The position numbers were made by a program, and so were the translations under genes. Shown here one piece after another: positions 1-64,000 of a stretch of DNA of 64,000 nucleotides (within the stretch, counting starts at the first letter, position 1; the number at the start of each line of letters is the position of its first letter). The stretch covers positions 1,096,665 through 1,160,664 of the forward strand of contig JAQGEQ010000179.1 in the NCBI GenBank assembly GCA_034620365.1, written 5' to 3'. The notes beneath the pieces were generated by a model. It searched no databases, was not told the origin of the DNA, and saw only the letters and a list, made by a program, of their open reading frames with translations. This DNA is from Pegea sp. RAD2-039 (lineage: Eukaryota; Chordata; Thaliacea; Salpida; Salpidae).

Positions 1-1408
1 ACACGATTAGATGATGTCACAACACATAATCAGTTGACGTCACAACACACGATTAGATGACGTCACAACACACAATTAGCTGACGTCACAACACACGATT
101 AGATGATGTCACAACACACGATTAGCTGACGTCACAACACAACACACGATTAGTTGACGTCACAACACATGATCAGTTGACGTCACAACACACGATTAGA
201 TGACGTCACAACACAACACACGATTAGTTGACGTCACAACACATGATTAGTTGACGTCATAACACACGATTAGATGATGTCACAACACATAATCAGTTGA
301 CGTCACAACACACGATTAGATGACGTCACAACACACAATTAGCTGACGTCACAACACACGATTAGATGACGTCACAACACACAATTAGCTGACGTCACAA
401 CACACGATTAGATGATGTCACAACACACGATTAGATGATGTCACAACACACGATTAGTTGACGTCACAACACATGATCAGTTGACGTCACAACACATGAT
501 CAGTTGACGTCACAACACACGATTAGATGACGTCACAACACACGATTAGATGACATCACAACACACGATTAGATGATGTCACAACACACGATTAGATGAT
601 GTCACAACACACGATTAGTTGACATCACAACACACGATTAGATGACGTCACAACACACGATTAGATGACGTCACAACACACGATTAGATGACGTCACAAC
701 ACACGATTAGCTGACGTCACAACACACGATTAGATGATGTCACAACACACGATTAGATGATGTCACAACACACGATTAGATGATGTCACAACACACGATT
801 AGTTGACATCACAACACACGATTAGATGATGTCACAACACACGATTAGTTGACATCACAACACACGATTAGTTGACGTCACAACACACGATTAGTTGACA
901 TCACAACACACGATTAGATGACGTCATAACACACGATTAGTTGACGTCACAACACACGATTAGATGATGTCACAACACACGATTAGATGATGTCACAACA
1001 CATGATTAGATGATGTCACAACACACGATTAGATGACGTCACAACACACGATTAGATGATGTCACAACACACGATTAGATGATGTCACAACACACGATTA
1101 GATGATGTCACAACACACGATTAGATGATGTCACAACACACGATTAGATGACGTCACAACACACGATTAGATGACGTCACAACACACGATTAGATGACGT
1201 CACAACACACGATTAGCTGACGTCACAACACACGATTAGATGATGTCACAACACACGATTAGATGACGTCACAACACACGATTAGCTGACGTCACAACAC
1301 ACGATTAGATGACGTCACAACACACGATTAGCTGACGTCACAACACACGATTAGGTTATGTCACAACACACGATTAGATGATGTCACAACACACGATTAG
1401 ATGACGTC
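1..1408. repeat. 23-bp satellite built on TGACGTCA
   Basis: About 60 head-to-tail copies of a 23-bp unit: the palindrome TGACGTCA followed by CAACACACGATTAGA. A few units carry a 5-bp duplication (ACAAC). Many units show TGATGTCA or TGACATCA, the two C-to-T products of the central CpG; ACACGATTAG also varies to ACATGATCAG. The array is cut by the window edge on the left. On the right it ends at the donor of the 5-phosphatase exon ending at 1419, so it lies in an intron or the 3' region of that gene. Not CRISPR-like, as there are no unique spacers. Confidence 0.95.
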
Positions 1409-1418
1409 ATCAACTTAC

Positions 1419-3145
1419 GTAAATTGTAAACAGCGAGCTAATTGGTTTGTGATCACTCAACCGTAATGATGGATGATCACGATAATTGATTTGTATGACG
1501 TCATCACCGCTACTTCCATCTTTGAATGATCGTTCTTTCCATAGGATCCGATCACACCAAGCAGGTGCTCTACACTTTTCACTTGTGTCCCAAATATCCG
1601 TACCAGGATCATATTTGTAAGTCGGCCGAAAATTCAAACTTCCTTCTTGAAAACCTCCAAACACGTGACACTTTGCCCGTTCGCGTCGCAACTATCAAAT
1701 TTTGACGTCATCAACTCAGTTACAGCGATCATGTGATCACCTGATCGTATTGGAAAAGATTATGAAATTTTTGGTCATGTGACCATTGACGTATAGTCGA
1801 AGCTGCGATGCCATCGATTCGATAGTTTAAATCTCCCATCCAAAACAAAATACTGTTAATGACGTCATAGTAATCGAAAAACCAGATGATGACGTCATTA
1901 ACTTACTCATGATCGTAAATAGAAGAAGTATAAGATGAGAATACCATTCTAGAGCTGATATCATGAAAATCCTGATTCCTTCTAGCAACATATTCAGTGT
2001 GAGCAGCTAAATGTGAATTAATTACACAAATTGATGAATTGAAACATTCAAATCGAATCCCAACTCCTCCCTTATTACCCTGTACAAATTTGATGACGTC
2101 ATCAACATCGAGAAGAACTTACTGACCATTTTGCCGAGAAGTCCAGTTCCAACCGAACATGTTGAAATATTCTTCAAATATTTTACATGATTTTCAGTTG
2201 TAAGACATAATAACATCATCCCAATTAAACGGATCACTTTCACCTATTGAATATGACGTCACAAGACATCACGCCAGATGACGTCATCACTTACAACTCT
2301 GTAATTAGTGGGTAAAGATTTAAGAACTTGTTTAATCCACTCTGGTTCTTTATTAGATTCAGCAAATACATAAGATCCTTTGGATAAATCCAATTCCTGA
2401 AATCTACATCAAACAGTAATGTCAGTATCGCGATGATGACGTCACCACCATCTCACCCGATAAAGTAAAGATCGGGAGGATCAGGATTTGTCATCAACCA
2501 ATCAGATAAATCTTCACTTGGTGATTTTCCGTTTACATTCCATGAACCGATAAACACACTACAAGTGATGACATCAGTGACGCAAGTGTAATGACGTCAT
2601 CACATACTTACTTGATTTTCTGTTTGTTTGTATATTCATGCTGTCGTTTGATGAGAAACATTTGAAGTAGCTCTTCCCTGTTTATTTGCTCCTTGACATA
2701 AAATGCAGATCTGCTTTGATTGGCTTCTACTGGTCTGTTGGTGACGTCATTAGTGATGACCTCATAGCATAAGTATGCTATACCTTTGATGTAGAATCTG
2801 TTGATGATCGAGACTTGTCATCGAGTAGGATTTGTGTTTGATGATGTCATCATTGATGTCATCAGATGAGGTAGACAACATGGAAGTGTGTCTTTTAGAT
2901 GAATGTGGATTTGAAGATTGATCTTCTTCTTGTTCATCTTTATTAGCTCTTTCAGGATAGACTCTTGGTGGGAGATCCTTGGATGTTGAGATACCTCCAG
3001 GAGGTGGGGGAGCTTTTCTGAAAGATTTTGGAAGATCAGGAGTTTCTGTGATTAAAAATTCCGAATTTGATAAAATTGGATCAAACTCCTGAAGGATTAG
3101 AGATGACAAAAGATCTTCAGTGACATCATCTACATTTGATTCCAT
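1419..3145 (-). CDS. Type II inositol polyphosphate 5-phosphatase, OCRL/INPP5B-like (3' truncated by window)
   Basis: Hydrolyses the 5-phosphate of PtdIns(4,5)P2 and related lipids on endosome, Golgi or plasma membranes. Eight exons: 3145-2784, 2734-2612, 2558-2457, 2403-2295, 2243-2127, 2079-1907, 1852-1741, 1691-1419; 457 codons, all phases agreeing. Start chosen as MESN at 3145. The order SWNVNG, FQELDL (catalytic Glu), NSHLAAH, WMGDLNYR, PAWCDRILW and LRLSDHKP is the complete catalytic core. WDTSEKCRAPAWCDRILW and the preceding QHEYTNKQKI resemble OCRL/INPP5B more than synaptojanin or SHIP. The ASH and RhoGAP-like domains of that family would lie left of the window. Every intron (about 50-70 bp) contains TGACGTCA. 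The loop after CDRILWK is longer than in the human proteins and contains GDDVI, encoded by an exonic palindrome. OCRL and INPP5B cannot be told apart here. Confidence 0.93.
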
Positions 3146-3159
3146 GATCAAAAAAATCA

Positions 3160-4735
3160 AAAATTCCAGAAGTTTTTTGAATATTGAAAAAAATTTAGTT
3201 TTTCTTATTAATCAAAAACTTGAAAATTTAAATAAAAAATTCAAATGGATTTTTTAACTGTTTTTAGATAAACATCAAAAGATTTATTTAAAAAAATTAA
3301 ACTAAACATAAATAAATCAAAATTAAATTGGAAAAAATAATAAACCAAAAATAAATTTAAAAGTTAAAATTAAAAATTGGCAATGTTATAATAATCAACA
3401 ATATTTTGTTTTAAAGTCTCAATTTAATTGTTTATTAAAACTATTTGAAAAACTTGTGTTAAAATAAGAATATAAAATTTTTAAATTAAAATTGTCACTA
3501 ATTTCCCATTTCATAAATATTAAAAGATTTTTTAAAGGTTAAAAAATAAGATAATTAAACATTTTATAAACTTTAAAATATTTAGAAATATCTTCTTTAT
3601 ATTTAATAGATTTTTAATTCTAAACTACAAAATATTCAGAAATGCAAATTAATTTATCAAAAGTATAAGCTTTCAATAAGAATTTATTGAATCAAAAATT
3701 TTATAAAAATACTTTAAGTTAGAACTAATATTTTTTAAGCATTTTTTGCAATCTAAATACATTCAAAATAAATTGTAGAGATTGTAAAAATCTTCAAAAA
3801 TCTTTTTATTTTTATAATATTAAAATTTAGTATTACAAATAAATAAAATAAATTTGTTTAAGATTGAAAGAAACAAATACAAGGAAAGGTACAAAATTGG
3901 CTTTTTACTTAAAAAGTGTCCCCAAAAATGTTTAGAAGTTATTTAAAATAAGCTAATCAAGAATTAGATTGAAAAAATCACTTGGTTATAAATATCTCAA
4001 TCAAGTTCAAATAAATTTTCTTTTTTACCAAATATTTTAAAGTTTGATCAAATTGTAATGTAAGCTACTTTTTCTATGTTTTTGACTAAAATATTTTATT
4101 TGAATACAATATTTCAAATACACTCTAGCAGTTTTTACTATTTGCTCACAAACCAATAATTTTTACTTTGCTCATATATGAATGCAACTAAATGAGAACA
4201 AGCAATTATAAACTGGTTCTTAGCAACGTCTTGACTGAATTTGGATTGATTTTAAACTGACTCAGAGGTAAACAGAGTAAAATATAACTTTGAAATTAAC
4301 AATTTTTGTTGTAATCTATAAGCTGCTACAAATCGTTTTAAAAACGTTTTCGACATATCAGCTTAGAGAAAAAATTTATTGAAAAATTTAGAATTATATT
4401 TGAGAAACTTTTATTAAAAAATAATATTGAAATCTTGTACTTTTTTTTGTAAAATATACTGAATGCTATCAAAGGTTAGAAGATTTTAATATTGTAAAAT
4501 TCTGAACTTACTTATAACTACTTTCGGTATTACGTTATATTTGTTCCTATAATTTTTTGGATAGACATCGCTATCATTGGTAGTTTTTGTCGAAACCTAA
4601 GTTTTAGTAAAAAATTTTTTAAAACTTTTTATTTATTGATTAGTCAATTTAATAGAGTTCATTGAAGTTTGTAAACAAAATGAATCAAATCTTGTGAATG
4701 ATTCTGTTACCACTTATTTGGACATTTTTACAGCT
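3160..4735. other. AT-rich intergenic DNA
   Basis: Upstream of the 5-phosphatase start. Low-complexity A/T-rich sequence with no coding exon, RNA gene or palindrome cluster that I can support. Confidence 0.6.
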
Positions 4736-4739
4736 ATCG

Positions 4740-5240
4740 CAACATCAAGGATGAGCTAACTCGTATAACCAAATTTTGTTTCTTATTTTATACAGAGGTC
4801 TATCTATTGTATAATACAGCCTGTACTACATAATCTACCAACTAACAACGCTTATGAAAAGCTTTCATGATTCAGTTTTACATCCCATATTAGTAAAAAC
4901 TCTCAGATTGTTGTTCATCACCTTATGATTCTGGAAATTTAATGCTCTTTGCCAACAATACCAAACTTTATAGTACTAAATCAGTTACTCTTCAATCTTC
5001 TTTGGTAACCACTAATCTACGGCTTCAATCGAGACAACTCAAGGTTTAGTTTACCGACAAAGGTTTCCATCAGCCAATAAATAAACCTTCAAACGCTAAC
5101 CTAACATCATTTGACTTTTATCTAAACAACAATAAAATTTACCAATATCAGGTCATTAAAGACCTGGACATCTATTTAATGACAACACCTCTTGGAGACG
5201 CAAAACTTCTAATTTAAAACTGGAGTTGTAACCTAGTAAG
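4740..5240 (+). mobile_element. Decayed LINE fragment (CR1/Jockey-like RT C-terminal part)
   Basis: Broken translation contains a LMLFANNTKLYSTK-like stretch, LQSRQLKV, then a KCLHL/SINK-like run and a LNNNKIYQYQVIKDLDI-like stretch. These match in order the minus-strand fragment at 29652-29855 (FVNDAKLCSTK, LHSRQLKL, DNTKIS) and the 55.2-55.6 kb fragment. The FADD box of the reverse transcriptase is mutated to FANN and several stops interrupt the frame. It is a dead copy. Confidence 0.7.
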
Positions 5241-8200
5241 CAGTCATCAACCGTACTGGCAGCTACGATGTCAGCTGGGGGTAGCTGCATCAGTCCTTCT
5301 GTTCCACTTGATACCTTGTTGGTGTTGAGAGTGGAATCCTACTGCATGGGCAACTATTGAATCTCCATAAGTTCTAACTTGGCTTCCAACATGGTCGTTC
5401 TCGACCAAAGCAGGCCATACTACTACTACTTCATAAGAAACTGTCAAATCTATTAAAACCAGAAATATTTGGACACTGTAACAACGTTTCACCTCATAAA
5501 TCCGTCCTAATTTAAAGTTCAACTCTTCTGTGTGGAGTCATCATATTGAAAAGCTTGAATTTGTTGGAAAAACATGTACTACGAAAGCTTCTCTTATATG
5601 TGGCATACCTTTTCTTCATACAAACGCTTCCTCTATTTACTTAATATCAAGCTCTTGCAATATCGACGTCTTTCCTTCAACCTCGTACTACTCAGAGTTT
5701 TGTCATTCAAAATTAACCCATTCAACAATTTTGATAAAACTAGTAGCAGCTAACCACGGTTTAAAATTTTCTTACTGACTCTATCTTTACATCAAAATCT
5801 ATAAGCTGTTTTGAAATTGTTTTTGTGGGCTGCAGTTTCGTCTCTTTTCTTATTTTGTTGTAATGGATTTTAGATTCAGAATTTTTATTATTTTTATGCA
5901 GTCTTAGTATTTTTTCTATATTAATTATTATAAACTGTGATACTTAATACCTTTTCGTTATCTTTTTGCTCAAATTGTTTTTGTTTGCTATAAAAGTTGT
6001 ATAATTTGTTATTTAAAGCCACGAATTAAATGAAATCACGAAATTTAAAAGCAAATTTTGTGTTTCCTGATTTTTTATGCCTAAATATACTTTCCTTAAA
6101 ATAAAATGAATTCTAAAGATGATTTGAGTACAATAGATTTTCAAATTTGTTAAATTTGTATAAATTCATCATCTTATAGATAGACAGATTTTAAACAAAT
6201 TCGTTATGAAATTATGAAAAAGAAATTTTAAATATCAAAAATGTTTTTAAAACAAATAGCCAAAAGATTTTTGAAAATAGACGCAAAGGACAAAATTGAA
6301 AACAAAGCTGTATATATCTGTAAATAATTATTAAAATGAAACAAGTAAATATGTTTAAAACATTTCTTATTAATTGGAAATAGATTGCTTACATTTAGGT
6401 TTGTGAAATATTCAAATAATATCAAATTTGTAAAAAAAATTCTTCTTTTATCTTTTTAAAATCAGAAAATCAAATGATTTTCCTTTTTACAAGATTTTAA
6501 AATATTCTGATTATTTTATTTCAACAACTATTTTTTACTCCCTTCAGTAAAAAGCATTGAAATCAAAATTGTTTGTAGATTTTTAAAATTTCTATTTTTA
6601 TGAAATTTTATTTAATAACTTTGCTGAAAAAACCTTGGAAATTAAACAAATATTTTTTACTTATTTATTGAAAAAAGTATATTAGCATTTTGCTAATTAT
6701 TTTATATTTATTATACACGTATTAGAAAATATTATAATAAAACGATAGTAGCAAATACAATGTATCTATTATGGAGTTATCATCATATTAGTATTACTTT
6801 TTTATTATATATTTATATCATTGAGATAAACTTAAACTATTTATATCGATATTATCTGTATATATTTATTTATATTTAAAATTGATTTAAATGAGATAGT
6901 TCTTACTTTATGTAGAATTTATTTATTGAACGTTTTAAACGTTTATTTCTAAATGTTTAAATGAGGTTTTCTTTAAGAAAGTTTCTTATGAATTGCTATA
7001 AAAGCTTCTAAAAAAAGATAGTTTTGATTAAAATAATTTGTCCATCTTTTTTTTGAAAATGTTTTTAAACTTTGATTTTAGAAGATTCAATTAAGAATTA
7101 TCTTCAAAATGTTCAATATTTGACCGTTTTTTTTTATTAATTTTGTTATAATATAATTTTGAACTTTTAAAAAGTTTTTTGAAGTAATAGTTTTTTTCAA
7201 ATACAAATTTCAATCAACTATTTTTATTGAACTTATAAAATTTTGATTATCTAAAATGTTTTTCAACATTTTATTGCATTAATTTGTTTTTTACTTTATA
7301 ATATTTAGAAAATATTTTAATAGATAAGCTTTTAATGGTTTAAAAACAGTTTGATAACCATCAATTGGCTTATATATTAGTTTATAATAACGAACAATTC
7401 ATCGTAGAATTATTTAAGTTAAAATATTGAAATTTGAAAAGTTGAAAAAATCTTAATGCGAGAAAATTGAATTTTGAAAAAATTGATTTTCTAAAAAGTT
7501 TCAAAATTTTTTTATCGAAATTTGAAGTTTAAAGTTTCTTTTTCAGATTAAAATTGAGTTTTAAAAAAGATAATAAGTTTGAACAGAAAGAACTTCAGAT
7601 TTCAGTTTGAAATAAGATAGAAAAGAAGATTTTCTTCAAATGTTAATTAAATAACGTTCAAAGCTGTTTGTAACCAATTTGTTGTTTTAAAGAAACTTTT
7701 TTTGGTTTTGTTGATTCAATTTCTAAGATTAGATAATGATATCACAACACGAAGAGAAAACCCAATTTTTTTACATTTCTTATTCATTTAGCAAATAATT
7801 TCTAAGAAAAATTTTAATTTGATTTTTGAAACTTTTTTAATTGCTTTACTTCCAAAATTTATTTAATATTTTTGAAAATAAAGCATAATAAAATTCTCTT
7901 CTACTTTATTTAGTTTCCTAACTTAGATTTTTAAATTATTCTTTTAATTACTAAAGCAATAAATTGAAAATTGTCCAAAAATAACAAGTTCATAAAAAAT
8001 GTAAAAGTTGAAAAAGAATTAAACAAAAAATTATGAAAATTTGAAGATATTTTTCAAGAATTTAATAAGTAAGAAATATTCGAAACTTTTTAATTTTCCG
8101 CTAGGTGTCGACAGTGAGTGAAAGTAAATGTGTTCACGAGTAAACAGAGATGAAGTTACCGAAGCATGACGTAGCAGAAAGGTCTCGGCATAGAAGCCGT

Positions 8201-8720
8201 TTGTACACATTAACAACTTTTGAGTAGTACAAACTATTTTATTCAATTTTATTCACAAAATTTTGTACTTCATTTGTAGGTTTCAGATTTAATTGATTAT
8301 TTAATTGACGTAGTTGATGATGTCATCCTTAGATGAGAGTTTGAAGTAAATTGTTGAGTGATGTAAACTCTAAAACAGAAAAATTTCGATTTAAGTCTAA
8401 AATTTAGAAGAAAAATTAAAAAAATATTTATAAATTTTCAACTAACATCTTATGCAGCAAATTTAAATTTTGTTGATTTAAATTAATTTCATTTACAATA
8501 AAAAATAATTTAGATCGATTTCATCAATTATTCAATTAATTAATTATCTGAAAATTTTTTAATCATTTTTCAAATTATTTAATTTTTTGATTTCAAAATT
8601 TGCAAAAAAAATTGTCAGCGAAACTTCTAAAAATATTTTCGACAAAAAAATCCTCATACAAAGATCTTAAGAAAACTTATTGTAAACCGCTAGAAATTTA
8701 GTTGTTATGACGACAACTGA
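5241..8720. other. AT-rich intergenic DNA with small GC-richer islands
   Basis: No supported gene. 5250-5520 is compositionally GC-richer and may continue the neighbouring transposon, but the open frame there resembles nothing I know. A second island at about 8095-8230 (containing CCGCTAGGTG, which recurs at about 11878) is also unassigned. The rest is poly-A/T-rich. From about 8285 the TGACGTCA-type palindromes start to appear again, ahead of the EVA-1-like gene. Confidence 0.5.
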
Positions 8721-8848
8721 CCAGTAATTGATGACGTCACAAACGTTTTTTGCAGCTTTCAATTTAATTCTTAAAAATACTGCAAAAAAACTAAAAATTT
8801 TCTTTTTTTTTAATTGTTGTTCTTTTTCATCGCAATTTCAGTTTCAAG

Positions 8849-11800
8849 ATGTTCTCATTACGTTATCACTTCCTGTGTTACGTCATCATTGCTCTACTAT
8901 TTACCACAATCACAATGACGTCATCAGACGACTTTTACACAGGTTTATTTTTGTTTCTATTGATGACATCACTAGTTGGTCTTAAAAAACTTTCAATTTT
9001 AAATAATTTTTGGTCTTTTTGGGTTTAATTGAGAATCTTTCAAAGCTATTGATGACGTTACAGCTCGATGTCGAGTTATGACGTCACAAGCAAACAGCTG
9101 ATTCAACTTTTACTAAAACTTTGTATGACGTCATCAAATACCAACTGGCTAATTCGATTAATCATTGGTTGCTATGACAAAAAACGACTGATGGTAACGT
9201 CGTTGTTACAGCTTACATCGCGACCATGATGAGAGATCGCGTTGCAAGCGCATGCAAGCACCAAACGCTGAAAATTCGATGTCCCACGATGACGACAATT
9301 GCAATTCAGGTGATGACGTCACACAGCGCTCTGTTTTTGCGATTTCGGCGCCAAATTTCACGTTTCGCTGATTTTCGATGATGCATGAAAGTCGAGATGA
9401 AGTTCAGCTTCAATGACGTCACAACTTTGAGAGTTTAAAATCAATTCTGAAGCTTTTGGTGACGTCATCGCTATTTGTGACGTCATCGTAATAATTTTTT
9501 GGTGACTGGTCACGGTTGAGTAATTTGTGTAAATTAAGCAATAGAGCGGAATAGAAGGTCACTGGAGTGTGACGTCATCATTGAAAACTTGAATTTATGA
9601 CGTCATTTAAGCATGGTGTTTTACAGAACGCGATGTATGGAAGAAGATCATCTTCTAATAATCTGTGTATTGGACCAAGTTCTTCTGATGAAGATCAAAT
9701 ACTCAAAATATCAAATTGTGAAGCTAAGACTTCTGAAATTGTAAGTTGCCAAGCAACCAGCTTCTAAAAAGATTTTTAAAGGTTTAAAAATTGCTTCTTC
9801 ATCTTATCCAAATCATTATAAATATCTTTTGGGGTGGTTAGAGATCAACTGATTCATTTCATTTTATGAAATCTATTTTACGTTTTGATCATAAGATCGT
9901 GTTCCAAAGATCTCTTTCTAAAATCAAGAAGATTTAAATTAAAAAAAAAACTTCGATGTAAGAGATTCAACTTTAAAGATCTCGACTTTTCTTCATTCTC
10001 AGATTTGTTTATCTTCAAACAACAGTTTTAAGTTTTTGAAATTAAATCTGAAAATTTGAAACTTTTAACTTTGAAAAGGAAATAATCAAAAACTAAAATT
10101 GGATTTCTTGAAGAGCAATCTTCAATTAACTTGATATCGTCACGTGATAGTCGATAAAGTGCTCGTGACGTCATCAAATCTGTTGAGTTTCGATAATTTG
10201 CTATAATCGATTTTATCTTGAAAAAGATTTATTTAAAATGGATCGTGCGCTTATGACGTCATTGATCGTGTTTGAGTGCGTGCTTCTCCAAATGGATGTA
10301 TTTCGTTGGCTCACGTTCGTGACGTCATCATCAATAGCTTCGAGCGACTTTTCAATTGTCGATTGTTGTGATGACGTCATCAAATTTCCGCTTCAATGAG
10401 CATCGTAAATGAAATCTTTTTACCATAACGACCTTGAGTTGCTGATGACGTATTTTTCGCAATTTAACAAATTTAATGCCAACGCGGCTGTCTGTGATTG
10501 GATACTCAAAATGTATAGAAGCAGGCCACGTGGTTATCATCTTAATCAGCAATGTTGAAAAAGTTGGCCGAGTTTAGTTGAAAAAACTCCGGCTGAAAGT
10601 TTGAACATTTGGAATTAGTTTAATTTTGGCTTTATGTCAATTTGGCTTTTGTAGGCGATCAAAAAATCTTCTACAAAATATGAGACACACTTAAAACAGA
10701 TTTTGTGTTCCTAAAGACACTCAAAGTATCTCTCATTAAGATTTCAGTTTCTTGGAGTAAATCAAATAGACTTTTTTCATTTTTACCTCTAAATAAAATA
10801 TTTAAAGATTTGAAACTAATTGATGACTTGAAGATTACAAAGTGATGAAGAAGTCTGTGATTTGCTACTACTTCATCTAGTATCATCATAAAAACTTTGA
10901 TTTAATCTAATTGATTGATCTAAAGTAAAAGAGAAGAGTTTCATAAAAGGCAGATGAGTCGATTTAGCATCTTCACTTGTAAAAACTCTTCCATGAAAAA
11001 CATTTTAGAAGGGCGACAAGATGTCTTCAAATTTTTTTTAGATATTTAGTTGTTGAAAATTGTGACAGGAAAATATCAAAGTTTTTTGCGATTCAACTTT
11101 CTTCTCGTTTTACATAATAACTTTACTGTGACGTAATCAGTGGTGTGACGTAATCGCTGTTATGACGGTATAACTAATTGAATGCAGAAGACTACGATGG
11201 AATGTAATGAGAAGAGGTATTGTGAGCTTCTAGTACATCCTAATGTTTTTGGAGGAGACCCTTGCCCTAATTCTACTGAGTATCTTACAATCACTTATAA
11301 ATGCCGATTAAGTGAGTTTTTATCATCTTCTGATCTTTATCTTCTGGTTTTCATCTTCTAACCCTTATCATCAGATCTTTATCTTATGATCTTCATCTTT
11401 CTATCTATACTTCTGATCTTTATTTTCTGATCTTCTAGTTGTAGACGAAATGAAGACTCGTTCAACTTGCTCTGGAACAAATCTTCGTCTTCATTGCCCT
11501 CAAAGAATCCAAAATAAAAAGATTCCTTACATCATTACCATCTATGACGTTACAAACCTACAAGACGCTGAATGTGACACGAAAACACTTCCACCAACCA
11601 TGTCATGTGAGATTGACGTCATCACCGCTTACATAATGATGACGTAATCGTTTGTAGATTGTGAAGAAGCTCACGAATTTTTGATGAAATTGATTTCAGA
11701 AAAATGTCAGAGGAGGACGAGATGCACAATTTTGTTGCCAGGCGATCTCTGCTACAGTTCCGTTCGCGTCTCTTACGCTTGCTGTAAGTGACGTCATCAG

Positions 11801-14800
11801 TTACTGTTAATTATTGTGACGTCATCTGTCAATTTATCAATGTTTACTGATGTAAGCCAGTGGGTTGTCACAATAACCGCTAGGTGGCGGTAAAGGGACA
11901 GAAAAAGTATTTTTACTCTTTTAACAAATCTAAACTTTTTTTTAAATTTTTTTTTCGAGAAAAAAATTTTTGGATGAAAATTTTAGGTCGTTGAAAATGG
12001 AAGAGAAAAAAGAAAGAACTTTTCTAGACTTCAAATTGTTCGTTATCGCGTCCAAAACGCTATTTGAATGTTCTTTAACTTTGTTCTTCATTGAGGTTTT
12101 AGTAAAAGCCAGTAGATGCCAGAACACAGTTGATGACGTCATCAGTGACAACATCAGCAGTTTGGAAGACTGCAGAAAATGAGAGTTTTTGAATTTTAGT
12201 ATTGGTGAAATAACAAATGTTTGACGTCATTTTAGAGTTGTTGTAACAATTGTTGAAACTATTACGTCACGAATTTGCGATAATCGTTTCCCATGACGAC
12301 GTCCGGTTACTTACTAGATGGTGTGTTCAACCAACTGTAACAATCACTTGCAAAAGTTCGCGCGTTTCTTGTACACGTGTGTCTTACTACTGAGTGTCAG
12401 CTAGTGGATGTTTGGTGAGCAATGACGTTCTTTCAAGTGTGATGTCATCAGTGAACACTTTTTTCAAAAGTGATCAAAGTTATTACGAGAAATAAGATAA
12501 ATTTTTGGCCGGAAATCATTCATCTGAAGCATGCAGATGTTGAAAAAGTTGTCGATCTTAAAAATATGATATAAGATGACTAATCTTCTTCTGATCTTCT
12601 TCTGATCTTCTTTTGATCTTCTTCTGATCTTCTTCTGATCTTCTTCTGATCTTCTTCTGATCTTCTTCTGATCTTCTTCTGATCTTCTTCTGATCTTCTT
12701 CTGATCTTCTTCTGATCTTCTTCTGATCTTCTTCTGATCTTCTTCTGATCTTCTTCTGATCTTCTTCTGATCTTCTTCTGATCTTCTTCTGATCTTCTTC
12801 TGATCTTCTTCTGATCTTTCTCTGATCTTCTTCTGATCTTCTTCTGATCTTCTTCTGATCTTCTTCTGATCTTCTTCTGATCTTCTTCTGATTTCAATAT
12901 CTTCTTCTGATCTTCTTCTGATCTTCTTCTGATCTGGATCTTCTTCTGATCTTCTTCTGATCTTCTTCTGATGCTTCTTCTGATTTCTTCTGCTTCTTCT
13001 GAATCTTCTTCTGAATCAGGCCAAAAGAAAAACTCGTTGGGGTAATTGAGAAGCTTAACGTTTTAGTAAATTTACCTGAAGACCACGTTTTCTGCCAAAA
13101 CAGGCCAAAAGAAAAACTCGTTGGGGTAATTGAGAAGCTTAACGTTTTAGTAAATTTACCTGAAGACCACGGGATATTTAATTTGACAGAATTTTTTTGT
13201 AGATTTCCTGTTCGATTTCCAAAGTCCTTTTTTTTGCAGCGAAAAAGTGAAAAAATTTTGTTTAAAAAATTTGCAAAAAAAAAAAGGAAAATTCCCGAAA
13301 ACCACAATTATGCAAATTATTTTTTTCATTTTGTTGCAAATTTTCTGTAATAGAAAATTGTTTAACCAACCAGAAAGCGACAGTTAAAATTCTTATCATA
13401 AAAAGTAATTTAAAAAATTCCGGAAAATTGAGAATCAAATCTTGTTTGAAATGAGTCGAAAAACGTTAACACTTTTTTCATGTGATACTCAACTTTAGCA
13501 TGATCAGTGAAGCTGAACGAAGGACTTTTCAGAAGAGTTAATAATGAAAAACGAAAGATAGAAGTTTTAGAGAATTTTGATGAATAAGCTGTTCACATCT
13601 TTTGCTTCTTTTTTTCTTTAGTTTTTGAAAGGATAATTTTTTTTATTGATTAAGAATAATTTTGATGAAAACAGTTTTTAAATTTCAAATATTACTTAAA
13701 ATAGAATTTTATTAAAAGTTAAACAAAAAATATTTCCTTGAAAAAGATGAAGGTGATGATTAGGTCAACATTAAGATCAGGTGAAAGGGTGAATCACGTG
13801 AACATATTAAAGATCAGATAAGATAGATATTAGAAGAAGATCAGAAGAAGATCAGAAGAAGATCAGAAGAAGATCAGAAGAAGATCAGAAGAAGATCAGA
13901 AGAAGATCAGAAGAAGATCAGAAGAAGATCAGAAGAAGATCAGAAGAAGATCAGAAGAAGATCAGAAGAAGATCAGAAGAAGATCAGAAGAAGATCAGAA
14001 GAAGATCAGAAGAAGATCAGAAGAAGATCAGAAGAAGATCAGAAGAAGATCAGAAGAAGATCAGAAGAAGATCAGAAGAAGATCAGAAGAAGATCAGAAG
14101 AAGATCAGAAGAAGATCAGAAGAAGATCAGAAGAAGATCAGAAGAAGATCAGAAGAAGATCAGAAGAAGATCAGAAGAAGATCAGAAGAAGATCAGAAGA
14201 AGATCAGAAGAAGATCAGAAGAAGATCAGAAGAAGATCAAAAGAAGATCAGAAGAAGATCAAAAGAAGATCAGAAGAAATTATTAGTTAAAACTTTTTTT
14301 AATGTAGAAAAAATCTGTTTTAGTTAAATTGAACAAAATAGTTTGAAAAACTCTTAAATCTAATTTTTAAATTAATTCAATTTGTTTGAAAAAATAAAGA
14401 ATATTTGACATCGAATTGAAGATCAGAGAAGTTTCAAGACTTACAAGTTCGCTGAGACGTTGTTGATTGAACCATTGAACGATTGCTACAACATAATAAG
14501 GACCCCAACAGATGAGGAAAGTGATTGTGATAAAGATTGTAACAAGTTGGGATAGACGTTTCGCTCTTTCTAGACTTTTACGAACTAAACTTTTTCGCTG
14601 AGGCGACGTAGAAGTTTGCATGTTCCGAAATCCAGCTGAGCGAAGTTCCGTTTCTACTCAAAACACGAATTGAAACAAATTGATTTTGAAAATGAGTCAG
14701 ACCGCGCGCTCTTTTAGCCAATTTGCTGATCTTGAACGCTATGATGATGAAGCAGATGATGATGATGATTACAGGAAGAATAAAAGTCATCATGAAGGTA

Positions 14801-17800
14801 TAGAAGAGGAAGATCTTTCTCTTCTCTTCTTCCAAGACATTAAAATCGACGCATTGAACAATTTGTTGTTGAGGACAATTACAAGGAAAAGGTTTATACT
14901 GACTCACTTCAAACACAAAAGACTACAAAGTGCAAAAATCAATTGATGATGATTAGGATCAAATGATACTTACAGCTGGGATTGAACCGATAAAAATCTT
15001 ATTAATATGATTTTCGTTTTTATTCAGCTTTTTCGAAATTAGTTTTTGTTTTAGTGAATAATTACTCAAGCGGAAAGCGTATAAATAAAGCTGATGATGA
15101 CGTCACGTAACTCGTCAAGATAACATCATCAGTATTAGTTTTCAGAAGAAGTTGTTTTTAAATGAAATGTAATTGGTTTAAATAATTTGAAAAATGGTTC
15201 TAAGGGATTTGAGATCTGTAATTAAAAATTAATCTTTAATTTTCAATTTGAAGTTTGATGATGTCACGTGTGACCATGTCACGTGTGATTAAAAAAAAGT
15301 TTCAAAAGAGGAAGTAAAATATTGTTTTGATTCTAGATTTATATGTGATTTGTAAAAGTTGTTTTTAACAAAATTCACAAACCTCAAATAGAAACTTTGT
15401 TAACATCATCTTAAGTTGACGATGTCATCTGATTGTTTGGAAAATTTTCAAGTTGACAATGAATATTTCAGTCAAAAACAAATTTCATGTTTGGAAAAGC
15501 TCCTAAAAATGTTTTGTTTTTCTGACATCATTTTCAACTTACTTAGGCTTAGGTATGTTAATTATCCGATTTGATGACGTCACAAAAGCTATATCGTTTA
15601 GTTTGAAAGTTGAGTTTTGAAAATCTTTTGGCTTTTGGAAATTTTAGTTTTAGTTTTGTTGAAAAGAATTTTAATGACTGTTGTGACGTCATCACAAATA
15701 AATTGTGACGTCACACCTTAGCGATCGAGGCTGGCGCTTCAACTGTGTTGTATAGCGTCGATGACGTCATAATAGAATGAAAAGAGACCAGCTACTTTAT
15801 TATTCGTTTTGTTTTTCTTTTTCATTTAAACTTCACTCAAATACAAATCGCAGCAACAATTTTTTTATTGGAATTTTCAGAATTTTTTTTTATTTAAATT
15901 TTGTTTTTGTTTTTTTCTGTTGTTTTGATGTCTCTCATCTCCTTAGCAACCAAACATATGATTCAATGATAAGTGGAAACATCCTTACAAATCGCTAAGC
16001 AACGTCTGTGTCACGTCACATCGTGATGATGACGTCATGATTCTTTGTTTGACTTTTAACCTTTTTTCAGTGCCAGAAAAATTTTTGACCAAGAATCGAC
16101 CCGATCAAGTTTACAAGATTGTTCGAGAATCAACTACACCACCATCAACTACGTCATCATCTACTACGCCATCATCTACTACGTCATCATACACTACGTC
16201 ATTATATACTACGTCATCAACAACGAAATCTTTTTCAGGTTTGCCATAAAATAAATTGCTTCTTGACGTCATCGCTGTTGTGACATGACGTCATTGCATG
16301 TTTTCCATTTCTTCATCTAATGGAAACGTGTAAATGGCGTCATTGTCATCGTTACCATGGTGACGATCACTACGAATGTAATCAGATGATGATGATGTCA
16401 TCTTCACTGTTCGTTGAGAGTTCATTTCAATGTAACCACCAATCGCTGATGTTGTAGGATTAGTTTTAAAATCTGCTGAAGATGTTATTAGATCGCGTTT
16501 CCATTTCACTGTGACGTCATCAGAAACTTTGTCGTAAGGAAAATAGGTCATTGGAGCAACTGAAAAATAGCGCATGATGATGTCACTAGTTGATGATGTC
16601 ACTAGTAGATGATGTCATTCACCGTATTCCAATGATGATCTAGTTGATGTGGGTTGGTCTTTGTTCTTCATTGGTGTCGGAAAGCGACCTCTGCTGGTCA
16701 GCTGTAAATGATGACGTCATCAAAAATTGCTAATGACGTTGTCAAGAAAATCACCTGGTCATTAGCTGCAATTATCTGAGATTGGTTTCCTTCTTCATCA
16801 GTAACTACAACTGTGATATGATGACGTCGTAACTGTTGATGACGTCACTAATTTAATGCTTCTTTTCATGATGATGTCACTAACCGTATTTGTCGTTGGT
16901 TGACATGTAATGACGTCATCAGTAGCAACGCGTTTTGGTCGTCGACGGCTTACGACGATAGTAATGAGAACGATGATTGCAATTACGACAAGTGACGTCA
17001 TACACACGACCACAAGAAGTATGACGCCATCATTCACTTGCTTCTTTTCGTTACATTTGGTTTCCATGACAACCGACCTTTGGCATTTGTTCGACACGCG
17101 ACAACTTACAACTTTAAATTGAGATGACGTCATCAGCTGTGACGTCACAATTGGCAGCCAGTTAGTGCTCGAAGTTTCTTCAAGACACAAATCTTCTGGA
17201 TGCTCTATCAATTCTGCACCAGTGACGTCACAAGCAATTGTGAAGTTTCTTGTTGAGCTGAAACCGTACAATTTATGATAATGAGGTCATCATAATGTCA
17301 TCGTAAGACTGACGAATCACATGCAGTTGAAGAAGTTTGTTGGATCAATAAAGATTTGATCTTAGAAGTTGGGATTTTAGATGAACAAATGTTTGAACAA
17401 ATTTTTTCTGATCTTGTACAATCTTCTTCACACTTCTTCTCCTTCTTTTCAATTCCTTTTAAACTTTTTCCGGGACATAATTTACTTAGCTGGTTGTTAG
17501 GTGACAAACATCTGTTGAAATATCGATGGTTGTCATGGTCACGATGACGTCACGCGCGCTTCACCTTCTAACTTGGAATTTGTTGCCTTGACAATCACTT
17601 TGACACTTGGTGACGTCACTCCATGAGCTCCATGACGACGTACACGCTTTAGTGACGTCACACTTGGTTACACGTGTTAATTGACAATTGTGATTGGTCG
17701 AACAAACCCCTGAAGTCTAATGGCATCATAAAAAGGTGTTTTGGGCGTTTAGGGTGCTTACTGTGAGAACCCCAGAATGACAATCCCCTCTACAAGCGGT

Positions 17801-19781
17801 TTTGACGCGAACTTCGAGATTTCCGGAACACGTGACCGGAAATGAACAATTTGTGAACTTCTCGATCAACACGCAGCCTGTTTGGAAACACTCACTGTCG
17901 CAAAGTTGCGTTTTAGGGTGATTTGAGGGCAAAAAGGGCATTTGTTGATCACCTTACTGTTCGACCAGTACAATCCCGAGTGCATGTGACGTCATTAATC
18001 GAAGTTTTACTATTTGTTTGTTGCCAGGCAACAGATGAAAAAAATAAAAGTAAAAAAATGGAAAAATAGAATTTTGACTTCATTTTCCAATCGTGCTAAA
18101 AAGTGATTTCACGTTGATGACGTCACTACAAAAAACGAAAACACAAAACAAAACTACAAATGTTGAATAATTGCTGACGTCACTATGACAAAGCTGTAAC
18201 TGGTTAACTGAAAACTGAAAAATTTAAATTTTTTTCTAAACTTCTTCAAACCAAAAACTTTGAGCTCTGAAATGTATTAATATTCTTTAAAACTTGCTGA
18301 TTGGTGATGACGTCACGTGTTGTTGATGATTCAAGTGCAATAGTGACGTCATCACCGCTATCTCATCTCTACTTCCGTTTTCAATAAATAATCACAATAG
18401 ACAAATAGTGACATCATCCTATCGACTTTTTAAGCAACAAATTACTAATGACGTCATCACTGCAGATACCTTCTCGACAAGAGACAGCGATTGGAGTTCG
18501 ACTTCGAGTGACAGTGAAGTGATCAGCGCTCACCGAATGCCGTCACTTAGCAACACATCGAGTTTCAACTCAACTACGTCATATCTTCTTGCGCAGCTTA
18601 ACCCTCCTCTTCATTTCATCACCGCAATGATTTCAATTATCAACTACATCGAAGGTGTGATGATGTCATCACTTCATGACGTCATAGTTTGCTATTTTTC
18701 AGAAAATTTGGATCGTATTCTGATGGTGATCTTTCTCACTACTACGATCTTTCTCTTTTTTATCGTCATCTTCATCTTCTTCCACTACGAAGCAAATTGT
18801 TGTTCAAAGACCCAAAAACGAGAAAACACGAAAAACGATGGTAAAGCGATAAGTGTGACGTCACAAGAAGCAGGAGGTGAAACAGAAAGTTTGTTGGGGG
18901 CAGAAGAACAAATTCCAGTTAGAAACCGGATGGGGAGTATCTGGTGGAAACAGCTAAGACGTTTCTGGTGTCAGTCACGGTCCAGTGAACGCGGCACCGA
19001 GCTGATGGAGCGAAACTATCGTGTTGTAAATCGTCGCGATTCAAGTAGCGATGCTGAAAGCGATTTTAATGATGCATTAATGACGTCACCAGCGGAAGGG
19101 AAAGATGAAACGCGTTATAGCGCTTTCCCGGTTAGTTCAAATACTTCGCGTTTTGATGATGACGTAGCAAGCATCTATGAGTTCCCTGATAATCCATCAA
19201 GTGTTGTTGCTCTGACGTCACCACCTCCATCAATGACGTCACCAACACGCGCTTACACAGCCTCTTTCTTTCCTACAACTGCTGTTGCTAATGGCAACCA
19301 ACAACGTCTTCATCTATATTCACGTGATCGCGTTCCAATTGCAATAAATCGACTTTCGCCGCGCGATCCGCCGCCCTTCCCAACTTCTTCACGTTACAAG
19401 CCTCATCCCGAAGTGATGACGTCGCAATCGACACCGAAAATCACTCAAGCATATCCTTACCATCGTACTTCACCTTACGTCACGACAACGGGTCATTTCC
19501 GAAACACACAAAGTGTTTTATTACGTCATCATCCCTCGCACTCAACATTTACTTCTTACGTCACACAGCCTGCAACACCTCGACACGAATCGACCACTTT
19601 CGTCTCATTACGTCATCACACGTCACAATCAAATCGCGATTCGAATAGCGAACGACGTGGCTCCTTTTACGACAATTCGCTGCCGCGCGATTCGCCTCTT
19701 TATGAATATTGTCAACGACAAGCCGCAACTGTTCGCCATGAGCTTCCTGGGACTCGAAATCTCAATCAATACTTCTCCTAA
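8849..19781 (+). CDS. EVA-1-like receptor: two SUEL (galactose-binding) lectin domains, TM, long tail
   Basis: Probable cell-surface lectin receptor of the EVA-1/EVA1C family (axon guidance co-receptor in C. elegans). Exons 8849-8942, 9212-9309, 9627-9740, 11188-11311, 11439-11606, 11658-11783, 16071-16238, 18466-18654, 18703-19781; 719 aa, all phases consistent. Exon 1 is a signal peptide (MFSLRYHFLCYVIIALLF). SUEL 1 runs from ACKHQTLKIRCP through AMYGRR to FGGDPCP and YKC; SUEL 2 from TCSGTNLRLHCP to VSYAC. A Thr/Ser-rich stalk follows (exon 7), then the FAM176-like juxtamembrane and TM stretch NPPLHF/IINYIEENLDRI/LMVIFLTTTIFLF, then a tail of about 340 residues. The exon 7 donor (GTTTGC) is weak; read-through would stop after SFSGLP and give a shorter, possibly secreted form. 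Poly(A) signal at 19959-19964. A TTTCAG acceptor lies 8 nt before the ATG. Confidence 0.88.
9745..9757. promoter_or_regulatory. RFX X-box-like palindrome
   Basis: GTTGCCAAGCAAC, a near-perfect inverted repeat of the RFX half-site, starting 4 bp inside an EVA-1 intron. Binding is not shown. Confidence 0.4.
10808..11003. repeat. Interspersed repeat, copy 1 (about 196 bp)
   Basis: Lies in EVA-1 intron 3. Almost identical, with only a few substitutions and one indel, to 31243-31437 in WWOX intron 2, in the same orientation. It begins ATTTGAAACTAATTGATGAC and ends near CTTCCATGAAAAACAT. I see no coding capacity and no terminal inverted repeats, so it may be a SINE- or MITE-like unit. Confidence 0.85.
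11312..11438 (+). repeat. Intron 4 of EVA-1, built of degenerate TTCTGATCTTTATC repeats
   Basis: Nearly the whole 127-bp intron is made of variants of TTCTGATCTTT/ATCTTC. The core TTCTGATCTT is the same as in the 11-bp minisatellites at 12.6 and 13.8 kb in a later intron of the same gene. Confidence 0.7.
12582..13015. repeat. 11-bp minisatellite TCTTCTGATCT, arm 1
   Basis: About 28 near-perfect 11-bp units up to 12892, then imperfect units to about 13015. Because 11 is not a multiple of three, all frames give an 11-residue repeat (SEEDQKKIRRR on the minus strand). The long open frame is a by-product of the repeat. Located in EVA-1 intron 6. Confidence 0.95.
13017..13171. repeat. 71-bp direct repeat, period 84 bp
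   Basis: The block starting CAGGCCAAAAGAAAAACTCG at 13017 recurs at 13101 and ends both times at GAAGACCACG. It lies between the two inverted minisatellite arms. Confidence 0.85.
13832..14278. repeat. 11-bp minisatellite AGAAGATCAGA, arm 2 (inverted)
   Basis: About 40 units, nearly perfect. The unit is the reverse complement of the 12.6-kb array, so the two arrays form inverted arms separated by about 0.8 kb. A few units near the right end read AAAAGATC. Confidence 0.95.
14445..15090 (-). CDS. Class A GPCR, partial (ICL2 to TM6/ECL3), nested in EVA-1 intron 6
   Basis: Three phase-compatible exons: 15090-14974, 14922-14703, 14635-14445. The first reads LYLYAFRLSNYSL, which fits the segment after a DRY box. 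The second holds the ECL2 cysteines (CNCPQ, QCVDF) and TM5 (LFYTFMMTFILPVIIIII). The third has a basic ICL3 (RKSLERAKRL) and TM6 with FLICWGPYY (the CWxP motif). The last exon ends in a GTAAGT donor, but no TM7/NPxxY exon is visible to the left, where the 11-bp minisatellites lie. No TM1-3 exons could be found to the right. TM4 looks short. It resembles peptide receptors (somatostatin/allatostatin-like) but the ligand cannot be assigned. It may be a decayed or rearranged copy. Confidence 0.6.
16141..16222 (+). repeat. 15-bp coding minisatellite in the EVA-1 stalk
   Basis: Units of the form TCTACTACGTCATCA encode a Ser/Thr pentapeptide repeat (SSTTP, STTSS, YTTS). Each contains ACGTCATCA, most of the half-extended palindrome. 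Expected to be a glycosylated spacer between the lectin domains and the membrane. Confidence 0.75.
16291..17995 (-). CDS. Cys-rich single-pass membrane protein with TSP1-like module, nested in EVA-1 intron 7
   Basis: Eight exons: 17995-17958, 17894-17762, 17716-17565, 17511-17314, 17257-16885, 16832-16755, 16701-16623, 16559-16291; 439 aa with every junction in phase. The ectodomain has many cysteines and one thrombospondin type 1 signature (SSWSSWSDVTKCQSDCQG), followed by NFT and further Cys pairs. The TM segment is VILLVVVCMTSLVVIAIIV, stopped by RRRPKR. The cytoplasmic tail contains GYIEM and DAIYTF, tyrosines in possible phosphorylation or adaptor contexts. TSP1 and TM segments both include palindrome-encoded residues (SDVTK, CMTSL). 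The proposed ATG is the ATGACGTCA palindrome itself, and the N-terminus is only weakly hydrophobic, so an upstream exon may be missing. I do not recognise an orthologue. Confidence 0.75.
18020..18032. promoter_or_regulatory. RFX X-box-like palindrome
   Basis: GTTGCCAGGCAAC, just upstream of the proposed start of the minus-strand TSP1 gene. A promoter role is possible but unproven. Confidence 0.4.
18655..18702 (+). other. 48-bp stop-free intron of the EVA-1-like gene
   Basis: GTGTGATGATG...TTTTTCAG. Length is a multiple of three and there is no in-frame stop, so retention would add 16 residues just before the TM segment. Splicing restores IEENLDRI, the family-like juxtamembrane sequence. Contains one TGACGTCA and one decayed TGATGTCA copy. 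Confidence 0.8.
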
Positions 19782-19969
19782 TGAAGAAGTCATTGTTCAG
19801 TCATCTTCGTTTGATGACGTCATCACACTTACCTCATCAACTACGTTATCACCAGTTTGATTTCATTTCTTCTTACTCATTCAATCATAGTCACGTGATA
19901 GATCGCTTTGAAGATGACGTCATCAACAACTATCTTATCAGGTGGTATTTTTGCTGCTAATAAAAAAAT

Positions 19970-22025
19970 TGTTTCCAGATTTTCATATTTTCTGTAAAAT
20001 TACTCATTTTGATGAATTGAAGAAGCGATGACGTCACAACTTCGCGTATTTTGGCTTCCTACCTTTTTCTGTTTTTTTCTTTTTTCTACTTTGTCCATTT
20101 GCAGTAAATTATTTGAATTTATTAAAAAATAAGTTTTTAAAATATTTGAAGTTATTTTAGCATCGAATCAATGAAAAAGATGGCCACAGTTTGTGCCATC
20201 GTCTTGTGACGTCATCAACCAGGAATTTTATGCAACAGAGTTTTGTTTGAAAGTTTTTAGGGAGTAAATATGAAAGTGAATTGAGAAAGATAAAATTTAT
20301 TCAAATCTTAAAATTGATGTTCACCCAACCATGAAAAGTCATATTCAGGGTTTGATTGAAGTCAGATTGAAAAGCGCCATTTCAGTCTTCAGTCTTTCAA
20401 TCATCTTGATCGAGATTTTTAGCTGAAAACATTTTATTCTCACGCTGATGACGTCATTTATTTGAACGCGAGCTAACACATGAATTATTTTTGTTTAAAC
20501 AAACTCCTGGCTTGGTGTTTAAAAAATGTTAAAGTAAATAAAAAAGAAAAAAGAAAATTTATTTTTGATAATTTGAAGTTAACTGTGGTTTGTTGTAATT
20601 GAAAATAAATAAACTTTTTGAATCTTAAAATTTTTGAGACTTTAATATCAAATGAAAAAAGTAATTGAAAGTATTCAACGGGTTGAAATACTTCTAAAAA
20701 CTAAATTCTATTTTAAAGTTTGAAGTTCAGCAAAATTGGAGAAATTAAAATAAATCATATAATAAATAAGTGTTATTAGCAAACCATAAAATGTTTTTAT
20801 AAATTAAAAAATATTAACATGTTAAAAAAAAACTGGACATTTTTTCAATAAGTTGAAACTTTACAAATTTTTTTCTCTAATTTTTTATTCTGTAACTAAA
20901 AACTTCTTTAATATCTTTTTTTTTGTATTAAATAAGTTTTTAAATTTTCTACCAAAATTTGTCAGTAAAGATTGAAAATTGTTTTTGATTGAGTAAAAAA
21001 CGTCACAAAATTTTATATTTCTTTTTGGCATCTTTCTCACGGTAAGTCGCTAGATAATTTGGCTTTTTTAAATTTTGTCGCTATGGTAATTGTCTGGATA
21101 AAAATTTGAAGTCAAGATTATTGAATAAAATTTTCTCTTTTAGACTGTAACCACCAAATCTCATCAAATGTTGTTATATCAATTGTATAAATCCTATATA
21201 AATACAGAATACACTAATTACTTTTAGTTCTTATGTTCAATTCAGAAATAAATGTTATAATTTTGTTACTATTTGTTTTATTATTTTTTTCTATAGAAGT
21301 TCAAATGAAAAATTGAAAATTTATTTAAAAATCTGAATTAAGATAATTTAATCAACTGCTTGAAATTCAACATTGAAAATAAAACCAATTTTTTTTCGAA
21401 TAATTGATTGAAATCTGATTAAGATTTAGAGTTATCTTGAACCACCAAGATTAACAAATTGTTTTAACAAATTGATTTAGATTTTGTAATTTCTGATTCT
21501 GAAGGCATATTGAAAACATCACTCAATAATTATCAGAATCATGAATGTATATATTTGCAAATTTCAACTTTTCAATTCAATTTTAATGTTTTTTGAAATA
21601 TTTTATTTGAAAAAAACATAAAATATGTTTCTTTAATTCCATCTTTAAAAATCCCACCCACAAAAATTTCTTCGAAAATCAAATCAGAATTAATTTGAAA
21701 TTATTTGAAACTTCAACAATTTTGAAGCTCCTTTAAATTACCCAACACTTTCAGCGAGGTTATCCACACGTAATCTGCACAAATTGATTTTTCAACTTTT
21801 AAATTTTGTTATAAGATTTAAAAACAATCTGAAGTAGTTTTATTTATACAGTGAGTTATAAATATTTTTATTTAGGAGCAGCTTTGTTTCAATTGGCAAG
21901 AACAGGCGATTTATGAGATAAAAGATAATTCAAAATGTTTTAATTTCCAAAAGTAATATTATAAAAAGATTACAAATTATTTTAAAACATAATCTACTAA
22001 ATTATACATTTTTGGTGTTTAATTT
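19970..22025. other. AT-rich intergenic DNA
   Basis: Between EVA-1 and the LINE fragment. Palindromes occur up to about 20450 and then vanish. No gene or RNA is supported. Confidence 0.6.
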
Positions 22026-22029
22026 TTAG

Positions 22030-22520
22030 TTAGTTAAAGATGGACATATTTTCATCAGCTTGTGAAGACTTAGGAATGAAAACCAACTTAAAAAAGACAA
22101 AAGATCCAGCCAAGGTGTGAGCACTTCACAACCAATCAACATCAATGGCCGTGACGTTGAGGCTGTAGATAATTTTGTCTGCCTTGGTTCAAAAATGGCA
22201 TCATCAGCATCAATCGAAGCCAAGATCAACAGTTTCATCGGAAAAATATTTGGTACATTTGCAAGGTTTACCTCTAGGGTCAGGAATAATCCAAAGCTCT
22301 ATGTTAAAACTAAGGTTCCCACCTGCAGAGTTTTTGTCTGCAGTACGTTATTGTACGCCAGTAAACTTGGCATTTAACACTTTTCATTGTCTTTGTCGCA
22401 TAATAAATTTAACCTGGCAGCAAAGAATTTCAAGCAAGGAAGTCTATAGGTGCCCTGATCTGACAACAATGATAAGCAAGCAAAGGTTTTGCCGGCTTGA
22501 AAAAGCCCGTTAGATGGATA
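22030..22520 (+). mobile_element. Decayed RTE-like LINE fragment (RT C-terminal part)
   Basis: Frameshifted translation gives the typical order DLGMKTNLKKTK, INGRDVEAVDNFVCLGSKM, SIEAKINSFIGK, then ARFTSR, YVKTKV and CSTLLYASKL. This is the segment just after the catalytic core of RTE/BovB-like ORF2 proteins. Frameshifts and stops show the copy is dead. Confidence 0.85.
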
Positions 22521-22529
22521 CTGGACGAA

Positions 22530-23240
22530 TACCAAAGGATCTTTTGTTAAGTTACAAAAATGTTTTAACAGTAAAAATTTTCTTCCAATAAAACTTTTTT
22601 ATAAAAACTTTAAACATTGTAGATGAAAAAGGTTTAGTTATTAGTGGCAAAAGAGATCAGAGCACTTAGCTGGAAATTTAATATATAAAATTTTGTGCGT
22701 AAGCTACTTACAAAAATAGATTACTAAATTTTTATAAGTTTAGATATTTATACTTTAAAGAATTCTGATTGGCCAAAAATCTTTTCTTAATAAAATGAAT
22801 GATAATACCCAGCTGAATAAAAGCTCATATTTTCAAAAAAAAATATTTCAAAATATTTTTTTGCTGTTTATTTATCATTCTTTTGTTATTCTCATTTAAG
22901 GCCCCAGGACTATGTCTAGAAGGAATCTATAAATTATTTATTTTCTTTGTGAACTTCACCAATTTACACAATTTGATAATATATTATATTTAGCAAGTAA
23001 ATACTTTTATCATGAATAACCACTCTGTTTCTTTGATGCTTCATTTATATTTAATTTATCTTAAAAAATTAAACATAAGAGTTTAAACGCTGCTTTAAAA
23101 GATAGCGTTTTTTGATTTAATAAAATACATTTTTATTTACACTCAAACCAGTATGCAACCAAATTGTTTAAGCTGTATTAATAATAGAAAGTCAATGAAG
23201 TCTATCTCAATATACATTTTTATTAATTGTTTTCTTTTAT
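22530..23240. other. AT-rich intergenic DNA
   Basis: Nothing supported between the LINE fragment and the TMX3-like gene. Confidence 0.5.
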
Positions 23241-23254
23241 TCTTTGCTTAGATA

Positions 23255-25730
23255 ATGGAGTCTAAAATAATTTTCTCAACGGTTTCTGTGATAATTTTGA
23301 TTACATTTTCTTTTTGTAAAGCTTCAGTTATTGAATTTGATGAAAAGTAAGTTTAGGCTGAAATTTAAGTAATTTTTTTGTATTTTATTGAAATTATTTT
23401 TATCAAGGTTTATTTATCTCATCTTTTAATTAATATAAAAAGAAACTATATATAATATTAGTTTATTTATTATTATTATTATTTAAGTATTAGTTTGAAA
23501 CTTAAAAAAAAGTTTTAGTCTAATCTATATTTTGTAAGTTTTTTATTTGTTCCAGCAAAGAAAACTATTTTTTATACTAATTTATTAAGCTTTCTAATTA
23601 ATTTTAACTTATTAAATAAATACTCTTTCTATAAAAGCTTTTAATGTATTTATAAAAAAACAAATTTCATCTGAAGATTACTTCTAAAAAACCTGATTGT
23701 TTCAACAGATTTCCATCAACATCTAAACAAGGTAATTGGCTTGTAATGTTTTACGCACCTTGGTGTGGACATTGTAAACATTTGGAACCAACTTGGAAAG
23801 AATTATCACAAGCAATGCAAGTTCTACATCCAGATGTTAATGTGGGAAGACTTGATTGCACCAAGTGAGTCCTTAAAATCAGTTAAACATCAAAATCTTT
23901 TTCTGATCTCTACAGGTACTCCAATATTGCTACTTTGTACGGAGTTCGAGGCTTCCCCACCATTAAGTTTATCCGTGATGGAGTCTCACATGACTATAAG
24001 GGTCCTAGATCGACATCTCATCTCATCAATTTTGTGGAAAAAGTTTCAGGGTTTCTACGGTTTTCATCTTGATCTTTGAATGTGAAATTTTCTTTCTTTC
24101 AGACCTATCATCACCAAATTAGATTCTGAAGAATCTTTAAAAGAACAGATCCAAAAGAACGAAGTTTTATTTGTATTTATAGGAACAGATGCAGATGTTT
24201 TGTGGAAGACTTTTTCGGAAGCTGCAAAAATGCTTTATACTGAGATCAGTTTTTTCTCCATACATCCAAATCTTATCCAAGTTAGTTTCATACAACTTCT
24301 ACAATTTGATCTTTAAAGTCTTGGACAGAAAATGAAGTTGAAGACTTTATCTTTGGTGGTTTTCAAAGATGAAGGTGTCTTTTATCTTCCTTCGGATATA
24401 AAATCTTCATCAGAAGTTGTGATGTGGATTAAAGCTGAAAGTATTCCAAACTTTCCGATGCTTGAAGGTAAGAAAAAGATTTGATGATGAAGAGCCTTAT
24501 GAAGATTTACAGGAAAGAATTTTGCAAAATTGAAGTCTGCTGGTCGAAAGCTGGCCATTGTAGCTTCTGATGTAAAAGGTGGTCAACTGAATCAATCAGT
24601 TTCTCATTTAGCTGCTACTAAAAGTGAAAAGTTGACTTTTTGTTGGACTCTTGGATCAGAAGTTGTCAACAGTTTAACTTATAGGTTCCTATATTTATTA
24701 AATTTGTTATTTCTTACAAAATATTTTTACAGCACAATTTCAACTCCAAATTTAGTTGTTTATGACCCTCTAAAACAAAATTATTATTTACTTCGAGATT
24801 ACACTGAACAAGATTCAGTTGAAGACATTAAAGAATTCCTGCTCAAAGTAAAAAATGGAAAGATTAACCCTCTTGGAGGTTTTAGTGTATGGCAGCAAAC
24901 GAAACGGGCTGTTTTTGATTTGGTGTTTTCTTTTTTTGTAAGTTTTTATGTTAATTTTATATTAAATTTAAAATATTTGATATTTAAATAACTACTTGAA
25001 GGATTCTCTTCTGACTTAATTATCTTAACAAGAAATTATAATTCTTGAGAAGTTAATGATTAAGTTGAAAGTTTATTTAATTTTTTTGTCATCATTTTCA
25101 TTATTTGTGACTATTCTTTATTAAAAGTAATTTTCAAATTTCAACAAAATTAAATTTTGAATATTTTTGTATGTTAAAAAAGCTGTTTCAAATCTCTAAA
25201 ATTTCAGTTGAAATTTTGAAAATGTTTATTTGATTTGCAAAATGCTTTTTTAAAACTTTCTAAATTTTTTATTTTACAATTTTTCTACTTTTCAAATTTT
25301 TATTGATAAATCTTTAACTTTGTTAAACCAAAAATCAATTAAAATTCACATCCTTGTTGAAGGCTTTATCGAAATCTTTCACCAAATTAAAGAACATCTC
25401 TTGTAGTTTCAAACATTGTTTTATCTTCCAATTATTCTGATCTTCAAACTCTAACCATTTTGTCTCAGGGTCGCATTTAAAATTAATCTTCATTTTCAGG
25501 ACTTCTTCAAGACCTCTCCAATTCTTGCTTCTGTTATCATCGTCATCCCAACGATCTTCATCTCCTTCCTTTGTGTCTGCATCTGCACGATGGCTGATGT
25601 TGATGATGTCAACGGAAGTGATTACGACTCGGAACTCGATGATGAAAATCTTCCTGATTATGTAGATGAAGAAAGTCCTCCAGATGTTGATCCTGATTCA
25701 GTAGTTCGAAGAAGAATTATACAAAATTAA
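23255..25730 (+). CDS. TMX3: TMX3-like transmembrane protein disulfide isomerase
   Basis: ER-resident oxidoreductase that forms or isomerises disulfides in secretory proteins. Exons 23255-23346, 23709-23864, 23916-24050, 24103-24280, 24329-24467, 24513-24684, 24733-24937, 25500-25730; 435 aa, phases consistent. Signal peptide MESKIIFSTVSVIILITFSF; a thioredoxin domain with APWCGHCKH and the cis-proline loop GVRGFPT; redox-inactive b-type regions; a C-terminal TM segment (ILASVIIVIPTIFISFLCVC) and an acidic tail. A single active CxxC plus a C-terminal TM fits TMX3 rather than soluble PDIs. The tail ends RRRIIQN, not a canonical KKxx or KDEL. Acceptor-like GCTTAG at 23246-23251, 3 nt before the ATG; poly(A) signal at 25774-25779. 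Confidence 0.92.
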
Positions 25731-26104
25731 GAAGATTGTATCTTTGATTAGTTTTTTTGAAGCATTTAGTTGGAATAAATCAAATTTGTTGTCTCAATTT
25801 TTCAACTTCTACTTTGAATTATTTGTTTAGTTTTAAATGAAGATTACTCAAAAAATCTTTAAAAAAATCTTTCATTGAGAGACAGATCGGGATGAGAAAT
25901 TTCAACTATTTTTAACTGATTCGAATTTTTCAACAAATGTTTGACTTAAAACGTTAAGGACTTCTTAAAAACCTCTAGCAAGATGTTTGTTTCAAACTGC
26001 GTCTTCTTCTACATTAAATTTCTGATAAATGTAAGATAAATTTGTGTTTTTACGAAAAAGTTCACTCGTTAAAGTTCAAATGTGCTTAAAAGCCAGATAT
26101 TTGA

Positions 26105-27020
26105 AAAACAGATCTAAGAGTTTCATGTGTCTTCCGATGCAATATACCTTAATTCAAGATCTAATAGATGTATTTTCAATGCAGCACGTCTAAAGGCGAA
26201 GAGTAAGGTAAAAAAGATCACCATTCGTGACTTGCTTTTTGCTGATGACGCAGCAACCGTTGAACATTCAGCAAAAGACCAACAGATGCTGATGAACCGA
26301 TTTTTATCAGCCAATACAGACTTAAGATTGAAAATAAACCTAAAAAAAAAAGACAACTGTTCATAGCCAAGCGTTCGACAGCTAATCAACATTAATGGCT
26401 GTGACGTTGATGCTGTAGATAATTATGTCTACCTTCGCTCAAAAATAACATTATCAGAATCTTTGGAAGTCAAGATAATAACATCAACAGCCACATCGGT
26501 AAAGCATCTGGTACATTTGTACATCTTACCTCCAGGGTCAGGGATAATCCAAAATTATCCATCAAAACTAAGGCTGCCATTTATAGAACCTTTGTTTGCT
26601 GTTGTACGTCAGCGAAACTTCGTCAGAGGTAAAGAAAATAATTTCAACACTTTTCGCTTTTATTGTCTTCTTCGTATCTGACGTACAAGGTGGTAACAAC
26701 AGATCTCAAACAGGAAAGTCTAGAAGCGCAATGATCTGACAACAATGTACAGCATTCTAAGCAAGTAAAAGCTTCGCTAACTGGAAGACGGGATCGCAAA
26801 GAATCTGTTGTAAGGAAACTACCAAAAGAAAAACGCAGCATCGGCCGTCCTTGTCTTCACTTTAAGGATACAATCAAGTGTGATCTGAAATCACTCAGCA
26901 TCGACGCCTGTAATTCGGGAGATATTGCAGCAGATCGTTTTGAATGGCGCTCTTTACTCTGCAAGCAACTCAAGGATATAGAAGACAAACTAATTTCAAA
27001 AAATAGGAAGAAATTGTAAA
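26105..27020 (+). mobile_element. Decayed RTE-like LINE copy
   Basis: Contains the RT box RDLLFADDAATVEHSAKD, a TDLRLKINLKK stretch, and further on, after several frameshifts, IGRPCLHFKDTIK and AADRFEWRSLL, the usual C-terminal end of RTE-type ORF2. Stops and frameshifts occur throughout. The first 160 bp are nearly identical to an inverted copy at about 29943-30110. Confidence 0.88.
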
Positions 27021-27673
27021 AAAAATTACACCCAACTTAGCTGTACATGATCTAATTTGGTCTGTATTATTAGAGGTCATTAAAATTAGATTCCATTAAT
27101 ATTTTTTCATGTTGGGTACTTCCCAAAATGAAAATCTGCTTACAAGTCCGCGGTGTTGAGTTTAGTTGCAAAATTAAAATTCTTAAACTGAAGTTAATGT
27201 TTTGAAAATTTCTAAGAATTAAATGTTTTCAGCTCTTATTAAATACATTTTTTAGATATTCTACAATGTTGTGATATGTTAGAACTTAATTGTAAATTTA
27301 ATAAAAGAATTTTTTTACAAATATATAAAAACTTCTAATTACTTATCTGTATAAATTTTACATACGCTTAAATTTACATAATTATTTTTACTGTATTTTT
27401 CATTAACTATTTATATCATTATTTAGTAAAATTCAACGTTAAATTCTGATGTAACAGATTGCTCTACTTGAATATTAAAAGCTTTCAAATTAGTATATCT
27501 AAAAATTATAATTTTTTGAACTTGACTCAGTTTAGGTGAAGTTAGTCTTTTTTTTATAAACTATTTTCTAGTTTGAATTAAAAAAAATCTGTGGAGAAAA
27601 AATTTTAAAGTTGTTTGTATAGCTAACAATTAGTCTTAATATTAAGAAAAATTTCAGAAAAATTTTGTATTTT

Positions 27674-28384
27674 ATGTTTAAAAATTTATTGAGAAAAATG
27701 CCATTTTATGCAGTTCATGTTGGCAGGAAAGCTGGTGTGTTTCAAGATTGGTCCAGCTGTAACAAACAAGTTCAACATTTTAAAGGAGCAAAATATAAAA
27801 AGTTTGCAACACATCAAGAAGCAGAAGAATTTGTGAAAATTGGATTTAAATGTATGAACAAAAGAAAAAAAGGAGACCCCCCCATTGGTGAAAGTGGGGA
27901 AGTCCCTGAAAAAAAGAAGAAATATGAAGATGGTGAGATTCCGAAAGTTTATACTGATGGAGCTTGTTCTAATAACCAGTCTATAAAAGCCTCTGCTGGT
28001 TTTGGTGTTTGGTGGGGTGACAATCATCATTTAAACCTTTCATGTAAATTAGCAGGAAGACAAACCAATCAGCGAGCAGAATTAGCTGCAATTGATGCAG
28101 CAATCAAACAAGCAATTGCAGCAAATATCCGCAAGATCTGTATCTGCACTGATTCAAAGTTCTCGATCGACTGCATCACAAAGTGGTCACAAAATTGGAT
28201 CAAAAACAATTGGAAGAAGTCTGACGGCAGTGACGTCATTCATCGAGAAGAATTAGAAGAGATTCTGAAGTCATTGGAAAAAGTTGAAGTCATCTGGAAA
28301 CATATCAAAGGGCATTCTGGTAACTATGGCAATGAGATGGCTGATAAGCTTGCAGTTGAAGGAATTAACAACAAATTAACTTGA
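27674..28384 (+). CDS. RNASEH1: Ribonuclease H1 (single exon)
   Basis: Cleaves the RNA strand of RNA:DNA hybrids in nucleus and mitochondria. N-terminal hybrid-binding domain (FYAVHVGRKAGVF, YKKFATHQEAEEFV), a basic linker, then the RNase H fold with VYTDGACSNN (Asp), QRAELAAI (Glu), CTDSKFS (Asp), GHSGNYGNEMAD (His, Asp): the DEDD set is complete. 236 aa from the first ATG at 27674. A second in-frame ATG at 27698 starts MPFYAV, exactly at the hybrid-binding domain, so the first nine residues (MFKNLLRKM) could be a mitochondrial presequence. No introns, unlike most neighbours. TTTCAG at 27652-27657 lies 16 nt before the ATG. Poly(A) signal at 28425-28430. One exonic palindrome encodes SDVI. 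Confidence 0.95.
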   Translation: MFKNLLRKMPFYAVHVGRKAGVFQDWSSCNKQVQHFKGAKYKKFATHQEAEEFVKIGFKCMNKRKKGDPPIGESGEVPEKKKKYEDGEIPKVYTDGACSNNQSIKASAGFGVWWGDNHHLNLSCKLAGRQTNQRAELAAIDAAIKQAIAANIRKICICTDSKFSIDCITKWSQNWIKNNWKKSDGSDVIHREELEEILKSLEKVEVIWKHIKGHSGNYGNEMADKLAVEGINNKLT

Positions 28385-29049
28385 AGGTTTTCAAATTTTC
28401 TTTTATTTCATTTTTTGTTTGCAAAATAAAAAAAAAATAATTTTCTTTAAAATCTTTTGTTTTTCTTTATTGAGGTTTTAAGTGAGTTTTTTGATAAGCA
28501 TTTTAGTATTTAATTATTTTTAAGCTTTTTGATTTCATAGATTATTATCATTAACTAATTAACCAAAATCTGTTTATATTAAAATTAATAAAACTGTTTG
28601 GAATTTGTATTTGTTAGATGCCAGTTTTTTTTATTTCTAGCTGTTAACCTTTAAAAATATACAATTTCATAATTTAGTTTGAAATTATAAAAAAAACGTT
28701 CTATGTAAAAGGTTTTCAAGTAAACTTTAACTTCTTCCATAGTCATAAATTGATTTTCAAAATTAAAACGTTTCTTGATAAATAGAAAGTAACAACATTT
28801 TTTATACTTTTACCTATTTAGTTATTAAACTCATGGCTGCGAGTGACAAATCCTACAGATCTTATAGCAAACAAAAACTAAGCGTTATCAGCGGAGAGGT
28901 GATTGAAAAGCAAGTATTATAATTTAAAATTAATATATAAAGAATAGAAAGTTTGTAGATTTACGGTAAACCGTAAATTATCAATCAAAAGTCTAACATG
29001 ACGAAATAGGAGAAGAAAGTGAAGAAACTAGGAAAGTTGAATATCACTT

Positions 29050-29925
29050 GTGAAGAAATTACATAAATCCTATCATTCTAGTATCATTTTTTTAATGTAA
29101 GAGATGTTGATGTAGTGATGGAATCGGGGAAGGAATTCCAAACCTTAGATACCTTATTAAAAAAGCTGTTACTCCATTGGATGTTATTAAAGTTGCTGAG
29201 CGGTTTAGTTTTGAATGAAGAACCTTTGAGGATGTATGGGACATTGTGATCTTCAAAGTATTCTATGAAGCTAAGATGGCACAAACCATTAATAATTTCA
29301 ATTAGTAATCCAAGCTCAGAAAAAAGTCGTTGATATTACAAGGGTTATTAGCTTATAGAGAAGGTCTTCGTATGAGGAAAAGGTATTCCACATCTATGAA
29401 AATTTTTTCCTGGTGAATGATCTTTGGACGGATTCAAGCTTTGTATTATCTTTTTTAAGGTGAGGACTCCACAAGGATGAGTTGAACTCTAATTTAGGAT
29501 GGGATGCAGTGAAAAGAGTTCAAATTTTTCTTGCATTAAAGGATTTAAGAACATGATATGAAGTTAATGAACCAATTCTGAACAAATTTGTGTGGTGAGT
29601 CTATTTTAAGTCTTTAGAAATAAAGATTCTGTGGTCTTTAATGGCCTGACATTAGGAGATTTTAGTGTTGTCTAAATAACAGTAAGTTGATGTTGAGTTA
29701 GAGCGTGAAGTTTTATTTATTGACAAGTGAAGACATTTGTCGGTGGCGAGCTTGAGTTGTCTCGAGTGAAGCCATAGATTAGTGGATTCAAAAGAAGATT
29801 GAAGAGCAAGTGGTTTAGTACTACAGAGTTTGGCATCGTTGACAAAAAGCATCAAGTTTCCAGAATCATTTAGTTACATAGAACTATCTGTAATGTCATT
29901 AATATGAATAATGAAAATTAGTTTT
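29050..29925 (-). mobile_element. Decayed CR1/Jockey-like LINE, 3' half of RT
   Basis: Minus-strand translation gives LMLFVNDAKLCSTK (a degraded FADD box), LHSRQLKLATDKCLHLSI, YLDNTKIS, and near the 3' end FFNKVSKVWNSFPDSI, the typical end of CR1/Jockey-type ORF2 (WNxLP). Frames are broken between. The same family occurs at 4.7-5.2 kb and 55.2-55.6 kb. Confidence 0.8.
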
Positions 29926-29942
29926 TACTAATATGGAATGTC

Positions 29943-30110
29943 TTTTGCTGAATGTTTAACGGTTGCTGCGTCACCGGCAAAAAGCAAGTCACGAATGGTG
30001 ATCTTTTTTACCTTACTCTTCGCCTTTAGACGTGCTGCATTGAAAATACATCTGTTAGATCTTGAATTAAGGTATATTGCATCGGAAGACACATGAAACT
30101 CTTGTTTTAG
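29943..30110 (-). mobile_element. RTE-like LINE fragment, inverted copy
   Basis: About 98% identical by eye to 26118-26279 on the opposite strand (SSDAIYLNSRSNRCIF...RDLLFAGDAATVKHSAKD). The catalytic FADD is FAGD here. It abuts the CR1/Jockey-like fragment to its left. Confidence 0.85.
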
Positions 30111-30119
30111 TAACATTGG

Positions 30120-30800
30120 AAAGAAAATTTCAACGAGCGTTGAGGCACATTCCTACTCCGTTTTTGATAGAAAATGGTTCAGAGCAACTTTTATTGTGCT
30201 GAACTGTTGCCTTAGTATTATTTTGAAATGATTTCACCGTATTAAAGAGGCTTAATCAATCTTGAACAGTATCAAGAACAGATTTTTTTACTGACGAGGT
30301 CGAAAGCTTTAATGATGTGAATACCAAATTTTTAAATATTTTGTTCTGTTTTAGGTTTTTTCCCATAAGTATTTATAAAAATATTTCGTTCTTGAAAATG
30401 TATTTTTTCACATACAAATTAAGTCTTTGTTTAAATTTTTAATTTTAACTATTTTGGTAAAATGATTTTTTATTTTCCTAAATATTCTTATTTAATACTT
30501 AAATTTTGATTTATTATTAGACACTTAAGTAAATTTTAGGAAATTTAGAAGGAAGAGTAATCTAAAATAATTTTATAAAAATATTTAATTAGATAAATCA
30601 AATACTAAAATTAAAGTTGGTTTATTCAAATTTTTTTAAATTTTATATGTTTGTATAAAATACATAACATTTTCAAATGCTTTACTAGGTACTTTTATAA
30701 AACTAATTTTTGGTAAATCTTATAAAAATAAATTGAATGAATAATAATCAATTAAAAATCTTTTTCACTTAATTCAAATTTATATTTTGAATTTTTCAAA
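30120..30800. other. AT-rich intergenic DNA
   Basis: Between the LINE fragments and WWOX. Nothing further is supported. Confidence 0.5.
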
Positions 30801-30843
30801 CTCAGGGAAATTTTCTCAAATTATTTTTGATTGAAACTTGAAA

Positions 30844-33130
30844 ATGGATATAATTGATGAAACAGATAGTGAAGATGAATTACCAACCGGATGGGAAGAA
30901 AGGGCAACTCCAGAAGGTTGGGTTTATTATGCAAAGTTAGTTTTATTAAAAAACATAATGAAACTGAATTTCAAAGTTTTCAGTCATTTATTAAAAACAA
31001 CAATTTGGGAACATCCAGTAACGAAGAAAAGGAGACGAGTTTCATCAAGTTTGTTTTATCATCAAATTAATTTGTTAAGATTCCAATTTTTTAGATAAAT
31101 AAAAGAATTATTATTTATTTATAAAAAAATAATTTTTTGATTTTAAAAATTCATTCAATTTTCAACTGAATTTGTTGATTAGTAAAAGTTTTATATTTTC
31201 TTTTTATCTGGTCAAAAAAATCAAATCAAAAACAAACAAGTTATTTGAAACTAATTGATGACTTGAAGATTACAAAGTGATGAAGAAGTCTGTGATTTGC
31301 TACTACTTCATCTAGTATCATCATAAAAACTTTGATTTAATCTAATTGATTGATCTAAAGTAAAAGAGAAGAGTTTCATAAAAGGCAGATGGGTCGATTT
31401 AGCATCTTCACTTGTAAAAATTCTTCCACGAAAACATCAAAGTAATCGATCTTCTAATTCACCACAAACCTTGTGTTGAATGGTGGAGTAGTGCCAGACT
31501 ACTTTGATGATTTTCCTAGAAATCGATTTTTATGAGGAATATTTCTTAGTACTAACATATCTTTTCAGATTTACCTTATGGATGGAAGAGATTAGTAGAT
31601 GAGCATGAACGGACTTTTTTCTTCGAGTATAGAACTATAATTTATAAAACTTTGCAAATTTTGAATAAATTTCATTTTTTGTAGTTCGATAAACGAAAGA
31701 AAGACTTACACAGACCCTCGGCTGGCTTTCTGCCAAGATATTGATTTATCAACCAGTAAAACCATCAAATATCGGTTTGATTCATATTCAACTGCTGCTA
31801 AAGTACTTCAAGGTTCAGATCTGAGTGGTAAAGTGGTCGTGGTTACTGGTGCAAACTCTGGTATTGGTTAGTTTCATCAAATTAAATATTTGAAAATAGG
31901 TTTGCTGAAAATATTTTGCTGAAGGTTTTGAAACTGCTAAATCCCTTGCACTACATGGTGCAAGTGTTGTGTTGGCCTGTAGAGATAAAAGCAAAGCAGA
32001 AAAAGCTGTAAAAGAAATCACAAAAGATCGCGTGAGGAGAAACTCTGTAAAATCTTCTTATAATATTCATCCAAATTAATTTCAGAAAGATGCAAAAGTG
32101 ATCCCGATGATTTGTGATCTTGCTTCTTTGAAAAGTATTCGAGATTTTGTGAAGAACTTTGCCACAAAAAATTTGTGAGTGAGAAATTTTAAGATTTCAT
32201 TTGTTGATCCTTTGATGTCCAGACCTCTTCATATCCTCATCTTAAATGCTGCTGTTATGATGTTGCCATGGCAACTTACTGAAGATAACATCGAAATGAC
32301 GTTTGCAGTTAATCACGTTGGAGGCTTTTATCTTACTCAACTACTTACAAGTATCTTGCTGAGATCAGCTCCTTCTCGTGTTGTTGTAGTCTCCTCTGAA
32401 TCACACAGGTTTCTCCTTGTTAAATCTGTTTGTTGTTTATTCAGTTTGTTGCTAATTCTGTTTTTTGTTGATTCTGTTAGTTGTTAATTCTATTTGTTGT
32501 AGGTTTCCGATGGGGGCTTACCCGATACAATTGAACAAATTGTCTCCAAATTATCATAATTTTTGGGCAATGGTTCAGTACAATCGAAGCAAACTTTGTA
32601 ATATTTTGTTCAGGTTCTCACATTTTCTATCAATTTTTAATATATTTATCTAAAAGTGAGATGTAAATTTACTTCTAGAATCTAACTGTTTTTTACTTCA
32701 ATTTTTATATTTTTCTAGCAATGAATTGAATCGGCGATTATGTAAACACGGTGTGACATGTAACTCATTACATCCGGGTAACTTGGTGTTCACCTCGCTT
32801 CCAAATTCATCCTATCTTCTCAAGTTTCTTTATACTATTGCGAAACCATTTACTAAATCTTTGGTAAGTTTATTTGTAAATGATAAAGTTTAAAAAGTAC
32901 GAATTTTCCAGCAACAATCTGCTGCTTGTAGTGTATTTGTAGCAACAGCACCTGAACTCACTAATGTTGGTGGTTTATATTTCAATAATTGCCATCAATG
33001 TGAACCAAGTAGTACAGCAGTTGATAAAACTGCTGCTAGAGATTTATGGAAAATAACAGAAGATCTGATTAAAGATCGGACTAAACATTGGTTTCAAGAT
33101 GTTTTTAAAAGTTTCAAAGATTTTTGTTGA
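30844..33130 (+). CDS. WWOX: WW domain-containing oxidoreductase
   Basis: Short-chain dehydrogenase with two WW domains that bind PPxY proteins; a tumour-suppressor and metabolic regulator in other animals. Ten exons: 30844-30935, 30984-31048, 31569-31626, 31685-31866, 31925-32031, 32086-32174, 32223-32408, 32503-32613, 32719-32863, 32912-33130; 417 aa (human about 414). WW1 is [10 protein letters not shown]...TIWEHP. WW2 is LPYGW...KTYTDP, with tyrosine replacing the second Trp as in human WW2. The SDR part has [12 protein letters not shown], and YNRSK (catalytic Tyr and Lys), then HPGN and GGLYFNNC. Intron 1 is 48 bp with no in-frame stop. Intron 2 carries a copy of the 196-bp interspersed repeat. 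Poly(A) signal at 33141-33146. The gene looks complete and functional. Confidence 0.97.
31243..31437. repeat. Interspersed repeat, copy 2 (about 195 bp)
   Basis: In WWOX intron 2. Nearly identical to 10808-11003, same orientation. Little divergence implies a recent copy event. Confidence 0.85.
32262..32275. promoter_or_regulatory. Perfect X-box palindrome inside a WWOX exon
   Basis: GTTGCCATGGCAAC, a perfect RFX consensus palindrome, encoding part of MLPWQL. May be coincidental with the coding sequence. Confidence 0.35.
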
Positions 33131-33149
33131 AAATTTCGCCAATAAAAAA

Positions 33150-35270
33150 TTCCTAAAAGTATTTTCAATTTTTTTAAATCAACAAATCGCTGAAAGTTCA
33201 ATCTTAAAAGTCCTCCGAATGATGACGTCACTACCACTCGCTTCAATGAACAATTAATCTTCAGATTAATAAGACTTTCAGCTATTTGCTTCACCTTTTT
33301 TCTTTTTGAATGTTTTTTCCAAATATTAAAGCTTCAAAACAACTTTATTTGAAGTCATCTGAACAACTTGAAACTAGTTGGTTGGTTTTAAGATGAAGCA
33401 TTTTGTGAGATTACTAGAAGTAAATTGAATTGACGCCAAGGTTCTGTCGATTACAAATAATTGAGCGAAGTAATAAAACCTAACTTGAAGGTCTCCGGAA
33501 AAATTCGTTTCTTTAAAAATGTTTTATTTGGGAATTTTATGTTTAGCAATTATTTTCTTCTTAATTAATTCTTTATTTTCTCCATATTAGAACATAGAAT
33601 ATAATTTCCATTTTTTTACAAATTTTCTTTAAAAAATACTTTTAAAAGTCTGCTTTTCATCTGTAAATAAATAATTATCAAATGAGATTTAAAAAGAATT
33701 AAATAAAGTTTTAATTTGATTAAATCACAATTATTTTTTCGTATTTGAACTTTTAAGAAAAAGTTTTTGATTTTCTAGCTAAATTAATTGAAGTAAAAAG
33801 TTATCTTTCATCAGACTATCTCATTTAAAGAAATTTATTTTTTAAATGTTTTTGAATTTCAATAGAAAATCGAATTAGACCTAGGATCTTTGAATTTTTT
33901 TTTGAAATGATTTTTATAATGTTTTCATAGAACTTAACATAAAAATAGAACTATCAAACAATTAATGACCAAGAAATTATAGTTTTTGAAATAATTTTAG
34001 AAAATAATTAATGTGATATATTGTTTTCTAAATAAACTTTGGATGTCTTCTGTAAGCTTGGTTCTCAGATAAAGAAGTTAATATTTCGTCTCTTAGAACT
34101 ATTAGTAGCTCATTGCAAAATGTCAAAATATTTCTTATCAAACACCAAAATCTCTCTGATCTAATGCCTAAAAATCTACTTTAAAGCTAAAAATCAGGCT
34201 AGAGTTCTTTGGAATCCAATTCTTGTGGTATGTATGGTTTGACTTTATTTTAAACTACAAACTATTAAAAAAGTGTTCAGCAAACTTAATAATTTCGATG
34301 ATGAAAATCTGCAAATAAAAACTTTATCAAAAAACAAAGTTAATGTAAAATTTGCTTCAAAAACTACCAGAGACTCATTAAGAAAAGTGTTTGCATATTT
34401 GGTTTGAAATATAAATGTAAACTGTTTTCAGTAAAATTATCAAAACAAGAAATTAATTTTCTCAGCTGATTAATATTTTAGGCAAAAAAATAAAGTATTT
34501 TGCATCTTCTACAATTTTGCTTGAATTTTGCATAATTACCATACGTTTACAAAAAAAAATGACCTTCCATATAATTTTGGATCATTATTTATGTAAGTAT
34601 TTGGTTATTAGTTATATGGCTTTTAGACACAGATCCGTTTGTGGGCTCTTAACGAGTATTTCAATTTCTACAGCTCACTGATAAGTTTATTAAGAGATTA
34701 GAAAAATGAAATCTAAAGTGTTTGACATTAGTTTGAAAAGATACAAATAGAATTAAGTAAAAAAGTGAAATATATATCAGCAAAACACTCTTTTTTTATT
34801 TCTATATAAACATTATTTTCACAACTTTTAAGATTATGAAAACAAAATAGATTTTTATTTAAATTTCACTGTCTGTCTGAAATCTTATTTTATTTTGAAA
34901 TTTGTTTATTTGAACAATTTGGAACAACAGTTTTTGTTGGGTATCTAATGAATAAGTTTTTGTAAAAGTTATTTATATTTTAGAAATTTTGTTTTAATAT
35001 GTAAACTTTATTTTTATTAACAGTTATGATTTTTAAATTTATTGCTTTTATTTTTATATTAAATTATTTAGTAAATATTGAGTATATATCATTCTTTCAG
35101 TTAAATATGATTATTATTAAGACTTTAGTAAAAGTGTTTTTAATCGAAATTTTGTTTTAATAATAAAATATTCATTATAAAAATTTGAACAAGTTTATAA
35201 TTATAATCTGTAAAAATTCATCTTAAAATATTTGAAAAATTTTAACTATTTTATTGAAATATAATTCAAT
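33150..35270. other. AT-rich intergenic DNA
   Basis: Apart from one TGACGTCA copy at about 33224, just past WWOX, nothing is recognisable. Confidence 0.6.
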
Positions 35271-35286
35271 TTAATCAACATTTCAG

Positions 35287-36210
35287 ATGAAGGAACTTAT
35301 TGTAAATATGGAAGTTCAGAATGAAACTAATTCAACTTTTAATAAAAATACTTCTGGATCTAACTACATCAAGTATGCTTTGATGCTTACAAATATTTTC
35401 CTTCTGATTGTTTCATTTACCTACTTGATATTTCTATCAAAGTATTCAATTAAAAAATTTAAAGAAGGAAATATGTTGAAACAAAACCTTATGCAATTTT
35501 GTTTGACTTTTTTTGTTGGTATTTTCCTGATTTCAAGAATTATATTGACGATGGTAACAATCAATAATAATTTGTTAGATTGTCAGAAAGTGAGTTTCTG
35601 TTTAACCATTGATCTATCTTTGTTCCTTCTATCTACTTTTACTATCTTCTTCATTTACACTAATTATTGGATCCGTCAGTTCTTCATGTTCAAAGATCAA
35701 GTTTTAAAAGATTTGAATAACAATTTTGTAAGATTTATTAGTTGGTCATCACTACTTAGTGTCCCTATAACCGCCACTGTTATTATTTATACTTTTATTT
35801 CATTTCAAAGTTCTACTTCAGCTCTTTATCAATTACAACAAGCTTATAACTTGGCTTTAAATATTTCAAATGGATTGATTGCTATTATTGTTTTAACAAT
35901 TGGTCTTCTTGATATAATCCCATTATGGGTTTATTTGAGAATTCAAATTAAATCTTGTAAAATTCCTAATTATAAAGATCTTCGAAGTGTTGTAATCTGT
36001 GATTCGCTCTATTTTGCAATTGTTTTGATCCTTATAGTCACATACTATCTGATAACTCGACCAGAAGTATTTGATATCCCAGTTTTACATACTACATTAT
36101 TCAATTGCTGTTTGACATTTATTTTCATTTCGTCAATGCTCTTATATTATAATTTAAGATATTTTATTATCAATACTTTAACTTTCAGGCTAACTTCAAC
36201 CAAATACTAA
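35287..36210 (+). CDS. Intronless seven-TM receptor-like protein, orphan
   Basis: 307 aa in one exon; a TTTCAG acceptor directly abuts the ATG. A second in-frame ATG nine codons on (MEVQNETNST) is an alternative start. The N-terminus carries clustered N-glycosylation sequons (NET, NST, NTS). Seven hydrophobic segments can be placed at about residues 29-50, 66-90, 101-126, 147-172, 193-222, 233-258 and 266-292. I see no DRY, CWxP or NPxxY motif, so it is not an obvious class A GPCR. It resembles divergent invertebrate chemoreceptor-like 7TM proteins only in layout. Very rich in Ile, Leu, Phe and Asn. Function unknown. Confidence 0.75.
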   Translation: MKELIVNMEVQNETNSTFNKNTSGSNYIKYALMLTNIFLLIVSFTYLIFLSKYSIKKFKEGNMLKQNLMQFCLTFFVGIFLISRIILTMVTINNNLLDCQKVSFCLTIDLSLFLLSTFTIFFIYTNYWIRQFFMFKDQVLKDLNNNFVRFISWSSLLSVPITATVIIYTFISFQSSTSALYQLQQAYNLALNISNGLIAIIVLTIGLLDIIPLWVYLRIQIKSCKIPNYKDLRSVVICDSLYFAIVLILIVTYYLITRPEVFDIPVLHTTLFNCCLTFIFISSMLLYYNLRYFIINTLTFRLTSTKY

Positions 36211-36219
36211 TTCGTTTCT

Positions 36220-38900
36220 GACTTGAAATGATATTCAAGAAAATAGTTCACTTAGATATAAGTTTTCCAATGAAATTTTTTATAATAGTTTTTGATAATT
36301 TTTAATTCGTTATGTAAACCTTAAAGTATTGAAATATAAATTTGTAATAAGACAAAACTATGTTGTTGTTTTAAAAGGTGTTACGTACAAAACTAACTGA
36401 TTAAAAATTAGTGGAGAGATAAAGTTTTTTGTCTATAAACAGAGGGCTAAAAATCATTTTTGTTCATATTTGATTGGATTTTTTTTATTTTTTAATGTTA
36501 AAAAATCCTTTTCGTAATATTTAATAAAATTAGATAAAAAAGATATTTCTATAATTCATCAAACCAATTATATATTACTTAAACAAATCTATAATCTAAA
36601 TATATAAATATTTGTTAATCTATAACTTGAAAGTTATCAAGTTTAAATCCGAATTTATTTTTTAATTTCTAAGATATTCTAAAAAAGGTTTTAAAAAGAT
36701 TCATTTTTAATGAAATTTGAAGCAAACACTTTTATCATGGCTTTTATTAATAACTGATTTACAAAACTACTTTTTATCTGGGTAACCTCGGTAAGGGTTG
36801 AATCTTCAAGTTGAATCCCATCTAACGGATTTTGATCATTAGCAACCCTGCTTCGAATGTAATGTGAAGTATAAAAACCAGGTTAGAGCTTGGAAATGAG
36901 GAGGCGCGCTACAACGCGACGAATCGAAAGTTTGATGGTGACTTTTAAAAGCGATTAAAATGAAATTGAATTAGTTTCTAATGAGACAAATATCTTTAGA
37001 ATTAGAAAAATAATAAATTTTAAATTAAGGCTAAAATTGAATCATGAATTTTTATCACAAAGTATTACTAGTAACTTTATTTTAAGTTGCCAATTTATAT
37101 TTTAGAGTTTTTTATCTTTCAGTTTTTTAACGGTCGATTTTCGATATTACAATTTCTGAACCTCCAAACGTTGAAGATACTCGTTGTTACAATTTGATGA
37201 ATGAGTAAATCACAAATTAAAACTTTTACCAAAAAGTTTTTTTGTTTTAATTGTAAATGAAAAATGAGTTTTGAGGTTTAAAAAAATATATTTTACGAAA
37301 TAATTCTTTCAATATTAATCAAGTTGTTTTATTTGTTGTAATAAATCAAAATATTTTTACTTGATTATGCAAACTATTCTGTTCGATAAAACAATTTTTC
37401 AGTATCTATTATAAGATTTAAAAAAAGAATAGTGATATTTTTTCAGAATTTTTAAATCATTTTACTATTTATTGTTTATCAAAATTTGTGATTGTTGAAA
37501 TGAAACCGAATCTTATTTAAATGAAAATTGTTTAATTTAATTTCTTATAAAAACTTTTTTTAATTTTAAACAAAAAATATATAAAAAAATTAAACGATTA
37601 TCTCGTGAATTTTGATAAGAATAATTTTGAGTTATTATCAAGCTTTTACAGAAAATTTTAAATAAAAATTTTCAAATTATAATGTTGAAAACACATCAAT
37701 TAAAAGATGCCAGTTACGAAACCAAATCACAAACAAAGCAAAATTTAGAAGAAAGTTCAAATCAAAAAAGAAAAAACAACAGATTGTGAAATGTTTTCAT
37801 CTGTATTTGTTAGAATATGTAAAAATCCATAATTTTCAACAGATGCAGTTTAAATCCTCGAAACTGCTTCCAGAAAAGAAGTTGTTTGAATTAAAACTCG
37901 TTGATGTTGCCTAAAGCGTTTCCACTAAAACTTTAAAATACATTTTTCAAGTAGTTAAAAATTTACCAAAATATTTACAGCTGGGTTTTCGGTAGAATGT
38001 TTTCGTAGATATTTTGATTGTCGATTAATCTGTTAGTAATCATACTTTAATAAATAGCTGCATAAATTTGCTACCACTAAACACAGAGCTTGTAAAACAA
38101 CTATTTGACTTGCTGTTGTTGTTATTGAGATACTAGTAAAATGTTAAATTTATTCTATTTTCTTCTTTTTATAATTTGCAGAAGTAGGCAGGAGTAGCTA
38201 AAAAACAATATTTATAATTTTCCAAATGAACAAACTATCTGAGTGATTAAAATCGGATAAAAAATTAAATCCTAAATTAAACAACAAAATTATTTTAGAT
38301 AAAATTACACAATTCCATTTTTTTAATCCGATTAATTGGCAATAATTGAATTACTAATAACCAAGTTAAAAAGTCAATAATTTATGTTGGCTGACATTAC
38401 GAAATAATTTTAATAATAATAATAATAGTTTAAGGTAATAATTTTAATTACTTATAACATCAGAAATAAAACAAAAATTGTTTATCAATAAACATAAATA
38501 AATCTATGTTGTAGTTTGAAAAGTTGTTTAGTTATACAAACTATTCTGCAAACAAAAAAGTTTATTTTTAAAGATAAACTGAAAACTTTTAAAATGAAAA
38601 AAACTGTTTTAACAATTCGGTGAGTTTTATTCAACAAATTTGAATTTTTTCAGTTTTTATTAGTTGTCTTTAAACTTTTAAAACTCTGTTTTTTCTTAAA
38701 TAAAAAATCAGTTTTTAAAAACAGAAAAGCTAACAAAGAAAGTAATTACAAAAGGTTTTTCGAAATTCTAAACAATTAATAAAAAACTTGTTTTTTGTTT
38801 AGATTTTTTTTTTAAATAATTTTTTTCACAAAAATTGATTCAAATCTGAATTCTTTTAAATAGGATTCAGAAGTTTTATTGTCATCACATCAAGTTAAAC
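36220..38900. other. AT-rich intergenic DNA with a GC-richer island
   Basis: Mostly A/T-rich. 36775-36955 is markedly richer in G+C (contains GGTAACCTCGGTAAGGG and AGGAGGCGCGCTACAACGCG) and looks like a transplanted piece, perhaps a transposon fragment, but I cannot assign it. Confidence 0.5.
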
Positions 38901-38929
38901 ATTTGAACAAGAAGAAATTTGATTTTTTT

Positions 38930-39170
38930 ACGTCTAACTTGAGACGTCATCGAAATTTACTTCCAGACATTTGAAACAAATCAAACTTTTGAATCATCAG
39001 TTTTCTGCTGATTTTCACCAAAAACACCAAATACCAAATTGATTACCAACTCAAGTTCCGTTTAATTTCAGTGACGTCACTACTTCGAGAAGTTTCTGGT
39101 TTTGTTTCGGGTAACATCATTCAGGTTCTTACTATCAACATTGTGATGATGATGTCATAAACGCGAAACC
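38930..39170. promoter_or_regulatory. Small cluster of CRE-like sites upstream of the sushi/CUB gene
   Basis: GACGTCATCG at about 38943, AGTGACGTCACT at about 39070 and a decayed GATGATGTCAT at about 39150 sit in otherwise palindrome-free DNA, 1.3 kb before the first exon found. This may mark the promoter or an unseen 5' exon. Confidence 0.35.
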
Positions 39171-39179
39171 GCGAGTGAT

Positions 39180-40400
39180 TTACTTTTAAAACACTATTTG
39201 TAAAAACAAAAGAAGAAAAACGTTTTTAATTAAATTGAATTTTTTTGAAAATGGCTACAATTTGAAATTCCTGAAAAAGAATCAACAAAAGTTAAACCAA
39301 TTGAAATCCTCTCAAATTTCCTGAAAGAAAAAAGAAAATTGTTTATAAAGAAGAAGAACCAGAAGAAGAGGATAGAAAAGTTTGAATTTGAGCAATTTGA
39401 ATTTGAAATTCACTCATGGCTTTTTCGATCGCAATTTTTTTTTCCTTTTTATTTTTTCATCAAGTCTGTGATTCAAGATTTTTAAAAAGTTTGTTTTTTG
39501 CTTCTTTTAAGATTTTATTTGCTAATTTACCAAACAACTTATTCTAACCATTATTTTATTAAGTGATTTTATTGATAAGAAGAATGTTGAAATTATTTAA
39601 AGAACATTTTTTTTTATTATTGTTAAGTTTATTTTACAAACTAGAATTTCGTTTTTATTTATTTTTATCTTGTAATTTAAAATCGCTTTTATAAATTGTT
39701 AACTTCTCTATGAGAAGTATATAGAGGTCTATAAAATTTAGTCAAATAAATTACTATAAAATTGTTATTTTCTATTGTACAATACAACTCTGAAACAAAT
39801 CTTTTACGACGGAAAATTTGTTTAAAAAACTCTGAGTCTTATTAGATATTTATAAAAATTTATAAAATACTTTCTTTAAATATAAAGTTTTGCAAAGATT
39901 AAACTCTCATGAACTCCGACTGAAGCGGTTCAAGATATTTATCTTAATATTTTAATGTTAGAAAAAATTAATTCTAACTTTATGAAATATCAGATAAAAT
40001 TTGAAAACGTTTTTTATAAGTTTTCAAAACGTCAGAAATCTAATTATTTTATCAAATTTAAATAGATTACAATCTGATTTAAAAAGCAAATAAACTAAAA
40101 TTTATGAAAACATATATTTAAAAGTGATTAATTTGAACTTAAATATTTGTGAGTTTTCTTGAATTATAAAATTGAAAAACTGTTTTTGAAACTATTTTTC
40201 ACCATAAATAACAATCTAAGCAATTTTGTTGCCTCTGGGTTTCTTCGATATTACAAATCGTAAATACTTTAAATAAAAACAAACACTTACAAAAAATATA
40301 TTTTTTATAAATTCTTAAATTCAACTCATCAAAAAAAGTTGTTTGAACGATTGTCACATTAAATTGCGAAATAAAAATTAAATAAATTTAAACAAATTTT
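39180..40400. other. AT-rich DNA, probably upstream or intronic to the sushi/CUB gene
   Basis: No signal-peptide exon could be recognised for the downstream gene. Confidence 0.4.
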
Positions 40401-40409
40401 CATTTTTAG

Positions 40410-42675
40410 AATTTACGAATACAAGCTGTAGGCAGCTGCCAATTGTACGCAGAGGACGTTTGAGCTGTAATTTCGTAGATGTTGCTGAGCTTGGAGACTT
40501 TTGCGACTTCTTTTGCAATGAAGGTTTTTTCTATCAGATATTTAAAAGAAACAAATTTTAGATCTTAAACTTTTAGGTTTTGTACTGGTTGGAAGCTGGA
40601 ATACAACTTGTGTTTTCGACTTGTTACAAAATAAAGCAGTTTTCAACAACGCAGCCCCAAAATGTAAACCAAAAAGTAAATTTCTCTAATTTAGATTTAA
40701 TTTAAACAATTTATAGATTTGAACTTATTTTTAGATAAACCTTTTTGTCTGGATTTAAAGTCTGAAGAACATTTAGGAACAACAGAATGTAGTCATGGTA
40801 ACTTGTTAGGAAGTGAATGTGTTCGCAAGTGTTTCGATGGTTTGCGGATTGTTGGCGATTCCCGCGCTGTGTGCATTGCCCGTGACGGAGTATTGAAGTG
40901 GAACGCAAGTCTAGGGGCTTGTGTGGTGACAGCTTTTGATTCAGTTTCAGGTATATTTGTAGAAGATATTTTTAATTGAAAAATTTGAACTATTTGAATA
41001 GAACATTTAGAATTAAAAAGCTTTTAATTTTGAGGTTTTGTCATAACATTTTTTGCTTAATATAGATTTAAAAGGTTTAAAAAATGCAAAAAACTATTTT
41101 AATTATTTTGATTGTCAGTTAAAAAATTTTCTTCAAAACATTTGAATAAGTTTTATCAAAAAAGCTGTTATTAAAAACTCATTGAACAATTTGGGAAAAA
41201 AAGATTTTATCTTTTCAACGAAAACTTTATTTTGGTCGACAAAGACTTTGTTGAGGAAAAAGCTTTAAAATTGTAAAGTTCAATTTCTATAAAAACCTCG
41301 GTTGTTATATCAACTACAAAAATCATTTTGTAAACAAATAAATTGAAATTGGCTGATATAAATTCAAGTTTGATAAGAAAAATTCTCAAATTTAATTGGT
41401 TTTTTGATAGCAGATTTTAAGCCATAAAATCTGTCAAAATATCAAATTAATTTTTTTGTCTAGATCAAAATTGTCCAGCTCTCAAACATTCTCCTTTTAT
41501 CAGCAAGATCACTTGTACATCTGGAAACCGAGTCGGCAGTAAATGTGTTTTTAAATGTGCAAATGGATTTGGATTAGTTGGTGGTCGTATTAGTATCTGT
41601 CTGCCATCAAAAATTGGGAATAGATGGTCTGGTAGCCATCCAAGATGTAAAGGTAATTTTCAAACAAAATACTTTTAGTTAATTTCTATCTAATTATAAC
41701 TTCTGCTTTATAATAATCGCTTATCAAATCAGATAAAAATTTAAAGTAACTTCAAAACTTTCAGCTAAAGTTTGTCCCTCTTTACCACCTCATATTGAAA
41801 ATGGTGGATTAGTATGTAGTAAAGGGAACCAAGCGAAATCTCAATGTTATTACAAATGTGATGATAATTATTTTTTGAATGGGATTTCACAAATCAAATG
41901 TTATACTTCACGAAATAACTTTTTGGGCTTCTGGTCTAATCCTGTATCACCCAAATGTTTGAGTGAGTTTTTGTTGTTGCTTTAAAACTTAATACTTGAA
42001 ACAGAATTCAATATTTTTAATAAAAATATTTTTCACTCAATAATTTGCAGAATGCCGTTCAGATCAGTTTTTCTGTTCTTCAACTAAACATTGCATTGAT
42101 ATACTACAAATTTGTGACGGAAAACTCGATTGTCTGGATGGTGAAGACGAAAAAACGTGTCTTGGTAAGTATTCTGATGACATCATCGCTTTTAATAACT
42201 CATAGCGTTTTAAGATGGCGAGATGATGACGTGTGGAGATCATCAAACTGGAAATAGCGGATTTCTTCGAAGCCCAACTCTTACATCAGGTTTCTATTCA
42301 CATTGTACTTACTGTAACTGGACAGTTGAAGTCTCAGTTGGGTTTCGTGTCAAGGTGACGGCGTATTGACTTCATTTGTAAGTTGTGACGTCATCAACGT
42401 TTTTACAGATACATTTTCTGTCATTCGATTTGGAATACTCTGGACCTGATTGTGAATTTGACGGCGTTGCTATAGGTGATTTGCCAGCTGGTGTCGAAAC
42501 TATTGACGCTTTTGATTGGAGTATGACGTCATCAGTGACGTATCGACTTTGTGGGAGTCGTCGCGTTCGCAAAGCTCTTTACAGCAAATCAAATCGAATT
42601 GGAATTACTTTCTATTCCAATTTTAATTTAGAAAGAAGCGGATTTAGTTTGTTGTGGAGTAAAACACGTTTGTAA
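40410..42675 (+). CDS. Sushi/LDLa/CUB secreted protein (5' exons not found)
   Basis: Probably extracellular, with complement-control-like architecture. Exons 40410-40523, 40577-40675, 40735-40950, 41464-41652, 41765-41962, 42051-42164, 42215-42354, 42409-42675; 445 codons in phase after two bases of a split codon. Four sushi/CCP modules with four Cys each (starting SCRQLP, FCLDL, NCPAL and VCPSLPPHIENGG), one LDL-receptor class A module (KCRSDQFFCS, CDGKLDCLDGEDEKTC), then a C-terminal CUB domain (CGDHQTGNSGFLRSP, CNWTV, FLSFDLEYSGPDCEFDGVAIG). Ends soon after the CUB with no TM, so likely secreted. The signal peptide must lie on an upstream exon that I cannot find. The CUB exon contains an exonic palindrome giving WSMTSSVTYRLCG. 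Poly(A) signal at 42764-42769. Confidence 0.88.
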
Positions 42676-42779
42676 TCACCATCATGTTTCCATAACAATC
42701 AACGACAATATCTACTTGTTGAATTTCGTTGCTCTGAATTTTTCATATTTTTCAACGCTCGTGAATAAATCTTTAATCA

Positions 42780-44540
42780 AATATTTTTTAGATAAAATTT
42801 AGCTAAATATTTAAAAATTCTCAAAATAATTTTATGAAAGTTGGAAAAAAATGATCAAAATTCGTTTTATAAAAAACAGAAATCTGTAAAGAATTCTTTA
42901 AACCCATTAAGTTTTAAATACTAAAAACAAATAAATAAAAATCTGAAAAAATTAAGCAATTTTAAATCTGTATTATCTAATTTAATTCTTACGATTAAAA
43001 TTTGATGAAACGACTTAACTCAATAAAAATAATTTTTTAACTTTAATTAAAAGATTTGATCATTATCACATGATATTAACATTTAATTCACAAGAAAATT
43101 AATTATTAACAATATTTTCTACAAGATTATTTTTACTATGTAAGTTTGTCTTGTAAAACTTTGTTTCATGTTTTTACTAAATTCTTAATTTCCTTAAATC
43201 GTTTTGACATAAAATCTAAAATAATTAATTTTTTGTTTTCATTAATAACTTTAAAAGTTATATTTTGTAAAATCAATTATGAGAATTTGAATAAGAAATT
43301 CGATATCCAAATTTCTTTTCCATTAAAATTTGATAATTAAAATTAGTTTCTGAGAAATTCTAAACAAACATAGAGGTTCTTAAGTTCGTTTTTTTTTTGA
43401 AGTTGATAATTTTTGTTGAAGCTCTACAAAACAAAAAGTATAATAAAAAAATTGAGTAGTCTAAACAACATGTTTTATGCAAAACGTAAGAAAAGAAAAA
43501 AGTATCGATTATAAAATTAACAAAAATTTCAACACAAAATTGTTTTAAAACTTGCCTCTTCTGGAAAATTAATAGATTTAAAATATTTGTAATTAAATTA
43601 TATTAAAATATTCGTTATAAAAACAATGAAAGTTGTCTATTTTATTTCTACTGTTTTCCACAAACTTTATTTTTTAAAGAAAATATTCTAATTTTCTAAA
43701 AATCTTTAGTTTTAATTTTTTTCATTTAGAATATTTTTTGAAAGATTTCAAAACATTAAAAAAATCCTTTTCCTCTCATTAAAAATCAATTATTGAAATA
43801 TAGTATTCACATTTAACCCTTTTTATACATTAAAAAGCAACTTAAAATGTTGACAATATTAATGCCTTAGTTTATGAAAATATAAATTACCTTAATAATT
43901 TTTGAAAAGATTTCAAGTTTCTTCAAAAGAAACTTATCAGTAACAATCCAAAACAAAGTTATAAAAAGCAAAAATGTAATTACAAATGATGATTAGTTTC
44001 TTTCAATTATTTTGATAGATTGAACATTTTTGAAATTAATTTTATTGCTATTCGTTTGTTTTTTGAAATTCAATTTTCATCTTAAACAATCAGTTGCAAA
44101 AAGATATATTTTGTGGGAAAAATTGAAATAGAAGAATAGTTCATGTGTTAGTAAGCAAATAAAAATCATCTCTTTTAGTTATTAGTTTATAACTTATGGT
44201 TTTTAACAAGTGTTATTTTGATTAAAGCTTTTTTATAATTCTAAAGAACAAAAATGTTACTCTTCTTTAGTAATTGATTTGTAAGTTTATCTTTAAATAA
44301 AATAATGTCTAAAATAAGATATCATCTAATCATTTCACTTTATTGAAGAATAAATCTCACATTTACATAGTTAAAGTACTTAGTGTATAAAAAAACAAAA
44401 TGTATTTTGTGAAAATAGTTTTGATAAAAAATAGAAAATAATTTTCACCAAAAAATCTTCGATTCATTTCATTTGAAATTTCTCTTTTTTTTTATTTGCA
44501 GATTTTAAAATTTGTAACTGACAACATTTGAAAATGACCA
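42780..44540. other. AT-rich intergenic DNA
   Basis: Between two genes converging on it. Nothing recognisable and no palindromes. Confidence 0.6.
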
Positions 44541-44549
44541 CTTCTTCAG

Positions 44550-47500
44550 TGATGACGTCATTTACCCAAATTTCCATGAACATTTTTATTATTTAATGCA
44601 GATTTTCTAAAAAAAATTCTGACTATCGAAAAATAACCTTATCAAAAAAATTTAAAAATCGTTCGGAATCACAACAATATGCTTGCTGATTGGTTGATCG
44701 TGAAATCGTGCCATCGTTTCTTTTTTCATCGCGTCAATCGATTCAAGAGCTAATTGACATTGAAGTTTAGTCACCTGATCGCTTTCAACTTTGTATCTCA
44801 TCTTTAAATCATCTTTCCAACGTTTCAAAACATCTGGGATCATCTACATCTCGCCATGATGACTTTATTCATTTTTTAACCACATCACTTACTTCAATGA
44901 CGTCACAACCCAATTTTTCAACAATCGATCTGATGACGTGAATAGCCGCGCGACGAACTTCAGGCGTTTCCCCTTTCATCAGGGAGCATAGGCACTCAGT
45001 GAGCTGTGCATGACGTCACAAAAGCGGTAATGACGTCAATAGAAAAGTTATGATATCACAAACCTCGTATTGATGCGATGAGATTTGATGAGGTATCAAA
45101 GGAAGAAGATTTGAAAAGATTGAAAGACTAGATGTTTGAATTTTTAAAGAGTTATTTCGACATCCGAAAAAAATCAATTGAATCAATTGTTTTGAGTAAT
45201 GCGCTGACATTTGACCTGTAATTATGACGTCATGAACCGGTCAGAATAACCATGAAGACGTCACCTAATTGGTTGATAACACGGCTTAGAACTTCTGAAA
45301 ATTTCATAAAGACTTCATCTTCCGGATCTTTTGTGGTCAACAGGCTCTTCATCTTCTCAATTAGAGTCTCAAGGAAAGATCTAAAAGACCAAAAGGTTAA
45401 TGGATTGCGCGATATAGATGATGACGTCACTTGTTGTCGGTGAGATTTGGATGAAGAAGAATAATTTCAGCTAAAAGTTGAAATGACGACAAATAAACAA
45501 ATGAGTCAGTTTCTTGAGGTAGTGACGCCATCACTAACGTATAGATTTGTTGATAATGTTTCAAAACTGAAGCATCGCGCAATTTTAACAACTTTGTCAC
45601 ATGACGTAAAGCAGCGGCTCTGTAAGATAATAAAAGATTTTGTTCCGCATGAAGGAGCTAGAGAGTTCTTACCTAATATAAGCTTCTGAAGCCTGAAAAC
45701 ATTTCAAACTTTCATCAATTGAAGTAAAGAGAACTTTTCGGTCTCTTTTTTGTTTTGGCGAATGAAGTATTTCTATTTTTTTTCTTTTTGGGGTTTTTGA
45801 CTCTTCAAAAAGTTTCAAATGCTTCTGTAAATAATTGATGATGTCACTAATACGACAATAGCGTCATGACGTCACCTGCATTCCAGCAGAAAGTTTTGAA
45901 ATTTCAATTTGAGATGAAATATTTTTTGTAGAGATCAACGATATCAAATCAAATGCGATTTCACCGACTTGTGACGTCATCAAAAACTTCTCTGTCACTT
46001 TCTGTAATAAAGTCATATGAAATTAACCACATTTTGGTTGTGACGTCATCCAACCTGAAGAAGAGGAAGAAGTTTTTGAAGATGAAGAACATTTTTCTCA
46101 TCGAAATCTTTCATCAAACAAATCCCTAAAATCGCCAATGACGTCATCAGTGTTTCGTTTGTTGACGTCATCAGTGATTCTTCAACAGCGCGGTGCAGAA
46201 AAACTTTGATGACGTCACAAATTTTCTCGATATCATCCTCAATGATGTCATCAGCATCATATTTTTCACACATCAACGAAATAAGCGCCAAATTTGATAA
46301 ACGCGCGCGGCTTCTTTTCAAATCGTCTAAATTATCAACTTGAAAATTTCGTAAATTCTGAAAATTAAAAATTCAGAAAAGTAAAAAAAACTTTGACATC
46401 GACTCACAGAGATTAATGACGTCAGCATTTCAGCGCGAAGTTCTTTGACGTCATCAAGTAACTTTGCAATGGCATTGATGACGTCATCTTCTAACAACTG
46501 CTCGATGCTAAAATAATTTCAATAAAAAGGAAAACGGAGCTCATGTATTACTAACCACGTGATCGACGGTGGTGTTGCTATGGTAATGATGACGTCAGAA
46601 CCATCCATTTGCAAATTGCGTTTCAATTGATGAAACTTCACGAGTGATCCATCGCTTCGATGAATTGTGACGTCATCAATATCACAAACTCCTGCTAGTG
46701 ACGTCATCAGCGCAACAGATTGTTGAGTCGAAAGTAGTCGAAGAAAAGCCACCATGAGCTCGACGAGAAGTCGCTTCAGAAAGCTTGTCGAATTCCTACA
46801 GTGACGTCATAAATGATTACGATGTATTGATAATGTCACAAAAGTGAATGATTTACTGATAAGCATCGACTTACAAGCAGCGACGAAACGCAGTGAAAAC
46901 GACAATAATGTAGGGAGCGATGACGTCACGAGCTAATTCTTTTTGAAGCGGATGACGAATGACACAAAATAGACGATGAAGGATTTGCAGTGATGACGTC
47001 ATCAATACAGGCTGTTCACTCAAGCGTGACATATCAGTTGCAAGTTGGAAAGGATGTAGAATCGGTTGAAGAAGTAGTAAAGCCGATTGCACGGTTTTGT
47101 GGATCAGAAGAAGATAAGAAGAGATGATAACGTGGCATAAAATTGTTGTAGATTTGAGATGTCTGAAAAAGTCAAAGTGACGTCATCAACACCGACTAGT
47201 GACATCATCAAACCTTTTTTCAAACAGCGAATCATTTTGAATATGCAAATAAAGCTGATGACAAATACTTTGTTGATAAAGATTAGATGAAGATCTTGGA
47301 AATGTGGTGAGGATCTTTGAGATAATTTTTGAACTATTTTCCTCATTTATCAATTTGCCATCTTCAAAAATATGTAAATTAGTAAATAGAATTTTAACCA
47401 ATCAATAAGCTCACCTAACATCTCAATGATTGAACTACTAACAGAAATCATCCCGTTGCTAAGCGACACAAGTCGCGTCAAAACACTTCCACAAGCATCT

Positions 47501-47720
47501 CGAAGCCATCTAGGTGATGAACAATGAGTTGATCCTTGTAACATCAAGACACATTTTGAAATTTCTTGGATGTTGACTTGAAGATGAAGATCATTTTCAA
47601 AGTAAGATTTCACCCAAGAAAAAGTCGAATCCGGAATCTGTAAGAAGAACTCTTTTAGGGAAACTCTTTAGATGGTAGATCTCATTTGCATATCTCATTA
47701 CATGAGGTCTGCTGACGTCA
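44550..47720. repeat. Dense TGACGTCA field over TANGO6
   Basis: I count more than 20 exact TGACGTCA copies in 3.2 kb, in introns, at splice junctions and in exons. Two donors are formed by the palindrome itself (GTGACGTCAT at introns 45430-45381 and 45875-45825). The 5' third of the gene (47.7-48.4 kb) has almost none. Confidence 0.9.
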
Positions 47721-48392
47721 TCAAAACAAATTTGCATTAAGCAACCAATAACTTCATACAGAAACTTTTTGAATAAAATTTGTTTCATTATTGAGCTTGT
47801 CATCTTTTCAAGCACAAATCTGTTAAGGAAGAAATTAGAATGAGAAGTTGTTTATGTTTAAAGATACTTTGAAGTGAAACAAAATTGTTTAATGGAACAA
47901 ATATCAGATTGTTGAAGATTTCGTAGCTTAAATGTTGGACCAAAACGGAAATGCCTAACTATTCCCTGATGAAGAACAAATCGAAAAATGATGAAGAGCT
48001 TGTTCTTCTGTGGGATTGATAGAAGGAAGTCTGGAGCTTTTTTTATAGATTTATATTCTTCATTATTTTCACTAAATTGAAATATTTCATTGAACTTGTT
48101 ACAAATAAACAAACAGGTTTGTACAAATGAAGAAATTAGACAATTAGAACATTTGTTGCAAGAAATAAAAACTTCCAGATCATCAATTTCATAAATTTCT
48201 TTGACAAACAAACATGCTTCATTTGCATATCTGCGAAACAAGTCTGAATTTCCAGCTGAAAAATGAAAAGATTGAAATAAAATTCTTCAAAAACAATTTA
48301 TACAGACCTTCCCAAGTACAAATCAAAGATTCCAATTTAATTAAACATTTTTTTGACTTTTCAAACAAAATTTTATAACTTTTTGAAGTCAT
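44652..48392 (-). CDS. TANGO6: TANGO6-like ARM/HEAT-repeat protein
   Basis: Transport and Golgi organisation protein 6 family, related to yeast Rtp1 (RNA polymerase II assembly/import). Sixteen exons: 48392-48308, 48255-47868, 47819-47702, 47637-47415, 47361-47214, 47162-46875, 46795-46556, 46507-46408, 46357-46055, 46001-45876, 45824-45673, 45619-45431, 45380-45265, 45215-45064, 45003-44893, 44843-44652; total 2931 bp = 976 aa plus stop, all phases fitting. The C-terminal third matches the RTP1 C-terminal domains: RAAALRHVTKLLKLRD, NQLGQMSAHYSKQLI, EVRRAAIHVIRSIVEKLG, LQCQLALESID, KHIVVIP. The N-terminal two thirds are helical and poorly conserved. Exonic palindromes give many MTSS, DDVI and DDVT triplets. 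Acceptor TAG at 48398-48396, 3 nt before the ATG. Poly(A) signal at 44590-44585. Confidence 0.9.
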
Positions 48393-48559
48393 TTTCTAAA
48401 AAAACTAAAATTTCATTTATAAACATCAAAATCATATAGTAATATAGTAATTGTTAAATATAGTTTAAATTATTTATAGAAACTAAATAATCAAATGAGA
48501 CATGATAGAAATAAAATATTGATTTCATTAAAATACATAAATATAAAAAATAATTAATT

Positions 48560-48877
48560 TTAATGTTTTTTCAAAAGTTTTTTTAATTCTCCAGATTTAA
48601 AAAGTTTTTGAAGATCAGAACCTCCACCAACACAGACTTGATTTATATAAACAAAAGGAACTGTAGAAAAGTTGTTTAATTTTGTCAATTCTTTTTGAAT
48701 TTCAGCTCCATTATCACAATAATCTAATTCCATGATAGCAGCATCTTTTACTTCACTTTTAGTCAGAATATCTTTGGCCAATTTACAAAAGGGACAAACA
48801 GATTTTGAAAAAATCACAATTTTGTTTTTATTAATAAAACTTTTAACAAGATTACTGACAGACATTTTATAAACCAA
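48560..48877 (-). CDS. Dithiol glutaredoxin
   Basis: Glutathione-dependent thiol-disulfide oxidoreductase, single exon, 105 aa from MVYKMSV or 101 aa from the inner Met at 48865. Active site KSVCPFCKLAK (CPFC, where vertebrate GLRX has CPYC), TVPFVYINQ with the cis-proline, and VGGGSDL for glutathione binding. No clear mitochondrial presequence, so the closest match is cytosolic GLRX. It lies 167 bp upstream of the TANGO6 start on the same strand. Poly(A) signals are not clear in the gap, so a shared transcript is possible. Confidence 0.93.
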   Translation of the reverse strand: MVYKMSVSNLVKSFINKNKIVIFSKSVCPFCKLAKDILTKSEVKDAAIMELDYCDNGAEIQKELTKLNNFSTVPFVYINQVCVGGGSDLQKLFKSGELKKLLKKH

Positions 48878-48889
48878 TAATAGTAAAAA

Positions 48890-51380
48890 ATAAGAAGTTT
48901 TTCTTTAAGTTTGAAAACCTTGAAACAATTTTTAAATTATTATTAGAAAATTATTTAAGAAAAAGTTATTTAAATTATAAAATCAACTAGATACATTTTT
49001 TTAGAACTTAGTAAAAAATTAAATTAAAAAAAGACACACAAATAAGAAATAGGTAGCCTAAGAAATTAAAACAAAAAATAGTCTCACATTTAAAATATGG
49101 ATATTGTAAAAAATGTTTTAATAAACGAAACCTATAGTTAAAAATTACAAGGAAAACTAGATTGTACATTTCAGTAAATTCCCAATTACAAAACAATAAA
49201 AACAAAATATATTTCGGTCTAGTTTTGTTTAAACATCATTGACTTAAGAAGACAAAAATGAACAAAATAATTCTAAATATTGTATTTATACATACATTTC
49301 TAAATAGCAACAAATTCTAAAGAATAATTACTGAACATTTAATTAAATTTTCTTGAAACACTCAAACTTCAATTAAAAAATAAACTGGATAATTATCAAT
49401 TTCTATGTCAGATTCATTCAAATAGCTTACATCAATAAATTTCTGATTATAAATAGTTGATAGTTTTCATTATTTATTTTAAACTTATCTAGAATTTTTT
49501 ATCTAAAGATATGAACAAATAGTTGAATATATTATCTGTTATTCCAGATCATGGGGACCGTGTCGTCAAGCATCGGATCTAAGTGGCTGTTCCGCGTTTT
49601 TCATATAAATCAAAGCCCATGCACAGCAAAGAAATATGGATTTCAAGTTCTTTTCATTTACTGCTTCAGCCTACGAAGCTAGGGCAACATTTTTGATATC
49701 GAAATAGAAATAAATTCAAAATAATTTGACAGGAAAACAACAAAGATGACAATTTCATAGCTTCTTATTTGATGTGTGTAAGCAAGTTGTTAGAATTTTT
49801 GAGATGGTTTATAAGTTAGGATTACCTCATCATAAAGTTTTAGGAGTATTAGACTTTTCTTGAGGCTACTATTGGTTGTGAGTTTTCGTTTTACAATATT
49901 TCTATACTATTATAAATGTTTGTTTAAGTGTTTGAATTGGTATATTTAATACTTTTTAAAAGTTATTAAAACTTATTTAGTGATTTTCTGCTGTTGTCAG
50001 GATTTTTTTTATAAGGTTTTGAAATAAATTCTCAGTAGACTTTTGGGAAACTTATGGGAAGTGGACCTTTTGTACAAATTTTCCTTAAAGTCACATTTTG
50101 CTAGAGTTGAAAAGAACTGTTAAAACATCTTGCAGGAATTCTAATAAGTTTGGTAGTCTGAGAATAAACTAAGTTTTACTCATTATAAAGCTTAAAATTA
50201 GCCTTTTAAGATTTCATTGAAGCATAAAATTACTTTTTTTATAAAAAAGTTTTTATACTGGTCTGTGAATTTTTATCAGCCGTTATTTTGCGTTTATCCT
50301 GGAATTACTAAACTACATTAACATTTTGTTTTTAAGTTCGATTGCTTATTATGAGTATTAACAAGGTTTTAATATACAACATAGTTGTCTCCATTACCAC
50401 ATTGGCCCATAAATTTAGTACGCTTTTTAGTATGAAAAGGCCTAAAGACTTTTGTTTAGTAATAAACTTTATTCTTGTTGTTCTACGGTAGTCATTTCTT
50501 TTACCAAAAGAGGTTGATAAATAATATACAATTAAATGTGGTGATTATTTAAAAAAAAATTTGTAAACTTATATTAAAAAATGTTGTTTACTATTATTAA
50601 AATTAAATTTTATAAACCCTAAAGGCTTTTAAAATTAAATTTTAGAAACCCTAAAGATTTTGCTATTCCATTTCACTGTGTCTTGCTTGTATATTTTCTC
50701 CGCGTTTCACTGTGTTTTGCTTTGTTTTTTTACAACCTCATTTAGATTATAACCCGCATAACCGTTCTCGGCCGAAGCTGTCTTTTATTATTATTATTTT
50801 ATAGGTCATTTTGTATTTGAGGCATTTTGACTTAGGTTGAAAGAACTGAAAATCTACGATATTTGTAGGTAGAATCATTTGAATTAATTGAAATGAAATA
50901 CTTGAATTTTGTAATAAAATGATAACTTTTGTAGAAAGCTGTTATTGGCATTATGCATTTTTTTATTTTTGGTCAGAATTTTTAAAGAAGTTAACAATTT
51001 TAAAAGAGTTGACTAAGATTTTCTTTAGAAATGAAGTTAGTTTATTTTTAGAAATATATAAAAAAAATTTACCAAAGTTCTTAATTTTTGCTTTTTCATT
51101 TTTTATAATTTTAACTTTTTATACACTAAAAATTTGTATACCTATTTTCTAAAATTTATTTTCAATTTTATTCAATTAAAAAAGTTTAATATAAAAATAT
51201 ATCAAATATAATACTAAAATTTATAGTATAATTAGATTTAAGTTATTATATAAGTTTGACATCATTAAATCATAAGTTTTATAATTTGTTTTCTGTTTAT
51301 AAAATGTTTTAAATAAAGTTCTTAAATCATTTACAAATTCTTTCAACTAGAAATTAAACACAAAATTAATTAATTTCATT
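48890..51380. other. Intergenic DNA with small GC-richer islands
   Basis: 49545-49700 (CATGGGGACCGTGTCGTC and following) and 50680-50790 (TTTCACTGTG repeats, TTCTCGGCCGAAGCTGTC) are richer in G+C than their surroundings and may be transposon scraps. 50595-50660 has a short imperfect direct repeat (AAATTAAATTTTA...AACCCTAAAG). No gene supported. Confidence 0.5.
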
Positions 51381-51425
51381 ATTTTTCAGAGTTTAAATTT
51401 TAAAGTTGATTTAATTAAAATCAGA

Positions 51426-53056
51426 ATGGATAAGGATCACATTGATTATGAAAGATCGGAAAGATCAGTTTTTGGTAAACTTAAATCTTTGATCTTTTAA
51501 CTTTAAATAAATTATTTTCTTTTAGTTGGAAATATTCCCTATGAAGCGACTGAAGATCAATTAAAAGATATTTTTAATGAAGTTGGTTCAGTTGTTAGTT
51601 TCAGGTGAAAATTATTAAACAAATTTACAGAAAATTTTTAATAAGGATTTGTTAAGACTCGTTTTTGATCGTGAATCCGGGAAACCTAAAGGATACGGAT
51701 TTGCAGAATATCAAGATCAGGAAACTGCAATGAGTGCCATGCGAAATTTGAATGGAAGAGAGCTTCATGGAAGGCCTTTAAGAGTTGATAACGCTACAAG
51801 TGAAAAGAATCGAAGCACTTTTACGGTAAGATATGTAAGATCTAAAGATCAAAAAAATAATTCTGATGTTTTAGGAAGAATCGTCAACCTTTAAAATCAG
51901 TTCAGGGCCTCCAATAGAATCAGATTATGGGGAGCCTTGTAATCCCGATGATGCTCCTGAAGCTATTAGTAAAGCAGTAGCGAGTCTTCCTCCAGAGCAG
52001 ATGTATGAGTTAATGAGCAAAATGAAGGTAATTCTTCAAAATCTTCATGATTTTCTGTGTGATTTTTTGTTTTTTTAGCAATGTATTCAAAATAACCCAG
52101 TTGAAGCTCGGACGATTTTGTTACAAAATCCACAATTGGCATTTGCACTTTTACAAGCTCAAGTAGTGATGAGGATCGTCGATCCTGCGATTGCCATGGT
52201 AACTGGCAACCATGTATTCATATAATTGTGAAATCATATTGCTATGTAGAAAATGATTCATCGAAAATATTCAAATCCGTCTACAACAACCTCTAATGCC
52301 GAGAAATTGACTCCTGAACTAGTGAAAGTAAAGACTACAAATTCGGATTTATCGCGATTTAAGACATTTTTTTTTCATTTTAAGGACATCAAACCTACGG
52401 TAAACTTTGATAATCTGCCAATGAGACCTCCAGTTGAATCTATGGATACAGGGGCATCTCCTAATAGGTTCAAAACTTTCAAAAGATTTTCAAATATTTT
52501 AAAGTTATATTTTTCAACAGAAGCAATTTTGTTCCTCCTTCGCTTAGAGGCGATATTGGGATTGGAACTCCTCTTGTTGGAGTTGAAGGGCCTTCACGAA
52601 GTCATTTTGAACCTCATCGAAATGATGCGGGTCGCTCTTCAAGTCCTGAACGCTTTGCCCGAGCTGCAGTCGTCGATTTCAACCCGCGAATCAATCGTTC
52701 AGATCAAAGACCAACTGACCCTCGATCTGCTGTGACGTCACGACCGCGAGACATGCCAGCGATAAATCGATTTCCAGGGCAAGAAGCTACTATTCCCCAA
52801 GACCCTCGAAGAGCTGCTAATTCTCTTCAAAACGTTCCTCAAATTATCCCCAAACCTCAACAAGGAGTTGAAGAGGATGAAGAAAAAGTAACAATCAGTT
52901 TTTAAGATATAAAAAGTTATTTTTTTTTATGAAATTTGTTTTCAGGCGAATCTAATTATGCAAGTTCTTCAATTGACTCCGGAGCAGATTCAACTTCTTC
53001 CTGAAGATCAACGCAACAATATTGTGGCTCTAAAAAGTCAGTTTGGACTCAATTGA
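51426..53056 (+). CDS. CSTF2: Cleavage stimulation factor 64-kDa subunit
   Basis: Binds GU-rich elements downstream of poly(A) sites during mRNA 3'-end formation. Exons 51426-51474, 51526-51604, 51657-51825, 51875-52027, 52079-52198, 52250-52327, 52385-52467, 52521-52887, 52946-53056; 402 aa. N-terminal RRM with RNP2 [11 protein letters not shown] and RNP1 KGYGFAEY; hinge ([34 protein letters not shown]) that binds CSTF3/symplekin; Pro/Arg-rich middle; C-terminal three-helix domain [18 protein letters not shown]. The MEARA repeats of vertebrates are absent. One exonic palindrome encodes AVTSRP. TTTTTCAG ends at 51389, 36 nt before the ATG. Poly(A) signal at 53111-53116. Confidence 0.96.
52191..52203. 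promoter_or_regulatory. X-box-like palindrome spanning a CSTF2 donor
   Basis: TTGCCATGGTAAC contains the exon 5/intron 5 junction (CCATG|GTAAC) and is followed by TGGCAACC. Here the palindrome itself forms the splice donor. Confidence 0.4.
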
Positions 53057-53296
53057 TCTTTTAAAATATTTGATTGTTTATTCAGATGTTTAGTTTTCGT
53101 GTTTTTTATCAATAAAATTTGTTCGTTCTGTAAGTTACTTATTTGAAGGTTACTAAAATTAATTTGATTTGTCAAAAGAAGTTTTGAATTTTAGTTCAAA
53201 CAAGTTTGTAATAAATGTAAATTTTACAAATTTCTTACTGCTTCTAGCAACTCAACAAATAAAAAGTCGAAAGTAACAGAAATAATTTTATTAAAT

Positions 53297-54151
53297 TTAT
53301 TCATTAAACTTCTTCTTAAAAACTCGTTCAAGATATCTGTTCTCAATAAATCGATTTTTCTGTTTGTTTAAAGTGTTTACAGCACTAACTTTGATGCCGA
53401 GTTCTCCATCTGTATATCAAATTGATTAGAAATCAGATCATTTGATGATCAACTTACATTTGATGTTATAAGCGTTGTTAGCAGACTCGAAAAGTTCAAT
53501 GACATCACCACATTGTTGATCAAAAGTCAAAGTGTACTGATTTCGACAACGTTGTAAACGAGCTTGTAAGATCTTCAGGATCTCTTCATCAACTCTTCTG
53601 TCAGAAATTAGAAAGAAAAGAATTTTAATAAAAGATCAAAACATAAGATTAAAAAGAATGATCCAAAAATTCGAAGTAATTTGAGAGCTTTCAAAAAAAG
53701 GAAAATTGAAACCTGTCTCTATTAAACTGTTCTTCAGCCTCAAAGATACAGATAGGATCAGAAACTTCACATTCCCAAATCTCTTTAACTCGTCGAAACT
53801 TTTCATGATAAAATCTTCGAGGTTGTTCTACTCTGATTGCATCAAACAAACCTCAAAAAAGAATAAATCATTATCGAATTGAAGTTGTTGCTTTAAACTT
53901 ACTATGTAGGATACTTGCTGGTTTATGAAAGACATAATGAACAGCAGAAGACATCAAATAAATTGGTTTCAAAAAACTTTTTTGCTCTAGTTGTAATATA
54001 GAAGTGATTTCATTTCCGTATTTTGTCACATGTTTTGTTACTGGATCTTCAATGGGTCCAACAACACCAGGTCTAAAAATACAATTTAATTTTTTTTTCT
54101 TTTTTCAATGATTTAATTAACTTACATGTCTGGCAAATCGTCCATTGTCAT
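53297..54151 (-). CDS. NDUFB10: NADH dehydrogenase (complex I) subunit B10 / PDSW
   Basis: Accessory subunit of mitochondrial complex I on the intermembrane-space side. Exons 54151-54126, 54072-53903, 53851-53713, 53597-53458, 53409-53297; 195 aa. Recognised by the layout DPVTKHVTKYGNEITS, a middle FYHEKFRRVKEIWECEV then DPICIFEAEEQFNRDR (human: [24 protein letters not shown]), and RVDEEILKILQARLQRCR followed by a charged helix. Cys pairs are conserved. It converges with CSTF2: stop codons are about 240 bp apart. A TTTCAG acceptor lies 24 nt before the ATG. Poly(A)-type signals follow the stop directly (AATAAA overlaps it). Confidence 0.93.
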
Positions 54152-54189
54152 TTAGTTTATTATTATTCTAAATTTCTGAAAAAGTTTAA

Positions 54190-54940
54190 ATTTTTGAAAT
54201 AAATCAGTTTAAAAATCAATTAAGCTAAAATGTTGTTCAGGTTGTTTCTAAAACTTTATTTATAAAAAGCTTTGATATTTACAGAATTTATTCATAAAAG
54301 TACAAATCTAATTATTTACAAAATAGTTATTTTATATATATTATTTTTTATAACAAACTTTCAAAAACATTAACTTAAAAGCAAGTTTACAAAATTATTA
54401 TAGTTGTATATATATAGATTTTATAATCTTTAATAAAGAATAATATTATCAATAAGTTACATATATAATTATATGAATGTAAAACTTATATTAAGATTAT
54501 AAAATTAATAAAATATTAAGAGTTGCAAAGTTCAAGCAAGGAAATAATAAAAGTTTTATAATCATATCAATAATAAGTAGATCTCTAATTAGTTTATGAT
54601 AGTAAAACTTTTAGAAAAATTTACATCTAAATATATACCAGTTTAAGTTTAATATTTTGATGCAGTTGTAATCAACAATATTTTTTATATAAATAAAAAT
54701 ATAATTCAAAGATAAAATTAAAAGTTACAAATCATGAATTTAAACTATAAAAAATATCTAAATGAAATTAGGAAAGATAGAATATAAAATATTTGCACTA
54801 AAACAGGAAAACACTTCAAACTCATATTTAAAATGAGTTTTTCTAGAAATTACTAAATTTGATAATAACGTTATAAGGACAAATTAGTTTGTCATTAAAG
54901 TTGTAAAGCTAAAACGGCTGAAAACATAATTGACAAATGT
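54190..54940. other. AT-rich intergenic DNA
   Basis: Nothing recognisable. Confidence 0.5.
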
Positions 54941-54954
54941 ACAAAAATACTTTA

Positions 54955-55010
54955 TCAATGTATTCAACGCGTGGATACGAGTTATAAGTTCAACAGCTTT
55001 TATAGCAAAA
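54955..55010 (+). repeat. Short repeat shared with 57308-57350
   Basis: TATTCAACGCGTGGAT followed by GAGTTATAAGTTCAACA resembles ATTCAATGCGTGGAT followed by GAGCTACAATTTCAACA in nostrin-like intron 1. The 57.3-kb copy continues GC-richer to about 57505. Possible transposon fragment of unknown class. Confidence 0.5.
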
Positions 55011-55199
55011 AAAAAATGTTATGAGCCATAAGAAAATTGAAAGGAAATATCACATTTTAAGATTAATACAGAGGGAATATAAACATGGTAGAGGCATAGA
55101 TAAAAATAAATTATGAATTAAAAATAGAAGAATAAAGTGAGACAACTGTATTGTATACTTTTTGTTATGAAATCTACCTAAATCTTGCTTTTTAACAAA

Positions 55200-55645
55200 A
55201 TTTTAAAAGATGTAATAAATTTTATGTAGTGATGGAATCGGGAATTTGGTTGGTAAAAAGCTTTAACAATATCCCAATATTTGTTGTTTTACAAGATTTG
55301 AAAATTTAGTATGAAACTAATGAACCAACTCTGAACAAATAATTTTGTTTAAAGGTGTTTAATCACCGGACATTAGTAAGTTTTAGTGTTGTCTAAATAT
55401 TAACCAGTTGATGTTTAGTTAAAGCTTCAAGGTTTATTTATTGGCAAGTAAAAACATATGTCGGTGGCGAGTTTGAGTTGTCTCGATTGAAGCCATAGGT
55501 TAGGGGCTTCCAAAGAAGGTTGCACTAAATTTAGTACTAAAGCGTTTGCTATCGTTGGCAAAAAACATTACATTTCCAGAACTATTTATTGGTATATCTC
55601 TGTCTGTTATGTCATCGATATAAATCTTGAAAAGAAGAGGTCTTT
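55200..55645 (-). mobile_element. Decayed CR1/Jockey-like LINE fragment
   Basis: Shares GTAGTGATGGAATCGGG and the segment around TCGGTGGCGAG/TTTGAGTTGTCTCGA with the 29.1-29.9 kb minus-strand copy. Shorter and more decayed. Confidence 0.75.
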
Positions 55646-55649
55646 GATA

Positions 55650-57050
55650 AGTTCTCATTAGTTTTTGAATAATAAAAAAATAGTTCTATAAGTATTTTTT
55701 AAGTCGTACAAGAAAATTGTCAAACAGGAAAATCAATATAAAATTAATTAATTAGAAGTTTGCAAAAGAAAACTTGTTTTACTTTCTAATGGTGCGATTG
55801 GTAATAAGGTTCCTTAGGAGAATGCGAGAATTGGCATCAATGCCTTGAAAAAATTCAAGAAAGTTTTAAGAATTGTTATTAAATTTACGTTACTTAAATT
55901 TGTATTAATGCAAATTCGTTATTATTAATTGTTTTGAAAGTTTTGATAGATGTATTAATGAAATGAAATTAGCTGACTTGTTTTCAAAAACAAAGAAAAT
56001 ATCTTCATTTTATTTTAGTAATTATTGTTTTTTTTTGCTCTGTAAATTTTTGTTAGCGAATTTTTCCCATCTTCACAAGAAGTTAACAACATTTTTAGAG
56101 GTTGTAAAACTAAAGAATTATTTTTAAATTGAGTTTCAAACTTCATTTTGTAAACGGACTTTTAAAGGACTTTATTTTCCTAAAAACTACCATCGAAATA
56201 TTTTTTTCTTAACTCGACCCGACATTATCACTTTAAAGAATTGGCGTTAGCTTATATTTAAAATGTGAATTTAAACCTATTATCAAATTATCTCTTTTTT
56301 TGAAATTATTTATAAACAGTTTTCAGTTTAACTTTTCTTTTTAGATAATATTATTTAATTATAACTAATAGCAGTTTTTAGAAACATTTAAGTTTAGTTG
56401 AGTCAAAGTATTCGAAACAACATTTGCTTAGCACTTGAAGGTAAATCTTTCTCTATGTTATCACATTTCCTAATATGTATCAGGCCCCTTCGGTAAAAGG
56501 ATATTTTAGTCAAAGAAAATTTTTTGTTGTAAAAAAGATTTGTTTGTAAATTTCAATAAATTTGAAATCACTTTTATATACTTATGTTATTATATCTATT
56601 TAAAAGTACTGTTTATAAATATTGAAGTATTATTTACTTTTATGGTTTTTTTATTTTACTTTTTTATAACAAGTTTAGAAAATTAAAATACCAATCAATG
56701 AAAAAAGAAAGAAATTTTAAAAAGATATTTATGATTTACACTTGAAAGTTTAGTTTTTAAATAAAATTAATATTATCAGTTTTTTCTCATTTTTGAATTT
56801 ATTTAAAGCAATTATTTAAATTAGTTTCTTTCTATCTATTCTGATTAATTTTTAATCACAAAATTAATTTTTTCCGGAACTTTTTATTTATTTCTTTAAT
56901 GCAGTTGTTATTGGTGTTAATATTTTGTAATTGAAGTTTATGAAATAATTAAAACTTAATTTTTCAACTTTTAAATTGTTTGTGATTTTAAAAGTTCTTA
57001 TATTTTAGAAATTGATTTAATCTTAAGATTTTTAAGAACATTTTTGATGA
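55650..57050. other. AT-rich intergenic DNA
   Basis: Upstream of the nostrin-like gene. No palindromes and no gene seen. Confidence 0.5.
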
Positions 57051-57066
57051 AAATAAGAAACTTCAA

Positions 57067-60000
57067 ATGACACATTTTCGACAAACTTTTATGGTAAGTT
57101 TTCTGTTTAATTTCTTTTCATATATTTTTAACTTTGTCTTGTTTAACTAAAAGCTTTGTTGTTTTAAGCTTTAGATATAATTGTAAGAGGGTTTGTAGAA
57201 ACTTGGAATAACAATTTGTTTTTATTTTAAACTTTATTTTCTTCTATTTATATTTAAGAAATGAAAAAGTTTTCTCTATATTATTTAATTCAAAATTCTT
57301 TTATTCATTCAATGCGTGGATGAGAGCTACAATTTCAACAATTCTTATAGTGAACATGGTGAACTAGATGTATTTACAAGGATTATGCAATATTTTGCAC
57401 GAACACTTAACTGCAATGTAGTGCACAGAGCTTCCAACTTTATATCTTCTATCATCTCAAACCTTCTTGCAGTTGGATTACAGACACACGCCATAACGCC
57501 CAGCTTTTAAATCTAAACATTATCAATTTTTAGATTTGTTGAATTCTTTGAATATTTTTTTGTTATTTTTATTAATTAATAATTTTAATTTGTTTATAGG
57601 GAGTTAATGGGTTCGAAGATCTGAAGAGATATACAAGAGCAGGAACAGATTTTGGTAGAGAAATTGTTTCAGTTCTTAATGAAAGGTTTATCTGATCTTC
57701 TGTTGTTCATCTTTGAAAACTCATTATTTAATTTTCATCTTTTCAGGATTCAGTTAGAACAGATGTACTCCAAAAGTCTTCGACGACTTGGACAAAGAAT
57801 ATCAAAAGCTTCTTGTTTAATCGTTCCTTCACCTTTGAGTAATGCTTGGAACTCAGTTGGCCTTGAGATGGAAAAAGAAGCTGACATTCACAAGTAATTT
57901 CTATCTTCATTATTTTGATCTTAATCTTTGTATTTATAGAGAATTTGGAACAGATCTTCTTGAAAAATGTATCAAACCTCTTTCAATCATCACTGAATCT
58001 CAGTTAAGATCTCGCCGAAATGTAAGTTGAAATCAAAACTCCTTAATCACACAAATCAATTCATCTTTAATCTTTTTTGTCAAGTTTTAAACTGCTTTTC
58101 CCAGAGTTTTTCCAATTATACTGACTTTCAAACCCAACTTGTGCCAAATATCTTCCCATCTCTTCTTTTGAAGATTGAAATATCACTTTATCTTATAATT
58201 ATTCTGATTTTCAAACTCCCTAACAGTTTGTCTCAAGCTTGCGTCAGTTTATTTTAATATATTCATTTCAGGCAGAACAAAGAGTAGAATTGAGCTATAA
58301 AGCTTGGACAGATAAATACACAGATCACATTAAATTGAAAAAAAGGTTGCATGTTCAAAGAAGAGAGAACGAGTCTTTAATTGATCAAATAGATGGTCCA
58401 CGAGTAAAAAATGATAAAGAGCAACAAAAGGTTTGTTTGACAAAAAAAATTACGACAAGTCAACAATACGTCGTCATGGTTGAATGACCATCAATCAGTT
58501 TGCTAAATTGCTCAATGAGGAAATATTACAATTTTGATTTCTTCCCTTAACAGCTAATCAACAAGCAGCAAAAAACTGAAGAGTCAGTTCATAAAACTGA
58601 TGTTGAATATTACAACTCATTATTAATGTTAGAAAAGTCGAGACAAGAATGGGAATACAGCAGCTTTCAATGTTGTGATACAATTGAGGTATCTTTCAAC
58701 TAGTTACTTTATCTACTAATGTTTGTTAATCTAGAGTATGGAAGATGATCGGTATCGCGAAATATGTCACGTCATACGTCGATACTCTGACGTCATGTAC
58801 GACTTGCCGTCGAAAATAAAATCGGTTTGTAACCTAGTAACCGATATTATGACGTTATAAGGAAGTGTGTGTAGTGTTGTCGACGAATTGATGATAGTGT
58901 TGACAACTTGTCATCTTCAAAAGAAATTTCGGTTGTGGCCGAGAAGTTTCGCGGATCAGACTACTTGTCTGAACAACTACTCTGCGATTATTATGTTAGT
59001 TTTAATAACAAAAAGATTAAGAAAGTTTTGGTTTAATTAAAAGACATTCAGCAAGAAAATTTCAATTTTCCGATGAATGTTGGAAGAAGAAAGAAATCTT
59101 TACAGAAGCTTCTCGAAAGATTCATCAATGATTATCAAAAAGAAAATTGTCATCGCGATGGATTAAAGCGAATTGAAGACGCTTCAATTAAATCTGATGT
59201 TGATATTAGCAGTCGGATTTTGCAAGTGAATAATTTGTCTTTTTTAAGTGCAAAATGGAAAAAGAACATTTTGTTGCAGTCGACTTCAATGTTAAACTTC
59301 CTTGATGTCATCCGTTTTAAGCTAAATCGAACTCTCGCTACAATTGAAGGCTCTTCATCTAAACCAAGTCACGTTTTTGAAAAATGTATCGAAGAAACTA
59401 CAGATCGTCAGGTTGCTTAGCAACCAAGTACTTGGTGACCACTTAGCAACCGTTTATTTGAAGGGAATCAAATTTTCTACGCTCAAGACACGGCCTGGTG
59501 ATGACATAGAGAAAATAAAAGAGAAAGTTCGTCGTCGTTCCAAAGGTGAATACACGACTTCATAACTAGCCACATCTATTTAATGACGTCATCGTCCGTT
59601 TAATGAATCGATCGTCAGATTAATGACGTCATCATCAATTTACTGAAGTAATCATTTTCTTTTAGGAGCATCTAGAAATAGATCTTCTTCAGCTGAAAGT
59701 CAAAAATCTTCAAAAGTTTCTCAAAATTCAAGTTTGCTCTTCTCTTCCTTTTAACCACATTAATATTTCTCATCTGCATTTTAAGGCTTCTATGACGACA
59801 AAGTCGCTTCTACGTCTTCACGTTCTAGGCCTCTGTCATCTGTGCTTCCTTCTATGACATCATCCGTTGCTTCTGAAGCTCCTCCAAGCTATGATGCAAT
59901 CAGTGAGAGATTACGTCATCACTTTGTCATCTGTTTGACGTCACTTGTGCAGATGATGAAGTCACAGTTGATGAGGCAGTATTGTGTCAGTGTGTAGCAC

Positions 60001-60182
60001 TTTACAATTATGAGGCGAAACGTGCAGATGAGATGACGATTTATGTTGATGACGTCATTCAAGTTTTTGAGAAAGGTGAAGATCAGTGGTGGCGTGGTCG
60101 GCTGCTAGATGACGTCACAGAAGCGCGTGTCACTTCTGGATTGTTTCCTGCCAATTACGTTGAAATACTCAACACCATCTGA
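57067..60182 (+). CDS. Nostrin-like F-BAR/SH3 protein
   Basis: Membrane-curving endocytic adaptor. Exons 57067-57093, 57600-57685, 57747-57893, 57940-58021, 58272-58430, 58554-58688, 58735-58824, 58875-58998, 59044-59411, 59464-59545, 59666-59731, 59786-59902, 59953-60182; 570 aa (human nostrin about 506). The F-BAR starts with FEDLKRYTRAGTDFGREI and LEQMYSKSLRRLGQRISKA and runs as charged helices to about residue 270. A middle helical part may be HR1/REM-like. A Ser-rich linker leads to an SH3: ALYNYEAKRADEMTIY...WWRGRL...SGLFPANYVEIL. The distal part of the SH3 has extra residues (LLDDVTEARVT) encoded by a palindrome. Exon 8 end at 58998 was chosen because it keeps the phase. CIP4/FNBP1-type proteins are the alternative. 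Poly(A) signal at 60398-60403. Confidence 0.88.
59412..59463 (+). other. 52-bp intron made largely of X-box-like inverted repeats
   Basis: GTTGCTTAGCAACC at the donor, AAGTACTT in the middle, and CTTAGCAACC near the acceptor. The donor GT is the first two bases of the palindrome. It can fold on itself. Confidence 0.6.
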
Positions 60183-60290
60183 AATTATCAGTTGATATCT
60201 TATCCGATAATTTCACAGCTTTTGATTTTTGTTATTTTTGCAATTATCTTCCTTTCGCTTCCAATGACGTCATCACTACAAATCACATCC
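59575..60290. repeat. TGACGTCA cluster over the nostrin-like 3' exons
   Basis: Exact copies in the introns and in the SH3-coding exon, continuing into the 3' flank. The 5' half of the gene is almost free of them. Confidence 0.85.
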
Positions 60291-60419
60291 GTTAATGACA
60301 TCATTACTGAAAACCACATCGCCTTTCATTAGTAGTTTAGTTGATGAAGGTCAAATCTTGTAGTTTGGTTTTAGATTCAGAAGCGTTCTACAAAACTAAT
60401 AAAAAGCAATTTTGGATGG

Positions 60420-60945
60420 TTAGTATCTTGCTCTGTAATTAGATTTAAAATTAAACATTTGAAATAAAAGTTGGAAAAAAAAGCTTTTCTAAAAGTTTGG
60501 AAAAGTAAAAATTTATAAATTTAAAATATATTTAATAGAATTTATTTAATTTCAAATTCTATTCAATAAATATTTAATTTAAAAAATAAATTGCTGGAAT
60601 AAAGCTGATAGAAATAAATTGTGATAGTTGTATTGTTAAGTTCTTTTTGGGAAGAGCGAAAGGTTTCAACATTTTTTTGGTTTATAATAAAAAAGGTTTA
60701 ATCAATAACTTAGTTGTAAACTTATATAAAAAGAATAATCCTAAGAAGAATTGAAAACAAATTTTCTAAAATGTTATTTCATAGAAATTATTTAGTGTTT
60801 ATGTTGATAAACATTATTTCAATCTTTATAAAAGCTTACAACTTATTTATTGAAAAATTGCAGTAAAGGAACTTTTGTAGTTCAATTTATGCTACTGAAA
60901 AATATCTTTATTTACTTCCAAGACTGTACTACATTTTTTGCGTCG
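60420..60945. other. AT-rich intergenic DNA
   Basis: Nothing recognisable after the nostrin-like poly(A) signal. Confidence 0.5.
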
Positions 60946-60949
60946 CTGA

Positions 60950-61130
60950 AAATAATTCTTGTCCTTTTTTGATGTTTGTTAACCTTCGATAGAGCAAAAG
61001 TTTTTACGTACTGCAGACAAAAGCTCTATAGATGAATTGTACAAATGTATCTGATGCTCTACCGACGTGGCTGTTGATCTCCGCTTCCATAGATGTTCAT
61101 GATGTCATTTTGAGTCAAGATAGACAAAAT
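60950..61130 (-). mobile_element. RTE-like LINE fragment
   Basis: Minus strand reads EINSHVGRASDTF and then IYRAFVCST, matching EAKINSFIGKIFGTF and FVCSTLLY in the 22-kb copy. Small dead piece. Confidence 0.7.
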
Positions 61131-61431
61131 TATTGAAAAGCTTAACATCACAGCCATTGATTTTGATAAGCCTTAAAACACTTTGGTTAGGAATTTCACT
61201 TAAGCGTTTTCCAATAAAACTCAAGGAAAATTTCAACAGTCAGTAAAAAACAAAAGTTTAATATTTTCAAATAAGTTTTTGTAACTTTCAAATCTTTTAA
61301 GCTGAAATTTTTAATTTAAAACCTCTACAATTTTGATAAATTCAAGTTTGATAGTCTGAATAAAGTTTTTACAGTATTTCAACTTCTTATGATAATTTTA
61401 GAATTAAATTTTATGCTAATTCAACTTACAT

Positions 61432-61885
61432 AAAAATTCAGCATCTCACTTTTCTTAATGAGCTAGCAACCCATTATGAAAGTAATACTCCCTGTGACAT
61501 CGTATACCTCGATTTTGCTAAAGAGTTTGATTCGGTCTCATGCACTAAACTCGTTACTGTATTGAAAACCTTGAAAATCAACAGGTGGTTGATCTTACAG
61601 TGGATTGAAGATTACTTATCAGCTAGAACCCAACAAACTCGTGTGGAAAGATCTTTATCTACTACTAGTCAAATCACTAGTGGCGTTCTTTAGGGTTCTG
61701 TTCTGGGTCCCCTTCTCTTTTTAATATTCATCGAAGACCTCATCAGAAGACTAGTAGCAGTAGATGATGTCAGTAAGTTTGTGTATGCAGATGATATCAA
61801 GCTATTATCTTGCAATCCTTCAAAACTTCAAACTGCAGTACAGACTGTAGAAACTGGTCTACAAATTGGCAGCTCAGAATCCAGC
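61432..61885 (+). pseudogene. LINE reverse transcriptase pseudogene
   Basis: Readable RT core: QHLTFLNELATHYES, DIVYLDFAKEFDSVS, WIEDYLSARTQQTRV, SGVL*GSVLGPLLFLIFIED, KFVYADDIKLLS. An in-frame TAG replaces the Gln of the SGVPQGSVLGP motif, and YADD is present as the active site. It is cut on the right, where AACGTTTAAAAACG-type repeats and the 20-bp satellite begin. Confidence 0.92.
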
Positions 61886-61889
61886 CCAC

Positions 61890-62030
61890 AAGTTAAAAAA
61901 CGTTAAAAACGTTAAAAAACGTTTAAACACGTTTAAAAACGTTTAATTTTGAATAAGTTTGAAAAAGTTTAAAAAAGTTTCCACCAGCTGTACAAAGTTA
62001 GAAAAAGTTTGAAAAAGTTCCCACCAGCTT
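61890..62030. repeat. Short AACGTTTAAAAACG-type tandem repeat
   Basis: About 140 bp of GTTAAAAAACGTTTAAAAACG variants and two GAAAAAGTTTxCCACCAGCT units. It forms the junction between the LINE and the satellite. Confidence 0.8.
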
Positions 62031-62034
62031 CCTA

Positions 62035-64000
62035 AACCCGGTTTGCACTTCTAAAACCCTGTTTGTACCTCCTAAACTCTGTTTGTACCTCCTAAACCTT
62101 GTTTGAACTTCCTAAACCCTGTTAGTACTCCCGAAACCCTGTTTGTACCTCCTAAATCCTGTTTGTACCTCCTAAACCCTGTTTCTAATTCGTAAGCCCT
62201 GTTTGTACCAACTAAACTCTGTTTGTATCTCCTAAACTCTGCTTGTACCTCCAAAACCCTGTTTGTACCTCCAAAACTCTATTTGTACCTTCTAAACCCT
62301 GTTTGCACCTTCAAAACGCTGTTTGCACCTCCTAAACCCTGTTTGTACCTCCTAACCCTGTTTTTACCTCCTAAACCCTGTTTCTAATTCGTAAGCTCTG
62401 TTTGTACCAACTAAACTCTGTTTGTATCTCCTAAACTCTGCTTGTACCTCCAAAACCCTGTTTGCACCTCCTAAACTCTATTTGTACCTTCTAAACCCTG
62501 TTTGCACCTTCAAAACCCTGTTTGCACCTCCTAAACCCTGTTTGTACTTCGTAAACCCTGTTTGCACTTCCAAAACCCTGTTTGTACCTCCTAAGCCTGT
62601 TTTTACCTCCTAAACCCTGTTTGCACCTCCTAAGCCTGTTTTTACCTCCTAAACCTTGTTTGCACCTCCAAAACCCTGTTTGCACCTCCTAAACCCTGTT
62701 TGTACCTCCAAAACCCTGTTTGCACCTCCTAAACCCTGTTTGTACCTCCTAAACCTTGTTTGCACCTCCAAAACCCTGTTTGCACCTCATAAACCCTGTT
62801 TGCACCTCCTAAACCCTGTTTGCACCTCCTAAATCCTGTTTGTATCTCCTAAACTCTGTTTGTACCTCCAAAACCCTGTTTTTACCTCCTAAACCCTGTT
62901 TCTAATTCGTAAGCTCTGTTTGTACCAACTAAACTCTGTTTGTATCTCCTAAACTCTGCTTGTACCTCCAAAACCCTGTTTGCACCTCCTAAACTCTATT
63001 TGTACCTTCTAAACCCTGTTTGCACCTTCAAAACCCTGTTTGCACCTCCTAAACCCTGTTTGTACTTCGTAAACCCTGTTTGCACTTCCAAAACCCTGTT
63101 TGTACCTCCTAAGCCTGTTTTTACCTCCTAAACCCTGTTTGCACCTCCTAAGGCTGTTTTTACCTCCTAAACCTTGTTTGCACCTCCAAAACCCTGTTTG
63201 CACCTCCTAAACCCTGTTTGTACCTCCAAAACCCTGTTTGCACCTCCTAAACCCTGTTTGTACCTCCTAAACCTTGTTTGCACCTCCAAAACCCTGTTTG
63301 CACCTCATAAACCCTGTTTGCACCTCCTAAACCCTGTTTGCACCTCCTAAATCCTGTTTGTATCTCCTAAACTCTGTTTGTACCTCCAAAACCCTGTTTG
63401 CACCTCCTAAACTCTGTTTGTACCTCCTAACCCTGTTTTTACCTCCTAAACCTTATTTGCACCTCCAAAACCTTGTTTGCACCTCCTAAACTCTGTTTGT
63501 ACCTCCTAAACCCTGTTTGTACCTCCAAAACCTTGTTTGCACCTCCTAATTCCTGTTAGTATCTCCTAAACCCTGTTTGTACCTCCTAACCCTGTTTGTA
63601 CCTCCTAAACTCTGTTTGTACCTCCTAAACCCTGTTTGTACCTCCAAAACCTTGTTTGTATCTCCACAACCCTGTTTGCACCTCCAAAACCCTGTTTGTA
63701 CCTCCAAAACCCTGTTTGTACCTCCAAAACCCTGTTTGTACCTCCTAACCCTGTTTGTACCTCCAAAACCCTCTTTGTACCTCCAAAACCTTGTTTGCAC
63801 CTCCTAATTCCTGTTAGTATCTCCTAAACTCTGCTTGTACCTCCTAACCCTGTTTGTACCTCCTAAACTCTGTTTGTACCTCCTAAACCCTGTTTGTACC
63901 TCCTAAACCTTGTTTGTACCTCAAAAACCCTATTTGTACCTCAAAAACCTTGTTTGCACCTCCTAAACCCTGTTTGTACCTCCTAAACCTTGTTTGTACC
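62035..64000. repeat. 20-bp satellite with higher-order repeat
   Basis: Nearly 100 units of AAACCCTGTTTGTACCTCCT (period 20 bp, some 19), with T/C and AAC/AAA variants, running past the window edge. A 518-bp higher-order unit is visible: the marker GTTTCTAATTCGTAAG at 62380 recurs at 62898 with nearly identical sequence between. An earlier marker copy lies at 62181. Because 20 is not a multiple of three, every frame gives a 20-residue peptide repeat. Long open frames here are not genes. Confidence 0.95.

Follow-up and report, generated by a model that had tools for sequence, protein, structure and literature searches.

Why a single eight-letter palindrome should recur across an animal's DNA, inside coding exons as well as between genes, is the question raised by a stretch of 64,000 nucleotides from Pegea sp. 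RAD2-039 (the window). Here, TGACGTCA is the top-ranking 8-mer with 135 copies, 36 of them at positions up to 1496, which comprise a 23-bp satellite and its edge, and 99 beyond; the runner-up palindrome, AAATATTT, occurs 43 times. By arithmetic from the base counts of the window, the order-0 expectation is about one copy per 130 kb, close to the one per 120 kb estimated in an earlier, sequence-only reading, which had also claimed many dozens of copies outside the satellite and a genome-wide enrichment. Both claims hold, because besides the 99 copies after the satellite the whole genome (105,744,746 bases) contains 27,792 copies of TGACGTCA against 969 of the reversed control, a density about 35 times the order-0 expectation, and the 14-mer TGATGACGTCATCA, with only 6 copies in the window, is present 1,972 times against 0. 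These counts exclude a frequency near background, and confinement to one contig is excluded by the 17-mer form, which occurs at 104 places in the genome, the 100 listed of which span 62 contigs. The likeness to HIP1 that had been proposed is supported insofar as TGACGTCA is a palindromic octamer over-represented genome-wide, coding DNA included. In searches of open-licence papers, none of the titles and abstracts listed describes such palindrome saturation in any eukaryote, and TGATGACGTCATCA appears in 0 of these papers. A single 8-letter palindrome arranged in islands, exons included, points to a DNA-reading system without known animal counterpart.

The word does not pervade genes, as had been supposed, but is concentrated in kilobase-scale islands, the densest with 24 copies in 2 kb. 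After the satellite, the copies of the window form five clusters (Table 1) and 5 singles. Over the 230 bins sampled from the genome, the counts had a variance-to-mean ratio of 5.08. Sparse DNA sampled between islands still carries about 10 times the expected number, and dense segments without tandem correction contain 202 copies in 34,550 bp. Dense and sparse segments were picked post hoc from motif counts, and this choice alone inflates the ratio of exact copies to neighbours among the dense ones. Two C1 points of a 200-kb grid (near 2.1 and 3.7 Mb) were swapped for cluster-centred stretches, so that the remaining 17 grid stretches lean sparse, and stretches L001-L004, fetched for carrying the 14-mer, were excluded from pooled counts. 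Islands probably number hundreds to thousands in the genome. Open frames and inspection by eye, rather than transcripts, confirmed that copies lie in exons and introns of unrelated genes and in intergenic DNA. One island covers part of an apparent adenylate cyclase gene and seemingly ends within the transcription unit, among the cyclase exons, indicating that an island is not simply a gene marker. In another stretch (L028), 6 copies fall in a methyltransferase frame and 0 in the clathrin-adaptor-type frames on either side, one named by Pfam and the other by eye. No tRNA or Rfam families were found in the window.

Table 1. Positions in the window of the satellite, the clusters of TGACGTCA and open frames with copies of it
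Feature	Position	Strand	Basis or measure
23-bp satellite, unit ACACGATTAGATGACGTCACAAC includes the core	1..1414	no strand	TRF
9 dispersed TGACGTCA adjoining the satellite	1703..2749	no strand	count
Island, 19 TGACGTCA	8732..12229	no strand	masked CpG o/e (8.6-12.3 kb) 1.05
Island, 35 TGACGTCA	15098..20456	no strand	masked CpG o/e 1.19, GC 0.367
Membrane-protein-like open frame, 6 TGACGTCA read as DV or TS	16798..17286	-	open frame
483-codon open frame, 7 TGACGTCA (protein MTS, DVI, LTS)	18330..19781	+	open frame
Lone TGACGTCA within RNase H1-type coding frame (27623-28384)	28231..28238	no strand	Pfam
Island, 25 TGACGTCA	42386..47720	no strand	masked CpG o/e (44.5-47.8 kb) 1.12
Island, 6 TGACGTCA	59584..60272	no strand	masked CpG o/e 0.89

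The sequence-only reading had described the word as mostly extended to 12-14 bp. Instead, the 8-mer is the unit, and its half-sites have flank preferences independent of each other: the preferred form is R-TGACGTCA-Y, followed by C and A, with a pyrimidine at flank position +1 in 93% of 245 sites, and TCA extensions on both sides coincide in 22 of these sites versus 26.4 expected under independence. Since left and right flanks vary independently, the sites are not decayed 14-mers and an ancestral 14-mer element is ruled out; additive flank preferences are as for a dimer site. A purine before and a pyrimidine after the core are typical of ATF/CREB sites, and both are found here. The core itself is the canonical site of CREB/ATF bZIP proteins (PMC1796609). 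In the dense segments (51,550 bp, chosen post hoc, which inflates the ratio), 211 exact copies compare with 95 for all 24 one-mismatch neighbours, and in the sparse set 16 with 80. A general excess of CpG-centred palindromes can be rejected, as the next of the 64 reaches only 6 copies in the dense segments. Of the 95 mismatches, 8, 30, 13 and 44 fall at positions 1/8, 2/7, 3/6 and 4/5, and the commonest one-mismatch form is TGATGTCA/TGACATCA. Genome-wide, the CpG-transition forms number 5,503 and 5,567 (reversed controls 1,373 and 1,300), so that decay products are rarer than intact sites. Core pairs 8-14 bp apart were absent among 269 sites, versus 10.6 expected from jitter, as if two dimers could not sit closer; this gap is not absolute, 3 pairs at 11-12 bp being present among the genome sites listed. 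A helical phase with a peak at 9.9 bp (p 0.022 versus jitter) was weak and is not relied on.

The sites arose independently of one another, with no shared sequence beyond the motif found that would identify a dispersed repeat or transposon. Tandem masking with TRF leaves 172 of 202 copies in the dense segments, blastn matches between islands were all below 50 bp among the 40 listed of 86, and spacers between sites were unique where tested. For positions 15001-20640 of the window there were 356 matches in total, and those listed that lie elsewhere all fall on a minisatellite near 16129-16224. The satellite, with 59 units in the window (at most 3 mismatches), makes up the right-hand portion of a longer array that lies on the same contig: all but five of the listed places among its 231 + 8 genome matches lie at C29:1,092,465-1,094,998. 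The single-array reading rests on these places and the window together, since the window's 59 units are not among the places listed. Its unit cores are intact in 30 of 56 cases and carry a CpG transition in 25 of 56. With 239 genome matches, the satellite accounts for less than 1% of the TGACGTCA copies and is rejected as their source.

The coding frames show that the signal is written into DNA. In 11 dense, hand-picked long open frames from islands, 49 copies occur in 6,477 bp (7.6 per kb), distributed over the reading frames as 26, 23 and 0, the stop-giving frame being empty. Synonymous shuffling (1,000 trials) gave a mean of 5.0 and a maximum of 14 copies, and the surplus of the 49 observed indicates that the signal acts at the DNA level and also bends the proteins. 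Selection on the protein for DV or MTS is insufficient as an explanation, the codons used for these dipeptides being skewed as well: DV is encoded by GACGTC in 24 of 35 cases and TS by ACGTCA in 30 of 47. PARP and SAM stretches without a copy indicate that protein constraint prevails in places. Pfam matches above the cut-off were obtained for 5 of the 11 dense frames (BTB, PARP, SAM, methyltransferase and ankyrin); of 6 sparse frames, likewise hand-picked, three were scanned, giving matches for the RNase H1 and one clathrin-adaptor frame and none for the third. Within the window, the membrane-protein-like frame reached TMEM154 below the Pfam cut-off (17.7 versus 30.3 bits) and the 483-codon frame had no Pfam match. 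Exonic copies argue against ordinary promoter or enhancer use of the CRE. The earlier conclusion that they exclude CREB/ATF does not follow, however, since a bZIP dimer reads DNA in any reading frame.

TGACGTCA contains a CpG, and the genome has a DNMT1-type gene, with a frame matching PDB DNMT1 chains at E of about 1e-203. In GC-matched 1-kb bins with the motif and its one-mismatch forms masked, the CpG o/e was 1.06 for bins with at least 3 motifs (n=23) versus 0.59 for bins with none (n=21), thus undepleted at matched GC, as in CpG islands. After masking, GC was 0.339 in islands versus 0.279 in sparse DNA, and GC3 with the motif masked was 0.35 in island frames versus 0.24; the raised GC3 fits GC-biased gene conversion equally. 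CGCG words are enriched as well, indicating that TGACGTCA is not the sole island signal, and CpG is also retained beyond the islands, the window's 1-kb bins at 36, 37, 39, 40 and 42 kb having unmasked o/e values above 1 with 0, 0, 1, 0 and 2 motifs. The genome yielded 12 bZIP_1 matches, in which nothing out of the ordinary was seen within this one genome. A search allowing up to 2 mismatches found no spliced leader SL1, and an 18S gene was found that looked rather like that of an early-branching nematode. DNMT1 would suit nematodes of the Romanomermis-like clade I (PMC8821070).

Our preferred reading, held tentatively and at somewhat less than even chances, is that a bZIP-type dimer keeps dense TGACGTCA islands open and unmethylated, and that their sites were gained by point mutation. 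The word, which is the full canonical site for bZIP dimers of the ATF/CREB type, would serve for recognition at the level of DNA, and independent point changes would build it up to near saturation regardless of exonic, intronic or intergenic position. The arrays would be occupied by a candidate bZIP dimer, probably in the germ line, and occupancy would keep the island open and without DNMT1-dependent CpG methylation. Methylation of the CpG inhibits binding of CREB, and TGATGTCA is the product of deamination (PMC1796609), so an occupied island would shield its own sites from decay. New sites may be favoured by weak selection for occupancy, which we infer as the force, or by drive.

The main rival, a recombination-linked drive like that at M26, appears unlikely as the actual cause. 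Sites bound by bZIP proteins would make chromatin accessible to meiotic breaks, and in hot islands repair or conversion with a bias would spread the word and raise GC, in line with the higher GC and GC3 of islands after masking and with the one island border apparently inside a gene. Break-initiating alleles are normally lost by conversion, which counts against drive, and GC bias alone fails for the fixed A/T positions of the core, the GC-ward neighbours numbering 11 versus 211 exact copies in the dense set. In fission yeast, the M26 heptamer ATGACGT, bound by Atf1-Pcr1, is a meiotic hotspot, and the ade6-M26/CRE hotspots share with the islands a CRE-like word, which a bZIP dimer recognises there, opening the chromatin; a full CRE in ade6, in contrast, is described in the same source as unbound and without promotion of recombination (PMC9775316). 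Single sites were studied at ade6-M26, unlike the arrays here.

A chromosome-structural array, in which the sites would be dispersed landing places for a homologue-pairing, kinetochore or cohesin-loading protein, in the manner of C. elegans pairing-centre motifs or of dispersed centromeres, seems improbable to us. Pairing-centre motifs of C. elegans are zinc-finger sites, short and clustered in otherwise unique DNA. Periodic A/T clusters (PATC) in germline genes of the same species are a pervasive intronic signal tied to expression domains, whereas here a fixed palindrome without clear helical phase includes exons. Short motif clusters whose spacers are unique, present on many contigs, would suit such an array, as would a satellite carrying the same core, but the copy number is very high for one region per chromosome and exonic copies are unexpected. 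The short motif clustered within unique DNA is shared with the pairing centres, but the word here is a palindrome. Unlike a pairing centre (PMC9071541), it is not restricted to one region near a chromosome end, bearing in mind that contigs are not chromosomes.

About as little credence is due to a HIP-like bias, by which a replication or repair pathway would make and preserve a functionless word. One exact word is dominant, the density in exon frames resembles that of whole islands, and a ratchet has been proposed by Elhai for HIP1; in cyanobacteria too, one palindrome is hugely over-represented, and DNA methyltransferases are discussed as part-cause (PMC4390886). The HIP1 word is GCGATCGC, or another GC-rich palindrome for alternate HIPs, and thus differs from TGACGTCA, and the one-base deviations of HIP1 are biased to the first and last base (PMC4390886), whereas here only 8 of 95 lie there and most affect the central CpG. 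HIPs are moreover cyanobacterial, whereas a eukaryote is concerned here, the clustering in islands contrasts with uniform density, and additive flanks and the gap in spacing point to a bound protein.

That the islands are ordinary cAMP-response enhancers, only unusually numerous, is quite improbable. The exact CRE sequence, the bZIP matches and the island over the apparent cyclase gene are in favour, and like CRE sites the copies have the identical core, the same commonest mismatch and CpG-retaining DNA, most canonical CREs of the human set lying in CpG islands (PMC1796609). However, CREs occur at 25% of the expected number in the human genome (PMC1796609) and here far above expectation, in arrays through gene bodies and recoded exons with up to 24 copies in 2 kb, and the worm-to-human survey describes a positional bias around transcription starts in vertebrates only (PMC1796609). 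Dispersal of a repeat, a mobile element or the 23-bp satellite is very improbable indeed, because only 30 of 202 copies lie in TRF-masked tandem DNA, the flank halves are independent, and neither the few satellite matches nor the short matches listed between islands reveal a common source.

A bZIP-type reader of these islands would make them, with due reserve, a genome-wide DNA punctuation system in an animal lineage: a palindrome saturating unmethylated, gene-scale islands and rewriting codons and protein, which as a eukaryotic counterpart of HIP or Chi arrays may set domains of chromatin or recombination through the density of its sites, not promoters. An 8-bp word overriding codon choice and amino acids, even in recognisable domains, is a rare case in which a non-coding DNA code prevails over that for protein. 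Should the islands lack methylation, they would offer a natural test of how sequence alone can define hypomethylated domains where an animal has a DNMT1-type enzyme, and of the idea that CpG islands are nucleated by transcription-factor sites. If recombination drive is the force, they would bear on the hotspot paradox. Under either reading, about 28,000 sites in one genome provide great statistical power.

The palindrome TGACGTCA is iterated across the genome of Pegea sp. RAD2-039 (105,744,746 bases in 387 contigs), where it occurs 27,792 times and the reversed control 969 times; for the 14-mer form TGATGACGTCATCA, the corresponding counts are 1,972 and 0. From the base composition of the window, which is the terminal 64 kb of a contig of 1,160,664 bases, an order-0 model predicts about 800 copies of TGACGTCA per 105.7 Mb, giving an approximately 35-fold excess. 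The highly iterated palindrome proposed by the sequence-only reading is thus borne out genome-wide: its counts are not near background, and it is not confined to one contig, as a 17-mer form was found on at least 62 contigs among the 100 of 104 places listed. Of the 135 copies in the window, 99 lie beyond position 1496 and 36 at or before it, where a 23-bp satellite and its border are located. The satellite unit gave 231 + 8 genome matches with up to 3 mismatches, 59 units are inside the window, and among the places listed all but five lie directly upstream of it on the same contig. As a source of TGACGTCA, this satellite was rejected because it explains less than 1% of the copies.

The further claim that the palindrome pervades genes holds for its wide spread, but not in the sense of uniform presence. 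The sparse DNA that was sampled is also enriched (17 copies in 204 kb, or 34 on both strands, compared to 3.5 expected on both strands under a third-order Markov model), but copies are concentrated in kilobase-scale islands, and five clusters contain 94 of the 99 post-satellite copies of the window. Over 230 1-kb bins, the variance/mean ratio was 5.08. Seventeen 10-kb stretches (170 kb) from a 200-kb grid along contig C1, in which two points were swapped for cluster-centred stretches, yielded 10 copies; the cluster-placed stretches L015, L016 and L024 contain 32, 19 and 54, and a 2-kb piece of C214 that was selected for a known 17-mer match contains 24. Islands were sampled on C1 and on C29, the contig of the window, and slightly on C214 and C24. 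Domain order and strand suggest that two cyclase catalytic domains belong to one gene, and since exons of this putative gene are positioned both outside and inside an island, gene borders need not coincide with island borders. In the stretch L028, six copies were found in a lysine-methyltransferase-type frame and none in the clathrin-adaptor-type frames flanking it on both sides, the second of which was named by eye.

Positions of exons, reading frames and tandem repeats in the window and in sampled stretches of genome DNA (L024, L027, L028)
Feature	Position	Setting
First cyclase catalytic domain exons	L027 9427-9612; L024 3-152, 580-759	TGACGTCA-free DNA (0 copies before L024 position 961)
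Second cyclase catalytic domain exons	L024 3508-3678, 4014-4214	Inside island
Long frame encoding repeated short peptides (YMMQKSPNTGPQYEPQSPR)	L024 5627-6928	Palindrome-free, between two motif-dense stretches
Tandem array of ~20 bp, unit CACTAACACGTGACGTCAT	L024 8840-9200	By eye, core varies from unit to unit, recording gain and loss locally
Second clathrin-adaptor-type frame	L028 7178-7765	
11-bp minisatellites (ATCTTCTTCTG and AGAAGAAGATC)	Window 12583-13014, 13832-14278	Adjoin islands; long open frames in several phases
15/30-bp minisatellite (ATCAACTACGCCATC)	Window 16129-16224	Within island; comparable arrays on numerous contigs (C284, C247, C29, others)
20-bp satellite (TCCTAAACCCTGTTTGTACC)	Window 62030-64000	Palindrome-free, at extreme contig end; may be a chromosome-end repeat or a mere assembly break

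Copies in coding exons, also reported from the sequence alone, were confirmed in 11 hand-picked island open frames (6,477 bp), known from DNA rather than transcripts. They contain 49 TGACGTCA, 26 and 23 in the two stop-avoiding frames and none in the frame reading TGA; 1,000 synonymous-codon shuffles average 5.0 copies and reach at most 14. DV dipeptides occur 35 times instead of the expected 11.0 (24 with GACGTC) and TS dipeptides 47 times instead of 16.1 (30 with ACGTCA). Outside islands, six frames totalling 5,058 bp contain a single copy. Where Pfam or PDB models match (five stretches, 1,125 bp in total), there are eight copies: one BTB stretch has five, another BTB stretch has one and the methyltransferase has two, and the PARP and SAM stretches have none. 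In these hand-picked frames, the frame counts, shuffles, dipeptide skew and domain split show that the force on TGACGTCA acts at the DNA level and alters proteins, yet leaves some domains alone.

The spacers between copies are unique in the DNA compared: tandem masking takes out 30 of 202 copies, and for 5.6 kb of the window (15001-20640), those listed of the 356 matches elsewhere in the genome all fall on one minisatellite. Of 245 sites, 93% have a pyrimidine directly after the core (T 0.65, C 0.28); C (0.46) and A (0.63) are preferred at +2 and +3, and preferences are weaker further out. Full TCA extensions on both sides co-occur 22 times, compared to 26.4 expected. Decayed 14-mer copies would give a positive left/right association and were rejected as origin; the independence of the extensions makes the flank pattern look like that of a dimer with independently contributing half-sites. 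TGACGTCA is the canonical CRE, an ATF/CREB-type bZIP dimer site; CREB binding depends critically on its central CpG and is inhibited by methylation of this CpG, and deamination yields TGATGTCA (PMC1796609). The bZIP_1 model has twelve matches across six frames of the genome. Core pairs 8-14 bp apart are absent among 269 sites, compared to 10.6 by jitter (minimum 3 in 500), a gap that is relative given three such pairs among the genome places listed; pairs 15-25 bp apart number 30 instead of 17.2 (null maximum 30), partly in local tandem arrays. The spacing gap fits mutually excluding dimers.

After masking of the motif and of all words one mismatch away from it, the GC content of islands is 0.339 versus 0.279 and their CpG o/e 0.91 versus 0.65. 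Across 140 bins from nine sources, some selected for motif density, CpG o/e climbs with motif count from 0.61 in the 82 bins without a motif, via 0.86 and 1.03, to 1.11 in the 16 bins with at least 6, and at matched GC (0.30-0.40) it is 0.59 in motif-free bins (21) and 1.06 in bins with three or more motifs (23). CpG is also kept in some motif-poor window bins (36, 37, 39, 40 and 42 kb), counter to retention in islands only. CGCG words are a second island signal: in dense segments of the window and of L015, L016, L024, L028 and L029, ATCGCG occurs 37 times, compared to 7.5 under a first-order Markov model and 2.3 scaled from sparse DNA. The genome contains tankyrase-, DNMT1- and cyclase-type genes, which together with its 18S gene point to an animal; one DNMT1-type frame was compared with PDB (best E 1.9e-203). 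The 11 PF00145 matches of the genome (C57, C249, C32, C52, C262, C49), a number that looks high for an animal, include seven in uninterrupted frames of 832-873 aa and a DNMT1-type copy in L072; in L073, one of the C32 copies, the catalytic region appears altered. Given the DNMT1-type gene, a putative lack of methylation in the islands is a natural reading.

Genome-wide, the CpG-transition forms TGATGTCA and TGACATCA number 11,070, compared to 2,673 reversed controls and the 27,792 intact copies. A dense set (51,550 bp), picked after counts were known and therefore inflated in its ratio, contains 211 exact copies, and the 24 one-mismatch forms together contribute 95, including 31 CpG transitions; a sparse set contains 16 and 80. 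If the 24 neighbours are equally likely, the dense-set counts would translate into a per-site scaled advantage of about 4 within islands, as an upper guess. A CpG transition is present in 25 of the 56 cores within the window's satellite portion. Although duplication within the array inflates this count, it indicates that the word decays where it is not maintained.

HIP1 of bacteria is the closest phenomenon, an iterated palindrome tied to methyltransferases with mismatches at its ends (PMC4390886). In contrast, mismatches in TGACGTCA are mostly central and its copies are clustered in islands, and hence we do not class it as a HIP. C. elegans pairing centres (PMC9071541) and the fission-yeast ade6 hotspot M26/CRE (PMC9775316) have features partly in common with the islands. 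In the open-licence literature searched, we found no report of such palindrome saturation in a eukaryote.

Our favoured explanation, put forward tentatively, is selection for dense occupancy; it would account for an exact core with additive flanks, for the spacing gap, for the retained CpG and for copies occurring irrespective of reading frame. A recombination-linked drive spreading the word would better account for the raised GC and GC3, but is not favoured. Pure mutation bias creating the word explains exonic copies well, but is disfavoured, leaving islands, flanks and spacing unexplained. Under selection for dense occupancy, a candidate dimer would densely occupy the TGACGTCA islands of this salp, and its occupancy may keep them open and unmethylated.
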